Below the pieces are notes generated by a model. It saw only the letters and a list, made by a program, of their open reading frames with translations. It had not been told where the DNA came from and did not search any database. Positions 1-64,000 of a stretch of 64,000 nucleotides of DNA are shown here, piece by piece; positions within the stretch are counted from its first letter, which is position 1; each line of letters begins with the position of its first letter. Source of the stretch: Burkholderiaceae bacterium. GTDB lineage: Bacteria > Pseudomonadota > Gammaproteobacteria > Burkholderiales > Burkholderiaceae_C. Position numbers and translations under genes: made by a program. The stretch is taken from contig JAHCKM010000001.1 of assembly GCA_026125795.1 (NCBI GenBank), positions 1,612,001 to 1,676,000 of the forward strand, given 5' to 3'.

Positions 1-118
1 CGAGGCCGTCGAGCACCCACGCCACGCCGAGCGCGAGCACGATGCGCCAGTGCCAGCGCGACCAGGGCAGACGATCGAGACGGGCCGGGATGTCGCTTTG
101 GAGCACCACGGCGCGCAC
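1..118 (-). CDS. MFS transporter, N-terminal fragment
   Basis: Only the first ~39 codons lie in the window; the gene continues past base 1. The translated start contains [19 protein letters not shown] followed by a hydrophobic helix ending in WVLDGLE. This is how sugar/aromatic-acid type major facilitator proteins begin, with a short cytoplasmic lead, transmembrane helix 1 and a DGxE/D motif at its end. The start is uncertain: GTG at 118, or GTG at 106 or 103 in the same frame. No ATG is available. It is divergent from the DUF748 gene across ~130 bases. The substrate cannot be told from this fragment. Confidence 0.6.
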
Positions 119-246
119 TATGGCGGCATCGGACCCAAAGCATCTGCCTGACCGCGGCCGCACCAAGGCTTTTTCTGACAGCGCGTGCCGCGCTTTGCAG
201 CCGGCTGTAACGGTGCGACGATGCCAGGGCCTTGAGGTGCCTGGTT

Positions 247-3200
247 GTGCTTGCCGCCGTTCGCAAAATCGCCTTCAGCCTGCCGAGCCGGATCGTGGCA
301 GGCATGGTCGCGGCCTATCTGCTGTTCGCGTGGTTCGGCTTCGAGCCGCTCACGCGCTGGCTCGCGCCGAAGATCGTGGCCGAGAAGAGCGCACACCGTC
401 TGACGCTGGAGCGCGCGAAGTTCGATCCGCTGCGGCTCACGCTGCAGCTCGGTGGCGTCCGGCTGGATCAGCCCGACGGCAAGCCGCTGCTCGGATTCAG
501 CGAGCTGCTGGTGAACTTTCAGCTCTCCAGCCTGTTCAGGCGTGCCTACACGTTCAAGGAGGTGCGGCTCAGCGAGCCCGACGTGCAGGTGCACATCGAT
601 GCTGACGGACGGCTCAATTGGATGCGCCTGGTCCAGGCGTTTGCCGGTGCGCCCGAGCCGCAGACGCAACCGGAGGCGCAGGCCCTGCCGCGTTTCCTGA
701 TCGAGCGCGCCGTGGTGCAAGGCGGCCGTGTCGGCCTGCAAGACCAGCGGGTGGCCGGGGGTTTTCGCGCCGTGGCCGAGCCGCTTGACCTGGAGCTCAA
801 CGACCTGTCGACGCTGCCCGAGGACAAGGGCGACCACGTGCTGTCGGTGCGCACGTCATTCGGCGCGCAGGTGCGCTGGAAAGGCGAGTTGGGCCTCAAC
901 CCGCTGGTGGCGCGCGGCGACGTGGCGGTCGAGGAGCTGCAGCTCGCGCGCATCTGGCCGTACCTGCGCAGCCCGCTGCAGATGGCGCCGCCGGAGGGCC
1001 AGGCCGGCTTGAAGTTCGCGTACCGGCTCAGCCACGACGATGGACGGTTGACCGCGCAGGTGGAGCAGCTCGCGCTGGACCTGCAGGGTCTGACCCTGCG
1101 CGGCGCCGACGACCGCGACGCGACGCTCAAGCTCGACCGCGTGGCATTGAGCGGCGGCCGTTTCGACTGGGCCGAGCGCGCCGTGTCGCTCGAGGCGATC
1201 CAGATCGACGGCGGACGCATCGCGCTGCAGCGGGCCGCCGACGGGCGCTTCAACCTGCAGCAGTGGTTGCCGCCGGCCGGCGGCGGCGCCGCGCCTGCGG
1301 CTGCGGCTGCGGCTGCGGCTGCGGCTGCGGGCGGCGGCGACAAGCCCTGGCGCTTCTCGGTGGGGCGCGTGGCGGTCGATGGCGTGGCGTGCCGCGTGGT
1401 CGACCGGACCTTCGCCGCCCCGCTCACCGCCGAGGTCGGGCGCGTGCAGATCGTGTTGAAGGCCGATGCCGAAGCGTTGGCCGGAGCGCCCACGTTGAAG
1501 CTCGATGGGCTCGGCGTCGAGGTGCAGGGCGTGCGTCTGCTCTCCGACGCGCAGCAGAGTCCGCTGCTGGAGCTCGACCGCGTGCTGGCGCAGGGTGGCC
1601 GGCTGAGCCTGGCCGAGCGAAGCGCGACGCTCGAGACGCTCGCGCTGCACGGGGGCAAGACCGTGCTGGCGCGCGATGCGCGCGGCGAGCTGTCGCTGCT
1701 GACGGCGTTGCGAGCGGTCAAGGCGCGATCGTCTGAGCCGGCCGCCGACGAAGCCCGCAGCGCGGCGGCATGGCGTTATCGCGTCGACCACATCGCGGCC
1801 GATGGCGTGCAGCTGGCGCTGCGCGACGAGTCGGTGCAGCCGGCCTTTGGCGTCACGCTGCAACAGGTGCAGGCCGAGGCGCGCGGCTTCAGCGACGACG
1901 CGCAGGCGCCGCTGCCGGTGCGCCTGCGCCTGCAGGTGGCCGAAGGCGGGCGCTTCGAGGCCCAGGGCAGCGTGGTGCGTGCCGCGCCCTCGGCCGACGT
2001 GCGCATCAAGCTCGATGCGCTGGCGCTCAAGCCGGCGCAGCCGTTCGTGTCGCAGGCCGCGCACCTGGTGCTCGCCGGCGGTCACGCGTCGAGCGCCGGT
2101 CGCTTGCGCGTGCACGACGGCAAGCTGCGTTACGACGGCGGCTTCGAGGTGAAAGATCTGCTGCTCAACGAGAGCACCAGCGGTGAACGTTTCATCGCCT
2201 GGAAGTCGCTCGGCACCCAGCGCCTTGCGGCGACGACCGAGCGGCTCGACATCGACGAGCTGCGCGTGAACGGCCTGGCCACCAAGCTGATGATCGCCCA
2301 GGACCGCACGGTCAACGTGGCCAGGATCGTCAAGGCGAGGGACGCGGCGCCGGTCGCACCCGCAAAGGCAGCGCCGCCGTATGCGGTGAAGATCGCGCGC
2401 GTGCGCGTGAGCCAGGGCGACGTGGACTTCGCCGACCTGTCGCTGGCGCTGCCGTTCGGCGCGCGCATCCATGGGCTGCAGGGCCAGATCGTCGGCCTGT
2501 CCAATGCGCGCGGCGGCGCAGCGCAGCTGGAGCTGCAGGGCCAGGTCGACGAGTACGGCCTGGCGCGCGCTGCCGGGCAGATCAACCTCTTCGACCCGAG
2601 CGCGTTCACCGACCTGCGCGTCATCTTCCAGAACGTGGAGATGACGCGCCTGACGCCGTATTCGGCCACCTTTGCCGGCCGCAAGATCGCATCGGGCAAG
2701 TTGTCGCTTGACCTCGAGTACAAGGTCAAGGAGCGCCAGCTGCAGGGCGACAACCAGGTGGTGATGGACCAGCTCACGCTCGGCGAGCGCGTCGAGAGTG
2801 CGAGCGCGCCCAACCTGCCGCTCGATCTGGCGCTGGCGATCCTGCAGGACGAGAACGGCAAGATCGACCTCGGCTTGCCGGTGTCCGGCAGCCTCGACGA
2901 CCCGCAGTTCAGCGTGGCCGGCATCGTCTGGAAGGCGCTGACCAACGTGCTCACCAAGGTGGTCAGCGCGCCGTTCCGCGCGTTGGGTGCCTTGTTCGGC
3001 GGCGGCGATGAACAGACCGCCAGGGTGGTGTTCGACGCCGGTGAAGCCGATCTGCTGCCGCCCGAACGCGAGAAGCTCAAGAAGCTGGCGCAGGCGGTGG
3101 CCAAGCGGCCGCGCCTGTCGCTGGCGGTGCACGCGGCCTACGACCCGGCCGCCGACGGCGCGGCGTTGAAGGACCGGAGCTTGCGCCGCGCATTGGCCGC

Positions 3201-3726
3201 GCAGATGGGCCGCGAGCTGGCGGATGATGAGGACATCGGCCCGGTGTCGAGCGCCGACCCGAAGGCGCGCGCGGCGATCGAGGCGCTGTACGCCAAGCGC
3301 TTCGGCGCGCCCGCGCTGCAGCAGATCCAGGCCAAGTTCGCGCAGGCCAATCCAGCCCCGCCGCCGACCGATGCGGCCGGGCGGCTGGTGTCGCGCCTGT
3401 CCAACCTGTTCAAGGGCACGCCGCCGCCGCTGTCGGCCGAGGAGGCGGCGCAGCTGAAAGGCGCCGACCTGCATGCGCACCTGCTCGAACGCTTGCATGC
3501 GGCCGAGCCGGTCACCGACGATCAGCTGCGCGCGCTCGGCGCGAGCCGCGCACAAGCCGTGGGTCGCGAGCTGGTGGCCGATGGCGTGGCGGCCGAGCGC
3601 ATCGCCGTCGATGCGTCGGGCCCTGCCGATGTCGCGGCCACGATCAGCCTGCGGGCGGTGGACAAGCCAGCGCCCCCGCCCGGCGCCACGGCCACCGCGG
3701 TGGCGCCGGTGCGCGCGCTGCGTTGA
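247..3726 (+). CDS. DUF748 (AsmA-like) envelope protein
   Basis: A very long protein (~1159 aa) with one N-terminal transmembrane helix ([15 protein letters not shown]). After it comes a long array of beta-rich AsmA/DUF748-like repeats with many LxLDxxxLxGG-type segments. The tail (~920-1020) reads [20 protein letters not shown], as in DUF748 proteins. The family is inner-membrane anchored and periplasmic, and is thought to belong to the wider AsmA group linked to envelope lipid homeostasis; the exact role is unknown. GTG at 247 is preferred because GAGG lies ~9 bases upstream. TTG at 232 and ATG at 304 are alternatives in the same frame. A polyalanine tract near residues 347-362 comes from a hexanucleotide repeat. 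Confidence 0.8.
1295..1330 (+). repeat. Six tandem CTGCGG hexamers inside the DUF748 gene
   Basis: CTGCGG is repeated six times without change. It encodes polyalanine between a Gly-rich stretch and GGGDKPW. The unit is six bases, so slippage would change the alanine count without breaking the frame. Confidence 0.9.
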
Positions 3727-3755
3727 ATGAAGGGCCGGTTCCGAATTCCTTGACC

Positions 3756-3769
3756 CGGGCGACAGCCCG
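3756..3769. other. Small hairpin between convergent genes
   Basis: CGGGC-GACA-GCCCG forms a 5-bp stem in the 63-base gap between the convergent DUF748 and SDR genes. No T-run follows on either strand, so it is only a weak terminator candidate. Confidence 0.3.
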
Positions 3770-3789
3770 ACCCTGGGGGCTCTCAGTGC

Positions 3790-4542
3790 TTAGTACGTGG
3801 CGCGGCCGCCGGACAGGTCGAACACCGCGCCGGTGGAAAAGGCGCAGTCCTGCGAGCTGAGCCAGCACACCATCGCCGCCAGCTCTTCCACCTGCAGAAA
3901 GCGGCCCATTGGGATCTTGGACAGCATGAAGTCGATGTGCGCCTGCGTCATGGTCGCGAACATCGCGGTCTTGGCCGCCGCCGGTGTCACGCAGTTCACC
4001 AGCACGCCGTGCTGCGCCAGCTCCTTGCCGAGCGACTTGGTCAGGCCGATCAACCCGGCCTTCGACGCGCTGTAGTGCGAGGCGTTGGCATTGCCTTCCT
4101 TGCCGGCGATCGACGCGATGTTGACGATGCGCCCGTAGCGGCGCGCGATCATGTGGGGCACGATCGCGCGGCACACCAGGTACGGTGCGATCAGGTTGAC
4201 CTCGATCACGCGGCGCCATACCGCCGGATCGAGCTCCCAGGTGGTGCCGTTGCCGCCGGTGATGCCGGCGTTGTTGACCAGGATGTCGACCTGCCCGTAG
4301 CGCTCGATGGTGGCCCTGGCCGCGGCATTCACCGAGGCCTCCTCGGTCAGCTCGACCACGGTGCTGGCCACGTTGCCGCGCCCCGACAGCTCGCCGCGCG
4401 CATGCTCGAGCTGGTTGGCATCGATGTCCCACAACATCACCGACGCGCCCGAGTCGAGCATGCGAGCCGCGGTGGCGTAGCCGAAGCCCTGCGCGCCGCC
4501 CGTGATCACCGCGACGCGCTCGTGCAGGTCGATGCGGTTCAT
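3790..4542 (-). CDS. SDR family NAD(P)-dependent oxidoreductase
   Basis: A 250-aa classical short-chain dehydrogenase. Visible motifs are TGGAQGFG at residues 14-21 (dinucleotide binding), NNAG at 90-93, and a catalytic triad of Ser144, Tyr157 and Lys161 (YSASK). The C-terminus (SSQDCAFSTGAVFDLSGG) is the usual SDR end. The closest-looking families are FabG-like and sugar or cyclitol dehydrogenases; the substrate cannot be assigned. It is the last gene of a minus-strand series after msbA and the AhpD-like gene. Its ATG overlaps the stop of a spacer mini-frame (ATGA). The AhpD-like neighbour gives no pathway clue. Confidence 0.85.
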   Translation of the reverse strand: MNRIDLHERVAVITGGAQGFGYATAARMLDSGASVMLWDIDANQLEHARGELSGRGNVASTVVELTEEASVNAAARATIERYGQVDILVNNAGITGGNGTTWELDPAVWRRVIEVNLIAPYLVCRAIVPHMIARRYGRIVNIASIAGKEGNANASHYSASKAGLIGLTKSLGKELAQHGVLVNCVTPAAAKTAMFATMTQAHIDFMLSKIPMGRFLQVEELAAMVCWLSSQDCAFSTGAVFDLSGGRATY

Positions 4543-4718
4543 CCCAGCCTCCGACGAGCCGCCTCTAGGAGGCTGGAGCCCCTGGAGCCACGCAGGGGCT
4601 CCTGCGGAGCCCTGGGGGCAGCGACAACCGAAGGTTGCGGCGCAGGCTCACATCGCGCAGCGATGTGAAGGCGCAAAGCGCCGGCCGCAGCCAACAAAGT
4701 GAGCGTGGGGGCCATCAT
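4539..4718 (-). other. Hairpin-rich operon spacer open as a 59-codon mini-frame
   Basis: The 172 bases between the AhpD-like gene and the SDR contain five perfect hairpins in a row: GCCTC/GAGGC (4561-4573), GGAGCCCCTG/CAGGGGCTCC (4575-4602), CAACC/GGTTG (4625-4637), TCACATCG/CGATGTGA (4648-4668) and GGCGC/GCGCC (4670-4682). In the minus sense it is also stop-free. An ATG overlaps the AhpD-gene stop (ATGA) and the mini-frame's own stop overlaps the SDR start (ATGA). The predicted peptide (starting MMAPTLTLLAAAGALRLHIA) has no recognisable domain. It could be a translational-coupling spacer, a processed RNA element or a real small gene; I favour a spacer. Confidence 0.45.
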
Positions 4719-5314
4719 TTCGTCTCCTGTTTCTTCTCGCGCGGCACGCGGCCCATCAGATAGAACTCGTCGTTCGGCCGCAGGCTGATCACGTTGGCCA
4801 TGCGGTTGGACAGGCCGAAGAACGCGCTGATCCCGGCGATGTCCCAGATGTCTTCGTCGTCGAAGCCGTGCGCGCGCAGCGCCTCGAAATCGGCATCGCC
4901 GACCTCGTGCGACGCACGGGTGACCTTGAGCGCGAAGTCGAGCATGGCCTTCTGGCGCGGCGTGATGTCGGCCTTGCGGTGGTTGACGGCAATGGGGTCT
5001 GCGACCAGCGGCTTCTTCTCGTAAACCCGCAGGATCGCGCCGTGCGCCACCACGCAGTACAGGCAGTGATTGGCCCCCGAGGTGGCCACGATGATCATCT
5101 CGCGCTCGCCCTTGGTGAGCCTGCAACCCTCGCGCAGCAGCAGCGCGTCGTGGTAGTTCATGAAGGCACGCAGCTCGTCGGGCCGGTGCGCCAGCGCGAG
5201 GAACACGTTTGGGACGAAGCCGGCCTTCTGCTGCACCTCTTCGATGCGTGCGCGCAGGTCGGGCGGCAGGTCCTTGAGCTCGGGCACCGGGTAGCGGCTG
5301 ATCGGTGGATTCAT
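4715..5314 (-). CDS. Peroxidase-related enzyme, carboxymuconolactone decarboxylase/AhpD-like
   Basis: A 199-aa all-alpha AhpD-like protein. The CxxC redox pair is Cys84/Cys87 in ANHCLYCVVAHG, followed by His91, as in AhpD and the TIGR01926-type peroxidase-related group. The family reduces peroxides or partners through a thiol relay; the physiological substrate is unknown. The ATG has a strong ribosome site (AAAGGAG, 6 bases upstream). It starts 42 bases after the end of msbA on the same strand and could be cotranscribed with it. The SDR follows across an unusual hairpin spacer. Confidence 0.8.
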   Translation of the reverse strand: MNPPISRYPVPELKDLPPDLRARIEEVQQKAGFVPNVFLALAHRPDELRAFMNYHDALLLREGCRLTKGEREMIIVATSGANHCLYCVVAHGAILRVYEKKPLVADPIAVNHRKADITPRQKAMLDFALKVTRASHEVGDADFEALRAHGFDDEDIWDIAGISAFFGLSNRMANVISLRPNDEFYLMGRVPREKKQETK

Positions 5315-5356
5315 GGGTGCTCCTTTAGGGGCTGGTCCGCCGGCGAGGCCAACCGG

Positions 5357-7084
5357 TCATGCCGTGCGGAACTGCAGCGCGTGCAGCCGAGCGTACAACC
5401 CGCCGCGCGCCAGCAGCTCGGCATGGGTGCCTTGTTCGATCAGGCGGCCGGCGTCGATGGCCACCACCCGGTCGGCGTGTTCAATGGTCGACAGCCGGTG
5501 CGCGATCACCAGCGTCGTGCGATCGCGCATCAGCACGTCGAGCGCCTCCTGCACCGCGCGCTCCGACTCGCTGTCGAGCGCCGACGTGGCCTCGTCGAGG
5601 ATCAGGATCGGCGCGTCCTTGTAGATGGCGCGCGCAATCGCCAGGCGTTGGCGCTGTCCGCCCGAAAGCTGGCTGCCGTTGTGGCCGATCTCGCTCGCCA
5701 GCCCCTGCGGCAGCGACTCCACGAAGTCGAGCAGGTGTGCGCCCTTGAGCGCGGCGCGCACGCGTTCGACATCGGTCACCTCGCCCATCGCCACGTTGGC
5801 CGCTACCGTGTCGTTGAACAGCACGACGTCCTGGCTCACCAGCGCGAATTGCCTGCGCAGCGATTCGATGGTCCATTCGCGCAACGGCACGCCGTCGAGC
5901 CTGAGCTCGCCGGCAATGGGCTCGATGAAGCGCGGCAGCAGGTTCACCAGCGACGACTTGCCGGCACCGGACGGCCCGACCAGGGCCACGGTCTCGCCGG
6001 CGGCGATGGTGAGCGAAAAATCCTCCAGCGCATTGGCCTGGTCGGCCGCATAACGCAGCGTCACGCGGTCGAGCTCGATGCGCCCGGCGGCGCGCGTCAC
6101 GCTGTGGCTGCCGCCGCGTTCGGCCGCGCCTTCTTCCACCAGGTCGACGCTGCGCTCCAGCGCCGTCAGGCCGCGCACGATCGGCGCCATCACGTCGGCC
6201 AGGTGGCGGATCGGCGGCAGCGTCATCAGCATCGCGGTGATGAAGGCGACGAAGCCGCCGACGGTCTGGCCGCCGGCGCTGCTTTGCCACAACGCGATCA
6301 CGATCACCGCCGACATCGCGGTGGCGGCCAGGATCTGCGTCAGCGGCGTCATCGTGGCCGCCGCGGTCACGTTCTTCAGCAGCAGCCGGCGCAGCGCGTT
6401 GCTGAGCTGCTCGAAACGGCGCGACTGCGTGACGCCGGCGCCGTGCAGCCTCACGATGCGCCAGGCCAGCACGTTCTCCTCCACCACGTAGGCCAGCTCG
6501 TCGTTGGCGCGCTGGCCCTCCTTGGTGAGGCGCTGCACGCGCCGGCCGGCGGTGCGCATGACCCAGGCCACGGCCGGAAACAGCAGCCCGATGAACAAGG
6601 TGAGCGCCCAGTTCAGGTACAAGAGGTAGACCATCAGCGCGGCCAGCGTCAGCGTGTCGCGCACCAGCGTGAGCACCGACGACACCAACTGCGTGGCGGC
6701 GCTTTGCACCTCGTAAACCAGCATGTTGGTCAGGCTGCTGGCCGAGTGGCGGGTGAAGAGCGCGGGCTCGGCGCGCAGCAGATGGTGGAACAGCCGCATG
6801 CGCAGCGCCTGCACGCCCTGGTTGGCGGCCCAGGTCAATGCATACTGCGCTGTAAACCCGGCGAAGCCCCGAAGCGTAAAGAGTCCGATGATCGCCGCCG
6901 GCACCGTCCACATCGGGATCCCGCCGCCGACGAAGCCCTGGTCGAGCAGCGGCTTCATCAGCGCCGGCAAAGCAGGCTCGGTAATTGCTGCAATGAGCGA
7001 CGCCAAGCCCGCCACGGCGATGCCAAGGCGGCCTTTCTTGAAGTACGGGAGGATGCGGGTGATGCGCTGCAGTACGGTAGCCAT
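5357..7084 (-). CDS. msbA: Lipid A export ABC transporter MsbA (permease-ATPase fusion)
   Basis: A 575-aa half-transporter of the MsbA/exporter class, with six transmembrane helices in the first ~320 residues and a C-terminal ATPase. Motifs: Walker A GPSGAGKS near 368, signature LSGGQRQRLAIARAI near 470, Walker B ILILDEATSALDSESE near 490, and H-loop VIAHRLST near 527. MsbA flips core lipid A across the inner membrane. The chosen ATG begins MATVLQRITRILPYFKKGR, typical for beta-proteobacterial MsbA; an in-frame extension upstream to 7219 looks non-coding. It is divergent from tolB. Other type I exporters of this shape exist, but length and composition fit MsbA best. Confidence 0.85.
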   Translation of the reverse strand: MATVLQRITRILPYFKKGRLGIAVAGLASLIAAITEPALPALMKPLLDQGFVGGGIPMWTVPAAIIGLFTLRGFAGFTAQYALTWAANQGVQALRMRLFHHLLRAEPALFTRHSASSLTNMLVYEVQSAATQLVSSVLTLVRDTLTLAALMVYLLYLNWALTLFIGLLFPAVAWVMRTAGRRVQRLTKEGQRANDELAYVVEENVLAWRIVRLHGAGVTQSRRFEQLSNALRRLLLKNVTAAATMTPLTQILAATAMSAVIVIALWQSSAGGQTVGGFVAFITAMLMTLPPIRHLADVMAPIVRGLTALERSVDLVEEGAAERGGSHSVTRAAGRIELDRVTLRYAADQANALEDFSLTIAAGETVALVGPSGAGKSSLVNLLPRFIEPIAGELRLDGVPLREWTIESLRRQFALVSQDVVLFNDTVAANVAMGEVTDVERVRAALKGAHLLDFVESLPQGLASEIGHNGSQLSGGQRQRLAIARAIYKDAPILILDEATSALDSESERAVQEALDVLMRDRTTLVIAHRLSTIEHADRVVAIDAGRLIEQGTHAELLARGGLYARLHALQFRTA

Positions 7085-7130
7085 ATGGCTGAGGAGCCCG
7101 ATGCGGCGACCCGCATGACACGACAGCTCA

Positions 7131-7159
7131 CGATTATCGATGCCCCGGTTGCCTACAAT
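7131..7159 (+). promoter_or_regulatory. Possible tolB promoter
   Basis: TACAAT at 7154-7159 matches a sigma-70 -10 box and lies ~60 bases before the tolB start, in the divergent gap with msbA. The -35 side (around 7131-7136, CGATTA) is poor, so only the -10 box is well supported. Confidence 0.35.
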
Positions 7160-7222
7160 CCGCCCGCGCGCCCCGTGCCGGGGCATGGAACCTGATTTGC
7201 CGAAGCGAATCCACAACACTTC

Positions 7223-8521
7223 ATGGTGAAGCCGCCCGAAACGCCAGAGTCCCCGTTGCGTCGCCGGTGGATCGCCGGCTCCCTGGTCGTTGGCATCTGG
7301 CCGGCCGCGGCACGCGCGCAGTTCCGGGTGGAGATCACCGGCGTCGGCGGCACGCAGTTGCCGATCGGCGTGACGCGCTTTCGCGACGAAGACAGATCCG
7401 GCCAGTCGATCTCGGGCATCGTGCGCGCCGACCTCGAGCGCTCGGGCGTGTTTCGCATCGTCGACTCGTCCGGCGACTTCGACGAGACCTCGCGTCCCAG
7501 CTACCCCGAGTGGCGCGGCCGCGGTGCCGACGCGCTGGTGTCAGGCTCGGCGGCGCGCCTGGCCGACGGCCGCTTCGACGTGCGCTACAAGCTGTGGGAT
7601 GTGGTCAAGGGGCAAGACCTCGGTGGCCAGGCGATCGCCGTGGTGTCGGCCGATTTGCGGCTCGCGGCGCACCGCATCGCCGACGCGGTGTACGAGAAGC
7701 TCACCGGCGACAGGGGCGTCTTTTCCACCCGCATCGCCTACGTGACCCGCGTGGCCAACCGCTACACCCTGCGCATCACCGATGCCGACGGCGAGGGCGG
7801 CCAGGTGGCGCTCAACAGCACCCAGCCGATCATCTCGCCGGCCTGGTCGCCCGATGGCAAGTCGGTGGCGTACGTGTCGTTCGAAAGCGGCAAGGCGGTG
7901 GTGTGGTCGCAGGACGTGTCCACCGGCGAGCGCCGCACGGTGGCCAACTTCCGCGGCAGCAACAGCGCGCCGGCGTGGTCGCCCGACGGGCGCACGCTGG
8001 CGGTGACGCTGTCACGCGAGGGCGGATCGCAGATCTTCACGATGGACGCCGGGGGCAACAACGTGCGCCGGGTCACGCAGAGCAACGCCATCGACACCGA
8101 GCCGGTGTTCACGCCCGACGGCCGGCAGCTCTACTTCGTGAGCGATCGCGGCGGCAGCCCGCAGATCTACCGCGTGGGCGTCGGCGGCGGCAATCCCGAG
8201 CGGGTGACCTTCAACGGCAACTACAACATCAGCCCGGCGCTGAGTCCCGACGGCCGTATGCTCGCTTACGTGGCCCGCAACGGCAACGAGTTCAGGATCA
8301 CGACGATGGATCTCTCCGGCGGCAGCGTGCGCACCGTGAGCGACACGTCCGACGACGAGAGCCCGAGTTTTGCGCCCAACGGCAAGCTCATCATCTACGC
8401 CACGCGCTCGCAGGGCCGCGACGTGTTGATGACCACCACGCTCGACGGCCGCATCCGCACGCGGCTGCTGTCGTCGGGCGTGGATGTTCGCGAGCCGATC
8501 TGGGGACCTTTTGGCCGGTGA
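7223..8521 (+). CDS. tolB: Tol-Pal system periplasmic protein TolB
   Basis: A 432-aa secreted protein. An N-terminal signal (RRRWIAGSLVVGIWPAAARA) carries a twin-arginine-like start and an ARA cleavage region. Then comes the TolB N-terminal domain, with FRIVDSSGDFDETSRP and a VSADLRLAAHRIADAVYEKL helix, and a C-terminal beta-propeller of repeated SPAWSPDGxxVAY/PxFTPDGRQLYFVSD units. TolB binds Pal and links the Tol motor to the outer membrane during constriction. Length fits the family. pal and cpoB follow, but tolQRA are not upstream, because msbA diverges there. Confidence 0.95.
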   Translation: MVKPPETPESPLRRRWIAGSLVVGIWPAAARAQFRVEITGVGGTQLPIGVTRFRDEDRSGQSISGIVRADLERSGVFRIVDSSGDFDETSRPSYPEWRGRGADALVSGSAARLADGRFDVRYKLWDVVKGQDLGGQAIAVVSADLRLAAHRIADAVYEKLTGDRGVFSTRIAYVTRVANRYTLRITDADGEGGQVALNSTQPIISPAWSPDGKSVAYVSFESGKAVVWSQDVSTGERRTVANFRGSNSAPAWSPDGRTLAVTLSREGGSQIFTMDAGGNNVRRVTQSNAIDTEPVFTPDGRQLYFVSDRGGSPQIYRVGVGGGNPERVTFNGNYNISPALSPDGRMLAYVARNGNEFRITTMDLSGGSVRTVSDTSDDESPSFAPNGKLIIYATRSQGRDVLMTTTLDGRIRTRLLSSGVDVREPIWGPFGR

Positions 8522-8528
8522 GGGAGTC

Positions 8529-8573
8529 ACCGGCGTTGAACGCTTCGGCCGGTGAAAGCGCCGGCGCTTTTTT
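8529..8573 (+). terminator. Terminator-like hairpin with competing stem between tolB and pal
   Basis: AAAGCGCCGGCGCTTT (8555-8570) is a perfect 16-base palindrome running into six T (8568-8573), which is a rho-independent terminator shape 17 bases before pal. Upstream, ACCGGC (8529-8534) can pair with GCCGGT (8548-8553), which also pairs weakly with the terminator arm GCCGGC. This gives two alternative folds. It may trim or tune tolB-pal read-through. Confidence 0.55.
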
Positions 8574-8589
8574 GTCGAGGAGTGGAACC

Positions 8590-9135
8590 ATGAGAACGCT
8601 TCGAATCACTCTGAGTGCCGCGGTGCTGGGCGCCGTGCTCGCCGGCTGCGGCTCGTCCGTCAAGCTCGACGAGGCCGCGCCGGTGGTCGATGCGCGGCCC
8701 AATCCCAACACCGGTGCAGGCGCCGGCGGCGCGCAATCCGGCGCGGCCGGCCAATCGGGCGTGACCACGGTCGACGTGGGCAAGGCGAGCGACCTGGCCG
8801 GCAGCAACCTCGGGCGCGTGGTGTACTTCGACTTCGACAGCTACGTGCTGCGCGACGAGTACAAGCCGCTGATCGAGAGACACGCGCGTGCCTTGGCCGC
8901 CGCCAAGACGCGGAAGATCGTCATCGAGGGCCACACCGACGAACGCGGCGGACGCGAGTACAACCTGGCGCTCGGCCAGCGCCGCGCCGAAGCGGTGGCC
9001 CGCTCGATGATGCTGCTGGGCGCCACCGACGGCCAGATCGAGGCGGTGAGCTACGGCAAGGAGCGCCCGGCCGTCGACGGGCATGACGAGGCGGCCTGGG
9101 CCAAGAACCGCCGCGCCGAGCTGAAGGATCGATGA
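8590..9135 (+). CDS. pal: Peptidoglycan-associated lipoprotein Pal
   Basis: A 181-aa lipoprotein. The signal peptide ends in the lipobox VLAGC (Cys near residue 20). A low-complexity Gly/Ala/Asn linker follows, then an OmpA-like peptidoglycan-binding domain: VVYFDFDSYVLRDEYKPLIE, then IVIEGHTDERGGREYNLALG with the diaminopimelate-binding region, and a terminal AWAKNRRAEL. Pal anchors the outer membrane to peptidoglycan and partners TolB. The start has GAGG 9-12 bases upstream. The C-terminus reads NRRAELKDR instead of the common NRRVELVYR, a minor deviation. Confidence 0.95.
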   Translation: MRTLRITLSAAVLGAVLAGCGSSVKLDEAAPVVDARPNPNTGAGAGGAQSGAAGQSGVTTVDVGKASDLAGSNLGRVVYFDFDSYVLRDEYKPLIERHARALAAAKTRKIVIEGHTDERGGREYNLALGQRRAEAVARSMMLLGATDGQIEAVSYGKERPAVDGHDEAAWAKNRRAELKDR

Positions 9136-9270
9136 TGACCCACCCCCGAGGCGGCCTGGCGGCCGCCTCCCCCTCAAGGGGGCGACACCAGCGGACCGGC
9201 GGAGCCGGATCCGCGGTGTCCGCTTGGGCACGTTGGCGCGATGCGTCGCGTGCAACGTGAGGAGCATGCT
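9132..9270 (+). other. Hairpin-rich pal-cpoB spacer, open as a mini-frame
   Basis: The gap holds three hairpins: GAGGCGGCC/GGCCGCCTC (9148-9169), CCCCCT/AGGGGG (9169-9182) and an imperfect long stem GACACCAGCGGACCGGC/GCCGGATCCGCGGTGTC (9184-9220). In the sense direction a stop-free frame starts on the pal stop (ATGA at 9132) and ends with TGA at 9258-9260, just before the GGAG ribosome site of cpoB. The peptide has no known domain. I recall similar spacers in related genomes but cannot confirm this here. Confidence 0.45.
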
Positions 9271-10065
9271 ATGAGTACGTTGGCACGTGGATTCCTTTCG
9301 TTGTTGTTCGCGTTGGTGTGGTCCTCCTCGCACGCCGCGCTGTTCGACGACGATGAAGCGCGCAAGGCCATCCTCGATCTGCGCGCGCAGCACGAGCAGT
9401 TCCGCACCAAGCAGGAAGCCGCCAACGCCGAGCTGACCAAGACCAACGCGGCGCTGATGGAACAGGTGACCCAGTTGCGGCGCAGCCTGCTCGAGCTGAA
9501 CAGCCAGATCGAGACGCTGCGCGCCGACATGGCCAAGCTGCGCGGCACCGACGAGCAGCTCGCGCGCGACATCGCCGACGTGCAGCGCAGGCAGAAAGAC
9601 ATCTCCACGGCGACGCAGACGGTCGACGACCGCATCAAGCGGCTCGAGCCGATCCGCGTGTCGAACGACGGCCGCGAGTTCATGGCCGATCCGGAGGAGA
9701 AGCGCCAGTTCGACGAGGCGCTGGCCAGCCTGCGTGGCGGCGATTTCGAGAAGGCCTCGATCCTGTTCGGCGCGTTCGTGCGTCGTTATCCGGGCAGCGG
9801 CTTCGCAGACAGCGCGCGCTTCTGGTACGGCAATGCGCTGTACGGCAAGCGCGACTACAAAGAGGCGATCCAGGTGTTTCGCACCATGGCCAACAGCGCG
9901 CCCGATCATCCGCGCGCGCCGGAGGCGCTGCTGGCCATCGCCAACTGCCAGGTGGAGTCGCGCGACATCAAGACCGCGCGCGCCACCATCGGCGAGCTGA
10001 TCAAGGTCTACCCGAAGTCCGAGGCCGCGCAGGCCGGCCGCGAAAGGCTGGCAGCGCTAAAGTAG
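9271..10065 (+). CDS. cpoB: Cell division coordinator CpoB (YbgF)
   Basis: A 264-aa periplasmic protein. It has a signal peptide (ARGFLSLLFALVWSSSHA), an N-terminal coiled coil (~residues 35-110, heptad-like LLELNSQIETLRADMAKL) and C-terminal TPR repeats (RQFDEALASLRGGDFEKA; RFWYGNALYGKRDYKEA; PEALLAIANCQVES). CpoB links PBP1B activity to Tol function during constriction. The ATG at 9271 follows GGAG; an earlier ATG at 9241 lacks such a site. As the third gene after tolB and pal it matches the normal tol order. Confidence 0.9.
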   Translation: MSTLARGFLSLLFALVWSSSHAALFDDDEARKAILDLRAQHEQFRTKQEAANAELTKTNAALMEQVTQLRRSLLELNSQIETLRADMAKLRGTDEQLARDIADVQRRQKDISTATQTVDDRIKRLEPIRVSNDGREFMADPEEKRQFDEALASLRGGDFEKASILFGAFVRRYPGSGFADSARFWYGNALYGKRDYKEAIQVFRTMANSAPDHPRAPEALLAIANCQVESRDIKTARATIGELIKVYPKSEAAQAGRERLAALK

Positions 10066-10097
10066 CGCCCCGCACGCCGCGGGCCGGGGTCGGTGTG

Positions 10098-10121
10098 ACG
10101 GCGGCGCGGGAGCGCCGCCGT
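10098..10121 (+). terminator. Strong GC hairpin after cpoB
   Basis: ACGGCGGCG/CGCCGCCGT forms a perfect 9-bp stem with a 6-base loop, 33 bases after the cpoB stop. Only TT follows, so intrinsic termination would be weak. It may instead protect a processed 3' end. Confidence 0.4.
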
Positions 10122-10176
10122 TGGCTGGTGGCGCCTCATGCGCCGCCGGCCGCGGCCTACCGATGGAGGTCGACAC

Positions 10177-11286
10177 ATGAACCGAGTGACCTTGCCGTTT
10201 CGCGCAGGCACGCGTGCGCTGGCCGCCGCGCTGCTCGGCGCGGCATCCACGGCCGCGCTGGCGGCCGAACCCGCTGCCATGATCGCCGCTGCCAAGCGCA
10301 GCCCCGCGCCGCCGTGGCCGGCGGGTGACGAGCGCGGCATGGCCAACACCCTGGGCCCGATCACGACGCAGCGCTGCGCCTGGCACATGGCGCAGCCCAG
10401 GGCGCGCGTGTACGAAGCCTCGCAGCTGCGCAGCAACACGATGCCCAAGTCGCCGTTCGCCGGCCCCGGCGGCACGTTGCCCAAGGCCACCGCCGGCGTG
10501 CCGTTCTCGGCCCATGCGTTCAACAGCGAGGTGCTGCAGGCCGAGGCCGAGCCGGGCCAGCAAGGCACGCAGCTCGATGCGCTGGGCCACTTCGCGCGCA
10601 TCAAGAACCCGTGGGACCCGAAAGGCGCGTTCCCGGCCGACGAGGCGGTGTACTACGGCGGCTTCACGCAGAAGGACGTGAAGCCCACGCCCGATTCGCC
10701 GTTGCTCAAGCTCGGCATCGACAAGATGCCGCCGCTGATCACGACCGCGGTGCTGCTCGACGCGCGTGCGTTCGTCGGTAAGGGCCAGGCGATGGCCGAC
10801 GGCCAGATCGTCACGGCGGCGCACGTGCAGGGCATGCTGAAGGCGCAAGGGCTTGACAAGCGCGGCATCCTGCCCGGCGACATGGTGTGGATCCACACCG
10901 GCTGGAGCGAGCGCTGGAAGGATCCGGCCGAGGACAACGGCTACTACGCGATGGCCCCCGGTCTGGCGGTCGATGCGGCGCAGTGGCTGGCGGGCAAGCG
11001 CATCGTTGCGATTGGTCTCGACACGCCGTTCATCGATGCGGTGGCCGGCGGCATGTTGCAGGGCAAGGCGCCGCCGGCACCGGGCACGCCGCCCGGCCTG
11101 CCGTTTGCAATCCACCACCACATGCTGACCGAGTTCGGCATCCATCACCTCGAGAACATGAACCTCGCGGCGATGGCGAACGACAAGGTCTGGACCTCGT
11201 GCGCCATGGTGCTGCCGCCGCGCGACAAGGGCGCGGCCGGCGCGGCGATCCGCCCGGTGGCCATCGGCGTGCCCAATCAGCGCTGA
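10177..11286 (+). CDS. Secreted cyclase-family (kynurenine-formamidase-like) hydrolase
   Basis: A 369-aa protein with a signal peptide ending ALAAEP (~residue 31), so probably periplasmic. The cyclase-family metal motif appears as QGTQLDALGHF (129-139), a variant of HxGTHxDxxxH with Gln where the first His usually stands. Other family hallmarks are LPGDMVWIHTGW and IVAIGLDTPFIDA. Relatives hydrolyse cyclic amides, esters or formyl-kynurenine; the substrate here is unknown. ATG at 10177 sits 8 bases after GGAGG. The sulfur transporter gene follows 27 bases later on the same strand. Confidence 0.75.
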   Translation: MNRVTLPFRAGTRALAAALLGAASTAALAAEPAAMIAAAKRSPAPPWPAGDERGMANTLGPITTQRCAWHMAQPRARVYEASQLRSNTMPKSPFAGPGGTLPKATAGVPFSAHAFNSEVLQAEAEPGQQGTQLDALGHFARIKNPWDPKGAFPADEAVYYGGFTQKDVKPTPDSPLLKLGIDKMPPLITTAVLLDARAFVGKGQAMADGQIVTAAHVQGMLKAQGLDKRGILPGDMVWIHTGWSERWKDPAEDNGYYAMAPGLAVDAAQWLAGKRIVAIGLDTPFIDAVAGGMLQGKAPPAPGTPPGLPFAIHHHMLTEFGIHHLENMNLAAMANDKVWTSCAMVLPPRDKGAAGAAIRPVAIGVPNQR

Positions 11287-11313
11287 CCCGAATCCGTACA
11301 TCCGAATCCGCAC

Positions 11314-12429
11314 ATGCAAGACGCCCAGATCCACGCGCTGACCACGCAGGTGCTGTGGATCTGCTTCGTGCTGGCCGTGGTGTTCGGCGCGGTGGCGCAG
11401 CGCACGCATTTCTGCACCATGGGCGCCGTGGCCGACATCGTCAACATGGGCGACTGGTCGCGCATGCGCATGTGGGCGCTCGCCGCCGGCGTGGCGATCG
11501 TCGGCTTCAACGCGATGGTGGCGCTCGGCTGGCTCGAGGCGGGCGATTCGATCTACGCCACACCCAAGTTCGTCTGGCTCAGCAACGCGCTCGGCGGATT
11601 GATGTTCGGCTTTGGCATGGTGCTGGCCTCGGGTTGCGGCAGCAAGACGCTGGTGCGGCTGGGCGCCGGCAACCTGAAATCGCTGCTGGTGTTCATCGTG
11701 CTCGGCCTGGCCGCGTTCGCCACGCTCAAGGGCGTGACCGCGGTGTGGCGCGTGGCCACGGTCGATCGCGCGGCGCTCACGCTGCCGGCGGGGCAAGACC
11801 TGCCGTCGCTGCTGGCCGGCGCCATCGGCGTGGCGCGGCCTGCACTGGCGCTGGGGCTCGGCCTCATCGTGGGCGGCGCGTTGCTCGTGTGGGCGCTGGC
11901 GCGGCCCGAGGGACGCAGCGGCGAGACGTTGCTCGGCGGTGTGGCCACCGGCGCGGTGATCGCCGCCGTGTGGTGGGCCTCGGGGCGCCTGGGCCATGTG
12001 GCCGAACACCCGCAGACGCTGGAGGAGGCATTTCTCGCCACCAACTCGCAGCGCATGGAGTCGCTGAGCTTCGTCTCGCCGATCGCCTACACGATCGACT
12101 GGCTGCTGTTCTTCAGCGACACCACCAAGGTGCTGACGCTCGGCATCGTCACCACGGTGGGCGTGGTGCTTGGCAGCGCGCTGGTCGCATTGGCCACGCG
12201 CACGTTCCGCTGGGAGGGCTTCGGCGGCGTGGAAGACACGGCCAACCACATGGTGGGCGCGGTGCTGATGGGCGTGGGCGGTGTCACCGCGCTCGGCTGC
12301 ACGATCGGGCAGGGTCTGTCGGGGCTCTCGACCCTGTCGCTCGGCAGCGTGGTGGCGCTGGCCGGCATCCTGCTCGGCGCCGTGCTGGCGTTGCGCTACC
12401 AAGTCTGGCGACTCGAACGCACGGCCTGA
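11314..12429 (+). CDS. YeeE/YedE family sulfur-compound transporter
   Basis: A 371-aa membrane protein with ~9-10 hydrophobic helices and two pseudo-repeats. The repeats carry the family cysteine motifs RTHFCTMGAVADI near 30, LASGCGSKTLVRLGAGNLKS near 110, and LGCTIGQGLSGLSTL near 330. YeeE homologues pass thiosulfate through such conserved cysteines; others move selenium or sulfur compounds. It lies 27 bases after the cyclase gene, and its stop shares one base with the tcdA start (TGATG), so the two are translationally linked. A link between sulfur import and tRNA modification is not established. Confidence 0.85.
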   Translation: MQDAQIHALTTQVLWICFVLAVVFGAVAQRTHFCTMGAVADIVNMGDWSRMRMWALAAGVAIVGFNAMVALGWLEAGDSIYATPKFVWLSNALGGLMFGFGMVLASGCGSKTLVRLGAGNLKSLLVFIVLGLAAFATLKGVTAVWRVATVDRAALTLPAGQDLPSLLAGAIGVARPALALGLGLIVGGALLVWALARPEGRSGETLLGGVATGAVIAAVWWASGRLGHVAEHPQTLEEAFLATNSQRMESLSFVSPIAYTIDWLLFFSDTTKVLTLGIVTTVGVVLGSALVALATRTFRWEGFGGVEDTANHMVGAVLMGVGGVTALGCTIGQGLSGLSTLSLGSVVALAGILLGAVLALRYQVWRLERTA

Positions 12430-13238
12430 TGGACGCGCCTGCTGCATCGATCGGCACAAACGCCGAGGCCGATCTCGAGCGCCGCTTCGGTGGCCTGCGC
12501 CGCCTGTACGGCGATGCCGGTTATGCGCGCGTGCGTGCGGCGCGCATCGCGGTGGTGGGCCTGGGCGGCGTCGGCTCGTGGGCGGTGGAGGCGCTGGCGC
12601 GTTGCGGTGTGGCCGCGCTCACGCTGATCGACCTGGACCATGTGGCCGAGTCCAACGTCAACAGGCAGTTGCAGGCCACCACGCCCACGCTTGGCATGGC
12701 CAAGCCGCTGGCGCTCCAGCAGCGCATTGCCGACATCCACCCGGGCTGCGTGGTGCACGCCGTGGAGGCCTTTGCCGAGCCCGACAACTGGCCGCAACTG
12801 CTGCCCGCGCCGGTGGATGCGGTGATCGACGCGTGCGACATGGTGCGCGCAAAAGCCGCGATCGCCTCGTGGGCCCTGGCGGCGCAAGTGCCGTTGGTGT
12901 GCGCCGGCGCAGCCGGCGGCAAACGTGCACCGCAGCGCGTGGAGGTGGCCGACCTTGCCGACGCCACGCACGACCCGCTGCTCGCCGCGTTGCGCCAGCG
13001 CCTGCGCAAGGCCGGCGCGCCGCGCAGCGGCAAGATCGGCGTGCGTTGCGTGTTCTCGCGCGAGGCGGTGCTCAAGCCCGACGCCGCGGGTTGCGCCATC
13101 GACGACGAGCCGATCGACGGCAGCCTCAACTGCAGCGGCTACGGCTCGAGCGTGGCCGTGACCGCGACCTTCGGCATGGTGGCCGCGGGCGACGCGATCA
13201 ACACGCTGGTGCACGCCCGACGAGAAAGCCGTCGGTAG
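12429..13238 (+). CDS. tcdA: tRNA threonylcarbamoyladenosine dehydratase TcdA
   Basis: A 269-aa E1-like (ThiF/MoeB) enzyme. It has the ATP-binding GLGGVGS at residues 44-50, LIDLDHVAESNVNRQ, a catalytic-type Cys in IDACDMVRAK, and the TcdA-type C-terminus with RSGKIGVRCVFSREA and NCSGYGSSV. TcdA (CsdL) cyclises t6A37 to ct6A in tRNAs reading ANN codons. The ATG overlaps the upstream stop by one base. It is followed within 32 bases by two tRNA-Lys genes, whose products are expected substrates. Confidence 0.9.
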   Translation: MDAPAASIGTNAEADLERRFGGLRRLYGDAGYARVRAARIAVVGLGGVGSWAVEALARCGVAALTLIDLDHVAESNVNRQLQATTPTLGMAKPLALQQRIADIHPGCVVHAVEAFAEPDNWPQLLPAPVDAVIDACDMVRAKAAIASWALAAQVPLVCAGAAGGKRAPQRVEVADLADATHDPLLAALRQRLRKAGAPRSGKIGVRCVFSREAVLKPDAAGCAIDDEPIDGSLNCSGYGSSVAVTATFGMVAAGDAINTLVHARRESRR

Positions 13239-13247
13239 CCCGGTGAT

Positions 13248-13253
13248 AGAATG
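13248..13253 (+). promoter_or_regulatory. Possible tRNA-Lys promoter -10 box
   Basis: TAGAAT followed by the GC-rich stretch GCGCGGC lies ~17 bases before the first tRNA. A GC discriminator is typical of stable-RNA promoters. No clear -35 box is seen inside the tcdA end. Confidence 0.4.
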
Positions 13254-13269
13254 CGCGGCTCTGCCCCCG

Positions 13270-13345
13270 GGGTCGTTAGCTCAGTCGGTAGAGCAGCGGA
13301 CTTTTAATCCGTTGGTCGCAGGTTCGAATCCTGCACGACCCACCA
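13270..13345 (+). tRNA. tRNA-Lys (anticodon TTT)
   Basis: A 76-base cloverleaf with encoded CCA. The acceptor stem is GGGTCGT/ACGACCC, the D arm contains AGCTCAGTCGGTAGAGC, the anticodon loop CTTTTAA gives TTT, and the T arm contains GGTTCGAATCC. A37 is present for t6A/ct6A. Confidence 0.97.
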
Positions 13346-13381
13346 TCGGATGCACAGTCCGACGGATCGCGTCAGACAACA

Positions 13382-13457
13382 GGGCTCTTAGCTCAGCTGG
13401 TAGAGCAGCGGACTCTTAATCCGTTGGTCGTAGGTTCGAATCCTACAGGGCCCACCA
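13382..13457 (+). tRNA. tRNA-Lys (anticodon CTT)
   Basis: A 76-base cloverleaf with encoded CCA, 36 bases after the first. The acceptor stem is GGGCTCT/AGGGCCC (one T-G pair) and the anticodon loop CTCTTAA gives CTT. It differs from the first gene mainly in the acceptor stem, D loop, wobble base and a compensated T-stem pair, consistent with an old tandem duplication. Confidence 0.97.
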
Positions 13458-13466
13458 GACAGCAAG

Positions 13467-13500
13467 AGGGTCAGCGAGCGAGTAGCCGCTGACCCTTCTT
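13467..13500 (+). terminator. Rho-independent terminator of the tRNA-Lys transcript
   Basis: AGGGTCAGCG/CGCTGACCCT forms a perfect 10-bp stem with a 10-base loop, followed by TCTTCGTT. It begins 9 bases after the second tRNA. Confidence 0.75.
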
Positions 13501-13776
13501 CGTTCGTGACGCCTGATCCTGCTGGTTGATGGACGTACGCGGTGATCTCCCTCGCCACCCCCGCGAGTCCCCCTCCATGGCAAGACCAGCGGCAGACGCA
13601 AAGGCGCGGTGAGCGACGACCGATTGAATCACACGGAGCCGCCTCACCTGCGGCATTCTTCTCATGTCCACCGGAAGACGAGATAGGCAGGAACACAACA
13701 GGTGACGGCCGGCGGCCCTTGCTGCGCTGCGTTGTTCGGCGGGTGGCGATGCCGGTACCCCGAACGGGCGCGCCGG
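13501..13776. other. Non-coding gap after the tRNA genes
   Basis: I find no convincing gene, integrase remnant or tRNA-end duplicate between the tRNA terminator and the end of mtfA. Short open frames here have no recognisable product. Confidence 0.5.
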
Positions 13777-14604
13777 CTACCAGGACGCCGGGTCCACTCG
13801 ATAGCAGCGCTTGAGCTGCTCGTACAGCGCGGGTCGCTCGGTGGCCAGTGCGGTGGGCCGCTCGAAGAAGAGCTCGGTCGTGACGGCAAAGAATTCGGCC
13901 GGGTTGGTGGCCCCGTAGGGATCGACGACGCCTGGCTGCGCGTGGGCCAGGCGGTCGCGCAGCGCGCCGAACTCCTGGTTCATCACGCGCGCCCATTCCC
14001 GCTGCATCGCGCCGCGTCCGACGTAGGGCGCGCCGTTGGCGGCACCGGTGTCCTGATCGAGCTGGTGCGCAAACTCGTGCATCACGACGTTGGCGCCGTC
14101 GTGCGGGTCGGCCGCACCGTCGAGCACCGCGTCCCAGGCCACGATCACCTGGCCGCGTTGCCAGCTCTCGCCGGCCAACACGTCGCGCGCCTCGTGCACC
14201 ACGCCGTCGGCGCTCACCTGCGCACGCGGCACGGCAAAGCGGCCCGGATAGACCAGCACCTCGCGCAGGTTGCCGAACGAGCCGCCACGGCCCAGCAGCA
14301 GGAACGCGGCCTGCGCGGCGATCGTCACGCGCATCTCGTCGCTCACCTCCAGGCCCGCGCAGCCAATGAACGGCACCTCGGCCAACAGCACCTGGATGTG
14401 CTTCTTCAAGCGCAGCTGCTGCGCGGCGGGCAACTCGCGCGCGGCCGGCACGCGCCGGCGCAGGATGTCGCGCCATTCGGCCGGAAACGGCCGGCGCGTG
14501 ATGCGCTGCCGGTGCCACAGGCGCGCCAGCGTCGGGCCCCCCAGCGCCGCGGCCACCGCGACCACCGCGACGATGACGAACCCGGCGGCGATCAGCGCAT
14601 CCAC
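13777..14604 (-). CDS. mtfA: Zinc-dependent peptidase MtfA
   Basis: A 275-aa M90-family peptidase with an N-terminal hydrophobic helix (AAGFVIVAVVAVAAAL). The zinc motif HEFAH is at residues 176-180, followed by the third-ligand region NPAEFFAVTTELFF. MtfA of E. coli is a cytosolic gluzincin that binds the repressor Mlc. The N-terminal helix is shared with many proteobacterial members. The length fits the family. It stands alone, convergent with the tRNA genes and divergent from the stress-protein gene. Confidence 0.85.
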   Translation of the reverse strand: MDALIAAGFVIVAVVAVAAALGGPTLARLWHRQRITRRPFPAEWRDILRRRVPAARELPAAQQLRLKKHIQVLLAEVPFIGCAGLEVSDEMRVTIAAQAAFLLLGRGGSFGNLREVLVYPGRFAVPRAQVSADGVVHEARDVLAGESWQRGQVIVAWDAVLDGAADPHDGANVVMHEFAHQLDQDTGAANGAPYVGRGAMQREWARVMNQEFGALRDRLAHAQPGVVDPYGATNPAEFFAVTTELFFERPTALATERPALYEQLKRCYRVDPASW

Positions 14605-14858
14605 CGGCCTGATGTGGGCCGGGCCGCGGCGGATTTCAACCCCGCGGTCGGCTCGTCACGCGGGCGAACGTGACAAGCGTTTCCCCAAAGCGCGCACCTG
14701 AACCGCAGATCTCTCAGATGGCATGGCGACCGGTGATCACCGCCGACAGCCGAGTGCCCGGGGACGAGCGCCTCGTCCATGCATCGGCTGCAGAGCCAGT
14801 GGGGGTGTTGCCGGTACGCCATCATGCGACACCCGAGGCATTGACAGCGAGGTGAACC

Positions 14859-15764
14859 ATGGCAGCCATGCGGGACCTGGTGGTCCATGTCAACGACGAG
14901 GCGGTGTCGAGCCATGCTTTGGAGCTGGCGGCATCGTTGACTGCTGGACTGGGCGCCAGCCTCACGGCCATCCTGGCGGCGGCGCCGGTGAATGCCGGGG
15001 TGGGTCTCAGCGCGCAGACGGCGTCGCTGGCGCAGCAACTCGTGCAAGAGCAGCGGGCGTCGCTGCTCGGCATCGGCGAGCGCCTCGTGGCCGGCGCGCG
15101 GCAACGCCACGCCGTGGCCGTTGAACTGCAGATTGCCGATGGCGATCCGGTCGATGTGCTGCAGGCGCGTGCCCGCACGGCCGATCTGCTGATCACGTCG
15201 CAGCGTGATCCGGCGGGTGATGGCGGACTGTCGACCGGCCAGGCCGCGCGGCTGCTGGTCGGCTCCGCGTGTCCGGTGCTGTCGGTGCCCTACATCGGGT
15301 GGGCCGCCGACGGCGCTGTGCCTTCTCCAGCGAGTCCCTTGCGTCGAGCTCTGGTGGCCTGGTCCGACACCCGGGAAAGTGCGCGCGCGGTGCGCGATGC
15401 CCTGCCGCTGCTGGCGCGCGCCGAGCAGGTCGAGCTGGTCAGCTTCGCGCATGGCCATCAAGGGGACGTGCCGTCGCGCCAAGCATCGCTGCAGCGGGTG
15501 GCGGACTACCTTGGAAGGCATGGCGTGCGGGCGAAGACGACCGCGTTGAGCCAGGCCGAACCCTCGGTGGGTGAGCGCATGCGGCGTGGCTGGGTGCCGG
15601 ACGTGGCCGTGGCCGAGGCCCTGTTGTCGCACGCGGCGGACATGAACGCTGACTTCATCGTGATGGGAGGCTATGGCCACTCGCGCTTGTGGGAGCTGGT
15701 GCTGGGCGGGGTCACGCGCACGATGCTCGAGACCATGACGGTTCCGGTGCTGATGTCGCACTGA
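14859..15764 (+). CDS. Universal stress protein, two-domain UspA type
   Basis: A 301-aa protein of two Usp-like domains. The C-terminal domain (~150-301) keeps the nucleotide-binding signature as GGYGHSRLWELVLGG. The N-terminal copy (DLLITSQRDPAG, LLVGSACPVLSVPY) has lost the full glycine motif. Usp proteins are cytoplasmic and induced by starvation and stress; many bind ATP. The ATG at 14859 has GAGGTGAACC just before it. It is convergent with DUF2062 and sits among other stress-related genes. The 254 bases upstream show no clear promoter. Confidence 0.85.
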   Translation: MAAMRDLVVHVNDEAVSSHALELAASLTAGLGASLTAILAAAPVNAGVGLSAQTASLAQQLVQEQRASLLGIGERLVAGARQRHAVAVELQIADGDPVDVLQARARTADLLITSQRDPAGDGGLSTGQAARLLVGSACPVLSVPYIGWAADGAVPSPASPLRRALVAWSDTRESARAVRDALPLLARAEQVELVSFAHGHQGDVPSRQASLQRVADYLGRHGVRAKTTALSQAEPSVGERMRRGWVPDVAVAEALLSHAADMNADFIVMGGYGHSRLWELVLGGVTRTMLETMTVPVLMSH

Positions 15765-15846
15765 TGCGATTGCCCGCACGACGACCGCTGGCGGTGCTGC
15801 CCGGTACGTTCGGAAGCTCTTGAGAGCCCGAACCCGTCCCTGGTCC

Positions 15847-16380
15847 TCAGCGCCGCCGCCGATGCCGCTTCCACAACACCGACAGCTTCCAGACCGCCGA
15901 GACCAGAAAGTACGTCGCGATGCCGACGGCGGTCGCCAGAATCGCCAACCCGAGAAGGAGCGGTTTGCCGACGCCGAGGATGCGCCTCGTGGCCCGCTCC
16001 CACCAGCTTTCGTCGGCAGGGACATCCTCATCAGCGGCGGGGGGAAGGCGCGGCGCTTCGGCCGGGTCGCCGAGGATGGTGCTGCCGATGCGCCAAGCGG
16101 CGTAGTAGATCGGACCGAAGGTCAATGGGTTGGTCACCAGCGTGCTGGCCACCGCGGCTGGAACGTTGGCGCGCAGCGCCACTGCGGCCGCCGCGCTCAG
16201 CGGGATCTGTGCCAGCGGGACGAGCAGGCCGAAGAAAAAGCCCAGAGCCATGCCGAGCGCGAGCCCGCGCCGGCTCATGTGCCACAGCCGCGGGTGATGG
16301 AGCGTGGGTCCGAGCCAGCGCAGCCATCGGTTGGATCGGATGGCTTCGGCGCTGGGCAGCCAGTCGCGCAGTCTCTTCAT
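15847..16380 (-). CDS. DUF2062 domain membrane protein
   Basis: A 177-aa protein matching DUF2062. It has RRGLALGMALGFFFGLLVP as first membrane helix, then PLAQIPLSAAAAVALRANVP, the conserved TNPLTFGPIYYAAWRIG, and a C-terminal helix (LLLGLAILATAVGIATYFLV) ending in a basic tail. The function is unknown; members are inner-membrane proteins. The start at 16380 (MKRLRDWLP) is chosen over a GC-poor extension by two codons. It lies 21 bases downstream of the NhaR-like gene on the same strand and is probably cotranscribed with it. Confidence 0.8.
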   Translation of the reverse strand: MKRLRDWLPSAEAIRSNRWLRWLGPTLHHPRLWHMSRRGLALGMALGFFFGLLVPLAQIPLSAAAAVALRANVPAAVASTLVTNPLTFGPIYYAAWRIGSTILGDPAEAPRLPPAADEDVPADESWWERATRRILGVGKPLLLGLAILATAVGIATYFLVSAVWKLSVLWKRHRRRR

Positions 16381-16401
16381 GCACAACGTCTTCGGACGGC
16401 G

Positions 16402-17358
16402 TCAGCGGCGGGCCTCACGCCGCCGTGCGGCGCGAGCCGGCCTCGCGTGCGCCTCGGGCCGGAACAGCTCACCGCGGGCTGCACGGGTGATGGCCAGCAG
16501 GCACGGATGGGTGATGCGGCGCTCGACGGAGATGGCGTAGAACTGTTCCTCGACCTCATCGATGGTGCCCACGTGCTCCACCTGCAGCCGCGACTCGATC
16601 TCGTGGGTCAGCACCTGCGGGCCGAGCAGGTAGCCCACGCCCTGGCGGCCGAACTCCTGCGCCAGCGCGCTGTCGTCAAACTCGGCGACGATGCGCGGGC
16701 GCAGCGCCTGCGACTTGAACCAAGTGCGCAGCCGCTGCCCGGCCGCCGAGTCCTCGCCAGGCATCAGCAGCGGTGCGCCGTTCAGGCACTCGGGGAAGGG
16801 CTTGCGCGAGCGCGGCTTCATGGCCCGGGCCGCGAAAACGGCGATGCGCGAGCTGCCAAGGCGGTGGCTGAAGGCCTTCACGCTGACCGAGGGCGGCAGC
16901 GGCGCGTCGGCGATCACCAGATCAAGTCTATGCAACGCCAGCTCTGACAACAGACGCTCGAGACGCCACTCCCTGCACACGATGCGCAGGGGCTGGTCGA
17001 TCGTCAAGGCCGGCTGGACGAGGTGAAAGGCGATCGACTTGGGCACCACGTCGGCCACCCCGACGCGGAACTCCAGCGTCCGACCTTGCCGTGTCTTCTC
17101 CCGCACCGCGGCTTCGAGCTCGGAGCCGAGCGAGAAGATCTCCTGTGCGTAGCCCAACGCGAGCTGTCCCGTTTCGGTGAGCACCAGGCGTCGGCCGACC
17201 TTGTCGAACAGCGGACCGCCCAGGCGTTCGGCCAGCAGCTGGATCTGCCCGCTGATGGTCTGTGGGGTCAGGTGCAACTGGCGGCTGGCCGCCGCCACGC
17301 TACCGGTTTCAGCCACCTGCATGAAGTAATGAAGGTGCTTGTAGTTCATGCTTGTCAT
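16402..17358 (-). CDS. LysR-family regulator, NhaR-like
   Basis: A 318-aa LysR-type protein. The N-terminal helix-turn-helix has the NhaR-style opening MNYKHLHYFMQVAETGSVAA and HLTPQTISGQIQLLAERLG; the effector domain follows, with a basic Arg/Ala-rich tail. NhaR proteins answer to sodium or alkaline stress in enterobacteria; the ligand here is unknown. ATG at 17358 is preferred (GAAGAAA upstream); ATG at 17349 is possible. The frame stays open further upstream, but that part is unlike LysR proteins. It is divergent from the Bax-inhibitor-like gene, which it may control. Confidence 0.85.
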   Translation of the reverse strand: MTSMNYKHLHYFMQVAETGSVAAASRQLHLTPQTISGQIQLLAERLGGPLFDKVGRRLVLTETGQLALGYAQEIFSLGSELEAAVREKTRQGRTLEFRVGVADVVPKSIAFHLVQPALTIDQPLRIVCREWRLERLLSELALHRLDLVIADAPLPPSVSVKAFSHRLGSSRIAVFAARAMKPRSRKPFPECLNGAPLLMPGEDSAAGQRLRTWFKSQALRPRIVAEFDDSALAQEFGRQGVGYLLGPQVLTHEIESRLQVEHVGTIDEVEEQFYAISVERRITHPCLLAITRAARGELFRPEAHARPARAARRREARR

Positions 17359-17455
17359 CAGATTTCTTCGAACCAACGCCCGCGATCGATCGAGCTTACG
17401 CCGCTGTGCTCGGGTTTTGCGAGACGGGACTCGAACGCGATTGGGATCGTGGCGA

Positions 17456-17486
17456 TTGACATCAGAAATATGCGATGGATTACAAC
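17456..17486 (+). promoter_or_regulatory. Candidate promoter of the Bax-inhibitor-like gene
   Basis: TTGACA (17456-17461) is a perfect -35 hexamer. ATTACA (17479-17484, spacer 17) or TACAAC (17481-17486, spacer 19) can serve as -10. It lies ~80 bases before the start, in an unusually AT-rich divergent gap next to the LysR gene. Confidence 0.5.
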
Positions 17487-17561
17487 GAAACATTCGGATT
17501 TACGAGGGTTTGTTCGATGCCTACAGTCCCATCGCCACACAACACAGAAGGAAACCCAGCC

Positions 17562-18242
17562 ATGAGGCAACTGCATACGCTGCCCCGCGACGTTGCGCCG
17601 GCCGGCTCGCCGAGCCTGCTGGCCTCGCACAAGGTCCTGCGTAATACCTATGCGCTGTTGTCCATGACGCTGGTGTTCAGCGCGGGCATCGCGGCCCTCG
17701 CCGCGGCCTGGAAGCTGCCCCATCCGGGCATCCTGCTCACGCTGGCGGGCTACTTCGGCTTGCTGTTCGCCACCACCCGGCTGCGCAACAGCGGCTGGGG
17801 CGTCGTGTCGGTCTTCGCGCTCACGGGCTTCATGGGCTACACGCTCGGGCCTATCGTCGGCCACTACCTGTCGCTGGCCAACGGCCATCAGGTCGTGCTG
17901 ATGGCCATGGGCGGCACGGCGGCGATCTTCCTCGGGCTTTCGGGCTATGTGCTGACGACCCGGCGTGACTTCGGGTTCCTCGGCGGCTTCCTGTTCGCGG
18001 GCATTCTGGTCGCGTTCCTCGCCGGTCTGGGCGCGATCTTCTTCCAGGTGCCTGCGCTGGCGCTCACCGTGTCGGCAGCCTTCGTGCTGCTGATGGCCGG
18101 GCTGATCCTGTTCGAGACGAGCCGGATCGTCCGCGGTGGCGAGACCAACTACGTGATGGCCACCGTGACCCTGTTCGTCTCGATCTTCAACCTGTTCACC
18201 AGCCTGCTGCACCTGCTCGGTTTCGGCAGCCAGAGCGATTGA
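17562..18242 (+). CDS. Bax inhibitor-1 (YccA) family membrane protein
   Basis: A 226-aa protein with seven hydrophobic helices. Family hallmarks are LRNTYALLSMTLVFSAGIAA, ALTGFMGYTLGPIVG in the middle, and the terminal pair VLLMAGLILFETSRIV and ATVTLFVSIFNLFTSLLHLL. YccA of E. coli modulates the FtsH protease, and other members leak calcium or protons. AAGGAAA lies ~10 bases before the ATG; an upstream extension to 17475 has no family similarity. The TerB-like gene follows after 17 bases. Confidence 0.9.
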   Translation: MRQLHTLPRDVAPAGSPSLLASHKVLRNTYALLSMTLVFSAGIAALAAAWKLPHPGILLTLAGYFGLLFATTRLRNSGWGVVSVFALTGFMGYTLGPIVGHYLSLANGHQVVLMAMGGTAAIFLGLSGYVLTTRRDFGFLGGFLFAGILVAFLAGLGAIFFQVPALALTVSAAFVLLMAGLILFETSRIVRGGETNYVMATVTLFVSIFNLFTSLLHLLGFGSQSD

Positions 18243-18259
18243 CCCAAGGAGCATCAGCG

Positions 18260-18784
18260 ATGCGCAACATCCCGGCTCGCCACCGCCCGGAGGGGCCACC
18301 AACCATGACCCCGCCGACCTTCCGCCGCTATCCGCGCAACAGCCCGCAAGCCGCCGGGCGCATCCTCGCCTTGGCCTTGCTGGCCAATGGAGACATCAAG
18401 GCCGCCGAGTGGCAGTGCCTGGCCGAGACGAATGCACTGGAACGGCTCGGACTGCCCGGCCTGCAATGGCATGCGGTCCTGGACGATCTGTGCCAGGACC
18501 TCATGAGGCGTGCGCGGCCGGGCCGCGACTGCCTGATCGACGGCAGGACTCTGCGGGCCTGGCTCGACGAAATCGACGACGAGCGACTGCAGGCGCTGGT
18601 GATCGAACTGTGCGCCGAGATCATCGAGGCGGACCGCGAGCTGCACCCCGGCGAGTCGCTGGTGCTGCGTGCCGCGCTTGAACAGTGGGTGCTGCCGATG
18701 GAAGAGCAGGAGCGCGTAGCGCCGCTGATCTACGGCCTCGACTTCCAGGTCGTTCCTCGGCGAGGCGCGTCCGCGGTCCGCTGA
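18260..18784 (+). CDS. TerB-like tellurite-resistance family protein
   Basis: A 174-aa all-helical protein. The segment HNSP-like RNSPQAAGRILALALLANGD, with the acidic pairs ADRELHPGESLVLRAAL, resembles the TerB/DUF533 fold, in which acidic residues bind metal. Members are cytoplasmic and tied to envelope or oxidative stress; tellurite itself is rarely the real signal. AAGGAG stands 8 bases before ATG 18260, and ATG 18305 is a second choice. It lies 17 bases downstream of the Bax-inhibitor gene and is probably in the same transcript. Confidence 0.65.
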   Translation: MRNIPARHRPEGPPTMTPPTFRRYPRNSPQAAGRILALALLANGDIKAAEWQCLAETNALERLGLPGLQWHAVLDDLCQDLMRRARPGRDCLIDGRTLRAWLDEIDDERLQALVIELCAEIIEADRELHPGESLVLRAALEQWVLPMEEQERVAPLIYGLDFQVVPRRGASAVR

Positions 18785-19077
18785 AGGCGGCTTGACCTGT
18801 GGATACTTCGAGCCGGTGATGCGAATCATCGCGCCGGTGCGTGCATCGAAGATCCCGATGTCGACCACGATGTCGACGCGGCTCTCGCAGTGCTTCAACA
18901 GGTCAATGACGATCGATTGCATGCCTGCGCGGTACCCTCGGTGGCCACGCCGCGGTCGCTGTGCGAATTGCTGGACGCACGCAGCGTCGCGAAGGGTCAT
19001 CGGTATCCCTTGGGCGTGGCACATGCAAGCAGCAACAAGACCGAGGATGTCGCTGCGGCAAAAGATGCGATGTCCAA
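18785..19077 (-). pseudogene. Possible broken lipoprotein gene
   Basis: Reading the minus strand from TTG 19077, the start looks like a lipoprotein signal, with SFAAATSSVLLLLAC as hydrophobic core and lipobox (LLAC). A stop interrupts after TPKGYR. Downstream the same frame gives PFATLRASSNSHSDRG, then a different frame gives the protein-like SIVIDLLKHCESRVDIVVDI and FDARTGAMIRITGSKYP. One stop and one frameshift would rejoin these into a small secreted protein. Its 3' end runs up to the end of the convergent TerB-like gene. The family is not recognised. It could also be chance; I give it modest weight. Confidence 0.35.
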
Positions 19078-19160
19078 GCCCTCTTTCCAGGATCCCGGCA
19101 AGACGGCGATCCGCCAGTGAATCTTGATTCGGGTGCGCACGTCCGGCCGCGCGCCCACGG

Positions 19161-20129
19161 TTACGCCGCCTTGGCCTTGCGCTGCAGACGCGCGCGGCGC
19201 ATTTGCTGGTGTGCCGCCTCCACGGCCTGGCACTTCGGCCCCGAGAACTCGGCCTGCAAGGTGTCGAGGAACACGCGCGTGCGCGCCGGCATCAACCTTC
19301 GGCCGGGGAACACCGCCCAAGCCACCGACGGCGGCAGCGACCAATCCTCCAGCACCGGTTCCAGTTCGCCGCTGCGCAGGTAGGGTTCCACGAAGTGATG
19401 CCCACCGGTGCAGATGCCTGCGCCGTCGCGCGCCATGCGCATCAGCAGATCGGGTGAGTTCGCGGTGGCGCGCGCAGGCGGTATGCCTTCCCAGCGCGCC
19501 TCGCCGCGCGTGAGCACCCAGCGCATGGGCTCGCCGCTGCGCGTGAGGATGTGCAGCGCGTCGTGTTCCATCAGCGCCTCGGGTTCCTGCGGTGCCCCGC
19601 GGCGCTTGAGGTACGCCGGCGACGCATACAGCCCGCGGGCAAAGATCGCGATGCGGCGTGCCGCCAGCGATGCATCGTCGGCCAGGTCGCCCATGCGCAG
19701 CGCGAGGTCGAAGTTCTCGCCGATGAGGTCCACGCGGCGCGGCGAGAGATCGAGTTCCAGCGTGATCGCCGGATGCTTCTCGACAAAGTCCGACAGCAGT
19801 TGGGCCAGCACGGTGTTGGCGAAGTCGCCCGGCATCGACACGCGCAGCCGACCGCTCGGCTGCACCTGTCGCTGCTGCGCCAGCGCCGCCGCCGCTTCAA
19901 CCTCGGCGAGCACCTGATGCGCATGCTCGAGCACGTGGTGGCCGAAGTCGGTCACCGTGAGCTTGCGCGTGGTGCGCAACAGCAGCCGCTCGCCGAGCTG
20001 CGCTTCGAGCATCGCCACGCGCCGCGACACGGTGGACTTGGGCAAAGCGGCGCGTTCGGCCGCGCGGCTGAAGCTGCCGGCATCCACCACGCGGGCAAAC
20101 AGCATCAGGTCATTCGGTTCGAGGTCCAT
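19161..20129 (-). CDS. LysR-family regulator divergent from azoR
   Basis: A 322-aa LysR-type protein. The N-terminus has the helix-turn-helix VVDAGSFSRAAERAALPKST and VSRRVAMLEAQLGERLL; the effector-binding domain has LRVSMPGDFANTVLAQLLSD and YASPAYLKRRGAP. It ends in a basic tail. The ATG at 20129 (MDLEPNDLMLFARVV) is the normal LysR start; an upstream ATG adds eight atypical residues. It faces the azoreductase gene across 127 bases, a very common arrangement in which the LysR protein controls its divergent neighbour. The inducer is probably a quinone or an azo or nitro compound, by inference from azoR. Confidence 0.88.
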   Translation of the reverse strand: MDLEPNDLMLFARVVDAGSFSRAAERAALPKSTVSRRVAMLEAQLGERLLLRTTRKLTVTDFGHHVLEHAHQVLAEVEAAAALAQQRQVQPSGRLRVSMPGDFANTVLAQLLSDFVEKHPAITLELDLSPRRVDLIGENFDLALRMGDLADDASLAARRIAIFARGLYASPAYLKRRGAPQEPEALMEHDALHILTRSGEPMRWVLTRGEARWEGIPPARATANSPDLLMRMARDGAGICTGGHHFVEPYLRSGELEPVLEDWSLPPSVAWAVFPGRRLMPARTRVFLDTLQAEFSGPKCQAVEAAHQQMRRARLQRKAKAA

Positions 20130-20173
20130 CGCGCGCTCCCAGACAGCCAGCACTGTCTCACCAGTGGAACGAT

Positions 20174-20214
20174 GTTATCCGTCTTGATGTCTTCTGGATT
20201 GATTTTGGGATAAC
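20174..20214. promoter_or_regulatory. Inverted repeat in the LysR/azoR intergenic region
   Basis: GTTATCC (20174-20180) and GGATAAC (20208-20214) are exact inverted copies, 27 bases apart, 43 bases before azoR. Paired half-sites in such a gap are a plausible LysR operator. Confidence 0.4.
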
Positions 20215-20256
20215 TACATTGGCTTCATCGTCCACTGATAGCCAACCGGAATCGCC

Positions 20257-20886
20257 ATGAACATCCTGCAGATCCACTCCAGCGCGCGCGCCGATGGTTC
20301 GCACTCCAGCCGTCTGGCGCGACGCATCGTCGAGCGCTTGCAAGCGGCAGCATCCGACGCCACGGCGGCCACGATCACGGTGCGCGACCTGGGTCGCACG
20401 CCGCACCCCGAGCTGAACGAGGGCGCGCTGCAAGCGCTGTTCACGCCTCCCGAGCAGCGCACGCCGGAACAAGCCGCGCGCGTGGCGCTCGACGATGCGT
20501 TGATCGCCGAGGTGCAGGCCGCCGACGTGGTGGTGCTCGGTGTGCCGATGTACAACTTTGGCGTGCCGGCACAGTTGAAGAACTGGATCGATGCGATCTC
20601 GCGCGCCAAGGTGACGTTCCAGTACACCGCCAAAGGGCCCGAAGGCCTGCTCAAGGGAAAGAAGGTCTACATCGCGCTCACGCGCGGCGGCCAGTACCGC
20701 AACACGCCGGCCGACACGCAGGTGCCCTACCTGAAGACGGTGCTGTCGTTCCTCGGCATGAGCGACATCCAGCTGGTCTATGCCGAGGGTCTGGCGATGG
20801 GCCCCGAGGCCGAACAACAGGCGCTGGCGTCGGCGCAGGCGCAGATCGACGCGCTGGTGCTGGTCGAGGAGGCGGTGGCTGCTTGA
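20257..20886 (+). CDS. azoR: FMN-dependent NADH:azo/quinone reductase AzoR
   Basis: A 209-aa flavodoxin-fold protein. It starts [20 protein letters not shown] (phosphate-binding loop), then has [20 protein letters not shown] (the conserved FMN contact MYNF) and [12 protein letters not shown]. AzoR reduces quinones and azo dyes by two-electron transfer as a cytoplasmic dimer. The length equals the family's ~200 aa. It is divergent from a LysR regulator and lies 372 bases before the Bug binding-protein gene; no link to the downstream catabolic cluster is shown. Confidence 0.9.
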
Positions 20887-21258
20887 CGGGCGTCTGACAG
20901 CGACGGTTGAGGGCGCGCGGATGGCGCAAGGCCACCCACACCGTCGCCGGAGGCGTGTGCGGATTCGTGGGGGTGAGCGCGCTGTCGACCTCCAGACGAT
21001 GCAGGCGCAGCCGCAGCTGTAGCGTCCAGCCACCTCGCCAGAAACACCCCGCACCGTCCCGCGCGCGCGGCCAACTTCGCTGCGCACTTCGGTCGACGTC
21101 GGCCAGACGCACCTCCTTGTTCGCCATGCCTGCCGGTTGATCGAAACGGCCAACCGAACGGCGCGTAACGGCCATTGCGAAACCGCACGTGCCCGCCTGC
21201 AATGCCGGCATGAATCCGCCACGCATCGGGTTCGGCCAATGACAACCAGGAGACATCG
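20887..21258. other. Gene-free stretch before the catabolic cluster
   Basis: I see no gene I can defend in these 372 bases. Open frames on both strands look non-coding (Arg/Ala-rich with no domain). The only clear site is AGGAG before the Bug gene at 21259. A promoter for the large downstream cluster is expected here, but I find no good -35/-10 pair. Confidence 0.5.
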
Positions 21259-22245
21259 ATGACCGCACGCGCTCTGTTCCGCGCATCAACCGCACGTCGC
21301 GCGCTCGTGGCCGGGTTGGCGGTGTGTTCGCTCGGCCTCGCCGGCGCGCAGGAAGCCCAATACCCGAACGCGCCGATACGCATCGTCGTGCCGTACCCGG
21401 CCGGGGGTGGCACCGACACCATTGCGCGCACGCTGGGCGCGAAGCTGCTGGAGTCGTGGGGCCAGACCGTGATCGTGGACAACAAGCCCGGTGCGTCGGG
21501 CGTGATCGGCAACGACTTCGTCGCCAAGGCCGTGCCCGACGGCCACACCGTGCTGCTGGCGATCACCGCGATCGTGCAACTGCCGGCGATGAAGAAGCTG
21601 CCCTACGACGTGATGAAGGACCTGCGCCCGATCGCACAGGCGGCGAGCACCAACTCGGCCTTCGTCGTGCCGGCGTCCACACCGGTTTCGACGCTCAAGG
21701 AGTTCATCGCGCTGGTCAAGGCCAACAAGGTCAAGGCCGACTTCGGCTCGTACGGCGTCGGCACGTCCTCGCACATCCAGGGTTCGCTGCTCAATCAGCA
21801 GGCCGGTCTGGAACTGACGCACGTGCCCTACAAGGGCGCCGCCCCGCTGCTGCAGGACTTGAAGGGAGGACAACTGACGTCGGCCTTCATCGACATCGCC
21901 ACATTGCGGCCGCACGTCGACAGCTTCAAGGTGCTGGCAGTCACCGGTGCGCAGCGCAATCGGGTGCTGCCCAACGTGCCGACCTTCGCGGAACTGGGCT
22001 TTCATTCGTTCGAGCCGGTCGGCTGGTTCGGTTTGTTCATGCCCGCCGCGGTTCCGGCACCGATCGCCACGAAGTTCGCCGCCGAGGTCGAGCGCATCCT
22101 GAAGCTGCCCGACGTGGTGGCGCGCATCGAGGGGCTCGGCATGGTGCCCGGCAACGCCGCGGGCGAAGACTTCGCGCACCTCGTGCGCGCCGATGCGCAT
22201 GTCTACGCCAGGATCATCAAGGATGCCAACATCACGCTCGACTGA
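21259..22245 (+). CDS. Bug-family (TctC) periplasmic binding protein
   Basis: A 328-aa secreted protein with a signal ending AGAQEA (~residue 32). The Bug-family hallmarks are YPNAPIRIVVPYPAGGGTDT, VIVDNKPGASGVIGNDFVAK and HVPYKGAAPLLQDLKGGQL. Bug proteins capture carboxylates and hand them to tripartite tricarboxylate (TctAB) permeases; many act as orphans or sensors. No TctAB lies in the window. Its last 23 bases overlap the CoA-transferase gene in another frame, which supports joint expression and suggests its ligand may be the acid activated by the cluster. Confidence 0.9.
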   Translation: MTARALFRASTARRALVAGLAVCSLGLAGAQEAQYPNAPIRIVVPYPAGGGTDTIARTLGAKLLESWGQTVIVDNKPGASGVIGNDFVAKAVPDGHTVLLAITAIVQLPAMKKLPYDVMKDLRPIAQAASTNSAFVVPASTPVSTLKEFIALVKANKVKADFGSYGVGTSSHIQGSLLNQQAGLELTHVPYKGAAPLLQDLKGGQLTSAFIDIATLRPHVDSFKVLAVTGAQRNRVLPNVPTFAELGFHSFEPVGWFGLFMPAAVPAPIATKFAAEVERILKLPDVVARIEGLGMVPGNAAGEDFAHLVRADAHVYARIIKDANITLD

Positions 22246-23413
22246 GGCGCGTGCCGAACAGGGCGCACCGCTGGCGGGCGTGCGTGTCCTCGACCTGACG
22301 CGCCTGGTGCCGGGGCCGCTGTGCGCGCGCCACCTCGCAGACCTGGGCGCCGACGTGATCAAGGTGGAGGACACCGGTGCCGGCGATGCCCTGCCGCCGG
22401 CGCTGCGCGACCTGATCAACCGCAACAAGCGCGGCATCTGTCTCGACCTCAAGCAGCCCGCCGGCGTGGAGGCCTTCCTGGCGCTGGCGCACACGGCTGA
22501 CGTGCTGATCGAAGGCTTTCGTCCCGGCGTCATGGCGCGCCTGGGCCTGGGCTACGAGACGATCGCTGCGCTGAATCCACGCATCGTCTACTGCAGCCTC
22601 ACCGGCTACGGCCAAACCGGCCCGGATCGCGATCGGCCGGGGCACGACATCAACTACTGCGCCGAGGCCGGTGTGGCCGAGCAATGTGGCAACGGGTTGG
22701 GCCCCGCGCTCGGCAACATACCGGTGGCCGACCTGCTGGGCGGTGCGATGACCGCAGCGCTGGGCATCCTCGCCGCGCTGTTCGATGCGCAGCGCAGCGG
22801 CCGGGGCCGGCACGTCGACATCGCGATGGCCGATGGCACGCTGGCGCATGCGGTGATGCCGTTGGCCACCCTGGCGCGGCACGGTCGCACGCACGCCGCC
22901 GGCGCCGACACGCTGACCGGCGCGCTGGCCTGCTATCGCAACTACCGCACGCGCGACGGCCGCTGGCTCGCGGTGGGCGCGCTCGAGCGAAAGTTCTGGG
23001 ATGCGTTGTGCGATGCCCTGCAGCGCCCCGACTGGAAGCCGCTGCACCGCAGCGGCGACCGCGAAGTCGAGCAACGGCTGCATGACGAGCTCGCCGCAAC
23101 GTTCGCGACGCGCGACCTCGCCGGGTGGCAGGCCATGCTGCACGATGCTGGCGCTTGTGTGTCACCGCTGCGCACACTCGACGAGGCGCTCGCCAACGCC
23201 CAGTTCCGTGCCCGCGGCATGGTCCTCGACACCGAGCATCCCCGCTGGGGCCGCGTCACGCACGTCGCGTCGCCGGTGCGCATGAGCGGTTTCGCGTTCG
23301 CGCTGCAGCGCCATGCGCCGCAGCCCGGCGAGCATACGGCGCAGGTGTTGGGCGAGGCCGGCCTCGACGCGCCGCAGATCGCCGCGCTCATCAGCAGTGG
23401 CGCCGCGGCGTAG
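22223..23413 (+). CDS. CaiB/BaiF family (class III) CoA-transferase
   Basis: A 396-aa class III CoA-transferase. Motifs: GVRVLDLTRLVPGPLCARHL, DLGADVIKVEDTGAGD, NRNKRGICLDLKQPAG, and a catalytic-type Asp in RDRPGHDINYCAEAGV (near 150). The family moves CoA between organic acids through an aspartyl-CoA intermediate; relatives include alpha-methylacyl-CoA racemase, so epimerisation is also possible. ATG at 22223 has AAGG before it and overlaps the Bug gene by 23 bases. The AraC gene starts 9 bases after the stop. It is probably one way in which the cluster's substrate enters as a CoA ester. Confidence 0.85.
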   Translation: MPTSRSTEARAEQGAPLAGVRVLDLTRLVPGPLCARHLADLGADVIKVEDTGAGDALPPALRDLINRNKRGICLDLKQPAGVEAFLALAHTADVLIEGFRPGVMARLGLGYETIAALNPRIVYCSLTGYGQTGPDRDRPGHDINYCAEAGVAEQCGNGLGPALGNIPVADLLGGAMTAALGILAALFDAQRSGRGRHVDIAMADGTLAHAVMPLATLARHGRTHAAGADTLTGALACYRNYRTRDGRWLAVGALERKFWDALCDALQRPDWKPLHRSGDREVEQRLHDELAATFATRDLAGWQAMLHDAGACVSPLRTLDEALANAQFRARGMVLDTEHPRWGRVTHVASPVRMSGFAFALQRHAPQPGEHTAQVLGEAGLDAPQIAALISSGAAA

Positions 23414-23421
23414 CATGGCGC

Positions 23422-24426
23422 GTGGCCGAGCACACCGTCGCGATCTTCCACGTCGAGCAGGCGCTGCAGGGCGCCTTGCGGCGCGGCGTGGCGGCCGGGC
23501 CGCTGCTCGAGCGCGCCGGCATCTCACCGGCGCTGCTCGATGCGCCGCTGGCGCGCGTTTCGCAAGCGCAGTACGGCGCACTGCTGCGGCTGTTGCGACG
23601 CACACTGCGCGACGAGTTCTTCGGCCTGCTCGAGCGGCCCTTGCCGCTCGGCTGCTTTGCGCACTGCCTGCGGCTGCTGGTGCGCGCACCGACGCTCGGC
23701 GAAGCGATGCGCGACGGCCTGCGCTACTTTCACGGCCTGATCGATGCGTTTGCGCCGCGCCTTCGTGTTGACGGCGAGATGGCGAGCCTGTCGATCGTGC
23801 CGCACGATCCGTTCGACCGTGCAAGCGGTTATGCGCAGCGCTCGTTCCTGTTCTTTGCGTTCGGCCTGGCGTCCTGGCTGGCGGCGCGCCGCATTCCGCT
23901 GACCGGAGTCGAGTACCGCGATCCGGGCTCGCCGCGCGGTGCCGACACCGACCGCGTGTTCCAGACGCGCGTACTGTACGGGCGGCCGCAGTACCGGCTG
24001 TGGTTCGAGTCCCGTTGGCTGGCACTGCCGCAGGTGCAGAACGAAGCGAGCCTGCGCGAGTTCCTGCGCGCGGCGCCGACCAATCTGCTGGTGCGCTACC
24101 GCGACCGCACGCGTGCCACCGATCGTCTGCGGCGTCTGCTGCACAGCCGCCTGCACGACGAGCTGCCGTCGCTGCAGCAGGTGGCGAGGGATCTGGCCAT
24201 GACGCCGCAGACGCTGAGCCGCCGCCTGCGCGAGGAAGGCCACAGCTTCCAGGCGCTGAAGGACGACGTGCGACGCGACGCCGCGATCGCGCTGCTGCAG
24301 CGTCCCGACCTGACGCTGCTCGACGTGGCGTCGGGCGTCGGCTTCTCGGAGGCCAGCACCTTCCATCGCGCGTTCAAGAAGTGGACCGGCGTGGCGCCGG
24401 GGGAATACCGGCAGCGCGCACGCTGA
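23422..24426 (+). CDS. AraC-family regulator (arabinose-binding-domain type)
   Basis: A 334-aa protein. The N-terminal ligand domain (~1-210) is of the Arabinose_bd (PF12625-like) type, with LERAGISPALLDAPLARVSQ and EFFGLLERPLPLGCFAHCLR. The C-terminal AraC helix-turn-helix pair has LPSLQQVARDLAMTPQTLSR and DVASGVGFSEASTFHRAFKK. The start is GTG at 23422; the nearby ATG at 23415 is out of frame. It follows the CoA-transferase by 8 bases and precedes the beta-oxidation genes by 87, so it is the likely local regulator of the cluster. Confidence 0.88.
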   Translation: MAEHTVAIFHVEQALQGALRRGVAAGPLLERAGISPALLDAPLARVSQAQYGALLRLLRRTLRDEFFGLLERPLPLGCFAHCLRLLVRAPTLGEAMRDGLRYFHGLIDAFAPRLRVDGEMASLSIVPHDPFDRASGYAQRSFLFFAFGLASWLAARRIPLTGVEYRDPGSPRGADTDRVFQTRVLYGRPQYRLWFESRWLALPQVQNEASLREFLRAAPTNLLVRYRDRTRATDRLRRLLHSRLHDELPSLQQVARDLAMTPQTLSRRLREEGHSFQALKDDVRRDAAIALLQRPDLTLLDVASGVGFSEASTFHRAFKKWTGVAPGEYRQRAR

Positions 24427-24513
24427 ACGTTTCCGCCAATCGAGGCACACACAACGGTCATTGCCTGCCAGGCGCGGCGCGCGCATCCTGCGTCGCATTG
24501 AAGGAGCGCAGCG

Positions 24514-25701
24514 ATGAAGCGTGACGTCCATGTCGTCGGCGTCGGAATGATTCCGTTCACCAAGCCCGGAGCCAGCGAACCCTACACCGTGATGGGTGCG
24601 CGCGCAGCGCGCGCGGCGCTCGACGACGCGCGCGTCGACTACGCGCTGGTGCAGCAAGCGCATGCCGGCTACGTCTACGGCGACTCCACCGCCGGACAGG
24701 CCGCGTTGTACGGCGTGGGGATGACCGGCATCCCGGTGGTCAATGTCAACAACAACTGCTCGACCGGCTCGACCGCGCTCTTCCTGGCGCGCCAGGCGGT
24801 CGAGAGCGGCGCGATCGAGTGCGCGCTCGCGCTCGGCTTCGAGCAGATGCAGCCTGGCGCGCTCAAGTCGGTCTGGCAGGACCGGCCCGCGCCGATCCAG
24901 CGTTTTGCCGACGCCGCGCGTGCGCTGCAAGGCTGGGACGATCAGGCACCGCGTGCCGCGCAGCTGTTCGGCGGCGCCGGACGCGCCTACATCGAGCGCC
25001 ACAACACCAGGCGCGAGACCTTCGCGCGCATTTCGGTGAAGGCGCGCCAGCACGCGGCGCGCAACCCGTATGCCGTGTTTCGCACCCCCGTGGCACTCGA
25101 CGAGGTGCTGGCATCGCCGACGGTGTTCGATCCGCTGACGCGCCTGCAATGCTGCCCACCCACGTGCGGCGCGGCGGCGGCGGTGGTCTGCTCGGCAGAG
25201 TTCGCGCGCCGCCACGGCTTGGACACCACCGTGCGCATCGCCGCGCAGGCCATGGCCACCGACACCGCGAGCACGTTCGACGCCGCAGACATGCGAAAGG
25301 TCGTCGGCTATGACATGACGGCCTCCGCCGCTCGTCAGGTCTACGAACGCGCCGGTGTCGACCCGCACGACCTCGACGTGGTCGAGCTGCACGACTGCTT
25401 CACCGCCAACGAGCTGATCAGCTACGAGGCACTCGGGCTGACGCCCGAAGGGAGCGCCGAGAAGTTCATCCTCGAGGGCGACAACACCTATGGCGGCCGC
25501 GTCGTCACCAACCCGTCGGGCGGGCTGCTGTCCAAAGGCCATCCGCTCGGTGCAACCGGACTCGCACAGTGCACCGAGCTCGTGTGGCAACTGCGCGGCC
25601 AGGCCGAGCAGCGTCAGGTGGAGGGCGCGCGTCTGGCGCTGCAGCACAACGTCGGGTTGGGTGGCGCGTGCGTCGTCACGCTGTACGAGAAGGTGCAATG
25701 A
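24514..25701 (+). CDS. SCP-x/lipid-transfer-protein-like thiolase
   Basis: A 395-aa thiolase-fold protein of the SCP-x/Ltp group. The N-terminal nucleophile is Cys in VNVNNNCSTGSTALFLARQA (near 89), then comes DVVELHDCFTANELISYEAL with the conserved His. The C-terminal half has GGLLSKGHPLGATGLAQ and NVGLGGACVV. The group performs thiolytic cleavage or, in steroid side-chain degraders, retro-aldol cleavage (Ltp2). Here the Cys/His set is kept, so thiolysis is more likely. AAGGAG lies upstream. It is followed by two MaoC subunits, an arrangement recalling steroid side-chain operons. The substrate is unknown. Confidence 0.8.
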   Translation: MKRDVHVVGVGMIPFTKPGASEPYTVMGARAARAALDDARVDYALVQQAHAGYVYGDSTAGQAALYGVGMTGIPVVNVNNNCSTGSTALFLARQAVESGAIECALALGFEQMQPGALKSVWQDRPAPIQRFADAARALQGWDDQAPRAAQLFGGAGRAYIERHNTRRETFARISVKARQHAARNPYAVFRTPVALDEVLASPTVFDPLTRLQCCPPTCGAAAAVVCSAEFARRHGLDTTVRIAAQAMATDTASTFDAADMRKVVGYDMTASAARQVYERAGVDPHDLDVVELHDCFTANELISYEALGLTPEGSAEKFILEGDNTYGGRVVTNPSGGLLSKGHPLGATGLAQCTELVWQLRGQAEQRQVEGARLALQHNVGLGGACVVTLYEKVQ

Positions 25702-25796
25702 GGCGCGCGCGGGCCGAGCGCCGGGCCGCTCCCAAGCCGGCCCGCATTCCCTCGGGGGATCGGCCGACGTACTCGTCGGACGAGGGGCAGACATGA
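25698..25796 (+). repeat. Operon spacer element, copy 1
   Basis: The spacer between thiolase and MaoC carries the core GCCGGGCCGCTCCCAAG at 25720-25736. A 32-base block (25711-25742) is identical to copy 2. A hairpin CCGACG-TACT-CGTCGG (25764-25779) and the ribosome site GAGGGG (25782-25787) finish it just before the next ATG. It is open as a 32-codon frame beginning at the upstream ATGA and ending at the downstream ATGA; the core reads RRAAPK. Confidence 0.75.
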
Positions 25797-26239
25797 CGAT
25801 CCACCGCCGCCACATCGGCCACGTGCTGCCGGCGTTCGACGTGGCGGTGGAAGCCGGCCGCCTGCGTTTCTTCGCCAAGGCCACCGGGCAGACCGACCCA
25901 ATCTACCTTGACGTGGCGGCGGCACGCGACGCCGGCCATCCGCATCTGCCCGTACCGCCGACCTTCTTCTTCTGCCTCGAGATGGAGGCACCCGATCCCG
26001 CGGCGATGCGCAAGTTGCTCGGCATCGACTACCGGCGCATTCTGCACGGCGAGCAGCACTTTCGCTACCACGCGATGGCCCACGCCGGCGACGTGCTGCA
26101 CTTCGAGCCGCGCATCGTCGACATCTACGACAAGAAGGGCGGCGCGCTCGAGTTCGTCAAGCGCCAGACGCGCGTGAGCAGCCAGCGCGGCGAGCTGGTG
26201 GCCGAGTTGACCTGCGTGACGGTGGTGAGAAATGGCTGA
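25793..26239 (+). CDS. MaoC-like hydratase subunit (N-terminal FAS1-type hotdog)
   Basis: A 148-aa single-hotdog protein like the MaoC_dehydrat_N domain (PF13452-like). It has RLRFFAKATGQTDPIYLDVA and LPVPPTFFFCLEME at the N-terminal side, then GEQHFRYHAMAHAGDVLHFE. This half usually lacks the catalytic Asp/His pair and works with a partner hotdog. Its last 8 bases overlap the next MaoC gene in another frame. By family precedent the two chains form a heteromeric enoyl-CoA hydratase for bulky acyl-CoAs, as in ChsH1/ChsH2 of steroid degraders. Confidence 0.8.
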   Translation: MTIHRRHIGHVLPAFDVAVEAGRLRFFAKATGQTDPIYLDVAAARDAGHPHLPVPPTFFFCLEMEAPDPAAMRKLLGIDYRRILHGEQHFRYHAMAHAGDVLHFEPRIVDIYDKKGGALEFVKRQTRVSSQRGELVAELTCVTVVRNG

Positions 26240-26642
26240 GGCTGGTCATGGTGATTTCGAGGTCGGCGACGCGTTGCCGCCACTCGACGCCGAGCCGATC
26301 AGCCGGCTGGCGCTGGCGCTGTACTGCGGCGCGTCAGGCGACCACAACCCGATCCACGTCGACATCGACTACGCGCGTGCCGCCGGCATGGACGACGTGA
26401 TCGCGCACGGCATGCTGGCGTTCGCCTATGCGGCACGGCTCGTCACCGTGTGGGTGCCGCAGCGCGCGCTCGAGTCGCTGTCGGCGCGTTTCGTCGCAGT
26501 GACGCACGTTGGAGACCGTTTGACCTGCAGCGGCACGGTGGCCGAGAAGCTCGACCACCGGCGCGTGCGGATCGTGCTGTCGGTGGCCGATCAGCATGGC
26601 GGGCAAAAGCTCGCCGGCGAGGCGGTGGTGGCGCTCGCATGA
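26232..26642 (+). CDS. MaoC-like enoyl-CoA hydratase, catalytic subunit
   Basis: A 136-aa MaoC/(R)-hydratase protein. The catalytic block is CGASGDHNPIHVDIDYARAA (near 36-55, Asp and His of the hydratase-2 motif), followed by DVIAHGMLAFAYAARLV. It adds water to trans-2-enoyl-CoA to give the (R)-3-hydroxy form. Overlap with the preceding half-hotdog gene (8 bases) supports a two-subunit enzyme. The product would fit the (R)-specific SDR at 30399. The ATG at 26232 precedes the stop of its partner. Confidence 0.85.
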   Translation: MAEAGHGDFEVGDALPPLDAEPISRLALALYCGASGDHNPIHVDIDYARAAGMDDVIAHGMLAFAYAARLVTVWVPQRALESLSARFVAVTHVGDRLTCSGTVAEKLDHRRVRIVLSVADQHGGQKLAGEAVVALA

Positions 26643-26773
26643 CACGGGCCGAGCGCCGGGCCGCTCCCAAGCCGGCCGCTCGCCTGCACGGACAGTCCAC
26701 TGAACTGTCCGTGTCCGGGCTCACCCCCTCGGAGGATCGTCCGACGTACTCGGCGGACGAGGGGCGGTCATGA
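26639..26773 (+). repeat. Operon spacer element, copy 2 (with extra inverted repeat)
   Basis: The core GCCGGGCCGCTCCCAAG is at 26655-26671, and the 32-base block 26646-26677 is identical to copy 1. An insert absent from copy 1 contains the perfect 10-bp inverted repeat CACGGACAGT/ACTGTCCGTG (26687-26713). The 3' part again reads CCTCGGAGGATCG..CCGACGTACTCG..GAGGGG, as in copy 1. It is open as a 44-codon frame with ATGA overlaps at both ends. Confidence 0.75.
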
Positions 26774-27924
26774 CTCCGGTCTGGATGGACGACGAAGTCG
26801 CCGCGTTCCGCGACGCGGTGCGCAAGATGTTCGAGCGCGAGTTCGCGCCGCACGAGCTGCGCTGGCGCGAGCAGCACTGCGTCGACCGATCGGTGTGGCG
26901 GCGTGCCGGCGCGCTCGGCCTGTTGTGCACCAGCATCCCGGCGGCCTACGGCGGCGCCGGCGGCACCTTTGCGCACGAGGCTGTGGTGGCGCAGGAGCAG
27001 GCGCGTGCACTCGTCAACAGCTTCAGCATCAACGTGCACAGCGGCATCGTCGCGCATTACCTGCTCGCCTACGGCAGCGAGGCGCAGAAAGATCGCTGGC
27101 TGCCGCCGATGGCGCGCGGCGAGATCGTGGCCGCGATCGCGATGACCGAGCCCGGCGCCGGCACCGACCTGCAGGCGATTCGCACGCGAGCGCGCCGCGA
27201 TGGCGATCACTACGTGATCGACGGCGCCAAGACCTTCATCACCAACGGCCACCACGCCGATCTGATCTGCGTTGCGGTCAAGACCGACCCCGAGGCGCGC
27301 GGCGCGTACGGCCTCTCGCTGCTGATGGTCGAGACCGAGGGGCTGGCAGGCTTTCGGCGCGGCGGACTGCTGCCCAAGATCGGACAGCACGGGCAGGACA
27401 CCAACGAGCTCTACTTCGACGCGGTGCGCGTGCCGGCTTCGAACCTGCTCGGCGGCGAAGAAGGACAGGGCTTTCGCCAACTGATGCAGCAGCTGCCGCG
27501 CGAGCGGCTCCTGATCGCGGTGGCCGCGCTCGGCACGATGCAGCGTGCGCTCGACGAGACGCTGGCCCATGTGCGCGAGCGCCAGGTGTTCGGCGCGCCG
27601 CTGCTGGCGCTGCAGCACACGCGCTTCACGCTCGCCGAGTGCCGCACCGAGGCGGCGTTGTGCGAGGCCTATGTCGACCAGTGCATCGTGCGCCAGCTCG
27701 CCGGCACGCTCGACGTGCCGAGTGCGGCGATGGCCAAGTGGTCGGCCACCGACAAGCTCGGCCGCATCGTCGATGCCTGCCTGCAGCTGCACGGCGGCTA
27801 CGGCTACATGGCCGAGGTGCCGATCGCGCGCATGTACGTCGATGCGCGCGTGCAGCGCATCCTCGGCGGCACCAACGAAGTGATGAAGGAACTGATCGCT
27901 CGTGCGATGGAGGCCGGTGCGTGA
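26770..27924 (+). CDS. Acyl-CoA dehydrogenase (LCAD-like catalytic Glu)
   Basis: A 384-aa flavoprotein. It has VAAIAMTEPGAGTDLQAIRT (FAD/substrate loop), DGAKTFITNGHHADLI, and LHGGYGYMAEVPIARMYVDA near the C-terminus. The usual C-terminal catalytic Glu is Gly here (RILGGTNEV). A Glu in MQQLPRERLLIA, on helix G, matches the alternative base used by long-chain and isovaleryl-CoA dehydrogenases. It oxidises acyl-CoA to the 2-enoyl form and passes electrons to ETF. It lies between spacer copies 2 and 3. Confidence 0.88.
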   Translation: MTPVWMDDEVAAFRDAVRKMFEREFAPHELRWREQHCVDRSVWRRAGALGLLCTSIPAAYGGAGGTFAHEAVVAQEQARALVNSFSINVHSGIVAHYLLAYGSEAQKDRWLPPMARGEIVAAIAMTEPGAGTDLQAIRTRARRDGDHYVIDGAKTFITNGHHADLICVAVKTDPEARGAYGLSLLMVETEGLAGFRRGGLLPKIGQHGQDTNELYFDAVRVPASNLLGGEEGQGFRQLMQQLPRERLLIAVAALGTMQRALDETLAHVRERQVFGAPLLALQHTRFTLAECRTEAALCEAYVDQCIVRQLAGTLDVPSAAMAKWSATDKLGRIVDACLQLHGGYGYMAEVPIARMYVDARVQRILGGTNEVMKELIARAMEAGA

Positions 27925-27983
27925 GCCGCCGGGCCACTCCCAAGGCGCACACCGCAGCGCGCAGCGCGGAGGCTCGTCGATGA
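27921..27983 (+). repeat. Operon spacer element, copy 3
   Basis: The core at 27928-27944 has one change (GCCGGGCCACTCCCAAG). It is the short form of the spacer, 20 codons open from GTGA on the upstream stop to ATGA on the CoA-ligase start, with the core read as RRATPK. GGAGG before the next ATG supplies the ribosome site. Confidence 0.7.
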
Positions 27984-29608
27984 GCGCATGGCGCGTGGCT
28001 GCGAAGGTCCACTGGCCGTCCGGGCTGCGCGACGAGCCGCCGCTGCCGCGCGGCAGTCTGTGGGACGCCATGGCCGCGTCGGCCGAACGGCATCCCGACA
28101 AGACGGCATTCGCCTGCGGTGACGCAGCGCTGACCTACGCCGATCTCGTGCGCACGGCCGAGTGCCTTGCCGGCTGGCTGCAAGGTCATGCCGGTGTGCA
28201 GCGCGGCGACCGTGTGCTGCTGTGGAGCCAGAACAGCCTGGCGTTCGTGGTCGCCAGCTACGCCACGCTGCGCGCCGATGCCGTGGTCGTGCCGGTCAAT
28301 GCGATGTGGACCACCGAGGAGGTGCGCCACGTCGTGAACGACAGCGCCGCCCGCGTCGCGATCGTCGCCGACGAGTTCATGCCGCGGCTGAGCCCCTTGC
28401 TCGGGCCCGAGGGCATCGTGCACGCGCTGCGCATCGGCGGCGCGGGCGGCGAACGGCTGACGCCGTGGGACGACGCGCTCGCGGCCGGCGTGCGGCCGCT
28501 GCCGCATCGCGCCGACCCTGACGATCTGGCTGTGCTGCCGTACACGTCGGGCACCACCGGCCGTCCCAAGGGCTGCATGCACACGCACGCGAGCATCCAG
28601 TGCGCCAACCTCGCCGCCGCCGCATGGCGCGCGCAGAGCGCGGACGAGGTGTTTCTCGCCGTCGCGCCGATGTTCCACGCACTCGGCCTGCAGAACGGGC
28701 TGATCCTGCCGGCGATGCTCGGCGCCACCGCGCTGCTGCTGCCGCGCTGGAACCGCGACGCGGCGCTCTCACTGATCGAACAGCACCGCGTCACCTGCTG
28801 GGCGGCGCCGCCGACGATGCTGCTCGACTTCTTCTCGAACCCGGCGCTGACGCCGCCGGCGGTCGCGAGCCTGCGCCTGGTCAACGGCGGCAGCGCGCCG
28901 ATGCCGGCCGCGCTGGAGCAAACGATGCGCGAGCGATTCGGCATCGTCTACAACGAGGGCTACGGCATGACCGAGACCGCGTCGTTCCTGATCAGCAACC
29001 CGCTGCAGCGGCCCAAGCGTGGCTCGCTCGGCGTGCCGGGGCCGGGCGTCGATTGCCGCATCGTCGACCCCGACACCTTGCGCGAGCTGGCCGTCGGCGG
29101 GGTCGGGGAGATCGTCGTCGCCGGGCCGCAGTTGATGCGCGGCTACTGGCGCGCGCCCAAGGCCGACGCGTCGGCCTTTGTGCAGACAGCAGACGCGGAG
29201 GCCTTTATCGAGATCGACGGCCGGCGCTTCCTGCGCACCGGCGACCTCGGCCGTGCCGATGCCGAGGGCTATCTGTTCATGACCGATCGCCTGAAGCGGA
29301 TGATCAGCGTGTCGGGCTACAAGGTGTGGCCTGCAGAGGTCGAAGCCGCGTTGCTCCAGCACCCCGCGGTGCACGAGGTCTGCGTGATCGCCACCGCCGA
29401 TGCGCGCAGCGGCGAGGCGGTGAAGGCGCTGGTGGTCGAGAAGCCCGGCGCGCGCATCGATGCCGCGGCCTTGATCGCCTGGGCGCGCGAGCGAATGGCG
29501 GTCTACAAGGCGCCGCGCACCGTCGAGGTGTTGGCGTCGTTGCCCAAGTCGAACACCGGCAAGGTGCTGTGGCGCGAGCTGCAGCAACGCGAACGAGAGG
29601 GACGTTGA
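27980..29608 (+). CDS. AMP-dependent acyl-CoA ligase 1
   Basis: A 542-aa ANL-superfamily ligase. P-loop LPYTSGTTGRPKGCMHTH (near 185), NEGYGMTETASFL (near 318), the hinge RTGDLGRADAEGYLFMTDRL, and the catalytic-lysine end SLPKSNTGKVLWREL (near 525). It makes an acyl-adenylate and then the CoA ester of a carboxylic acid; chain length cannot be told, though medium-chain or fatty acid CoA ligases look closest. The start MSAWRV follows GGAGG. Its stop overlaps the next start by one base (TGATG). Confidence 0.88.
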   Translation: MSAWRVAAKVHWPSGLRDEPPLPRGSLWDAMAASAERHPDKTAFACGDAALTYADLVRTAECLAGWLQGHAGVQRGDRVLLWSQNSLAFVVASYATLRADAVVVPVNAMWTTEEVRHVVNDSAARVAIVADEFMPRLSPLLGPEGIVHALRIGGAGGERLTPWDDALAAGVRPLPHRADPDDLAVLPYTSGTTGRPKGCMHTHASIQCANLAAAAWRAQSADEVFLAVAPMFHALGLQNGLILPAMLGATALLLPRWNRDAALSLIEQHRVTCWAAPPTMLLDFFSNPALTPPAVASLRLVNGGSAPMPAALEQTMRERFGIVYNEGYGMTETASFLISNPLQRPKRGSLGVPGPGVDCRIVDPDTLRELAVGGVGEIVVAGPQLMRGYWRAPKADASAFVQTADAEAFIEIDGRRFLRTGDLGRADAEGYLFMTDRLKRMISVSGYKVWPAEVEAALLQHPAVHEVCVIATADARSGEAVKALVVEKPGARIDAAALIAWARERMAVYKAPRTVEVLASLPKSNTGKVLWRELQQREREGR

Positions 29609-30402
29609 TGGACGAAGTGCTCTGTCACGTGGACAGCGGCGTCGCGACGCTGACGCTGAACCGGCCCGCACAACGCAACGCGATCGACGCGGCGATGCGC
29701 GAGGCGCTGCTGCAGCGTCTCGACGCGGTGCGGTCCGATGCGAGCGTGCGTGCCGTCGTGCTCACCGGCGCCGGCGGTGCCTTCTGCGCCGGCGGTGACC
29801 TGCGCGGCATCGCCGCGGCGCAGCTCGACGAGTCGGGCTGGCGCACGCGCATGCACGAGTCGCAGCGGCCGATTCGCGCGCTGCTCGCGCTCGAGCAGCC
29901 GGTGATCGCCGCGGTCGACGGGCCGGCGTTCGGCGCCGGCTTCAGCCTTGCGCTCACGGCCGACATCGTGATCGCATCGACGAGTGCGCGCTTGTGCCTA
30001 GCATTCATGCGGCTCGGCCTGGTGCCGGACCTCGGCGCGCTGTACACGCTGCCGCGGGTGGTCGGCGTGCAGCGTGCGAAAGAGCTGATGCTGTCGGCGC
30101 GCGAGGTCGCGGCCGACGAGGCGCTGCGCTTGGGGCTGGCGATGGAGCTCGCCGCGCCCGAGCACGTGCTGGCGCGTGCGCAAGCGATCGCGCGCAGCTT
30201 TGCTGGCGCATCGCCGTTGGCCGCCGGCCTGGTCAAGCGCGCGCTCGGTGCGGCACCGGTTGCGAGCCTCGACACGATGCTCGGCATCGAAGCCGACGCG
30301 CAGGCGTTGTGCTTCGGCAGTGCGGCGCACCGCGCGGCGATCCAACGGTTTCTCGACAAGCAGCCGGCCACGTTTCGTTGGCCCGAGGGTGACCACACAT
30401 GA
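29608..30402 (+). CDS. Enoyl-CoA hydratase/isomerase
   Basis: A 264-aa crotonase-fold protein. It has VATLTLNRPAQRNAIDAAMR, the oxyanion-hole stretch GAGGAFCAGGDLRGIA (near 55-70), and FGAGFSLALTADIVIAS. In the active-site region, GLVPDLGALYTLPRVVG has Asp at the position where hydratases carry a Glu, so hydratase or isomerase activity is possible and the exact reaction is open. It overlaps the CoA-ligase stop by one base and the SDR start by four (ATGA). Confidence 0.85.
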   Translation: MDEVLCHVDSGVATLTLNRPAQRNAIDAAMREALLQRLDAVRSDASVRAVVLTGAGGAFCAGGDLRGIAAAQLDESGWRTRMHESQRPIRALLALEQPVIAAVDGPAFGAGFSLALTADIVIASTSARLCLAFMRLGLVPDLGALYTLPRVVGVQRAKELMLSAREVAADEALRLGLAMELAAPEHVLARAQAIARSFAGASPLAAGLVKRALGAAPVASLDTMLGIEADAQALCFGSAAHRAAIQRFLDKQPATFRWPEGDHT

Positions 30403-31313
30403 GCAAGATGATGCAAGGCAAGGTGGCTATCGTCACCGGTTCCGGCGGCGGCATCGGGCGCGACATCGCGCTGGCGATGGCGCGCGAAGGTGCGAAGCTG
30501 GTGATCAACGATATCGGCGCGTCGGTCGGTGGCGAGGGCGCGAGCGCCGGGCCGGCGCAGCAGGTGGTCGACGAGATCCGAGCCGCCGGCGGCGAGGCGA
30601 TTGCCAACACCGACTCGGTTGCCGATGCCGGGGCGGCCCAGCGCATCGTCACCACGGCGCTCGATGCGTTCGGCCGCGTCGATGCCGTCGTCAACAACGC
30701 CGGCATCCTGCGCGACCGCTTCTTCCACAAGATGAGCGTCGACGAGTTCGATGCCGTCATCAAGGTGCACCTGTACGGCTCCTACTTCGTCAGCCGCGCC
30801 GCGGCGAATCACTTCAAGGAGCAGGGCAGCGGCGTCTTCGTGCACATGACGTCGACCTCGGGGCTGATCGGCAACTACGGCCAGGCCAATTACGCGGCGG
30901 CCAAGCTCGGCATCATGGCGCTGTCGAAGTCGATCGCGCTCGACATGCAGAAGTTCAACGTGCGCTCCAACTGCATCGCGCCGTTCGCGTGGAGCCGCAT
31001 GATCGGCACCATCCCGGCCGAGACCGATGCCGAGAAGGCGCGCGTGGAGCGCATGAAGCAGATGACGCCGGCCAAGATCGCGCCGCTGGCGGTGGCCTTG
31101 TGCAGCGACGCCAGCGCGCACGTGAGCGGCCAGGTCTTCGCCGTGCGCAACAACGAGATCTTTCTGATGAGCCAGCCGCGGCCGATTCGCTCGGTGCATC
31201 GCGGCGAGGGCTGGACGCCCGAAGCGGTGGCGCAGCACGCGCTGCCGGCGCTGCAGGCCTCGTTCTACCCGCTCGACCGCTCGGGCGACGTGTTCAGCTG
31301 GGAGCCGTTCTGA
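30399..31313 (+). CDS. SDR, (3R)-hydroxyacyl-CoA dehydrogenase-like
   Basis: A 304-aa SDR of the 17-beta-HSD4/multifunctional-enzyme type. NAD site TGSGGGIGRD near 14-23; then INDIGASVGGEG, a fingerprint of the peroxisomal MFE-2 dehydrogenase domain; NNAGILRDRFFHKM; and the active site YAAAK following TSTSGLIGNYGQAN. The C-terminal extension after 240 is normal for the group. It probably oxidises the (R)-3-hydroxyacyl-CoA made by the MaoC pair. It overlaps both neighbours. Confidence 0.85.
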   Translation: MSKMMQGKVAIVTGSGGGIGRDIALAMAREGAKLVINDIGASVGGEGASAGPAQQVVDEIRAAGGEAIANTDSVADAGAAQRIVTTALDAFGRVDAVVNNAGILRDRFFHKMSVDEFDAVIKVHLYGSYFVSRAAANHFKEQGSGVFVHMTSTSGLIGNYGQANYAAAKLGIMALSKSIALDMQKFNVRSNCIAPFAWSRMIGTIPAETDAEKARVERMKQMTPAKIAPLAVALCSDASAHVSGQVFAVRNNEIFLMSQPRPIRSVHRGEGWTPEAVAQHALPALQASFYPLDRSGDVFSWEPF

Positions 31314-32524
31314 TGGAGGCCGTTCGCCGCGCGGCGATCGTCGCGCCGCTGCGCAGCGCGGTCGGCAGCTTCGGCGGCAGCCTGCGCCCGCTGTCGGCCG
31401 GCGAGCTGGCCAGCGGGGTGCTCAAGGCGTTGGTGGCGCGCACCGGCATCGACGCCGCGTGCATCGACGACGTGGTGTTCGCGCAGTCGTACCCCAACGG
31501 CGAGACGCCGTGCATCGGCCGCTGGGCGGCGCTGCAGGCCGGCTTGCCGGTCGACGTGCCCGGCATGCAGCTCGACCGGCGCTGCGGCGGTGGGCTGCAG
31601 GCGATCGCCAGCGCCGCGATGATGGTGCAGAGCGGTGCCGCCGATGTGGTCGTGGCCGGCGGTGTCGAGAGCATGAGCAACATCGAGTACTACAGCACCG
31701 ACGTGCGCTGGGGCGCGCGGGCCGGTTCGGTGACGCTGCACGATCGGCTCGAGCGCGCGCGCGAGCGTTCGCAGCCGGAGGATCGCTTCGGCCCGATCTC
31801 CGGAATGATCGAGACGGCCGAGAACCTGGCGCGCGAGTTCCGCATCGGCCGCGACGAGGCCGATGCCTACGCGCTGCGCAGCCACCAACGCGCCGCGGCC
31901 GCGTGGGACGCTGGGCGCTTCGATGCCGAACTCGTGCCGCTGCAGGTGCCGCAGCGCAAGGGCGCGCCGACTTCCTTCTCGCGCGACGAAGGCGTGCGCG
32001 CCGACGCGTCGCTCGAGTCGCTGGCCAGGCTCAAGCCGATGCTGGACGACGGCGTGGTCACCGCCGGCAACGCGAGCCAGCAGAACGACGCCGCGGCGGC
32101 CTGCCTGGTCGTTGCCGAGGACCGGTTGAAGGCACTCAAGCTCGAACCGGTCTCCTGGCTGGTGGGCTGGAGCGTCGCGGGCTGCGAGCCAGCCACGATG
32201 GGCATCGGCCCGGTGCCGGCAGTGCGCAAGCTGTTCGCCAGGACTGGCCTGGGCTTCGACGACATGGACCTGGTCGAGTTGAACGAAGCCTTCGCTTGCC
32301 AGGTGCTGGCGGTGCTGAAGGGCTGGGGCTGGAACGACCCCGATCGCCTCAACGTCAACGGCTCGGGCATCTCGCTGGGCCACCCGATCGCCGCCACCGG
32401 CGTGCGCATCGCCGCGACGCTGCTGCACGAGCTGCAGCGCCGCCGCGGCCGCTACGGCCTCGAGACGATGTGCATCGGCGGCGGGCAGGGCATGGCGGCG
32501 ATCTTCGAAAGGGCAGACCGATGA
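31313..32524 (+). CDS. Acetyl-CoA C-acyltransferase (thiolase)
   Basis: A 403-aa degradative thiolase. The N-terminal nucleophile is in MQLDRRCGGGLQAIASAAMM (Cys near 89; the usual SGLQA is GGLQA here). Then come NEAFACQVLAVLKGW, SGISLGHPIAATGVR with the catalytic His, and METMCIGGGQGMAAIF-like end with the second Cys. It cleaves 3-ketoacyl-CoA to acetyl-CoA plus the shortened acyl-CoA. The start overlaps the SDR stop by one base, and the stop overlaps the next gene by four. It is the second thiolase of the cluster. Confidence 0.9.
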   Translation: MEAVRRAAIVAPLRSAVGSFGGSLRPLSAGELASGVLKALVARTGIDAACIDDVVFAQSYPNGETPCIGRWAALQAGLPVDVPGMQLDRRCGGGLQAIASAAMMVQSGAADVVVAGGVESMSNIEYYSTDVRWGARAGSVTLHDRLERARERSQPEDRFGPISGMIETAENLAREFRIGRDEADAYALRSHQRAAAAWDAGRFDAELVPLQVPQRKGAPTSFSRDEGVRADASLESLARLKPMLDDGVVTAGNASQQNDAAAACLVVAEDRLKALKLEPVSWLVGWSVAGCEPATMGIGPVPAVRKLFARTGLGFDDMDLVELNEAFACQVLAVLKGWGWNDPDRLNVNGSGISLGHPIAATGVRIAATLLHELQRRRGRYGLETMCIGGGQGMAAIFERADR

Positions 32525-33675
32525 TCCGCGATCCCGAGACCCTGAACGCGCTCCTCGACAGCGTGCGCCGCTTCGTGCGCGAGCGCCTGGTGCCGGCCGA
32601 GGAGACCGTCGCCGACACCGACGCGATACCCGCTGACATCGTGCGCGACATGCAGGCGCTCGGCCTGTTCGGCCTGACGATCCCCGAGTCGTACGGCGGC
32701 CTCGGGCTGACGATGGAAGAAGAGGCGCTGGTGATGATCGAGCTGTGCCAGACCGCACCGGCGTTCCGCTCGTTGATCGGCACCACGGTGGGCATCGGCT
32801 CGCAGGGCATCCTGATGGATGGCACGCCCGAGCAGAAGGACCGCTGGCTGCCGCCGCTGGCACGCGGCGAGCTGATTGCATCGTTCGCGCTCACCGAGCC
32901 CGAGGCGGGGTCGGATGCGGCGTCGGTCCGCACGCGCGCGCGCCGCGACGGCGATCACTACGTCATCGACGGCACCAAGCGCTTCATCACCAACGCGCCG
33001 GAGGCCGGCGTGTTCACGCTGATGGCGCGCACGAACGCCGAAGACAAGGGCGCCGGCGGCATCACGGCGTTCATCGTCGACGCGAAGAGCCCGGGCATCA
33101 CGCTGGGCCGCATCGACCGCAAGATGGGGCAGAAGGGCGCGCACACCTGCGATGTGATGTTCGACGGCGTGCGCGTGCCGGCCGCCCACATCATCGGCGG
33201 CGTCGAAGGCCGCGGCTTCAAGACCGCGATGAAGGTGCTCGACAAGGGCCGCATCCACATCGCGGCGGTGTGCGTGGGCGTGGCCGAGCGGCTGCTGCGC
33301 GACACGCTGCGCTACGCGATGGAGCGCAAGCAGTTCGGCCAGCCGATCTGCGAGTTCCAGCTCGTGCAGGCGATGCTGGCCGACAGCCGCACCGAGCTCT
33401 ACGCGGCCAAGTCGATGGTGCTCGACGCAGCGCGGCGCCGCGATGCCGGCGACAACGTCTCGACCGAAGCGGCCTGCTGCAAGTACTACGCCTCCGAGAT
33501 GGTCGGCCGCGTGGCCGATCGTGCGGTGCAGATCCACGGCGGTGCCGGCTACGTGGCCGACCATGGGATCGAACGCTACTACCGCGACGTGCGGCTGTTC
33601 CGCATCTACGAAGGCACGAGCCAGATCCAGCAGATCGTGATCGCGCGCGGCATGGTCAAGGCGGCAGCGGCATGA
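32521..33675 (+). CDS. Acyl-CoA dehydrogenase (SCAD/MCAD-like)
   Basis: A 384-aa dehydrogenase with canonical features. It has IASFALTEPEAGSDAASVRT, DGTKRFITNAPEAGVF, QIHGGAGYVADHGIERYYRD, and the C-terminal catalytic base in RIYEGTSQIQQIVIARG (Glu present, as in short- and medium-chain enzymes). It performs the first oxidation of beta-oxidation with FAD and ETF. The ATG overlaps the thiolase stop (ATGA), and its stop overlaps the next SDR start. It is one of three dehydrogenases in the cluster, each with a differently built active site. Confidence 0.9.
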   Translation: MIRDPETLNALLDSVRRFVRERLVPAEETVADTDAIPADIVRDMQALGLFGLTIPESYGGLGLTMEEEALVMIELCQTAPAFRSLIGTTVGIGSQGILMDGTPEQKDRWLPPLARGELIASFALTEPEAGSDAASVRTRARRDGDHYVIDGTKRFITNAPEAGVFTLMARTNAEDKGAGGITAFIVDAKSPGITLGRIDRKMGQKGAHTCDVMFDGVRVPAAHIIGGVEGRGFKTAMKVLDKGRIHIAAVCVGVAERLLRDTLRYAMERKQFGQPICEFQLVQAMLADSRTELYAAKSMVLDAARRRDAGDNVSTEAACCKYYASEMVGRVADRAVQIHGGAGYVADHGIERYYRDVRLFRIYEGTSQIQQIVIARGMVKAAAA

Positions 33676-34478
33676 CGGCCTTTGACTTCAACGGCCGACA
33701 CGTCTTCGTGGCCGGCGGCAGCAGCGGCATCAACCTCGGCATCGCCGACGCGTTCGCGTCGCACGGCGCGTCGCTGTCGATCCTCGGCCGCTCGCAGGAC
33801 CGGCTCGACGCCGCGCTCGCGCAATTGCGTGCGCACGGCGGCCGCGCCGAGGGCCACAGCGCCGACGTGCGCGACGCCGCCGCGGTGTCGGCGGCGCTGC
33901 AGCGTGCCCATCAACAGTTCGGCGCGATCGACGTGCTGGTGTCCGGCGCCGCCGGCAACTTTCTCGCGCCGGCGCTCGGCATGTCGGCCAACGGCTTCAA
34001 GACGGTGGTCGACATCGATCTCCTGGGCAGCTTCAACGTGCTGCGCGGGGCGCACGAGTTCCTGCGCAAGCCGGGCGCGCTGGCGATCAGCATCTCGGCA
34101 TCGCAGGCGTTCGTGCCAACGCCGTTTCAGGCGCACGTCTGTGCCGCCAAAGCCGGCGTCGACATGCTGACCCGTGTGCTCGCGTTGGAGTGGGGCGCCG
34201 ACGGCATCCGCGTCAACTCGATCGTGCCCGGGCCGATCGAAGGCACCGAGGGGATTCGCAGGCTGGCGCCCAACGACACCGAACGCCAGCGCATCGCGGC
34301 GCGCGTGCCGCTCGGCCGGTTCGGTCGCGTCGACGAGATCGCCGGCATCGCGATGATGCTGGCCTCGCCGCTCGGCGCCTACATCACCGGCGTGGTGCTG
34401 CCGGTCGATGGCGGCATCTCGCTGACCGGTCCGCGCGACTTCGGCGCGGCGTGGGCCGCGACCCGCCACGGGTCCTGA
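33672..34478 (+). CDS. SDR lacking the catalytic Tyr, 2,4-dienoyl-CoA reductase-like
   Basis: A 268-aa SDR-fold protein. It has FVAGGSSGINLGIADAFASH (variant glycine motif), LVSGAAGNFLAPALGMSANG, then SISASQAFVPTPFQAHVCAA with Lys next. The position of the usual Tyr in YxxxK is Val here (VCAAK). The GNFL(A/C)P segment and loss of Tyr are known from peroxisomal/mitochondrial 2,4-dienoyl-CoA reductases, so a role in removing double bases at even positions during beta-oxidation is likely. It overlaps the upstream gene by four bases. Confidence 0.8.
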   Translation: MTAFDFNGRHVFVAGGSSGINLGIADAFASHGASLSILGRSQDRLDAALAQLRAHGGRAEGHSADVRDAAAVSAALQRAHQQFGAIDVLVSGAAGNFLAPALGMSANGFKTVVDIDLLGSFNVLRGAHEFLRKPGALAISISASQAFVPTPFQAHVCAAKAGVDMLTRVLALEWGADGIRVNSIVPGPIEGTEGIRRLAPNDTERQRIAARVPLGRFGRVDEIAGIAMMLASPLGAYITGVVLPVDGGISLTGPRDFGAAWAATRHGS

Positions 34479-34491
34479 AGGGAGCGCGACG

Positions 34492-36006
34492 ATGTACCTC
34501 ACCCAGGGCCTGCACCGCGCGCGTCAGCGCCATCCCGAAAAGGTGGCGCTGCGTCACATCGGCGCCGACGGATCGTTGCGTGAGCATGCCTTCGCGCCGT
34601 TGGTCGACGCCGTCGCGCGGCAAGCCGCCGCGTTGCGCACGCACGGCGTCGGCCACGGCGACCGCGTCGCACTGCTGGCGCCGAACAGCGACGCGCTGGT
34701 CATCGCGCTTTACGCCTGCTGGTGGCTCGGCGCCGTGGCGTGTCCGCTGAACATCCGCTGGAGCGTGCCCGAGTTGCGCGACGGGCTCGCCGACTGCTCG
34801 GCCAAGCTGTTGATCGCCGACCCGGCATGCGCGGTCAGCGCCGGCGCGCTGCGCGACGTGTGCACGGTGTGGTCCACCGGCGAGCTGGCCGAGCGCGCGC
34901 AACGCTGCGCACCGCGCGACGACACGCGCACCGGCGGCGATGCGCTGGCCGCCATCCTCTACACCGGTGGCACGACCGGACGCTCCAAGGGCGTGATGCT
35001 GTCGCACGCCAACTTCTGGTCGGCCGCGATGGCGCGCGGCGCCGAGCTGCCGAACTCGCCCGACAGCGTCACGCTGCTGGTGGCGCCGCTGTTCCATGTG
35101 GCCGGCCTCGGGCGGCTGATCGGCCAGAGCATCGTCGGCGGCACGTGGGTGACGATGGCGCAGTTCCGGCCCGACGCGGTGATCGCCGCCATCGAGGCAC
35201 ACGGCATCAGCGACACCATCGTCGTGCCGAGCATGCTGCAGTCGTTGCTCGACGCGCCCGGCTTCGCTCCCGAGCGCGTGCGCAACCTGACCCGCCTGGC
35301 GTTCGGCGCCGCGCCGATGCCTCCCGACCTGCTCGCGCGCGCGCTCGCCGTGTGGCCGCACGCCGAGTTCTTTCAGGCCTACGGGCTCACCGAAACCGCC
35401 GGTGCGGTGTGCATCAACCTGCCGGAGAACCATCGCGCCGATGCGGGCGGCCGCGTCGCTTCCGTGGGCCGCGCCGGGCTCGGCGCGGAGATTGAAATCG
35501 TCGACGAGCAGGGCCACGCGCTGCCGCGCGGGCGTGTCGGCGAGATCGTCGTGCGCGGCCCGATGGTGATGCGCGGCTACTGGCAACAGCCCGAAACCAC
35601 CGCGCAGGTGCTGCGCGATGGCTGGCTGCACACCGGCGACGGCGGGCGCATGGATGGCGACGGCTATCTCTACATCGCCGACCGGTTGAAGGACATGGTC
35701 ATCTCCGGCGGCGAGAACGTCTACCCGGCCGAGGTCGAGGCGGCGCTGCGTTGCCACCCATCGGTCAACGATGCAGCGGTGATCGGCGTGCCCGACGCGC
35801 GCTGGGGCGAGGCGGTGCACGCGGTGATCGTGCCGCGCGGCGGGGTCGATGACGCCGCGGCGTTGCACGAGCAGTTGATCAACCACTGCCGTACGCGGCT
35901 CGCAGGCTACAAATGTCCGCGCAGCATCGCGTTCACCGATGCGCTGCCGTTGTCGGCGGCCGGCAAGGTGCTGAAGGCGCAGTTGCGCGCGGCCTGGAAA
36001 GCATGA
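34492..36006 (+). CDS. AMP-dependent acyl-CoA ligase 2
   Basis: A 504-aa ANL ligase. P-loop ILYTGGTTGRSKGVMLSH (near 160), FQAYGLTETAGAVC (near 295), HTGDGGRMDGDGYLYIADRL (near 380), and PLSAAGKVLKAQLR with the catalytic Lys at the end. It differs clearly from ligase 1, so it may activate a different intermediate, for instance after ring or chain cleavage. Closest-looking groups are long-chain or cyclohexanecarboxylate-type ligases; I do not assign one. It ends with an ATGA overlap into the thioesterase gene. Confidence 0.87.
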   Translation: MYLTQGLHRARQRHPEKVALRHIGADGSLREHAFAPLVDAVARQAAALRTHGVGHGDRVALLAPNSDALVIALYACWWLGAVACPLNIRWSVPELRDGLADCSAKLLIADPACAVSAGALRDVCTVWSTGELAERAQRCAPRDDTRTGGDALAAILYTGGTTGRSKGVMLSHANFWSAAMARGAELPNSPDSVTLLVAPLFHVAGLGRLIGQSIVGGTWVTMAQFRPDAVIAAIEAHGISDTIVVPSMLQSLLDAPGFAPERVRNLTRLAFGAAPMPPDLLARALAVWPHAEFFQAYGLTETAGAVCINLPENHRADAGGRVASVGRAGLGAEIEIVDEQGHALPRGRVGEIVVRGPMVMRGYWQQPETTAQVLRDGWLHTGDGGRMDGDGYLYIADRLKDMVISGGENVYPAEVEAALRCHPSVNDAAVIGVPDARWGEAVHAVIVPRGGVDDAAALHEQLINHCRTRLAGYKCPRSIAFTDALPLSAAGKVLKAQLRAAWKA

Positions 36007-36401
36007 GCGGCGACGAGCGTCACGTGTTCGCCACCGTGCCGTTCACGCGGCTGATCGGCTTGCGGCGCGAGTTCTCCGAGGCCGGGCGCGCGCGCTTCGT
36101 GCTCGAACCCAAGCCGGAGCTCGAGAACATGGTGGGCACCACGCACGGCGGTGTCATGGCCACGCTGCTCGATGTGGCGATGGCGAGCGCCGCGGTGTCG
36201 CAACGCGACTTCCGCATGACCGCGGTGACGCTCGACATGAACTGCCAGTTCCTGCGCCCGGGCCGCGGTCGTCTCGTCGCCGACGGCGAGGTGCTCGCCG
36301 TCGACGCCGACACGGCGATGTGCCGCGCGAGCGTGAGCGATCCGGACGGCGTTGTGCTCGCGCAGTCGCACGGCTCGTTTCGCTACGTGGTGCGACGCTG
36401 A
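36003..36401 (+). CDS. PaaI-type hotdog acyl-CoA thioesterase
   Basis: A 132-aa hotdog protein with the PaaI signature ELENMVGTTHGGVMATLLDV (HGG plus Asp). Then comes AVTLDMNCQFLRPGRGRLVA. Such enzymes hydrolyse aromatic or short acyl-CoAs and release trapped CoA. It overlaps the CoA ligase by four bases, and the next hotdog gene begins directly at its stop (TGAATG), so both are probably co-produced. Confidence 0.85.
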   Translation: MSGDERHVFATVPFTRLIGLRREFSEAGRARFVLEPKPELENMVGTTHGGVMATLLDVAMASAAVSQRDFRMTAVTLDMNCQFLRPGRGRLVADGEVLAVDADTAMCRASVSDPDGVVLAQSHGSFRYVVRR

Positions 36402-36683
36402 ATGAACGCGGCACGGCGCGCCGAGGCGGTCTTGCTGCTCGATGCCGCGATGGTCGACGTGGCACGCGAGCAGCTGGGTGGCGCGGAGCCGGTGGCGCTG
36501 GACGTGCACGTCCTCTTTCTGGCGGCCTGCGATGCCGCACCCGCGGTGCACGCGCAGGTGACCGGCGGCGGGCGCTCGGTGTGCTTCTGCCAGGCCGATG
36601 CGTGCGACGCCGCGGGTCGCGTCGTGGCGCGCGCGCTGGGCACGTTCCGCCGCGCCGCGCAAGCGAGCACCTTGCCGGCCTGA
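36402..36683 (+). CDS. Short hotdog-like protein (possible thioesterase partner)
   Basis: Only 93 aa. The C-terminal part, HAQVTGGGRSVCFCQADACD and GRVVARALGTFRRA, resembles the last strands of PaaI-like hotdogs, but the HGG/Asp helix is absent and the N-terminus is short (EAVLLLDAAMVDVAREQL). It is either a truncated paralogue of the preceding gene or a non-catalytic partner. It starts at the base after the upstream stop, without its own ribosome site. Confidence 0.6.
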   Translation: MNAARRAEAVLLLDAAMVDVAREQLGGAEPVALDVHVLFLAACDAAPAVHAQVTGGGRSVCFCQADACDAAGRVVARALGTFRRAAQASTLPA

Positions 36684-36698
36684 AACGAGGAACCGAGC

Positions 36699-37859
36699 GT
36701 GAACACCGAGAACGATCCCCACCAGGACATCCGCGATGCCGTGCGGCAGCTGTGCAAGCAGTACCCCGACGCATACTTCCGCGCCATCGACGAACAACGC
36801 GCTTATCCGGAGGCGTTCGTCGATGCGCTGACCCAGGCCGGCTGGATGGCGGCGCTGATTCCGCAGGAGTACGGCGGCTCGGGCCTGTCGATGGCCGAGG
36901 CGTCGGTCATCATGGAGGAGATCAACCGCTGCGGCGGCAACTCCGGCGCGTGCCATGGCCAGATGTACGTGATGAACGCCATCGTGCGCAGCGGCAGCGA
37001 GGCGCAGAAGCGCAAGCTGCTGCCAAAGATCGCAGCCGGCGAACTGCGCATCCAGTCGATGGGCGTCACCGAGCCCACCACCGGCAGCGACACGACCCAG
37101 CTCAAGACCATGGCCGTCAAGAAAGACGGCCGCTGGGTGATCAACGGCCAGAAGGTGTGGATCTCACGCATCCAGCACAGCGACATGATGATCCTGCTGG
37201 CGCGCAGCACGCCGCTGGCCGAGGTGCAGAAGCGTTCGGAGGGACTGAGCTGCTTCCTCGTCGACCTGAAGCAGGCCATCGGCAACGGCCTGACCGTGCG
37301 GTCGATCCGCAACATGGTCAACCACGAAACCAACGAGCTGTTCTTCGACGGCCTCGAGATACCGCAGGAGAACCTGCTCGGCCCTGAAGGCCATGGCTTC
37401 AAGACGCTGCTCGACGGCCTCAACGCCGAGCGCACGCTGATCGCGGCCGAGTGCATCGGCGACGGCTACTGGTTCATCGACCGGGCGACGGCGTACGCAA
37501 ACGAGCGCGTTGTCTTCAACCGCAAGATCGGCCAGAACCAGGGCGTGCAGTTCCCGATTGCCGAGGCCTTCATCGAGCTGGAGGCGGCCAACCTGATGCG
37601 CTGGAAGGCCTGCGAACGAATCGACGCGCATCAGAACGCGGGCGCGCAGGCCAACATGGCCAAGCACCTTGCCGCCAAGGCGAGCTGGGAGGCGGCCAAC
37701 GTCTGCCTGCAGACGCACGGCGGCTTCGGCTTTGCCTGCGAGTACGACATCGAGCGCAAGTTTCGCGAGACGCGCCTGTACCAGGTGGCGCCGGTCTCCA
37801 CCAACATGGTCTTTAGCTACGTGGCTGAACACGTCCTCGGGCTACCGAAGTCGTATTGA
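36699..37859 (+). CDS. Acyl-CoA dehydrogenase, divergent active site
   Basis: A 386-aa dehydrogenase. It has RIQSMGVTEPTTGSDTTQLK, NGQKVWISRIQHSDMMIL, and LQTHGGFGFACEYDIERKFR. The C-terminal Glu site reads RLYQVAPVSTNMVFSYVAEH, so the base is not there; GLNAERTLIAAECIGDG offers a helix-G Glu as in LCAD-type enzymes. This sub-type is common in proteobacterial catabolic clusters with unknown substrates. GAGGA lies ~9 bases before the ATG. It is the last gene of the collinear cluster. Confidence 0.85.
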   Translation: MNTENDPHQDIRDAVRQLCKQYPDAYFRAIDEQRAYPEAFVDALTQAGWMAALIPQEYGGSGLSMAEASVIMEEINRCGGNSGACHGQMYVMNAIVRSGSEAQKRKLLPKIAAGELRIQSMGVTEPTTGSDTTQLKTMAVKKDGRWVINGQKVWISRIQHSDMMILLARSTPLAEVQKRSEGLSCFLVDLKQAIGNGLTVRSIRNMVNHETNELFFDGLEIPQENLLGPEGHGFKTLLDGLNAERTLIAAECIGDGYWFIDRATAYANERVVFNRKIGQNQGVQFPIAEAFIELEAANLMRWKACERIDAHQNAGAQANMAKHLAAKASWEAANVCLQTHGGFGFACEYDIERKFRETRLYQVAPVSTNMVFSYVAEHVLGLPKSY

Positions 37860-38163
37860 GCGACGGTTTGCGATCGGTCGCGGCGATCCAACACCTCCGA
37901 CAGCATCTGCACCCTCTCAACTCACCAGCCGACCCCTAGCCGACGCGCGACCGCAGCGAGAGCAGACGTTCGATCGCGACGTTGCGTTGAAACGCGTGGT
38001 GCGGCTATTGACTGGGCGTGTCGGTCAGTGGTTGCAGCAATGCCTTGACGCGGTTGACGCCGCCCTCGGCCTGGATTCACCCGAGCAGCGCCTGGCTGCC
38101 GCCGGCACTTACGCAACAGCGCGCTCCCCAGATACGATGCCTCGCCACCGGAAGAGGCAGGTC
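37860..38163. other. Gap between dehydrogenase and TRAP genes
   Basis: These 304 bases hold no clear gene. A stop-free stretch (RDVALKRVVRLLTGRVGQWL) reads into the DctQ frame and looks weakly protein-like, but I cannot match it. AGAGG before 38164 is the ribosome site of dctQ. No strong terminator or promoter is seen. Confidence 0.4.
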
Positions 38164-38742
38164 ATGGACCATCTCGAATCGTTTTCACGTGCCGTCGACA
38201 CGCTGAATCGCGTCATTGGCCGCGCCACTTTATGGCTGATCCTCGGCTCCATTGTCGTCAGTGCTGGCAACGCTGTGATGCGCAAGTTCTTCGGCCTCGC
38301 ATCCAACTTCTGGCTGGAGGGACAGTGGCACCTGTATGGCGCGGCCTTCCTGTGCGCGGGAGGATACGTATTGCTGGTCGACGAGCATGTGCGTGTCGAC
38401 GTGCTTTCACAGCGCTTCGGGCCCCGAGTGCGAGCCTGGCTTGACGGCGCCGTGATGCTGCTGGTCGTGCTGCCCGTTTGCGTCCTGCTGGTCTACTTGG
38501 GCGGCTTGCTGGCACTGCAATCGTGGCGCATCGGCGAGACGTCTTGGCACCCCAGCGGTCCACTGCTTTGGCCCGTGTTGACGTGCATTCCGCTGGGCTT
38601 CGGGCTGCTGGGCCTGCAGGCCCTCTCCGAGGTGATCAAGCGCGCCGGCTTCCTCCTGGGGCGGCGCGAGAAACCCAACGTGGTTGAAGCAGACCTGCCG
38701 GAGTTCTTTGCCGACCCGGCGACAGCGGGGAAATCTTCGTGA
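38164..38742 (+). CDS. TRAP transporter small permease (DctQ-type)
   Basis: A 192-aa protein with four hydrophobic helices: LWLILGSIVVSAGNAVMRKF, YGAAFLCAGGYVLLVDEHVR, AVMLLVVLPVCVLLVYLGGL and the PVLTCIPLGFGLLGLQALSE end. The motif GGYVLLVDEHVRVDVL is typical for DctQ. It pairs with the large permease that follows (GTGA overlap). The substrate is probably a carboxylate, by family. No DctP binding protein lies beside it. Confidence 0.88.
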   Translation: MDHLESFSRAVDTLNRVIGRATLWLILGSIVVSAGNAVMRKFFGLASNFWLEGQWHLYGAAFLCAGGYVLLVDEHVRVDVLSQRFGPRVRAWLDGAVMLLVVLPVCVLLVYLGGLLALQSWRIGETSWHPSGPLLWPVLTCIPLGFGLLGLQALSEVIKRAGFLLGRREKPNVVEADLPEFFADPATAGKSS

Positions 38743-40442
38743 CCTGGATCGCGGCCCATCTGGCGCCGCTCATGTTCGCGGGATTGGTGGTGCTGCTGCT
38801 CACCGGCGTGCCCGTGGTCTTCGCGCTCATGACGTGCGGCGTCGCCTTCGCGCTGGCCGGCATGGCGCTCGATGTGATGCCGCCGGCGCTGCTGGGTGCC
38901 TTGTCGCTGCGCGTGTTCAGCATCGTTTCGAGCGAGCTGTTGCTGGCCATCCCGTTCTTCACCTTCATGGGCCTCGTGCTGCAGCGCTCGGGCATGGCCG
39001 AGGACTTGCTGGAAACCGTAGGCCAAGTGTTTGGTGCCATACACGGAGGTCTGGCGCTCGCGGTCGTGGCCGTGGGCGCGCTGCTCGGTGCGACGACCGG
39101 CGTGGTGGCGGCTTCCGTCATCTCGATGGGTCTGATCTCGCTGCCGGTGATGCTGCGCACCGGCTACAACCCTCGCATCGCCTGCGGCGTGATCGTGTCG
39201 TCGGGCACGCTGGCGCTGGTGGTACCGCCATCCCTGGTGCTGATCGTGGTGGCCGAACAGCTCGGGACCAGTGTCGGCGACATGTATCGAGCGGCGCTCG
39301 TGCCGGCTGCGCTGCTGACCGGTCTTTACGCCCTGCTCGTGGCGATGCTCGCCGTTTGGCATCCCGAGTGGCTGCCTTCTTCGCCGGCACGGCGGAGGAC
39401 CCTGGCGCGAGCCGACGGCAGCGCGGGCTACCTTTCGCTCCTCGTCCTGACCATCGCGGGCGCCGTGGGCGGCGCACTTCTGGTTGAAGGTTATCCGACG
39501 CTGCTGCAGGCGGCTGGCCGCGAATTCGCGCCACCGGCCGACGAAGTCTTCATGGTGGGCTTTGGCGGTGCCGTGCTCTCGGCGTACTTGCTCTCGTTGG
39601 TGGACGCAGGTCTGCGCCTGCACTGGCTGTCGCCGCTGTCGCGGCGGGTCGCCTTCGTGCTGCTGCCACCCCTGCTTCTGATCTTTCTGGTGCTCGGGAC
39701 GGTCTACCTCGGCGTCGCCACACCCACCGAGGCGGGCGCGCTCGGCGCGATCGGCGCCGTGTTGCTGGCGCTGGCGCGCAGGCGCCTCACTCGTCGCAAC
39801 GCCGCCCAGGCACTGCTGGAGACGAGCAAGTTGTCATGCATGGTCATGTTCGTACTGATCGGAGCGACGTTCTTCAGCCATTCCTTTCAAGCGCTCGAGG
39901 GACGGCTCTGGGTAGAACAGCTGTTTGCCCAACTGCCCGGCGGTGCCACGGGCTTCCTCATCGTCGTCACGGCACTGATATTCGTGCTGGGACTGTTCCT
40001 CGATTTCTTCGAGATCGCATTCGTGCTGCTGCCCCTGTTGGCGCCGGTGGCCCACAACTTGGGCATCGACCTGGTGTGGTTTGGCCTCCTGGTTGGCGTG
40101 AACCTGCAAGCGTCGTTCATGACACCGCCGTTCGGCTCCTCGCTATTCTTCTTGCGCGGTGTTGCGCCCCGGTCGAAGACGACCGAACCGGACAGCGGCG
40201 CAACGATGCCCGGCATCAGCACCAACGATATCTACATCGGTGCGCTGCCATTCGTTGCCGTGCAGGTGCTGGTGCTGGGGCTGCTCATCGCCTGGCCGGC
40301 GCTGGTGCTCCGTGAGACCCCAGCGACGCCCTTGGATGCTGCGGCGATAGAACGGGCGCTTGAGATTCCCAGGCCCGCGGTGCCGCAGCAGCAGATCGAT
40401 CCGGTGCAGATGCTGTTGGACAGCCTGGTCAAGACGCGGTGA
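38739..40442 (+). CDS. TRAP transporter large permease (DctM-type, enlarged)
   Basis: A 567-aa protein with ~12-14 hydrophobic helices, the sodium-coupled channel subunit. Family features: LLAIPFFTFMGLVLQRSGMA, GALLGATTGVVAASVISMGL, PPSLVLIVVAEQLGTSVGDM, and VNLQASFMTPPFGSSLFFLR. It is ~130 residues longer than usual (~430); the extra lies around residues 215-320 and adds two or three helices. GTG start in a GTGA overlap with dctQ. The missing DctP gene must lie elsewhere or be shared. Confidence 0.88.
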   Translation: MTWIAAHLAPLMFAGLVVLLLTGVPVVFALMTCGVAFALAGMALDVMPPALLGALSLRVFSIVSSELLLAIPFFTFMGLVLQRSGMAEDLLETVGQVFGAIHGGLALAVVAVGALLGATTGVVAASVISMGLISLPVMLRTGYNPRIACGVIVSSGTLALVVPPSLVLIVVAEQLGTSVGDMYRAALVPAALLTGLYALLVAMLAVWHPEWLPSSPARRRTLARADGSAGYLSLLVLTIAGAVGGALLVEGYPTLLQAAGREFAPPADEVFMVGFGGAVLSAYLLSLVDAGLRLHWLSPLSRRVAFVLLPPLLLIFLVLGTVYLGVATPTEAGALGAIGAVLLALARRRLTRRNAAQALLETSKLSCMVMFVLIGATFFSHSFQALEGRLWVEQLFAQLPGGATGFLIVVTALIFVLGLFLDFFEIAFVLLPLLAPVAHNLGIDLVWFGLLVGVNLQASFMTPPFGSSLFFLRGVAPRSKTTEPDSGATMPGISTNDIYIGALPFVAVQVLVLGLLIAWPALVLRETPATPLDAAAIERALEIPRPAVPQQQIDPVQMLLDSLVKTR

Positions 40443-40621
40443 TGCACCGGACCAAAGAAGGCTCGGCCGGCCCTCCGCTGCCGCCCCCATGAGACGCGCC
40501 CTTCAAGTCTGATCGCGGTGTCCTGACGTTTGGAAACTACGCTCGTTGCGCTCACCTCTTCACAGCTTCTTGGTTGATGGCGAGGCAGTTCCTCTGACGC
40601 TGATCTTCGCCTCGACCCAGT

Positions 40622-41032
40622 TCATGCCTCGCGCCGGTAAAAGAAGACATCCGACATACGCGGCATGCCCACCTTCTCATAAAAGGCTACCGCGTCGGGC
40701 ACGGACGCCAACACCAGAGTCACGCGCGGCCCGAGTTCGTTGCGCACCGCCTGCAAGAGCCGATGGCCCACGCGCTGGCCCTGCGCGCTTCTACACACCG
40801 CCAGCTCGGCCAGATAGGCGATCCAAGCTCCGTCGCTCAGACAGCGCGCCACGCCGTGCAGCTGGCCGTCCGCCGCTCGAGCCGTCATGACCAGGCCCGC
40901 GCCGGCAAGCATCTGCCGCAAGCGCGGTTCGTCATCGACCGGCCGTGTCGTTCCCAGCCCGGACTCGATGAGAACACGCCGGAACTCGCTTACCGCCAAG
41001 CTCTGCTCCCGTGCGCAGACGACAGCAATCAT
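40622..41032 (-). CDS. GNAT-family N-acetyltransferase
   Basis: A 136-aa acetyltransferase. The acetyl-CoA loop is AVCRSAQGQRVGHRLLQAVR (near 78-97, QGxxxG/A), followed by VTLVLASVPDAVAFYEKVGM, the usual GNAT end. The acceptor is unknown. The ATG overlaps the SDR stop by four bases, so the two are coupled, with AraC upstream. The 179 bases to the TRAP permease hold no gene. Confidence 0.85.
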   Translation of the reverse strand: MIAVVCAREQSLAVSEFRRVLIESGLGTTRPVDDEPRLRQMLAGAGLVMTARAADGQLHGVARCLSDGAWIAYLAELAVCRSAQGQRVGHRLLQAVRNELGPRVTLVLASVPDAVAFYEKVGMPRMSDVFFYRREA

Positions 41033-41916
41033 GATGCGTCCAGTTCAAAGGGTGGGACCACTCGACCATCGATGTCGGTGAAGCCGTAAATGCGCGCCAG
41101 ATCACCCACGCGCAGCACCTGGCCGCTGCGCTCCAACACCGTGGGATCGCCGGCCAAGGCCACGACTGCGCGCCCCAGGTAGCGCGGCGACTCCGTCCGT
41201 GCGAGCGCCGGCCGCTCCTGCCAGCGGCTCTCGTCGGTCTGGTGGCCGGCCAGGACGAACTCCGTGCGCATCCAGCCCGGGGACACCGCCACCGAGGCCA
41301 CGCCGTGCGGCCTGAGCTCCTGCGCCATGCCGAAGGCAAGGCGCGTCATCGCGGCCTTTGCGAGGTCGTAGAACAAGTTGCCCTGCATGAAACGATCGCG
41401 GTCCCAAAACGTGGTGGTCGCGATCAGTCCACGGCGCTGGCCGACGAACATTGGCGCGGCCAGTCTGCTGGAGAGAAGGTGGTTGCGCACGCCGCGGTCG
41501 AACATCGCGTCCCAATGGGCCATTGGCCGCTCCCAGAACGGCGCCTGGAAGACCCCATCGAACGTCTCGTGTCCACCCCAAGCGTTGTTGACCAGAAGGT
41601 CCAGACGACCGCGTTCGTGCTGCACGCGATCGAAAAGCGCCTTGACCTGCTCTTCATCGGTATGGTCACAGGCGACGGCAATGCCGCAGCCACCGGCGCG
41701 CGTCACTTCTTCGGCAGTCTCGTCAATGCTGCCCGGTACCCGGTCTAGACGCGACAGCGCCAGGATCCGCTCATAGCCGGGCGCAGGCCGATTGCGCCGG
41801 CTGCGTCCGGTGACGTACACCGTGGCGCCGGCTGCACCCAGTTCGATGGCACAGCCACGGCCCGCGCCACGGCTGGCGCCGGTGACGACGGCAATGCAGT
41901 CTTGCAGGCTCTTCAT
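41029..41916 (-). CDS. SDR family oxidoreductase, DHRS1-like
   Basis: A 295-aa SDR. Motifs: TGASRGAGRG near 13-22, LLVNNAWGGHETFD in place of NNAG, and LFYDLAKAAMTRLAFGMAQE giving YxxxK. The NNAWGG and the missing plain Ser motif (IATTTFWDRDRF) are features of the DHRS1-type group, whose natural substrates are unsettled. It lies 36 bases after the AraC gene on the same strand. Confidence 0.85.
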   Translation of the reverse strand: MKSLQDCIAVVTGASRGAGRGCAIELGAAGATVYVTGRSRRNRPAPGYERILALSRLDRVPGSIDETAEEVTRAGGCGIAVACDHTDEEQVKALFDRVQHERGRLDLLVNNAWGGHETFDGVFQAPFWERPMAHWDAMFDRGVRNHLLSSRLAAPMFVGQRRGLIATTTFWDRDRFMQGNLFYDLAKAAMTRLAFGMAQELRPHGVASVAVSPGWMRTEFVLAGHQTDESRWQERPALARTESPRYLGRAVVALAGDPTVLERSGQVLRVGDLARIYGFTDIDGRVVPPFELDAS

Positions 41917-41952
41917 CGGGTCGGTCAGAGTGGTTCCTCGAATCCAAGCACC

Positions 41953-42813
41953 TTAACCCTTTGCGCCGATCGCAGTATTGGAAGAATCCGAAACGACACG
42001 CCGCATGAACTGCTGCGGCGTCAGGCCGCACAGGGCGCGGAACTCGTTGATCAAGTGGGACTGGTCGTAGTAGCCGGCGCGAAGCGCCAGTTGGGCCCAT
42101 TGCGGCGTCTCGGCCGTCCGCAACAGACGCAACGTTCCATGTAGGCGTTGCAGGCGGCGCCATACGCTGGGCGCCAAACCAAGTTGCGCAGCGAACACCT
42201 GCTGCAGGCGCCGCTCGCTCAAGCTCATCTTGTCCGCCAGTGCCCGGATGGAGATGCCGCCGGCACTGGCGCGCAAGGCGCTCGCCGCGTACTCCGCCAA
42301 ACGAAAGGAACTGGTTTCAGTCTGCCTGCGCATTGCGCGCAGTGACTGCAGGACAAGGTTGACGCGTGCGACGTCGTCGGCTGCCATGGCCAGTTGATCC
42401 GGCAAGTGGCGGTGCGCCTTGTCGGCGATGTCATCCCAGGGCAGGGTGCGACCGGCCAACTCGTCAGCTGGCACGCCGAACAGTCCGAGAGTGGCCCCCG
42501 GTTGCAGCGTGACCGAGAGCCCGTGCATGTGCCCGCGCATCGTCAACACGACGGGACTCGCTCTGGCGCCGGCAATGTGAATGGACGCCGAGCCGCTCTG
42601 CAGCACGATGAGCAGGCGCGATGCTCCATCGGGAAGAACGCGCTCAACGACCTCCTTTCCTTGCGCGAACCGTTCTTCGTAAGCGGTTGCGTGAGCCACC
42701 GCCGTCCTCAGCGCGGGAGGCACATCGAACGCTCGCAAGGTCTTTGCCGGGACGGTGGTCCCAAGGGCGCACGGCGGGTCGTCCGGCAGTCGAAGGAAGA
42801 GGCGTTCGGACAT
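41953..42813 (-). CDS. AraC-family regulator upstream of the SDR/GNAT pair
   Basis: A 286-aa regulator. The N-terminal sensor (~1-165) has a beta-rich pattern (GASRLLIVLQSGSASIHIAG; TLQPGATLGLFGVPADELAG), and the C-terminal AraC domain has ISIRALADKMSLSERRLQQV and LALRAGYYDQSHLINEFRAL. The start at 42813 is chosen because GGAG lies 7 bases upstream; ATG 42828 and a longer open frame are less likely. It probably controls the two genes after it. Confidence 0.85.
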   Translation of the reverse strand: MSERLFLRLPDDPPCALGTTVPAKTLRAFDVPPALRTAVAHATAYEERFAQGKEVVERVLPDGASRLLIVLQSGSASIHIAGARASPVVLTMRGHMHGLSVTLQPGATLGLFGVPADELAGRTLPWDDIADKAHRHLPDQLAMAADDVARVNLVLQSLRAMRRQTETSSFRLAEYAASALRASAGGISIRALADKMSLSERRLQQVFAAQLGLAPSVWRRLQRLHGTLRLLRTAETPQWAQLALRAGYYDQSHLINEFRALCGLTPQQFMRRVVSDSSNTAIGAKG

Positions 42814-43503
42814 GCGCAACTCCGTCATCACGAGGGAGCTTATCGGTATCGGGTCGAGTGCGCTCCTCGGCGAGCAGGCGCTGCATCGGAAGCACCAACC
42901 ACACGCACAGCGTATTGGGTATTGGCGAGGTCGTCGGTCCCGCCGAAGCGGGCTGAACGGCGGCTTGCCGGCAGCAGGGTGAACGACGGCTCGTTTCCGG
43001 CAGCGTGAGTACGCAGCCGCGCCAGGAAGCTGACTCTCGATGCGAAGGCCGGCCATGGGCAGCTATCTGCGAACCTCGGGACCTCGCGCTGCCGGCCATG
43101 AGAGACCTTCCTGATGCGCTCGGAACTCAGGTCGTTGAGCTTGTGCGAGTGGCGGGTTTCCGGCGACCTATCGATCGCGCGTGTCGCGCCGCTTGGCACC
43201 CAATCCCCTGCCGCTGCCAACCGATGTGCTGAAGGCGCTCGAGCGCGCCATGGTGGCCTGAATGCGAACTGGGCGGCGGCATCCAGCTCAGTCCTTGCGC
43301 TCATCCACGAGCACGTCCGACAGCCGCTGCGCTGCGGGCGCTAGCGAGCGGCCCTGCTTGGTGACCAGCGCCACGTCGCGCGACACGCTCAGAGGCAGCA
43401 CGACGCGGCCGCGGTGCGCGCCTGCGACGCGGTGCGCAGCGAAGGGCGCAGCGCAGTGCTGCAGGTCGCGCTCGGGCCGCACTCACCAGTGCGCGCCGCC
43501 CGT
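42814..43503. other. 690-base region of degraded sequence
   Basis: No intact gene is visible. Codon texture is broken and short frames in several phases look like remnants. The clearest is a LysR C-terminus on the minus strand (see 43288-43470). On the plus strand, a tail reading LAPNPLPLPTDVLKALERAM ends with a stop near 43261 and could be another remnant. No transposase is seen. Confidence 0.5.
43288..43470 (-). pseudogene. LysR-family regulator, C-terminal remnant
   Basis: The frame gives AHRGRVVLPLSVSRDVALVT and KQGRSLAPAAQRLSDVLVDE, matching the last strands of LysR effector domains (VVxLPLxxxRxVxLVTxxGRxLxPAAQRLxDxL). No DNA-binding half or start lies upstream in any frame. It is probably what is left of a regulator once paired with a neighbour. 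Confidence 0.55.
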
Positions 43504-45222
43504 TCAAGCCGCCTGCGTCGCCTGTCCCACCACCACGTACCAGGCGACGAAGGCCGCGCTGATCAGCGCGCCGGGCAGGTGGTTGCCGGTGCGCCGATAG
43601 GAAAAGGTCGACACCACGGCCACGAAGCTCATCAGCGGCACGAAGTTGATCGAGATGATCGTGCGCAGTGCGTCGAACATGTGGAACTCGAGCATGTGGT
43701 GTGTGGCCAGCATCAGACCGTACTGCACCACGAGGAAGACGACGAAGCCGCCCGCCAGCGCCGCGATCGACACCAGGTACTGCCCGCCGACGCTCGTCAC
43801 CGCCGGCGTCAGCGCGCTGTGCAGCGAACGCAGCGCGATCGTGAAGAATACGGCGAACACGATCAGATAGACCGGGAACGCCGTCGCCTGCCAGCGACTC
43901 ATCGGCTTGAACGCGATGAACCAGATGCGGAAGTCGAGGTTGAATATGAACTGCACCGTGGCGACCAGCGCGTAGGCGATCGCCACCGTGGCCGCCGCGA
44001 TGCCCAGCGTGCGCAGCGGTTGGCGCAACAGCGGGCCGCCCATCGAGCCGGTCAACCGCGAGGCCGCGAGGATGATCACCGCGTTGCAGAGCGCCCAGAA
44101 AGCGATCTCGTTGGTGAAGAGCTGCGGCAGCCACGGCGAGGCCGGCAGCAGCGCGCCGCCGAGTCGGGCTAGCGGCAGGAACGTCAGCGCGGGCACGAGG
44201 GCGCCGAACACCAGCGTGCCCCACCAGCGCGGGCCGCGCGGCGCCGCGCCGGCCGCGGGCACGTCGGCTCGCAGCGATGCGAAGGCCGGCAGCCGCAACA
44301 GCCCATCGAAGACGCCGAGCACGAAGACGGCCAGGCCGATCAGCGCGACGAAGGTGCCCGTCTCCTTCCAGTACCACGTCTGGTCGTTGGCCGGCCGCGG
44401 CGTGCCGCCGCGCAGCGTGCGCTGGAACCAGTCGATGCTGTGCCCGATCGCCGTCGGCGAGATGTGGTCCATCGGGTGCGTGATGGCGGGCGTGTGCAGC
44501 ACGCGCGCAGTCCCCGCTTCGAGCGAGCCGTAGACACGGCCGGGTTCGATCGCGCCGTTGGCGCCGAACACCGCCTGCAGCTTCTTGCTGCTCGCGACAT
44601 CGGCCGCCGTCGGCACCTGCCACATGATTCCCGGGAACTCGTCGTAGCGGCTGAACACCAGCGCCAGGTTGCGCGGGAACTGCGGCGAGCCCTCCGGCGC
44701 GAATGGCTTGCCGGTGCTCGATCCTTCGAGCACCAGCGCCTTGTAGGCATCGGGCATCGCGGCGGCGGCGTTGACAACCGTCCAGCCGCCCATGCTGTGA
44801 CCCTCCAACCCCACGTTGTCCTTGTCGACGATGTCGAGGCTGCGCAGGTACTTGAGGCCATCGATGCCGCCGAACGCATTGGCGAACGCCGGTGGCGCGC
44901 TGTAGCCGTGGCCGGTCTGATCGAGCGCCAGCACCACGTAGCCGCGCCGCGCGAACTCGATGGCGAAGCCGCTCTGCGCCTCGCGCGAATTGAAGTAGCC
45001 ATGCACTGCGAGGACGCCCGGCGCCGGTGTCTTCGCGGTGGCGCCCGGCGGCACGTACAGATGGCCACTCATCGGCGTGCCGTTGCTGCCGGTGAAGCGC
45101 ACATCCTGGATGCGGATGCCGCCGGCGGTCTGGACGAAGTGCGCCAACAGCACGCCGCAGGCGACGATCAGCAGGCCGATTAGCTGCAGGCGCAGCCGGT
45201 GTGCAGGGTGGTCGGCGGGCAT
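43504..45222 (-). CDS. Alpha/beta hydrolase fused to a multi-helix membrane domain
   Basis: 572 aa. A first membrane helix (LQLIGLLIVACGVLLAHFVQ) is followed by an outward-facing alpha/beta hydrolase (~30-290) with VLAVHGYFNSREAQ (oxyanion loop), the nucleophile elbow GHSMGGW (Ser143), and the candidate His in THPMDHISPTAIGHS. The C-terminal ~260 residues hold about seven more helices of unknown type. Esterase or lipase action at the membrane is likely. GAGGAGGT precedes the ATG; a longer frame to 45408 looks non-coding. It is divergent from an AraC gene. Confidence 0.75.
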   Translation of the reverse strand: MPADHPAHRLRLQLIGLLIVACGVLLAHFVQTAGGIRIQDVRFTGSNGTPMSGHLYVPPGATAKTPAPGVLAVHGYFNSREAQSGFAIEFARRGYVVLALDQTGHGYSAPPAFANAFGGIDGLKYLRSLDIVDKDNVGLEGHSMGGWTVVNAAAAMPDAYKALVLEGSSTGKPFAPEGSPQFPRNLALVFSRYDEFPGIMWQVPTAADVASSKKLQAVFGANGAIEPGRVYGSLEAGTARVLHTPAITHPMDHISPTAIGHSIDWFQRTLRGGTPRPANDQTWYWKETGTFVALIGLAVFVLGVFDGLLRLPAFASLRADVPAAGAAPRGPRWWGTLVFGALVPALTFLPLARLGGALLPASPWLPQLFTNEIAFWALCNAVIILAASRLTGSMGGPLLRQPLRTLGIAAATVAIAYALVATVQFIFNLDFRIWFIAFKPMSRWQATAFPVYLIVFAVFFTIALRSLHSALTPAVTSVGGQYLVSIAALAGGFVVFLVVQYGLMLATHHMLEFHMFDALRTIISINFVPLMSFVAVVSTFSYRRTGNHLPGALISAAFVAWYVVVGQATQAA

Positions 45223-45395
45223 CAAGTGTTCTACCTCCTCGGGACTGTGATCGCGACGGCGGAGCGAGACCCGCCGGGGGGTGAATCTAGGGTGGGTGTC
45301 ACGATCCGTCTTGGCGAAACGGGACGTCGTTGTCCGATCGGGATGGGGCGAGTCGGCCTCTGCCGAGCCCTTCACTCGCGCCCCAAGCAAAGGGA

Positions 45396-46307
45396 ATGGC
45401 AGTTCCACCGATGCGAGATGCTGCTCACTGCACCTACGATGGCCGAGCCTTTGCCGACGCCATGCTCATCGCTCCCCTTCCCGGTCCATACGGCCTGTAC
45501 AACGTTTCCGTCATGCCGCGGTTCCTGCTCGACAGCAGCCGCGTGGGGTGGCAGGGCGCCTACTTCACGGACATCCTGGGCGCCGACGAGGGCGTCGTCG
45601 ATCACGGACACGAGCGCTATTGCTTGCAGCGCGGCCTTCACCGCGAGGGGCGCCGGCCGCTCGGTCGACGCACGTGGCAAGACGTGCGGGTCGGCATCTC
45701 GGTGTGGCGTTCGGGCGATGAACAGCGTTTTCAGTGGCGCAACGGCGGCCGCTCGCAGTTCTTGTTCGTCGCTCCCGGGCGGGTCGCGGCCGTGCTCGGC
45801 GACGATCGGCTGCTCGCGCGCGCCGGACAAGATGCACCCCTGCAGTCGCCCTTGCTCGACCTCATCTTCGACGCTTTGCAGGCCGATCTCGCTCAGGGCA
45901 GTCCCGCCGGCCCGCTCGTCGGCGACTCGCTGATCGCGGCGTTGGTTGCCTCTCTTGCGGCGCCGGCGACACCCGCAGCGACCGATCGTCTGTCGGCACA
46001 GGCGCGCAACCGTGCGATCGATTTCATCGAGGCGCGATTCGCTTCGCCCATCTCACTGCAGGAGCTGGCCGAAGCGGCCGGGCTGGGCGTTCGCCAGTTC
46101 ACACGGGCCTTCCGCGAGGCCACCGGGCGATCGGCTCACCAGTACCTGCTGCACCGTCGGGTCGAGCAGGCGAAGGTGTTGATTCGCCAGGGCCTGCCCC
46201 TGGCCGACGTGGCGGTGCAGTGCGGCTTCTGTGACCAGAGCCAGCTCACGCGCACCTTCGCGCGGCACGTCGGCACGTCACCCGGTCGCTTCCGTGCGTC
46301 GACGTGA
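45396..46307 (+). CDS. AraC-family regulator divergent from the membrane hydrolase
   Basis: A 303-aa regulator with an N-terminal ~180-residue sensor and a C-terminal helix-turn-helix pair (ISLQELAEAAGLGVRQFTRA; PLADVAVQCGFCDQSQLTRT). The sensor has ERYCLQRGLHREGRRPLGRR and FQWRNGGRSQFLFVAPGRV, cupin-like. The start is uncertain: ATG 45396 (AGGG adjoining), ATG 45411, or an in-frame TTG at 45330. A 173-base gap to the hydrolase should contain both promoters; I see no clear operator. 219 gene-free bases follow. Confidence 0.82.
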   Translation: MAVPPMRDAAHCTYDGRAFADAMLIAPLPGPYGLYNVSVMPRFLLDSSRVGWQGAYFTDILGADEGVVDHGHERYCLQRGLHREGRRPLGRRTWQDVRVGISVWRSGDEQRFQWRNGGRSQFLFVAPGRVAAVLGDDRLLARAGQDAPLQSPLLDLIFDALQADLAQGSPAGPLVGDSLIAALVASLAAPATPAATDRLSAQARNRAIDFIEARFASPISLQELAEAAGLGVRQFTRAFREATGRSAHQYLLHRRVEQAKVLIRQGLPLADVAVQCGFCDQSQLTRTFARHVGTSPGRFRAST

Positions 46308-46526
46308 CAAGCAGCCCATCCGATGCGCTGCAATCCGAATGCGTCATTCATGGGTGTGCAGCCAGGAATGCCAACAGTGCAGCTGCGCCAGGCGGGTAGA
46401 TGCGGCGGACGAACGACCGCTTTGCAGAGGCGGGCCGTCCGCTTCGGGTCGGTACCGCGACTTCGAGTAGAGGAAGAGCAGTCGACGTCGTGGCCTGGAA
46501 GCCTCGAGTTTCGCCACACGCCCCAG

Positions 46527-47741
46527 CTACTTCAGCGCCAGCACCGGGCCGATCGGATCAAGGTCGACGCCGTTGTAGCGCATCGGCTGCATCGCAGCGA
46601 CCGCGTGCAGGTCGGCCGCACTGTTGGCAACGACGATGCCGGGCAGCAACAACTCGACCCTGGGGCTCTTCAGGTTGCTGGCGATGCGGCGCACGTTCTC
46701 GCGCGTGAGCTCGTTGCCGCACTCGCGCAGCACATGGGCCATCAGCTGCGCGGCGATGTAGCCCGACGCACCTGAGTTGTTCATCGGGTCCACGTCGGGC
46801 GCGTGGGTCTTCAGGAGATCCTTGTAGCGCACCATCTCGGGATCGCCGGCCCATTTCTTCGAGGCGGGCTCCTTGTAGAACGCGAGCGTGATCGTGCCTT
46901 TGGACCTCTCCGCGCCGGCCGGCTCCAGCGCCATCTTCACCGACGAACCGGCGATGTTGACGTAGCGCTCGGGCGTCCAGCCGATCTCGGCCGCTTTGCG
47001 CAGCGCCTGCGCCACGGTGCGCGCCGTGGCCCCGGTGACGAGCACGTTGGCGCCGGCCGAGCGCAGCTGCACGATCTGCGAATCGACGGTCGGATCGGTG
47101 ACCTCGAAGCTCGCCTTCGCGACGATGGCCGACGCCTTCGGCCCCAGGCCCTGCTCCAGTCCATGCAGCACCTCGCGCCCGAGGTCGTCGTTCTGGTAGA
47201 GCACGCCGATCTTCGGCTCCTTCACGTGTTCGAGGATGTGGCGCGCGAAGACGCGGCCCTCGCCCTTGTAGCTGCCGAGCAGCGGCGTCGTCCAGGGGTT
47301 CTTCTGCGCGTCGTCGAAGTGGCTGGCGCCGCTTTGCAGCAGCAGCTGCGGCACCTTCTTTGCGTTCATGTAGCGCTGCACCGCGATGTTGGCGCCGGTG
47401 CCGATGCTGCTGAACACGGCCAGGACCTGGTCCTGCTCAACCATGCGGCGCACCACCTCCATCATCTTCGGCGGCGAGTACTGGTCGTCGTAGGTGATGA
47501 TCCTCACCTTGCGGCCGTTGATGCCGCCTTCACCGTTGAGCTTCTTGAAGTAGGCCTCGGCCACCTTGCCGATGATCGCGAAGCCCGATACCGGGCCGGA
47601 CAGCGGCATCGGCATGCCGAGCACGATCTCGGTGTCGCTGGCGCCCGGGTCGTACTTCTTCTGTGCCCATGCCTGCGTGGCATGCGCCAGCGCACTCGCG
47701 GCAAGTGTTCCCAGCATCAGGCGGCGGCGTTGCATCTGCAT
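46527..47741 (-). CDS. Branched-chain amino-acid-type ABC substrate-binding protein
   Basis: A 404-aa periplasmic binding protein of the LivJ/K-like Peripla_BP_6 type. The signal peptide is MLGTLAASALAHATQAWAQ (Tat-like RRR before it); then EIVLGMPMPLSGPVSGFAII, RVEQ-like VVRRMVEQDQVLAVFSSIGT, and the hinge GYIAAQLMAHVLRECG. The ligand may be an amino acid, a carboxylate or an aromatic acid; many such operons do not carry amino acids. ATG 47741 has AAGGAG upstream. It is the last gene of the operon, after spacer copy 4. Confidence 0.88.
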   Translation of the reverse strand: MQMQRRRLMLGTLAASALAHATQAWAQKKYDPGASDTEIVLGMPMPLSGPVSGFAIIGKVAEAYFKKLNGEGGINGRKVRIITYDDQYSPPKMMEVVRRMVEQDQVLAVFSSIGTGANIAVQRYMNAKKVPQLLLQSGASHFDDAQKNPWTTPLLGSYKGEGRVFARHILEHVKEPKIGVLYQNDDLGREVLHGLEQGLGPKASAIVAKASFEVTDPTVDSQIVQLRSAGANVLVTGATARTVAQALRKAAEIGWTPERYVNIAGSSVKMALEPAGAERSKGTITLAFYKEPASKKWAGDPEMVRYKDLLKTHAPDVDPMNNSGASGYIAAQLMAHVLRECGNELTRENVRRIASNLKSPRVELLLPGIVVANSAADLHAVAAMQPMRYNGVDLDPIGPVLALK

Positions 47742-47761
47742 CAGTGGTCTCCTTCGGTGGC

Positions 47762-47824
47762 TCATTGGGCATCCTCCGGCCTGCGGCCTCCGGTATTCGC
47801 CTTGGGAGCGGCCCGGCGGCTCAT
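47762..47824 (-). repeat. Operon spacer element, copy 4
   Basis: Minus sense, between the LivM-like and binding-protein genes. The core GCCGGGCCGCTCCCAAG is at 47801-47817. It is open for 20 codons from ATGA on the upstream stop, with the core read as RRAAPK. It ends with TGA at 47762-47764, 20 bases before the next ATG. The first 13 codons parallel copy 3 closely. Confidence 0.75.
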
Positions 47825-48825
47825 GGGCGTGGACGGGTGAAGCGCTCGCGCAGGCGGCGCAGAAGGCCAACCACTCCGCCCGGCATCAGGAACATGAACG
47901 CGATCAGCACCAGGCCGTAAATGGCCCACGGTGCATCCTTCGAGATTTGCTCGGCGAGCGTGGGCGCGAACATGATGAAAGCCGCACCCCAGAGTGCACC
48001 CAAGACGGTGGCCACGCCGCCGACGACGCTCGCGACCAGCAGCGAGATCGACAGGAACAGCGAGAACGAATCCGGCGCTACGAACTGCACCGCGATCGCC
48101 GACAGCGCGCCGCCGACGCCGGTGTAAGCCGCGGACACCCCGAAGGTCATCGACTTGTAGTGACGGTTGTTCACGCCCATGGCTTCCGACGCCAGCGCGT
48201 GATCGCGGATCGCACGCATTGCGCGCCCGCTGCCGCTGCCCAGCAGGTTGTGGGCAACGATGAACATCAGCACCGACACCGCGAGCGCGAACAGGTAGAT
48301 CCACTGGTCTTCGTCCAACGGCAGGCCGAACGGTGCGCTGGGCTTGTCGAGCACCAGGCCCTGCACGCCGCCGGTCCATTGGCCGAGCCGCGGGTTCTTC
48401 AGCACCTGCGGCAGTGCGACGGCCAGCGCGAAGGTCGCCAGCGCGAGATAGAGGCCCTCGAGCTTCAATGCCGGCCGGCCGAACAGATAGCCGGCGGCGA
48501 GGCACACGGCACCGGCGGCGGGAACGGTCAGCCAGTACGGCACCGAGAGATGCGCCATCAGGATTCCGGTGGTGTAGGCGCCGATCGCATAGAACGCGCC
48601 GTGGCCGAGCGAGATCTGGCCGTTGTAGCCGGTCAGCATGTTGAGTCCCAGCACCGCGATGGCGTAGGACAGCACCATGGTCGCCTGGAACAGCTGATAG
48701 CCCTTGAGCACGAACGCGGCGCCGAAGGCCAGCAGCACCAGGCAAGTGAGCCATGGCCAAGCCTGGCCGAACGCGACCTTCGGCTCGGCGCGCGCGCGGG
48801 CAGGGGGCGTCGCGACGGCACTCAT
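47821..48825 (-). CDS. livM: Branched-chain amino-acid-type ABC permease (LivM-like)
   Basis: A 334-aa inner-membrane permease with ~9-10 helices. Family motifs: LNMLTGYNGQISLGHGAFYA near 60, RAMRAIRDHALASEAMGVNN near 205 (the EAA-like loop contacting the ATPase), and SLFLSISLLVASVVGGVATV. The start overlaps the LivH-like stop by four bases. It works with LivH, LivG and LivF; substrate as for the binding protein. Confidence 0.9.
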   Translation of the reverse strand: MSAVATPPARARAEPKVAFGQAWPWLTCLVLLAFGAAFVLKGYQLFQATMVLSYAIAVLGLNMLTGYNGQISLGHGAFYAIGAYTTGILMAHLSVPYWLTVPAAGAVCLAAGYLFGRPALKLEGLYLALATFALAVALPQVLKNPRLGQWTGGVQGLVLDKPSAPFGLPLDEDQWIYLFALAVSVLMFIVAHNLLGSGSGRAMRAIRDHALASEAMGVNNRHYKSMTFGVSAAYTGVGGALSAIAVQFVAPDSFSLFLSISLLVASVVGGVATVLGALWGAAFIMFAPTLAEQISKDAPWAIYGLVLIAFMFLMPGGVVGLLRRLRERFTRPRP

Positions 48826-49694
48826 ACTCGCGTGACGATCGCGCGGCCGAGCAGGCCGGACGGTTTCACCACCAGCACGCCGACGATCAGCACCAGCGCG
48901 ACCGACAGCTTCAGGTCAGTGCCGACGACGTAGGTGCCGAGCAGGTTCTCGAGCACGCCGACCAGAAAGCCGCCGACGATGGCACCGATGGGGTTGTTGA
49001 TGCCGCCCACCAGCGCGCCGGCGAACGCGTACAGCAGCACGCCGCTCATCAGATGCGGATCGAGGAAGACCAGCGGCGCGACCAGCATGCCTGCAACCGC
49101 GCCGATCGCGCCGGCCAGGCCCCAGCCCAGCATCAGCATGCGGCCGACATCGATGCCGATGAGGCGCGACGAGACCGGGTTCTGCGCCGCCGCTCGCATC
49201 GCCAGGCCCAGTGGCGTCCAGCGGAAAAAGGCGAACAGCAGCAGCACCATCACGAAGGTCACGCCGATCGCGCCGACGTCGTGCGCCGACATCAGCTTGC
49301 TGCCGTACCACGCGTCCGGCGGGAACGGGCTCGGGAACTGGCGGATCGTGTGGCCGAACAACAGGCCTGCGAGGCTGTGGAAGATGACCAGCAGCCCGAC
49401 AAAGATGACGACGATCGCGAGCACCGGCTTGTCGTGCATCGGCCGGATCACCGCAAACTCCACGGCCGCCGCCAGCACGAAGGACAGTGCCGTCGTGAGG
49501 CCGAATGCCACCCAGTACGGCATGCCCGACTGCAGCAGCGCCCACGCGAGGAAGGTCGAGAACATCGCCATCTCGCCCTGCGCGAAATTGATGTGGTGCG
49601 TCGACTGGTAGATCATCACCAGCGCCAGCGCCAGACTCGCGTAGATGCCGCCGGTCGCAAGGCCGGCGAGCAGCTGGTGGATGAAGGCGTCCAT
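48822..49694 (-). CDS. livH: Branched-chain amino-acid-type ABC permease (LivH-like)
   Basis: A 290-aa permease with ~8 helices. It has LLAGLATGGIYASLALALVM, THHINFAQGEMAMFSTFLAW, the coupling loop AMRAAAQNPVSSRLIGIDVG, and PIGAIVGGFLVGVLENLLG. It lies 22 bases after the LivF-like gene. The GVNN/GIDVG loops of both permeases are intact, so the transporter looks functional. Confidence 0.9.
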   Translation of the reverse strand: MDAFIHQLLAGLATGGIYASLALALVMIYQSTHHINFAQGEMAMFSTFLAWALLQSGMPYWVAFGLTTALSFVLAAAVEFAVIRPMHDKPVLAIVVIFVGLLVIFHSLAGLLFGHTIRQFPSPFPPDAWYGSKLMSAHDVGAIGVTFVMVLLLFAFFRWTPLGLAMRAAAQNPVSSRLIGIDVGRMLMLGWGLAGAIGAVAGMLVAPLVFLDPHLMSGVLLYAFAGALVGGINNPIGAIVGGFLVGVLENLLGTYVVGTDLKLSVALVLIVGVLVVKPSGLLGRAIVTRV

Positions 49695-49716
49695 GTGTTT
49701 TCCGGTCGTCCCGGGG

Positions 49717-50433
49717 TCAGCCGCCCAGGTAGACGCGGCGCACGATGTCGTTGCCGCGCACTTCGTCGGAGGTGCCGGACAGCACGATGCGGCCGGTCTC
49801 CATCAGATAAGCCTGGTCGGCCAGGTCCAGCGCGAGGCGCGCGTTCTGCTCCACCAGCAGGATGGACGCTCGTTCCTCGCGATTGATGCGCCGCATGATC
49901 GAAAAGATGTCGCGCACCACCAGCGGCGCGAGCCCGAACGAGGGTTCGTCCAGCAGCAGCAGGCGGGGGCGGCCCATCAGCGCGCGGCCGATCGCCAGCA
50001 TTTGTTGCTCGCCGCCCGAGAGGGTGCCGGCCTGCTGATGACGTCGCTCCTGCAGGCGCGGGAAGTAACCGTAGATGCGGCGCAGGTCATCGGCCAGACT
50101 GGCGCGGTTGTTTCGGGCGTGTCCGCCCAGCCGCAGGTTCTCCTCGGTGGTGAGGCCGAGGAAGGTGCCACGACCGTCCGGCACGTGGCCGATGCCGGCC
50201 TTCGCGATGCGCTCGGTGCGCCAGCCGTCGAGGCGTTCGCCGGCGAGGCTGATGCTGCCGCTGGTACTGACCATCAACTGGCAGATCGCGCGCAGCGTGC
50301 TGGTCTTGCCGGCGCCGTTGGCGCCCAGCAGCGCGACGATCCGGCCCTGCTCGACGTCGAGGTCGATGTCGTGCAGCACGCGCGTGCCGCCGTAGGCCGC
50401 GCCGAGGCTGCGCACTTGCAGCAGAGCCGTCAT
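49717..50433 (-). CDS. livF: ABC transporter ATP-binding protein (LivF-like)
   Basis: A 238-aa ATPase. Walker A LLGANGAGKTSTLRAI (near 36), signature LSGGEQQMLAIGRAL (near 136), Walker B LLLLDEPSFGLAPL, then ILLVEQNARLALDLADQAYL with the switch region. LivF-type proteins are recognised by GLAPL and VEQNA. ATG 50433 is chosen because it begins MTALLQVRSL at the normal place; spacer copy 5 lies just upstream. Confidence 0.92.
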   Translation of the reverse strand: MTALLQVRSLGAAYGGTRVLHDIDLDVEQGRIVALLGANGAGKTSTLRAICQLMVSTSGSISLAGERLDGWRTERIAKAGIGHVPDGRGTFLGLTTEENLRLGGHARNNRASLADDLRRIYGYFPRLQERRHQQAGTLSGGEQQMLAIGRALMGRPRLLLLDEPSFGLAPLVVRDIFSIMRRINREERASILLVEQNARLALDLADQAYLMETGRIVLSGTSDEVRGNDIVRRVYLGG

Positions 50434-50495
50434 CGGACGACCCTGCGCGCTGCGCGCTCCGGGGTGAGCGCTTGGGAGCGGCCCGGCGCGCTCAC
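50430..50495 (-). repeat. Operon spacer element, copy 5
   Basis: Minus sense, between LivG-like and LivF-like genes. The core GCCGGGCCGCTCCCAAG is at 50471-50487. It is open for 21 codons from GTGA on the livG stop to ATGA on the livF start, but here the core lies in another phase (read PGRSQ), so the peptide is not conserved while the DNA is. Confidence 0.72.
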
Positions 50496-51310
50496 GCCGC
50501 AGCCTCCGTCGCGTCACTGCCCAGGTAGGCCGCGATCACGTCCGGATGCGCCTGCACCTCGGTCGGCGTGCCCTCGGCGATTCGACGTCCGAAATTCAGC
50601 GCGACGACCTTGTCCGACAGGCCCATCACCAGGCCCATGTTGTGCTCGACCAGCAGCACCGTGATGCCGCGCCGGTCACGCAGCCGGCGCACCAGATCAC
50701 CGAGGCCCTGCAGCTCCTCGTGGTTCAAGCCGCAAGCCGGCTCGTCGAGCAGCAGGAGCTTCGGCTGGCACGCGAGCGCGCGCGCCAACTCCACACGCTT
50801 CTGCGTGCCGAAAGGCAGATCGGCGACCAGGCGGTGCGCGAAACGCATCAGCCCGAGGAACTCGACCAGCTCGTGCGCCTGCGCCTGCGCCGCTTCCTCG
50901 ATGCGCCGGCTGCCGGGCAGACGCAGCGCGTTGCGCAGAAAGCCGGCGTGGTGGCGGGCGTGGCAGCCGACCAGCACGTTCTCGAGAACGGTCATGCTGC
51001 GGAACAGCGCCAGGTTCTGGAAGGTGCGGCCGATGCCGAGTGCCGCCATGCGGTCGCGGGCCAGCCGCGTCAGGTCGAACCCGTCGAAACCGATGCGCCC
51101 AGCCTGCGCCGCGTACAGGCGCGAGATCACGTTGAACAGCGTGCTCTTGCCGGCGCCGTTCGGACCGATGAGGCCGCAGATTTCGCCACGGCGCACGTCG
51201 AACGACACGCCGTCCAGCGCGACGATGCCGCCGAAACGCACGCAGACGCCCTCGATCCGCAGCAGCGGGTCGGCGCCGGTCGAACGTTCAGCGACCATGG
51301 CCTGGCGCAT
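50492..51310 (-). CDS. livG: ABC transporter ATP-binding protein (LivG-like)
   Basis: A 272-aa ATPase. Walker A IGPNGAGKSTLFNVISRLY (near 50), RTFQNLALFRSMTVLENVLV (Q-loop, typical LivG), signature-equivalent DLPFGTQKRVELARALA (LSGGQ replaced by LPFGTQ, usual for LivG), and Walker B LLLLDEPACGLNHEE. The ATG at 51310 shares one base with the stop of the flavoprotein gene (TGATG). GTG 51313 and ATG 51295 are alternatives. Confidence 0.92.
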   Translation of the reverse strand: MRQAMVAERSTGADPLLRIEGVCVRFGGIVALDGVSFDVRRGEICGLIGPNGAGKSTLFNVISRLYAAQAGRIGFDGFDLTRLARDRMAALGIGRTFQNLALFRSMTVLENVLVGCHARHHAGFLRNALRLPGSRRIEEAAQAQAHELVEFLGLMRFAHRLVADLPFGTQKRVELARALACQPKLLLLDEPACGLNHEELQGLGDLVRRLRDRRGITVLLVEHNMGLVMGLSDKVVALNFGRRIAEGTPTEVQAHPDVIAAYLGSDATEAAA

Positions 51311-52410
51311 CACCGACTGAGCCGAACGGTGTCTTGAAGCTCAACGGTTGTCTCCGCTGCGTCGTTCTCGTGGCGGGCATCTGATCGATGGTGGTCGACT
51401 GGGACTTCGGTGGCGATGGCCGAATCGGCCATCGGGATTGGCACAAACGCGCGGGTGCCCGCCACGCGTGCCCGTGCCACGGCGTACTCCCGCTGCAGAC
51501 GCGCCACCAACTCGGCAGTCGGTTGCACCACCGAGATCGCACCGATGCCTTGGCCGCAGCCCCAGACGTCCTTCCACGGCTTCACGCGGTTGCTGCCGAA
51601 GTTCATCGCCGAGGGTTCGCTCGAGGCGAGCAGGTCCGGGTCGAGCCCGGCCCTGCGGATCGACGGCTTCAGGTAGTTGCCGTGGACGCCGGTGAACAAG
51701 TTGGAATAGACGATGTCGGCGCTGGTGCAGTCGACGATCATCTCCTTGTAGTCCTGGGCGGCGCGCGCCTCGTCGGTGGCGATGAAGGCCGAGCCGATGT
51801 AGGCGAAATCGGCGCCCAACGCCTGGGCGGCGAGCACCGCGTCGCCGGTGGCAATGGCGCCGGACAGCGCCAGAGGCCCGTCGAACCAGCGACGGATCTC
51901 GGGCACCAGCGCAAACGCGCTGGTCGTGCCCGCATGCCCGCCGGCACCGCTGGCCACCGCGATCAACCCGTCGGCGCCCTTGTCGATCGCCTTGCGCGCG
52001 AAGCGGTCGTCGATCACATCGTGCAGCACCAGGCCGCCCCAGCCGTGCACCGCGTCGTTCAGCTCGCTGCGCGCACCGAGCGAGGTGATGATCAGCGGCA
52101 CGCGGTGGCGCTCGCACACCGCCATGTCGTGGTCCAGCCGATCATTGCTCCGGTGCACGATCTGGTTGATGGCAAACGGCGCGGCCGGCGCCTCGGGATG
52201 CGCGCGGTCGTGCGCGGCCAGCGTCTCGGTGATCTCGGCCAGCCACTCGTCCAGCTGCGAGGCCGGGCGCGCGTTGAGGGCTGGCATCGAGCCGACGATG
52301 CCGGCTTTGCACTGTGCAATCACGAGCTGCGGCACGCTGATGATGAACAGCGGCGAGGCGATCACCGGCAGGCGCAGCCTGTCCAGCGGCGAGGGTAGGC
52401 GAGAGGTCAT
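51310..52410 (-). CDS. Nitronate monooxygenase-like flavoprotein
   Basis: A 366-aa FMN TIM-barrel of the NMO/2-nitropropane dioxygenase family. It has VIASPLFIISVPQLVIAQCK, FAINQIVHRSND, the phosphate-binding AVASGAGGHAGTTSAFALV (GxGGHxG, near 155), and ALGADFAYIGSAFIATDEAR. Members oxidise nitronates or reduce quinones or enoyl substrates; the real substrate is not clear. ATG 52410 begins MTSRLPSPLDRL; a longer ATG at 52440 is less typical. It leads the Liv-type operon with a one-base overlap, suggesting that the imported compound is its substrate. Confidence 0.85.
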   Translation of the reverse strand: MTSRLPSPLDRLRLPVIASPLFIISVPQLVIAQCKAGIVGSMPALNARPASQLDEWLAEITETLAAHDRAHPEAPAAPFAINQIVHRSNDRLDHDMAVCERHRVPLIITSLGARSELNDAVHGWGGLVLHDVIDDRFARKAIDKGADGLIAVASGAGGHAGTTSAFALVPEIRRWFDGPLALSGAIATGDAVLAAQALGADFAYIGSAFIATDEARAAQDYKEMIVDCTSADIVYSNLFTGVHGNYLKPSIRRAGLDPDLLASSEPSAMNFGSNRVKPWKDVWGCGQGIGAISVVQPTAELVARLQREYAVARARVAGTRAFVPIPMADSAIATEVPVDHHRSDARHENDAAETTVELQDTVRLSR

Positions 52411-52848
52411 CAGAGCAGCTCCAACTTCGGCTTTCGGCATTGCTCGTGCGCAGCGCGGTCTTCAGAACCATGGGTCGAGGCCCTTCGTGTCGACGCCCAT
52501 CTCGAATGGCCGCAGGCCATCGCGGCCAACAGTGAGGCGGCGCGCGAGACGGCGCGCCGGAGGGTGGGTCGATGCATGGTGTTTTCCCTGGTCGTTGCCC
52601 TTTGCGCTGCCTGCCACCGTGCGCGCGGTGTCGGCGAGCTCGCAAGAGGGCTCTTTCGCCGCCTTCAGTGTTCGGGAGCGAGTCGCGGGCGAACAATGGC
52701 CAAAATGGCTCCACCCATTGGCCGATTCGCCCATTGGCATGAACCGACAGGCGAATCGATGCGTCGACGATGGTCGTTCGCCCTGTCGGCAGGGCTAACC
52801 GGCGAGCTTTGCTCTTGACCTATTGTCTTTTCCGGAACGCCTGAAGCG
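52411..52848. other. Upstream region of the NMO-liv operon
   Basis: No gene is supported in these 438 bases. A short array of GCCATTG-like motifs (52694-52738) and a GCCCTG-TCGG-CAGGGC hairpin (52780-52795) are the visible structures. The hairpin lies ~55 bases after the PBP stop and has no T-run. Confidence 0.5.
52695..52738. promoter_or_regulatory. Repeated CCATTGGC-like motifs upstream of the NMO-liv operon
   Basis: Two exact copies of CCCATTGGC stand at 52714-52722 and 52730-52738 (16-base period), beside two AATGGC copies at 52695-52700 and 52704-52709. Spacing near one and a half helix turns and an otherwise empty region suggest a regulator site. Confidence 0.35.
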
Positions 52849-55086
52849 CTACCGATCGCCCCAGCCGAAGAAGCGCCGGATCGCCTCTCCCACGCTGCGC
52901 ACGGCCGCTTGAACGCCCGCGCCGAGCCGGTTCGGGAACTCCGCCTGCGCGTCGATGGCGCGTTCCGCGAGCGCGCGCTGCGTGAAGTCGCCCACCACGT
53001 GCAGCGCGTTGTGCGCGCCTTGTCCCCAGTGGTCGCTGCGCAGCGTGACGCGCGGGTCGTTGAAGCCGACCCACGCGCCGGCGACGAGCTGCGGATGCAT
53101 CAGCACGAACCAACCGTCGGCGTTGTTCTGCGTGGTGCCAGTCTTGCCGGCCACGTCGGCCTGGATGCCGTGTGCATCTCGGATGCCGCGCCCGGTGCCG
53201 CGCTCGACCGCGGCCCGCAGCATGTCGATCAGCGCCACGGCGGTGTCGGTCTGCAGCACGCGCTCGGGCGCGGGCTGCTGCGGCGCGAACTGCGCGAACA
53301 GCTTGCCCTTGGCGTCGGTGACCCGCGTCACCATCAGCGGCGCGCGGTATTCGCCGAGCGCGGCGATGCTGCCGTAGGCGCTGGTCATCTCGAGCAGCGT
53401 CACGCCGCTGGTGCCCAGCGCGAGCGACGGCACCGCATCGAGCTTGCTGTCGCGCACGCCCAGACGCTGAGCAAAGGCCACGACGGCCGGCGCACCGATC
53501 TCCTGCATGACCTGCGCGGTGATGGTGTTGCGCGAATGGACCAGGCCGTCCTCCAAGGTGGCACGGCCGCCGCTCTCGCCTGCGTCGGTGGGCTTCCACA
53601 CCGTGCCGTTGGGCAAGCGGATCGCCACCGGGCCGTTGCGGAACTCGCGCTGCGGATCCATGCCGGCTTCGAGCGCCGCGCCGTAGACGAACGGCTTGAA
53701 GGTCGAGCCCGGCTGGCGGCGCGCCTGCTGCACGTGATCGAAGCTGTCGGTGGCGAAGTCGCGGCTGCCGACCCAGGCGCGCACGTGGCCGCTGCGCGGA
53801 TCGATCGCCACCAGGCCGGCTTCGAGCCGCGTCTTGCGCTCGCGCAGTGCGGCCATGAACGCAGCATCGGCGCGCAAGCGCGCGAAGGCTTCGTCCTTTG
53901 GCTGTCCGGCATCGAGCAGGCGCGCGTACTCGGGCGACTCGCGCACGAAGGCCTGCACCAGCTCGGCCTGCGTGGACCAGAAGTGCGCGAACGGCTCGAT
54001 CCTGCGGCGCGCCTGCTGGTAGGCCTCGGTGCGCGTCGACAGCAGCTTGGCGCTGGCGCGCCCCCACTCGACGTCGGCCACGGCCTGCAGCGCGTCGAGG
54101 CGGCGCTGCACGGCGAGATTGGCCAGGCGCTGCAGCCGCACGTCGATCGTCGAGTGCACGATCAGGCCGTCGGCATAGAGGTCATAGCCGAGCGGCTCGC
54201 TCCAGCCCGCCAGCCAGCGCCGCACCGCGTCGGCAAAGTGCGGCGCCGGGCCGGGCTGCAGATCCTGGCGCACGAACTCCAGGCGCAGCGGGCGGCGACT
54301 CAGCTGTGCATACGCCGTCTGGTTCAACTTGCCGCGCTTGACCATCTGCGCCAGCACGAGGTTGCGGCGCTCTCTGGCCCGCTCGGGGTTGGACACCGGG
54401 TTGTACAGGCGCGTGCCCTTGAGCAGGCCGACCAGCGTGGCGCCTTCGGCCACCGTGAGCTCGCGCGCCGGCTTGTTGAAGTAGGTGCGGGCCGCCATCT
54501 CGATGCCGAACGCGTTGTAGTGGAACGAGACGGTGTTGAGATAGCTCTCGAGGATCTCGCGCTTGGAATAGCGGTGCTCGAGCTTGATCGCAGTGATCAT
54601 CTCCTTGAGCTTGCGCGTGGCCGTCGGGGCGCGCCCGATCTCCTCGGGGAAGAAGTTGCGAGCGAGCTGTTGCGTCAGCGTGGAGCCACCCTGGCGCTCG
54701 CCGCCGAGCGTGATGAAGACCGAAGCCAGCGTGCGCCGCCAATCGACACCGGGGTGTTCCCAGAAGCGGTGGTCCTCGGTGGCGATCAACGCATCGATCA
54801 CGTGCTGCGGAATGCGATCGAGCCCGAGCCATTCGCGGTTGGAGCGCCGGAAGGTCGCGAGCACCGAGCCGTCGGCCGCCAGCAGCACGCTCGGGCGCTC
54901 GCTGCGCGCCTTGAGCACGTTGTCGACCGCGGGCGTGAAGGGAATCAGCGCGATCGCATAACCAGCCCCCAGCAGCACGATGGCCACGGCGGTCGCCGCC
55001 GTGCCGCGCAGCACGAGCCGCATGCGCTGCCGCGCCGTGACGCCGGGACCGAACAGTGTCTTGAAGGAATCGATCAGCGTGCGCAA
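52849..55086 (-). CDS. Class A penicillin-binding protein (PBP1-type)
   Basis: ~745 aa bifunctional murein synthase. One N-terminal membrane helix (ATAVAIVLLGAGYAIALI); the GT51 domain has ATEDHRFWEHPGVDW near 104, GGSTLTQQLARNFF near 133, and HRYSKREILESYLNTVSF. The transpeptidase has PGSTFKPFVYGAAL (SxxK near 459), HSRNTITAQ (SxN) and AGKTGTTQNN (KTGT near 645). It polymerises and crosslinks peptidoglycan in the periplasm. The start is uncertain: TTG 55086 (GAGATGAG upstream), ATG 55023 just before the helix, or TTG 55149. It stands alone between operons. Confidence 0.88.
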   Translation of the reverse strand: MRTLIDSFKTLFGPGVTARQRMRLVLRGTAATAVAIVLLGAGYAIALIPFTPAVDNVLKARSERPSVLLAADGSVLATFRRSNREWLGLDRIPQHVIDALIATEDHRFWEHPGVDWRRTLASVFITLGGERQGGSTLTQQLARNFFPEEIGRAPTATRKLKEMITAIKLEHRYSKREILESYLNTVSFHYNAFGIEMAARTYFNKPARELTVAEGATLVGLLKGTRLYNPVSNPERARERRNLVLAQMVKRGKLNQTAYAQLSRRPLRLEFVRQDLQPGPAPHFADAVRRWLAGWSEPLGYDLYADGLIVHSTIDVRLQRLANLAVQRRLDALQAVADVEWGRASAKLLSTRTEAYQQARRRIEPFAHFWSTQAELVQAFVRESPEYARLLDAGQPKDEAFARLRADAAFMAALRERKTRLEAGLVAIDPRSGHVRAWVGSRDFATDSFDHVQQARRQPGSTFKPFVYGAALEAGMDPQREFRNGPVAIRLPNGTVWKPTDAGESGGRATLEDGLVHSRNTITAQVMQEIGAPAVVAFAQRLGVRDSKLDAVPSLALGTSGVTLLEMTSAYGSIAALGEYRAPLMVTRVTDAKGKLFAQFAPQQPAPERVLQTDTAVALIDMLRAAVERGTGRGIRDAHGIQADVAGKTGTTQNNADGWFVLMHPQLVAGAWVGFNDPRVTLRSDHWGQGAHNALHVVGDFTQRALAERAIDAQAEFPNRLGAGVQAAVRSVGEAIRRFFGWGDR

Positions 55087-55428
55087 CGTCTCATCTCGAC
55101 ACGAGCCCGGGCGACTTGATTGTGGAGCGAAGGCTCCGGCGCGTCGCAACCGACCGTTACGGTGACCGCGTCACTTCGAACCCGCGACGCGGACCATGAC
55201 GCGTTCATCTTCCTGATGCGCGCGGATGTCCTTCATTCACGCCCGAGCACCCATGCGGAGGTGCTCGCGCGCCCTGATTGGGGGCTTTCCCGTCCATGCG
55301 CGCGCCGAACTCGGATGTATCGTGCGGGCCACAGAGAGTCGAGCGACAGCCCTTCACCCGGTCGTTGCAGGGGCTGATCGGCGTCGGCCCCGCCGGCGGA
55401 CCACAACCCTATCGAAGGAGACAAGCAG
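55087..55428. other. Intergenic region between PBP and TAXI genes
   Basis: Divergent gap without a gene. It has an inverted repeat GAGCACC/GGTGCTC (55245-55266, 8-base loop), and GAAGGAG 8 bases before the TAXI start. Promoters for both flanking genes should lie here; I do not see strong boxes. Confidence 0.45.
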
Positions 55429-56622
55429 ATGTTCAACCTCGCACCCCGCTCGGTCCTGCGTTCGCGCCGCCTGGCCGCGGCGCGCCTGCTCGCGGCTGCG
55501 TCGCTGCTGTCGTTCGGCGCCGTCCTGCATGCGCAGGAGATCAAACTGCCTGCTTCGCTGACGATGACGGCCTACGACACCGGCTCATCGGGCTTCAACA
55601 TGGCGGTGGCCATCGGCAAGATGCTCAAGGATCGCCATGGCAGCGACCTGCGTGTGCTGCCGGGCGGCAACGACATCGCCCGCCTGTCGCCGCTGAAGGC
55701 CGGCCGCGCGCAGACCTCGGCGATGGGCATCGGCGGCTACTTTGCACAAGAGGGCGTGTTCGAGTTCGGCGCCAAGGATTGGGGGCCGCAGGCGCTGCAA
55801 CTGATGCTCGCCTCCACGTCGTGCAACGGCCTGACACTGGGGGTGGCGAAGGACACCGGCGTCAAGGACATCAAGGACCTGCGGGGCAAGCGTGTCGGTT
55901 TCGTGGTCGGCTCGCCGGCGCTGAACCAGAACGCGCTCGCGGTGCTGGCCTATGGCGCACTGACGCGCGACGATGTCCGCATCGTCGAGTTCTCGAGCTA
56001 CGGCGCGATGTGGAAGGGCATGGTCAACAACGAGGTCGATGCCGCCTTCGCGTCGACGATCTCGGGCCAGGCGCGCGAGGTCGATGCGTCGCCGCGCGGG
56101 CTCGTGTGGCCGCCGGCGCCGGCCGCCGACACGGCCGCCTGGGCACGCGTGCGCAAGGTCGGGCCCTTTTTCTATCCGCACAAGGCCGAGTGCGGCGCCG
56201 GCGGCCTGAGCAAGGCCAACGCGATCGAGATGCCGGCCTATCCCTACCCGATCTTCATGGCCTACGCGTCGCAGCCGGCCGACCTGATCCACAGCATCAC
56301 GAAGGCGATGATCGTCAACTACGCCGACTACAAGGACGGCGCCCCGGGTGCGGACGGCCTGGAGCTCAAGCGCCAGAACCTGGCCTGGGTGCTGCCCTAC
56401 CACGAAGGGGCCGTGCGCGCACTGAAGGAGGCGGGCGTCTGGACGGCCGCGGCGCAGGCGCACAACGATGCGCTGCTCAAGCGCCAGAACGTGCTGCTGA
56501 CCGCCTGGGCCGACTTCACCAAGGCCTCGCCGCCGGAAGACAAGGACGCCTTCTACAAGGCCTGGATGGCCAAGCGCAAGGCCGCACTCACCGGCGCCGG
56601 CCTCGATCCCATCTTCGAGTGA
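55429..56622 (+). CDS. TAXI-family TRAP solute-binding protein
   Basis: A 397-aa periplasmic protein with a signal ending VLHAQE (~residue 36). The TAXI features are MTAYDTGSSGFNMAVAIGKM, DLRVLPGGNDIARLSPLKAG, and DIKDLRGKRVGFVVGSPALN. TAXI proteins capture carboxylates such as 2-oxoglutarate for a 4TM-12TM fused TRAP permease. The permease gene follows with a four-base overlap (GTGA), so this is a complete transporter. The ligand is unknown. Confidence 0.9.
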   Translation: MFNLAPRSVLRSRRLAAARLLAAASLLSFGAVLHAQEIKLPASLTMTAYDTGSSGFNMAVAIGKMLKDRHGSDLRVLPGGNDIARLSPLKAGRAQTSAMGIGGYFAQEGVFEFGAKDWGPQALQLMLASTSCNGLTLGVAKDTGVKDIKDLRGKRVGFVVGSPALNQNALAVLAYGALTRDDVRIVEFSSYGAMWKGMVNNEVDAAFASTISGQAREVDASPRGLVWPPAPAADTAAWARVRKVGPFFYPHKAECGAGGLSKANAIEMPAYPYPIFMAYASQPADLIHSITKAMIVNYADYKDGAPGADGLELKRQNLAWVLPYHEGAVRALKEAGVWTAAAQAHNDALLKRQNVLLTAWADFTKASPPEDKDAFYKAWMAKRKAALTGAGLDPIFE

Positions 56623-58634
56623 GCGACGCGCGGGCCGCCGCACCCGCCGATGGCGAGGCGGGCAGCGGCAGTGCATCCACGCGGCGCCTGGCCGCCGGCT
56701 GGCGGGCGCTGCTGCTGGCCTGGGCGGTCGTCGCCATGGCGCTGTGCTTCAACCAGCAGTTCACGTTGCGCTTCTTCGCCGACGTGACGTTGCTCGACAC
56801 GGAATACTTCTGGGGGCTGCTGGCGGTCTTGCTGCCGCTGGCCTTCGTCGTCTACCCGCTGCGCCGCGGGCACGCGCTGGACCGCGTGCCGTGGTACGAC
56901 GCGCTTCTGTTCGCCGGCGCCTCCGGGCTGGCCTTTCTGTGGGCCTGGACGGCACGCGAGTCGGCGGCCAACGGTTGGGAGTACAGCGCGCCGAGCGCAG
57001 CGCCGCGCTGGATGGTGTGGGCCGCGGTGGCAACCTGGCTTCTGGTGCTGGAGGCGCTGCGGCGCGCCGGCGGCTGGACCCTGTTCGTCATCATGGGCCT
57101 GTTCTCGGTCTTCCCGCTGGTTTCGGGCTCGATGCCGGCGCCGCTGACAGCGCCTTCGGTCGGCCTACTCGAGGCGGCTTCGTTTCACGTGTTCTCGCGT
57201 GAGAGCGTGCTCGGCATCCCGATGCGCGCCTTCGCCGAGCTGGTGATCGGCTTCCTCGTGTTCGGCACGGCGCTGCAGTACACCGGGGCCGGACGCTTCT
57301 TCATCGACTTTGCCTTCGCACTGTGCGGTCACTACCGCGGCGGGGCTGCAAAGGTGGCCATCTTCTCCTCCGGGCTGCTCGGGTCGATGAGCGGCAGCGT
57401 CATCTCCAACGTGCTGACCACCGGCACGATGACGATTCCGGCGATGAAGCGCACCGGGCTCAAGCCGGCGACCGCGGCAGCGGTCGAGGCCTGCGCATCC
57501 ACCGGCGCGGTACTGGCACCTCCTGTGATGGGCGCCACCGCGTTCGTGATGGCCGAGTTCCTCGACATCCCGTACGCCCAGGTGGCCCTGGCGGCCGCGG
57601 TGCCCGCGCTGCTGTACTACTTTGCGCTGTTCATGCAGATCGACGCCAACGCCGGGCGCAACGGCCTCACCGGATTGCCGCGCGACGAGATGCCGCGCCT
57701 GGGCAAGGTGTTCCGAGAGGGCTGGTACTTCGTCTTCGTCATCGTGCTGCTGGTGGTGCTGCTGCTGGTGATGAAGCGCGAGAACTGGGCGCCGTGGCTG
57801 GCCACGGGGCTGCTGCTCGTGCTCAACCAGCTGTTCTCGCCGCAGCGCTGGGGGCGGCGCGAGCTGGTCGCGTTCATCGAAGGCAACGGCCGCGTGTTCG
57901 TCGAGCTGGTGGCCATCCTTGCCGGGGTCGGGCTGCTGGTGGGGGCGTTCTCGTTGACCGGACTCACCGGCCCGCTGACCACCGAGCTGCTCTTCCTCGC
58001 CGGAGACTCGCCGCTGCTGCTGATGGTGATGGGGGCGGTGACGAGCTTCGTGCTCGGCATGGGCATGACGATCACCGCCTGCTACATCTTCCTGGCGGTG
58101 CTGCTCGCACCCAGCCTGATCAAGGTCGGTCTCGATCCGCTCGCGGTGCACATGTTCATCATGTATTGGGGCATGGTCAGTTTCATCACGCCGCCGGTGG
58201 CACTGGCTGCTTTCGCGGCGGCGCCGCTCGCGAAGGCTTCGCCGATGGAAACAGGCCTGCAGGCGATGAAGATCGGCAGCATCATCTACTTCGTGCCCTT
58301 CTTCTTCGTCATGAACCCGTCGCTGGTGCTGCAGGGCAGCCTGCCGGATTTCGTGCTTCACGCCACCACGGCGCTGCTCGGTGTCGCTCTCGTCTGCGCC
58401 GGCCTGCAGGGGTATCTGCAAGGGGTGGGCGATCTGCGCCGCTGCGGTGCGCTCGAGTGGCCGCTGCGTGCGGCGCTGATGCTCGGCGGGCTGATGTTCG
58501 TCGCCCCGGGCGGCGGGCTGATGCCGCTGTCGCCGCTGCAGATGACGGTGGCGGCGCTGGCGGTCTCGGTGCCGGCGGTGGTAGTGGCCAAGCTGCTCGC
58601 GCGCAAGACCCGCGATCAACCGGTGGGTGCCTGA
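56619..58634 (+). CDS. TRAP transporter fused permease (DctQM-type, TAXI-linked)
   Basis: A 671-aa membrane protein. The N-terminal ~150 residues carry four helices (the small-subunit part); the rest has ~12 helices with the TRAP hallmarks IFSSGLLGSMSGSVISNVLT, TGAVLAPPVMGATAFVMAEF, GMGMTITACYIFLAVLLAPS, and FIMYWGMVSFITPPVALAAF. It is sodium-coupled uptake of the ligand bound by the TAXI protein. GTG start in a GTGA overlap. The length is normal for fused TRAP permeases (~630-870). Confidence 0.9.
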   Translation: MSDARAAAPADGEAGSGSASTRRLAAGWRALLLAWAVVAMALCFNQQFTLRFFADVTLLDTEYFWGLLAVLLPLAFVVYPLRRGHALDRVPWYDALLFAGASGLAFLWAWTARESAANGWEYSAPSAAPRWMVWAAVATWLLVLEALRRAGGWTLFVIMGLFSVFPLVSGSMPAPLTAPSVGLLEAASFHVFSRESVLGIPMRAFAELVIGFLVFGTALQYTGAGRFFIDFAFALCGHYRGGAAKVAIFSSGLLGSMSGSVISNVLTTGTMTIPAMKRTGLKPATAAAVEACASTGAVLAPPVMGATAFVMAEFLDIPYAQVALAAAVPALLYYFALFMQIDANAGRNGLTGLPRDEMPRLGKVFREGWYFVFVIVLLVVLLLVMKRENWAPWLATGLLLVLNQLFSPQRWGRRELVAFIEGNGRVFVELVAILAGVGLLVGAFSLTGLTGPLTTELLFLAGDSPLLLMVMGAVTSFVLGMGMTITACYIFLAVLLAPSLIKVGLDPLAVHMFIMYWGMVSFITPPVALAAFAAAPLAKASPMETGLQAMKIGSIIYFVPFFFVMNPSLVLQGSLPDFVLHATTALLGVALVCAGLQGYLQGVGDLRRCGALEWPLRAALMLGGLMFVAPGGGLMPLSPLQMTVAALAVSVPAVVVAKLLARKTRDQPVGA

Positions 58635-58649
58635 CGACAAGGAGTGCCC

Positions 58650-58700
58650 ATGCCGCACTTCGAGACCTTGCGCATCGATGCGGGGATGGGCGGGACGCAA
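58650..58700 (+). pseudogene. Possible N-terminal remnant of an enoyl-CoA hydratase gene
   Basis: After a good ribosome site (AAGGAG, 6 bases before ATG 58650) the frame reads MPHFETLRIDAG, the usual opening of proteobacterial enoyl-CoA hydratases, then loses all similarity. A hydratase would continue with GVATVTLNRP. It starts 16 bases after the TRAP permease, as an operon member would. It is probably the stub left after a deletion. Confidence 0.4.
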
Positions 58701-58772
58701 AGACCCCACGATGAAGTGGACGCACCACCTGCTACGCTGCGCGTTCCTAACAACGATTCAGAGAGGACGCCC

Positions 58773-58994
58773 GTGACTTTCACCAGCCAGGAAACCCGCT
58801 TCCTTGCGACACGCCTGTGGGCGCTTGACCTCGTGCTGCGCGGCATGTGCATGGCTGACCCGAACATGGCCCGGCGCGCCACCATTGCCGTGGATGCGTT
58901 CGAGCATGCCACGCTGTTCGGCGACATTCCGGATGCCACGCGCGAGGCCATCACCGAGTACGCACGCAGGGTCATCAACGGCGCGCCCGGTTGA
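58773..58994 (+). CDS. Small hypothetical protein (73 aa)
   Basis: GTG at 58773 has GAGAGGA 7 bases upstream. The product is small and helical (ETRFLATRLWALDLVLRGMC; AFEHATLFGDIPDATREAIT), cytoplasmic, without a domain I recognise. The same frame is open back to 58650, but that part looks like a foreign stub. Convergent with the M23 peptidase gene. Confidence 0.55.
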   Translation: MTFTSQETRFLATRLWALDLVLRGMCMADPNMARRATIAVDAFEHATLFGDIPDATREAITEYARRVINGAPG

Positions 58995-58996
58995 AT

Positions 58997-59040
58997 CGCC
59001 GGCCGACCGGCGAGATACACGCGCCGCGTCGGCGGCGCGT
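58997..59040. terminator. Hairpin pair between convergent genes
   Basis: CGCCGG/CCGGCG (58997-59012) and ACGCGCCGC-GTCG-GCGGCGCGT (59019-59040, perfect 9-bp stem) lie between the convergent small gene and the M23 gene; the second touches the M23 stop. No T-run, so termination efficiency is uncertain. Confidence 0.45.
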
Positions 59041-60311
59041 CAGCGCCCGGTGTGTGCCGCGCTCACGCTCGCTGCCCGCGCGGGGGGTTCCGCGGTGGCG
59101 TCGAGCTGCGCGATCAGCTGCTGCGCGTGGGCCACGAACTCCGCGCGCCGCGCCGCCGGCACGGGATCGCCCGGCAGGAACTTTTCGCTCAGCGGGTTGA
59201 CGAAACGGCCGTTGACCGACACGCGGTAGTCGAGGTGCGGCCCGGTCGACAGGCCGGTCGACCCGACGTAGCCGATCACCGCCTTCTGCTGCACGCGAAC
59301 GCCCGGGCGGATGCCGCGCGCCACCCGCGACAGGTGGTTGTAGTAGGTCTTGTAGCCGCTGCGGTGGCGCAACAGGACCTGGATGCCGTTGCCCCCTTTG
59401 CGGCCGGCGAACTCGACCGTGGCATCGGCCACCGCCCAGACCGGTGTGCCGGTCGGCGCCGCGTAGTCGATCGCGAGATGCGGCCGCACGCCGCCCAGCA
59501 CCGGGTGCGGACGCCGGTGGGTGAAGCCCGAACTGATGCGCGTGAACTGCAGCGGCGACCGCAGGAACGTCTTCTTCAGCGACTCGCCCTCGGGCCCGTA
59601 GAAGTTCAACCGCCCGTTGACCTCGAAGCCCACCGCGATCAGGCGTTCCTCCTCGGCCTCGTAGCGTGCCGCCAGGATGCGCCCCACCTCGACGAACTTG
59701 CCGTCGGCATAGTGCGATTCCACCAGCAGGCGGAAGCGATCGCCGGGTTGGGCGTCGCTGGCGAAGTCGAAGTCGGATTCGAAGATGCCCACGAGATCGA
59801 GAATCGTCTGCGCATCGACCGCGCCGCTTTCGACGGCGTCCCATAGGGAACGCTCGATCCGTCCTTCGCGCACCTCCACCCGGACCTCGGGCTGCACGTC
59901 GACTCGCTGCGCCTGCCACACGCCGTCTACCACGCGACCCTCGAAGCGCTGCCACGCGCTCGGCGCGTAGCTCAGCGCGACGACGGCGCCACTGGCATCG
60001 CGCTGCAGCTCGACGGGATCGCGAGCGCGGATCGCGCGCGGGTTCAGGCCGGCTTCTTTCAAGCGCGACACCAATGCATGCGCGCTGCGCCCGTCGAACT
60101 GCAGACGCCGCAACAGCGTGAGCAGGGTTTCACGCGGCTGCACCTGCACGGTTTCGGACACGCGCGTCGGCGGATCCGGCGCGGCGACCGGAGCAGCGGC
60201 TTCGACGGGTGCGGGAGGAAGAGGTTTCGTGTCGTTCCTTGGGATCCACCAGGCGGCGAGGACGGACAACACGAGGACGGCGGGCAGAACCAGCAGGAGG
60301 GGACGACGCAT
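59040..60311 (-). CDS. M23-family (LytM) metallopeptidase, MepM-like
   Basis: A 423-aa cell-wall peptidase. One N-terminal helix (LLLVLPAVLVLSVLAAWW), a linker rich in Pro/Ala, an OapA/LysM-like segment (QVQPRETLLTLLRRLQFDGR), then the M23 domain: GGVRPHLAIDYAAPTGTPVW (HxxxD zinc ligands) and GLSTGPHLDYRVSVNG (HxD-type). It cuts peptidoglycan crosslinks to allow wall growth. ATG 60311 starts at the basic residues before the helix; a longer frame is non-coding. All zinc ligands are present, so it is probably active. Confidence 0.9.
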   Translation of the reverse strand: MRRPLLLVLPAVLVLSVLAAWWIPRNDTKPLPPAPVEAAAPVAAPDPPTRVSETVQVQPRETLLTLLRRLQFDGRSAHALVSRLKEAGLNPRAIRARDPVELQRDASGAVVALSYAPSAWQRFEGRVVDGVWQAQRVDVQPEVRVEVREGRIERSLWDAVESGAVDAQTILDLVGIFESDFDFASDAQPGDRFRLLVESHYADGKFVEVGRILAARYEAEEERLIAVGFEVNGRLNFYGPEGESLKKTFLRSPLQFTRISSGFTHRRPHPVLGGVRPHLAIDYAAPTGTPVWAVADATVEFAGRKGGNGIQVLLRHRSGYKTYYNHLSRVARGIRPGVRVQQKAVIGYVGSTGLSTGPHLDYRVSVNGRFVNPLSEKFLPGDPVPAARRAEFVAHAQQLIAQLDATAEPPARAASVSAAHTGR

Positions 60312-60453
60312 CGCGTGAGGATAACGGCATCCGGGTGCGCGGTCGGCCCCGATGCTCCGGTCGAGTGCATCGGCCAGGCGCTCGAGCGTGCGTTGCGCAC
60401 GAACATGCGAGCGTGTGGGCTGAATCACTCCTGCCGTGGCGGCGCTCGATCCG

Positions 60454-61356
60454 CTAGCCCTTGGCGCGCGCTCCAAACACCGCACGTGCGACCGCAACGA
60501 ACGGGTCGACCAGTGGGCTCGCGAGGTCGCGGCGCCAGCAGGCGGCCACGTCAAAGCGCTCGGCGGCGTCCTGCAACGGCCGCAGCACCACGCCTGTGGG
60601 CGCACCCGCCGCGGCACAGGCTGGCACGATGGCATAACCTTCGCCGGCCAGCACCAGCGCCATCGCGGCGTGCACGGTCTCGACGCGCTCGACCACCTGC
60701 ATGGTCACCCGGTGGCGCCTCAGCAGCGACGAAACCAGCGACGTGTCGGCATCTTCCTTGAGCGTCGGCAGGCCGACCAGGCGCAGCCCCTGCAGCCGCG
60801 CCACCGGAACCGCCCTTGATCGCGACAGCGGCGAGTGCGACGGCATGGCCACGCGCAGCGGCTCCGAGCCGACCATGGCGCTCACCAGATCGGCGCGTGT
60901 CGGCTGCGGCATGCACAGCCCGATGGTCACCTTGTGGCTGAGGATCTGCGCCTCGCAGGTCAACGCACTCATCTCGACGAACTGCAGCTCCACGTTGGGC
61001 ATCGCCTTGCGCCACGCCGGCACCAGCCGCGGCAGCCAGGCATAACCCAGCGAGAACATGTAGCCGATCGACAGGCGGCCGCGGCGTCCGCCGGCGATGG
61101 CGCGTGCCGACTCGAACCCTTCGTTGGCCAGCGCCAGCGCCTCGCGGGCGCGCGCGTAGAGCGCACTGCCCGCATCGGTCAGGCGCATGCCGCCGGGCCC
61201 GCGGTGGAACAGCGCCGCGCCGATCTGCGTCTCGAGGTTGCGGATGTGCACCGACAGCGGCGGCTGCGCCATGTGCAGCTGCTGCGCCGCCTTGCCGACG
61301 CTGCCGGCCTCCGCCACGGCCACGAAGTGGCGCAGGCTCTTGAACTCGTGGGGCAT
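60454..61356 (-). CDS. LysR-family regulator beside the aminotransferase genes
   Basis: A 300-aa LysR-type protein. Helix-turn-helix FVAVAEAGSVGKAAQQLHMA and PPLSVHIRNLETQIGAALFH, then a normal effector domain (LSIGYMFSLGYAWLPRLVPA; LVLAGEGYAIVPACAAAGAP). It lies 96 bases downstream of the aminotransferase gene on the same strand, so it may be transcribed after it or from its own promoter. Likely target: the aminotransferase and alanine dehydrogenase genes, by neighbourhood only. Confidence 0.87.
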   Translation of the reverse strand: MPHEFKSLRHFVAVAEAGSVGKAAQQLHMAQPPLSVHIRNLETQIGAALFHRGPGGMRLTDAGSALYARAREALALANEGFESARAIAGGRRGRLSIGYMFSLGYAWLPRLVPAWRKAMPNVELQFVEMSALTCEAQILSHKVTIGLCMPQPTRADLVSAMVGSEPLRVAMPSHSPLSRSRAVPVARLQGLRLVGLPTLKEDADTSLVSSLLRRHRVTMQVVERVETVHAAMALVLAGEGYAIVPACAAAGAPTGVVLRPLQDAAERFDVAACWRRDLASPLVDPFVAVARAVFGARAKG

Positions 61357-61452
61357 ATGCGATCGATATGGGCGGTGCGATCGAATGTGTCCCTGCCGGA
61401 TCCAGGTGTCAACCTGGACCGGTCCTCGCTGCCGCCGCAGGGCGGCTGCCGG

Positions 61453-62817
61453 TCAGTCGACCTCTTGCAGCGTCTCGCCCAGCGCGCTGACCAAGTTGTC
61501 GATCTCCGCTGGCGTGCTGGCGAACGGCGGCGCCAGCTGAATCGTGTCGCCGCCGTAGCGCACGTAGAAGCCCTTGCGGTACAGCGCCATCGCCACCTCG
61601 TACGGGCGCCTGGCGGGCTCGCCTGGCGCGGACGCCACCGTGATGCCGGCGGCCAGGCCGAAGTTGCGGATGTCGGTCACGTGCCGCGCGGTGTGCAGGC
61701 CGTGCACCGCGTTCTCGAACTTCGGCGCCAGCTCGCGCACCTGTTCGATCGCGTGCTCGCGCGCCAGCAGGTCCATCGTCGCGATGCCCGCGGCGCACGC
61801 CACCGGATGCGCCGAGTAGGTGTAGCCGTGCGGGAACTCGAGCATGTACTCCGGTCCGCCGGCGGCCATGAAGGTGTCGTAGATCTCCTGCCGGGCCACC
61901 ACACCGCCGAGCGGCTGCACGCCGTTGGTCACCTGCTTGGCGAACGTCATCAGGTCGGGCGTGACCCCGAAGGCCTCGGCCCCGGTCCAGTGGCCGGTGC
62001 GGCCGAACGCGGTGATCACCTCGTCAAAGATCAGCAGCATGCCGTGCTCGGTGCAGATCTCGCGCAGGCGCTGCAGATAGCCGCGCGGCGGCACGATGAC
62101 GCCGGCCGAGCCGGAGAAGGGCTCGACGATCACCGCCGCGATGGTGGACGCGTCGTGCAGCTGGATCAGCTGCAGGAGATCATCGGCCAGCGCAGCGCCG
62201 TGCGGGCCCTCGGCGGGCGGCATGCCGCGGTGGAAGCTGCCCGCCGGCGGCTGCGTGTGCGGCAGGTGGTCCGCCTCCACGCCTTGGCCGAACAGCTTGC
62301 GGTTGCCCACCATGCCACCGACCGAGATGCCGCCAAAGTTGACGCCGTGATAGCCCTTGGCGCGACCGATCAGGCGCGACTTGCCGGCCTGGCCGCGGAT
62401 GCGCCAGTACGCACGCGCCATCTTCAGTGCGGTGTCGGCCGCCTCCGAACCCGAGCCGCAGAAGAACACGCGGTTCAGGCCGGCCGGCACCCGCTCGACG
62501 ATCTTGTTCGCCAGCTCGAACGACAGCGGGTGCGCGAACTGGAAAGCCGGTGAATAGTCGAGCGTCTCGGCCTGCCGGCTCAGCGTATCGACGATTTCCT
62601 TGTGGCCGTGACCCAGGCCGGTGCACCACAGGCCGGACAGCCCGTCGAACACCCGGCGGCCGTCGTGCGTGGTGTACCAGCGCCCTGCGGCGCCGGTGAT
62701 CAGGCGCGGGTTCGCCAGGAACTGCCGATTGCCGGTAAACGGCATCCAGTGTGCGGCCAGCCACGCGGCATCGGTGTGGGTCGTGGCGGTTGAGCTGTGG
62801 GGGTCGCGTGCATTCAT
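61453..62817 (-). CDS. Class III omega-amino acid:pyruvate aminotransferase
   Basis: A 454-aa PLP enzyme. It has RVFFCGSGSEAADTALKMAR (PLP phosphate contact GSEA), MLLIFDEVITAFGRTGHWTG (Asp holding the pyridine N), and TPDLMTFAKQVTNGVQPLGG with the Schiff-base Lys (near 290). The pattern fits beta-alanine/omega-amino acid:pyruvate transaminases. The amino group would go to pyruvate giving alanine, which the adjacent dehydrogenase can turn back to pyruvate and ammonia. Nine bases separate it from ald. Confidence 0.88.
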   Translation of the reverse strand: MNARDPHSSTATTHTDAAWLAAHWMPFTGNRQFLANPRLITGAAGRWYTTHDGRRVFDGLSGLWCTGLGHGHKEIVDTLSRQAETLDYSPAFQFAHPLSFELANKIVERVPAGLNRVFFCGSGSEAADTALKMARAYWRIRGQAGKSRLIGRAKGYHGVNFGGISVGGMVGNRKLFGQGVEADHLPHTQPPAGSFHRGMPPAEGPHGAALADDLLQLIQLHDASTIAAVIVEPFSGSAGVIVPPRGYLQRLREICTEHGMLLIFDEVITAFGRTGHWTGAEAFGVTPDLMTFAKQVTNGVQPLGGVVARQEIYDTFMAAGGPEYMLEFPHGYTYSAHPVACAAGIATMDLLAREHAIEQVRELAPKFENAVHGLHTARHVTDIRNFGLAAGITVASAPGEPARRPYEVAMALYRKGFYVRYGGDTIQLAPPFASTPAEIDNLVSALGETLQEVD

Positions 62818-62826
62818 GGTGGTTCC

Positions 62827-63942
62827 TCAGGCGATTGCCGCCTCGGCGGCGCGGTAGGCGTATCCCAGGTCGTGTGCCACCGCTTCGTGGGTGACCTCGC
62901 CGAGGCACACGTTCAATCCGTTGCGCAGGTGCGGGTCCTGCCGCATCGCGGCCGCCCATCCCAGGTCGGCCAAGGCCAGTCCGTGGGCCAGCGTGGCGTT
63001 GTTCAGCGCCAGCGTCGATGTGCGCGCCACGGCGCCGGGCATGTTGGCGACGCAGTAGTGCACCACGCCGTCGACCCGATAGGTCGGATCGTCGTGCGTC
63101 GTCGGTCTGGAGGTTTCGAAGCAGCCGCCCTGGTCGATCGCCACGTCGACCACCACGCTGCCCGGCTTCATCGCCGACACGATCTGGCGCGTGACCAGCT
63201 TGGGCGCGGCAGCGCCTGGAACCAGCACGCCGCCGATCACGACATCGGCGTCGAGCACGGCCTCTTCGATGGAGGCTGCGGTGGAGTACCGCGTGCCGAC
63301 GCGGTTGCCGAACAGAAGATCGAGATGGCGCAGCCGCTCGGCGTTCTTGTCCAGCACCGTCACGCGCGCGCCCATGCCCACCGCCATCTGCAGCGCATGG
63401 GTGCCGACCACGCCGCCGCCGATGATCACCACGTGCGCAGCGGCCACGCCGGGCACGCCGCCGAGCAGCACGCCCATGCCGCCCTTTGACTTTTCGAGGT
63501 GCGCGGCGGCCGCGTGGATCGCCATGCGGCCGGCCACCTCGCTCATCGGCGCCAGCAACGGCAGCCCGCCACCGGGTGCCGTGATGGTCTCGTAGGCCAC
63601 GCACACGGCGCCCGACTGCAGCAGCGCCGCCGTCTGCCGGGGGTCGGGCGCCAGGTGCAGGTAGGTGTACAGCACCTGGCCGCGCCGCAACATCGCGCAC
63701 TCGGCCGGTTGCGGCTCCTTCACCTTGACGATCATCTCGGCCTCGCCGAACACGCTGGCGGCATCGGGTGCGATGCGCGCCCCGGCCTGCTGGTACTGCG
63801 CGTCGCTCATGCCGATCGCGGCGCCGGCGCCGGATTGCACCAGCACCTGGTGGCCGTGCGCGACGAACTCGCGCACGCTCGCCGGCGTCAGGCCGACCCG
63901 GTATTCATGGTTCTTGATCTCGGTGGGGACACCGATGCGCAT
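62827..63942 (-). CDS. ald: Alanine dehydrogenase
   Basis: A 371-aa NAD-dependent enzyme. It begins MRIGVPTEIKNHEYRVGLTP, has the substrate Lys in MIVKVKEPQPAE (near 74), the catalytic His in LYTYLHLAPDP (near 96), and the NAD loop VVIIGGGVVGTHALQMAVGM (near 172). It deaminates L-alanine to pyruvate and ammonia. The length matches the family. First gene of the pair, preceded by AGGAG. Confidence 0.95.
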   Translation of the reverse strand: MRIGVPTEIKNHEYRVGLTPASVREFVAHGHQVLVQSGAGAAIGMSDAQYQQAGARIAPDAASVFGEAEMIVKVKEPQPAECAMLRRGQVLYTYLHLAPDPRQTAALLQSGAVCVAYETITAPGGGLPLLAPMSEVAGRMAIHAAAAHLEKSKGGMGVLLGGVPGVAAAHVVIIGGGVVGTHALQMAVGMGARVTVLDKNAERLRHLDLLFGNRVGTRYSTAASIEEAVLDADVVIGGVLVPGAAAPKLVTRQIVSAMKPGSVVVDVAIDQGGCFETSRPTTHDDPTYRVDGVVHYCVANMPGAVARTSTLALNNATLAHGLALADLGWAAAMRQDPHLRNGLNVCLGEVTHEAVAHDLGYAYRAAEAAIA

Positions 63943-63967
63943 ACCCGCTCCTCGCGCCGTCGCGATG

Positions 63968-63991
63968 CACCATGGTGGCGTGGTCCATGGT
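63968..63991. promoter_or_regulatory. Repeated CCATGGT motif upstream of ald
   Basis: CACCATGGTG (63968-63977) is a perfect 10-base palindrome, and CCATGGT recurs at 63985-63991, 15 bases further. They lie 26-49 bases upstream of the ald start and could be a regulator site; the window ends here. Confidence 0.35.
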
Positions 63992-64000
63992 TGAATACAA

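Follow-up and report, generated by a model that had tools for sequence, protein, structure and literature searches.

Small palindromic repeats are usually regarded as intergenic clutter that avoids genes. Rickettsia palindromic elements (RPE) are small palindromes that can insert without blocking translation, and some of them lie in frame within genes. The elements are named in PMC3733652. The closest description of repeats like ours is that of the Beta-proteobacterial repeat element (BRE; Hot et al. 2011, PMC3110155), which that paper reports from Bordetella, Polaromonas, Delftia, Acidovorax, Rhodoferax, Azoarcus and other lineages as units of 75-91 bp with a G+C content of 69%, intergenic and sometimes within ORFs, occurring in tandem and in variable counts; the text suggests no function for it and makes no mention of a match to stop and start codons. 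Besides BRE, the open-licence literature yielded no apt description of such a repeat or of one that fits stop and start codons, and four literal forms of the core were not found in literature text.

Our analysis concerns a 64-kb stretch of DNA (the window), where a sequence-only reading had pointed to five spacers that share a 17-base core and belong to two operons, one comprising thiolase, MaoC-like, acyl-CoA dehydrogenase and AMP-ligase genes and the other encoding a Liv-type ABC transporter. Both points hold. The core is exact on the plus strand in copies 1 and 2, carries one change in copy 3 on the same strand, and is exact on the minus strand in copies 4 and 5; as claimed, it begins within about 20 bases past a stop codon (distances of 18, 12, 3, 3 and 4). 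The features of the two operons that matter here are these.

24514..25701, plus strand: thiolase-like gene, 5' of copy 1
25698..25796, plus strand: junction mini-ORF of copy 1, 32 codons, from the ATGA that overlaps the thiolase stop (25699-25701) to the ATGA at the next gene's start (25793)
25709..25745, plus strand: hairpin of copy 1, arms GCGGGCC (25709-25715) and GGCCCGC (25739-25745), core 25720-25736 inside
26639..26773, plus strand: junction mini-ORF of copy 2, 44 codons, ATGA to ATGA, from the MaoC-like gene to the acyl-CoA dehydrogenase gene (ATG at 26770); core 26655-26671
26770..27924, plus strand: acyl-CoA dehydrogenase gene, separating copies 2 and 3
27921..27983, plus strand: junction mini-ORF of copy 3, 20 codons, GTGA to ATGA, from the acyl-CoA dehydrogenase to the AMP-ligase gene (ATG at 27980); core 27928-27944
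47762..47824, minus strand: junction mini-ORF of copy 4, 20 codons, ATGA to ATGA, from the LivM-type permease gene to the periplasmic binding protein gene; core 47801-47817
47821..48825, minus strand: LivM-type permease gene (BPD_transp_2), upstream of copy 4
49717..50433, minus strand: LivF-type ABC ATPase gene, downstream of copy 5
50430..50495, minus strand: junction mini-ORF of copy 5, 21 codons, GTGA to ATGA, from the LivG-type to the LivF-type ATPase gene; core 50471-50487
Enclosing the core of copy 5: predicted stem of 8 bp, GUGAGCGC/GCGCUCAC

At all five junctions the upstream stop overlaps a start codon (ATGA or GTGA), a frame of 20-44 codons crosses the repeat and ends in a TGA that shares bases with an ATG in the frame of the downstream gene. 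Measured to this overlapping ATG, the stop-to-start gaps of copies 1-5 are 91, 127, 55, 55 and 58 nt; the automated starts, from gene calls made by custom ORF scoring, lie 15 nt (copies 2 and 3) or 24 nt (copy 4) further down with the frame unchanged. The ORF that joins the two genes had been missed in the first reading of the sequence. That reading had also seen a single type of spacer, but the five copies form at least two subclasses, a long one (copies 1-2) and a short one (copies 3-5); the long identity it noted between copies 1 and 2 exists and extends over 33 bases, not 32. Tandem periods in a subclass of the window copies are 59-62 bp. A Pfam scan found no transposase among ten flanking proteins. 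At up to three mismatches the window holds six core matches, against a mean of 1.13 and a maximum of 4 in shuffles, and the sixth (43341-43357, three mismatches) looks like a chance match.

The conserved core, GCCGGGCCGCTCCCAAG and variants, marks a repeat family with several subclasses and is dispersed throughout the genome: a whole-genome search found 34 exact and 16 one-mismatch copies, and none of the backwards pattern, also at one mismatch. In the same genome GGCCGCYCCNAAG occurs 89 times, against 2 in the control, and CCGGGCCGN{1,2}CCCAAG 92 times, against 1. The 6.57-Mb genome contains about 140 core sites, an estimated union of two overlapping patterns rather than a count. Among the matches listed there are 62 exact cores (all 43 exact GGCCGCTCCCAAG sites and 19 GGCCGCTCCGAAG sites), of which co-directional genes flank 37 in sense and 11 in antisense, convergent genes flank 8 and divergent genes 2, while 4 lie within gene calls. 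The sense orientation described earlier thus applies to all five window copies but not, given these antisense and convergent cores, to the family as a whole. Co-directional pairs flank 48 of these 62 listed cores, a share that says little alone, because co-directional pairs also make up 139 of the 178 gene junctions in these repeat-centred loci. The idea that the element is dispersed, non-autonomous and specialised for operon junctions is for the most part supported, although antisense copies, convergent junctions and in-frame copies within genes speak against part of it; the true specialisation of the repeat is its precise fit to stop and start codons, not its co-directional share. The copies within coding genes include ABC ATPase genes at two loci (L065 and L150) and six 84-bp units in one gene call (L361). 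They recall RPE in arrangement rather than in compared sequence; unlike RPE, most copies here stand at gene junctions, many of them as separate coupled mini-ORFs.

We define a relay as a start overlapping the upstream stop (NTGA), an open frame through the repeat, and a stop overlapping the in-frame downstream start. One count of 173 core hits set aside 23 that lie within gene calls and 3 that are distant from any gene. The overall closure and frame-shift counts cover fetched junctions whose upstream stop carries NTGA and whose gap is at most 300 nt. In sense the relay is complete at 74 of 94 of these junctions, and in antisense at 17 of 28; in such cases a stop and a start codon overlap at either end of the repeat, as in termination-reinitiation coupling. 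The coupling by ATGA overlap described in PMC6728339 joins two genes directly, whereas here the same codon arrangement joins an interposed repeat copy at both ends. When the frame is shifted in silico by one or two bases, sense closure falls to 20/94 and 19/94 and antisense closure to 2/28 and 2/28. Repeat-free control junctions with gaps of 25-250 nt, some of which may contain degenerate repeat, close in 5/38, 13/73 and 20/255 cases. By set, sense relays number 29/39 in the own genome and 38/51 in the genus and other genera (including 4 own loci), and antisense relays 4/15 in the own genome and 2/9 in the second set. Loci L203-L362, which include L283-L342, taken among the matches listed and not as a census, give 8/21 in sense and 12/24 in antisense; at least two of these eight sense relays (L327 and L359) look like chance. 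The relay fails at 20 of the 94 sense and 11 of the 28 antisense junctions, and of the orthologues L175 and L192 one has lost the frame register needed for the relay. Copies share descent, and the relay contrast is therefore less independent than the numbers suggest. Most co-directional copies that begin at an NTGA overlap nevertheless form a complete small frame, whichever frame the core takes.

The 77 core sites in 67 relays use the three frames 33, 26 and 18 times. Since the core is read in all three, the peptide is not the conserved thing. Were the mini-ORFs genuine small protein genes spreading as gene cassettes, the start, open frame and stop of the 74 sense NTGA copies would be accounted for; yet one DNA is read in three frames across copies, antisense copies are likewise open, and five peptides tried matched nothing in Pfam or NCBIfam at E <= 0.1. 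The frames in use and the lack of matches contradict this small-protein reading, which we find hardly credible.

In 47% of 90 junctions with a repeat, the first NTGA is preceded by a stretch that matches AAGGAGGTG over 4 bases or more; plain 4-bp overlaps show such a match in 50% of 32 cases and other stops in 24% of 152. These rates are as expected if the repeats entered old overlap junctions. The NTGA is not a clean target-site duplication, as 23 of 67 relays have a different first base at each end.

Comparison with relatives shows that the repeat is absent from counterpart junctions. Two counterpart thiolase-MaoC clusters (one in G254, the other an own-genome paralogue, about 67% identical) have a 25-nt spacer with TGAGATG at the junction of copy 1, and in both the protein ends are in place. 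At other loci, all five genus relatives have near-full-length copies, with copy 1 (25703-25798 and parts) finding matches of 88-94% identity. The 61 livG-livF junctions (80 fetched loci and L093) comprise 18 4-bp overlaps, 17 1-bp overlaps and five with a family repeat, whose gaps are 55, 55, 70, 82 and 82 nt, compared with 58 in the window copy. Relative to a 4-bp overlap, repeat-bearing junctions gain 59, 74, 86 and 62 nt, each value being 2 mod 3; one livG-livF copy (L204) has TAATG at its end and counts as a relay failure.

Across the order the exact 14-mer is rare (13 of 250 genomes), and looser patterns are therefore needed for the wider family. These repeats form a superfamily that is probably related to BRE, a likeness of description rather than of compared sequence. 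Core matches occur in Delftia acidovorans (13 against 2 in the control), Variovorax, Curvibacter and other genera, and in 8 of the 11 named genomes searched, none of them known as Bordetella or Polaromonas. A related repeat from L345 is found over 46-75% of its length in five plasmid records, from Acidovorax, Rhodoferax, Variovorax, Azoarcus and Burkholderia, three of which (Acidovorax, Rhodoferax and Azoarcus) are BRE lineages. Tandem repeats between genes with periods of 81-94 bp (G138, G157, G118 and G237) fit the intergenic tandem units of BRE; the window copies, by their gaps and subclass periods, are off that unit size, so the match holds for one branch only. Carriage of the window copies by plasmids or phages was rejected, copy 1 having no match in the plasmids or phages searched and copy 4 none in the plasmids searched.

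At roughly half of its sites the core forms the loop of a stem whose arms co-vary. With a register picked by eye ahead of the test, 81 of 168 core sites have at least 5 of 6 pairs and 87 do not fit. Six shifted registers gave 0-7 such sites, and shuffled partners gave 15 on average (maximum 27). The number of distinct arm pairs is 47. A1-type copies (such as copies 3 and 4) lack this stem, and the D-type copies 1 and 2 have one at another register. A conserved loop and co-varying stem could belong to a cis-regulatory RNA that binds a protein or alters Shine-Dalgarno (SD) pairing and so sets the level of the downstream gene. By eye, sense subclasses do have an SD-like purine run a few bases 5' of the ATG and an upstream pyrimidine run that could pair with it, and copies are retained at the same junction in two species (L118 and L119). 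We still regard this explanation as unlikely: the host operons are unrelated, the repeats occur in both orientations, at convergent junctions, within genes and in tandem arrays, and by folding energy the window copies do not outperform dinucleotide shuffles (z from -1.27 to +1.66). Nor does a known RNA family cover the repeats, only two tRNAs reaching the gathering score in an Rfam scan of the window and three chance-level matches, none on a repeat, appearing in 25600-28100 at E up to 5.

Where the next gene is read toward the repeat, 13 of 25 cores in the own genome lie 50-59 nt from that gene's stop, and by eye a second hairpin-like stretch stands between the two. This spacing would suit intrinsic terminators or stabilisers of mRNA 3' ends placed behind stop codons. 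For the family such a role is quite improbable, as the sense copies lie within operons, immediately 5' of the next start, and no T-run was seen by eye after their hairpins.

Being short, partly palindromic, present in high copy number and found in tandem units, the repeats could also be REP-type elements mobilised by a REP-associated Y1 tyrosine transposase (RAYT). REP, BIME and REPIN sequences, the subject of PMC2817692 and PMC3116915, are likewise dispersed, short, palindromic and of high copy number; here, in contrast, the arms vary around a conserved loop, no GTAG or CGTC tag was noticed by eye at the hairpin foot of the copies inspected, and PF01797 (Y1_Tnp) has no match at E <= 0.001 in the 98.9% complete own genome, whereas 5 of 14 control genomes are positive. 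The absence of Y1_Tnp led us to reject this origin, which we consider very improbable.

We think it likely that the five spacers belong to a dispersed superfamily of G+C-rich, partly palindromic, non-autonomous repeats, and that they are tolerated, translation-transparent operon insertions. Copies would spread at the DNA level, by an enzyme or a recombination route, and would survive in operons mainly where the flow of ribosomes stays unbroken. A ribosome finishing the upstream gene would re-initiate at the overlapping start, translate 20-80 codons of repeat, and re-initiate on the next gene. Such a relay would preserve termination-reinitiation coupling and spare the operon an untranslated stretch exposed to Rho, which is why the insertions would be transparent to translation and tolerated. 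Some repeats may tune the ratio of the two flanking genes. We give even chances to the proposition that this repeat class is adapted to the stop/start overlaps of operons, each copy being a translation relay that multiplies in operons without polarity, with selection acting on the end-to-end frame and not on peptide or strand.

In a repeat family that spans several families of one order, the fit to stop and start codons provides a countable rule tying insertion to ribosome traffic. The relay would explain how repeats enter tightly packed operons, and would account for ORFs of 20-80 codons and for some N-terminal extensions in these genomes. The repeats amount to many natural experiments on termination-reinitiation coupling and, if they also alter gene ratios, would be a source of operon retuning.

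The 17-base core GCCGGGCCGCTCCCAAG is present at all five window positions where the sequence-only reading had placed it, in three spacers of the acyl-CoA cluster (copies 1-3, forward strand) and two of the Liv-type ABC operon (copies 4 and 5, reverse strand). The window holds 6 matches at up to 3 mismatches, against a shuffle mean of 1.13 (maximum 4), and the whole-genome search returned 34 exact and 16 one-mismatch cores, against 0 for the reversed pattern. Looser family patterns gave 89 matches (control 2) and 92 (control 1) and, allowing for their overlap, we estimate about 140 family sites in this genome.

Our results point to a stop/start fit between these repeats and the genes they separate. 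In all five copies the upstream stop lies within ATGA or GTGA. The frame that begins at the overlapping start has 32, 44, 20, 20 and 21 codons (copies 1 to 5); its TGA lies within an ATGA, the ATG of which shares the reading frame of the next gene (the script called the start of that gene 15, 15 and 24 nt further downstream in copies 2, 3 and 4, in the same frame). We traced such chains, here called relays, by script, with repeat-free junctions (gap 25-250 nt) as control. In a first tally, the relay closed at 67 of 90 junctions with the core on the strand of the co-directional genes (sense), 6 of 24 antisense junctions and 18 of 112 without repeat. The respective figures were 29/39, 4/15 and 5/38 in the own genome (L001-L100), and 38/51, 2/9 and 13/73 in loci of the genus and other genera, including 4 own-genome loci (L102-L202). 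Loci L203-L362, all gathered after the relay idea had been recorded, gave 8/21, 12/24 and 20/255; 5 further sense junctions ran on in frame into the next gene and 7 had no overlapping start. Two of the eight sense relays in this last set (L327, L359) look like chance, and its antisense relays include two livG-livF orthologues with reversed repeats (L205, L244). This antisense result suggests that strand matters little for the relay.

The frame itself was controlled by inserting 0, 1 or 2 bases in the core of all repeat junctions starting with NTGA (gap up to 300 nt): closure was 74, 20 and 19 of 94 in sense, and 17, 2 and 2 of 28 in antisense. By our own count, the relays listed have 25 distinct mini-ORF lengths, and the 77 core sites within relays use the three reading frames 33, 26 and 18 times.

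The sense orientation described for the five window copies is shared by 37 of 62 exact own-genome cores examined, which lie between co-directional genes; 11 lie antisense between such genes, and the remaining cores lie between convergent genes (8), between divergent genes (2) or inside gene calls (4). Gene junctions in those loci are co-directional in 139 cases, convergent in 17 and divergent in 22. In 22 of the 37 sense sites, 7-10 nt separate the end of the upstream stop from GGCCG. The window also has two tRNA genes close together at 13270-13454 (Rfam match).

Subclasses of the repeat, sorted by eye from 82 loose-core own-genome sites and a blast of copy 1
A1: TGAGCC-core-GCGAATNCCGGAG..GGAGGATGCCCA-ATGA
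A2: TGAGCGC-core-CGCTCA.. or CGCGAA..
B: antisense for the most part, with CCCCCTCGGGGGGCAGCGAACGCAGTGAGCGTGGGGG as second stretch
C: core GGCCGCTCCGAAG, followed by CCCCCTCGGGGGG..GGGGG
D (window copies 1 and 2): GCGGGCCGAGC-core-CCGGCC.., followed by CCCTCGGGGGATCG..CGAGGGG

At one fixed register, a stem with at least 5 of 6 pairs occurs in 81 of 168 core sites (all loci gathered by then; 47 distinct arm pairs). Six other registers gave 0-7 such sites each, and shuffled partners gave a mean of 15 (maximum 27). The other 87 sites do not fit this register; A1 copies (window copies 3 and 4) lack the fixed-register stem, and D copies have a stem at a different register. RNA folding encloses the core in a stem in copies 1, 2 and 5, with folding energies of the window copies no better than those of shuffles. 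Two loci of one genome (L347, L354; G237), judged by eye, have repeats immediately after terminator-like T-runs, with which the right arm ACAAAAAG pairs, and later tandem units in L347 have no matching left arm; the flank may be the template, or else the target, of this right arm.

Spacings of sense tandem units between co-directional genes (19 measured; groups are small, and relay membership is shown for part of the multiple-of-3 arrays)
2 mod 3: 59, 59, 59, 62, 62, 74
0 mod 3: 60, 78, 87, 90, 90, 108, four of 111
1 mod 3: 76, 91, 91

In the two 2-mod-3 arrays inspected (L015, L064), each unit ends in its own ATGA. All 8 in-gene tandem spacings are 60 or 84, and convergent and antisense arrays have mixed ones (60, 82, 83, 84, 85, 86, 87, 91, 94, 108). 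Six 84-bp units lie in frame within one long gene call (L361, G204, 1517-2020). In G237, 60-bp units (four in L348, one in L355) stand at the beginning of a gene call sharing 4 bp with the upstream gene; they are an in-frame N-terminal extension, a second route to staying translatable. One ABC ATPase gene contains an in-frame family repeat both in the own genome (L065:5254) and in G251 (L150:1674); the two repeats differ in length, and each lies between GIWE and TVLFVTHDI.

Comparison with counterpart junctions, suggested as a check on the original claim, found the repeat absent at two thiolase-MaoC counterparts of copy 1 (L113 in G254 and L114, an own-genome paralogue), which have a 25-nt spacer and TGAGATG, with protein ends intact. 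The 61 livG-livF junctions gathered include 18 four-base overlaps, 17 one-base overlaps and 5 with a family repeat, in gaps of 55, 55, 70, 82 and 82 nt (window copy, 58); the few other long gaps without the core are doubtful start calls. One of the five repeat junctions (L204) ends in TAATG and was scored as no relay, and two paralogous own-genome junctions bear different subclasses. An SD-like match of at least 4 bases precedes the first NTGA at 47% of 90 repeat junctions. For plain overlaps the share is 50% (of 32) and for other stops 24% (of 152), the pattern expected had the repeats been inserted into older overlaps. Where two species have a repeat at one junction, the relay is present in each copy of L118/L119 and L117/L121, and in only one of two in L175/L192. 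The repeat gaps of L117/L121 (G252/G250) are 109 and 190 nt, with the relay frame kept in both.

Among 250 genomes sampled across the order, the exact 14-mer GGGCCGCTCCCAAG occurs in 13, of which the own genome (40 copies) and G193 (14) alone exceed 2 copies, and the wider core CCGGGCCGN{1,2}CCCAAG occurs in 54; families f1, f4, f21, f30, f39 and f44 include genomes with more than 10 copies of it (151 in G157, control 0). Across 299 genomes, matches to GGCCGCYCCNAAG greatly exceed the control in some genera of the own family and stay close to it in many others. Eight of 11 named genomes have the wider core (3-31 matches versus 0-3 in controls); it is absent from those of Noviherbaspirillum, Paraburkholderia and Roseicella.

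The closest published element we found, likened by description, is the Beta-proteobacterial repeat element (BRE), with which lineages, size and arrangement partly agree; its description proposes mobility or past mobility and gives no function (PMC3110155). We found no description of the stop/start fit of such repeats in the open-licence literature. The data show the anatomy of the repeats, their positions, the closure of the frame and their absence from counterpart junctions; mobility, ribosome passage and the involvement of Rho are inferred. Most likely, the repeats spread at the DNA level and persist within operons where ribosomes can pass. Passage would occur by termination-reinitiation, as at ATGA pairs, for which one study reports measurements (PMC6728339), and might protect the G+C-rich insert from Rho.
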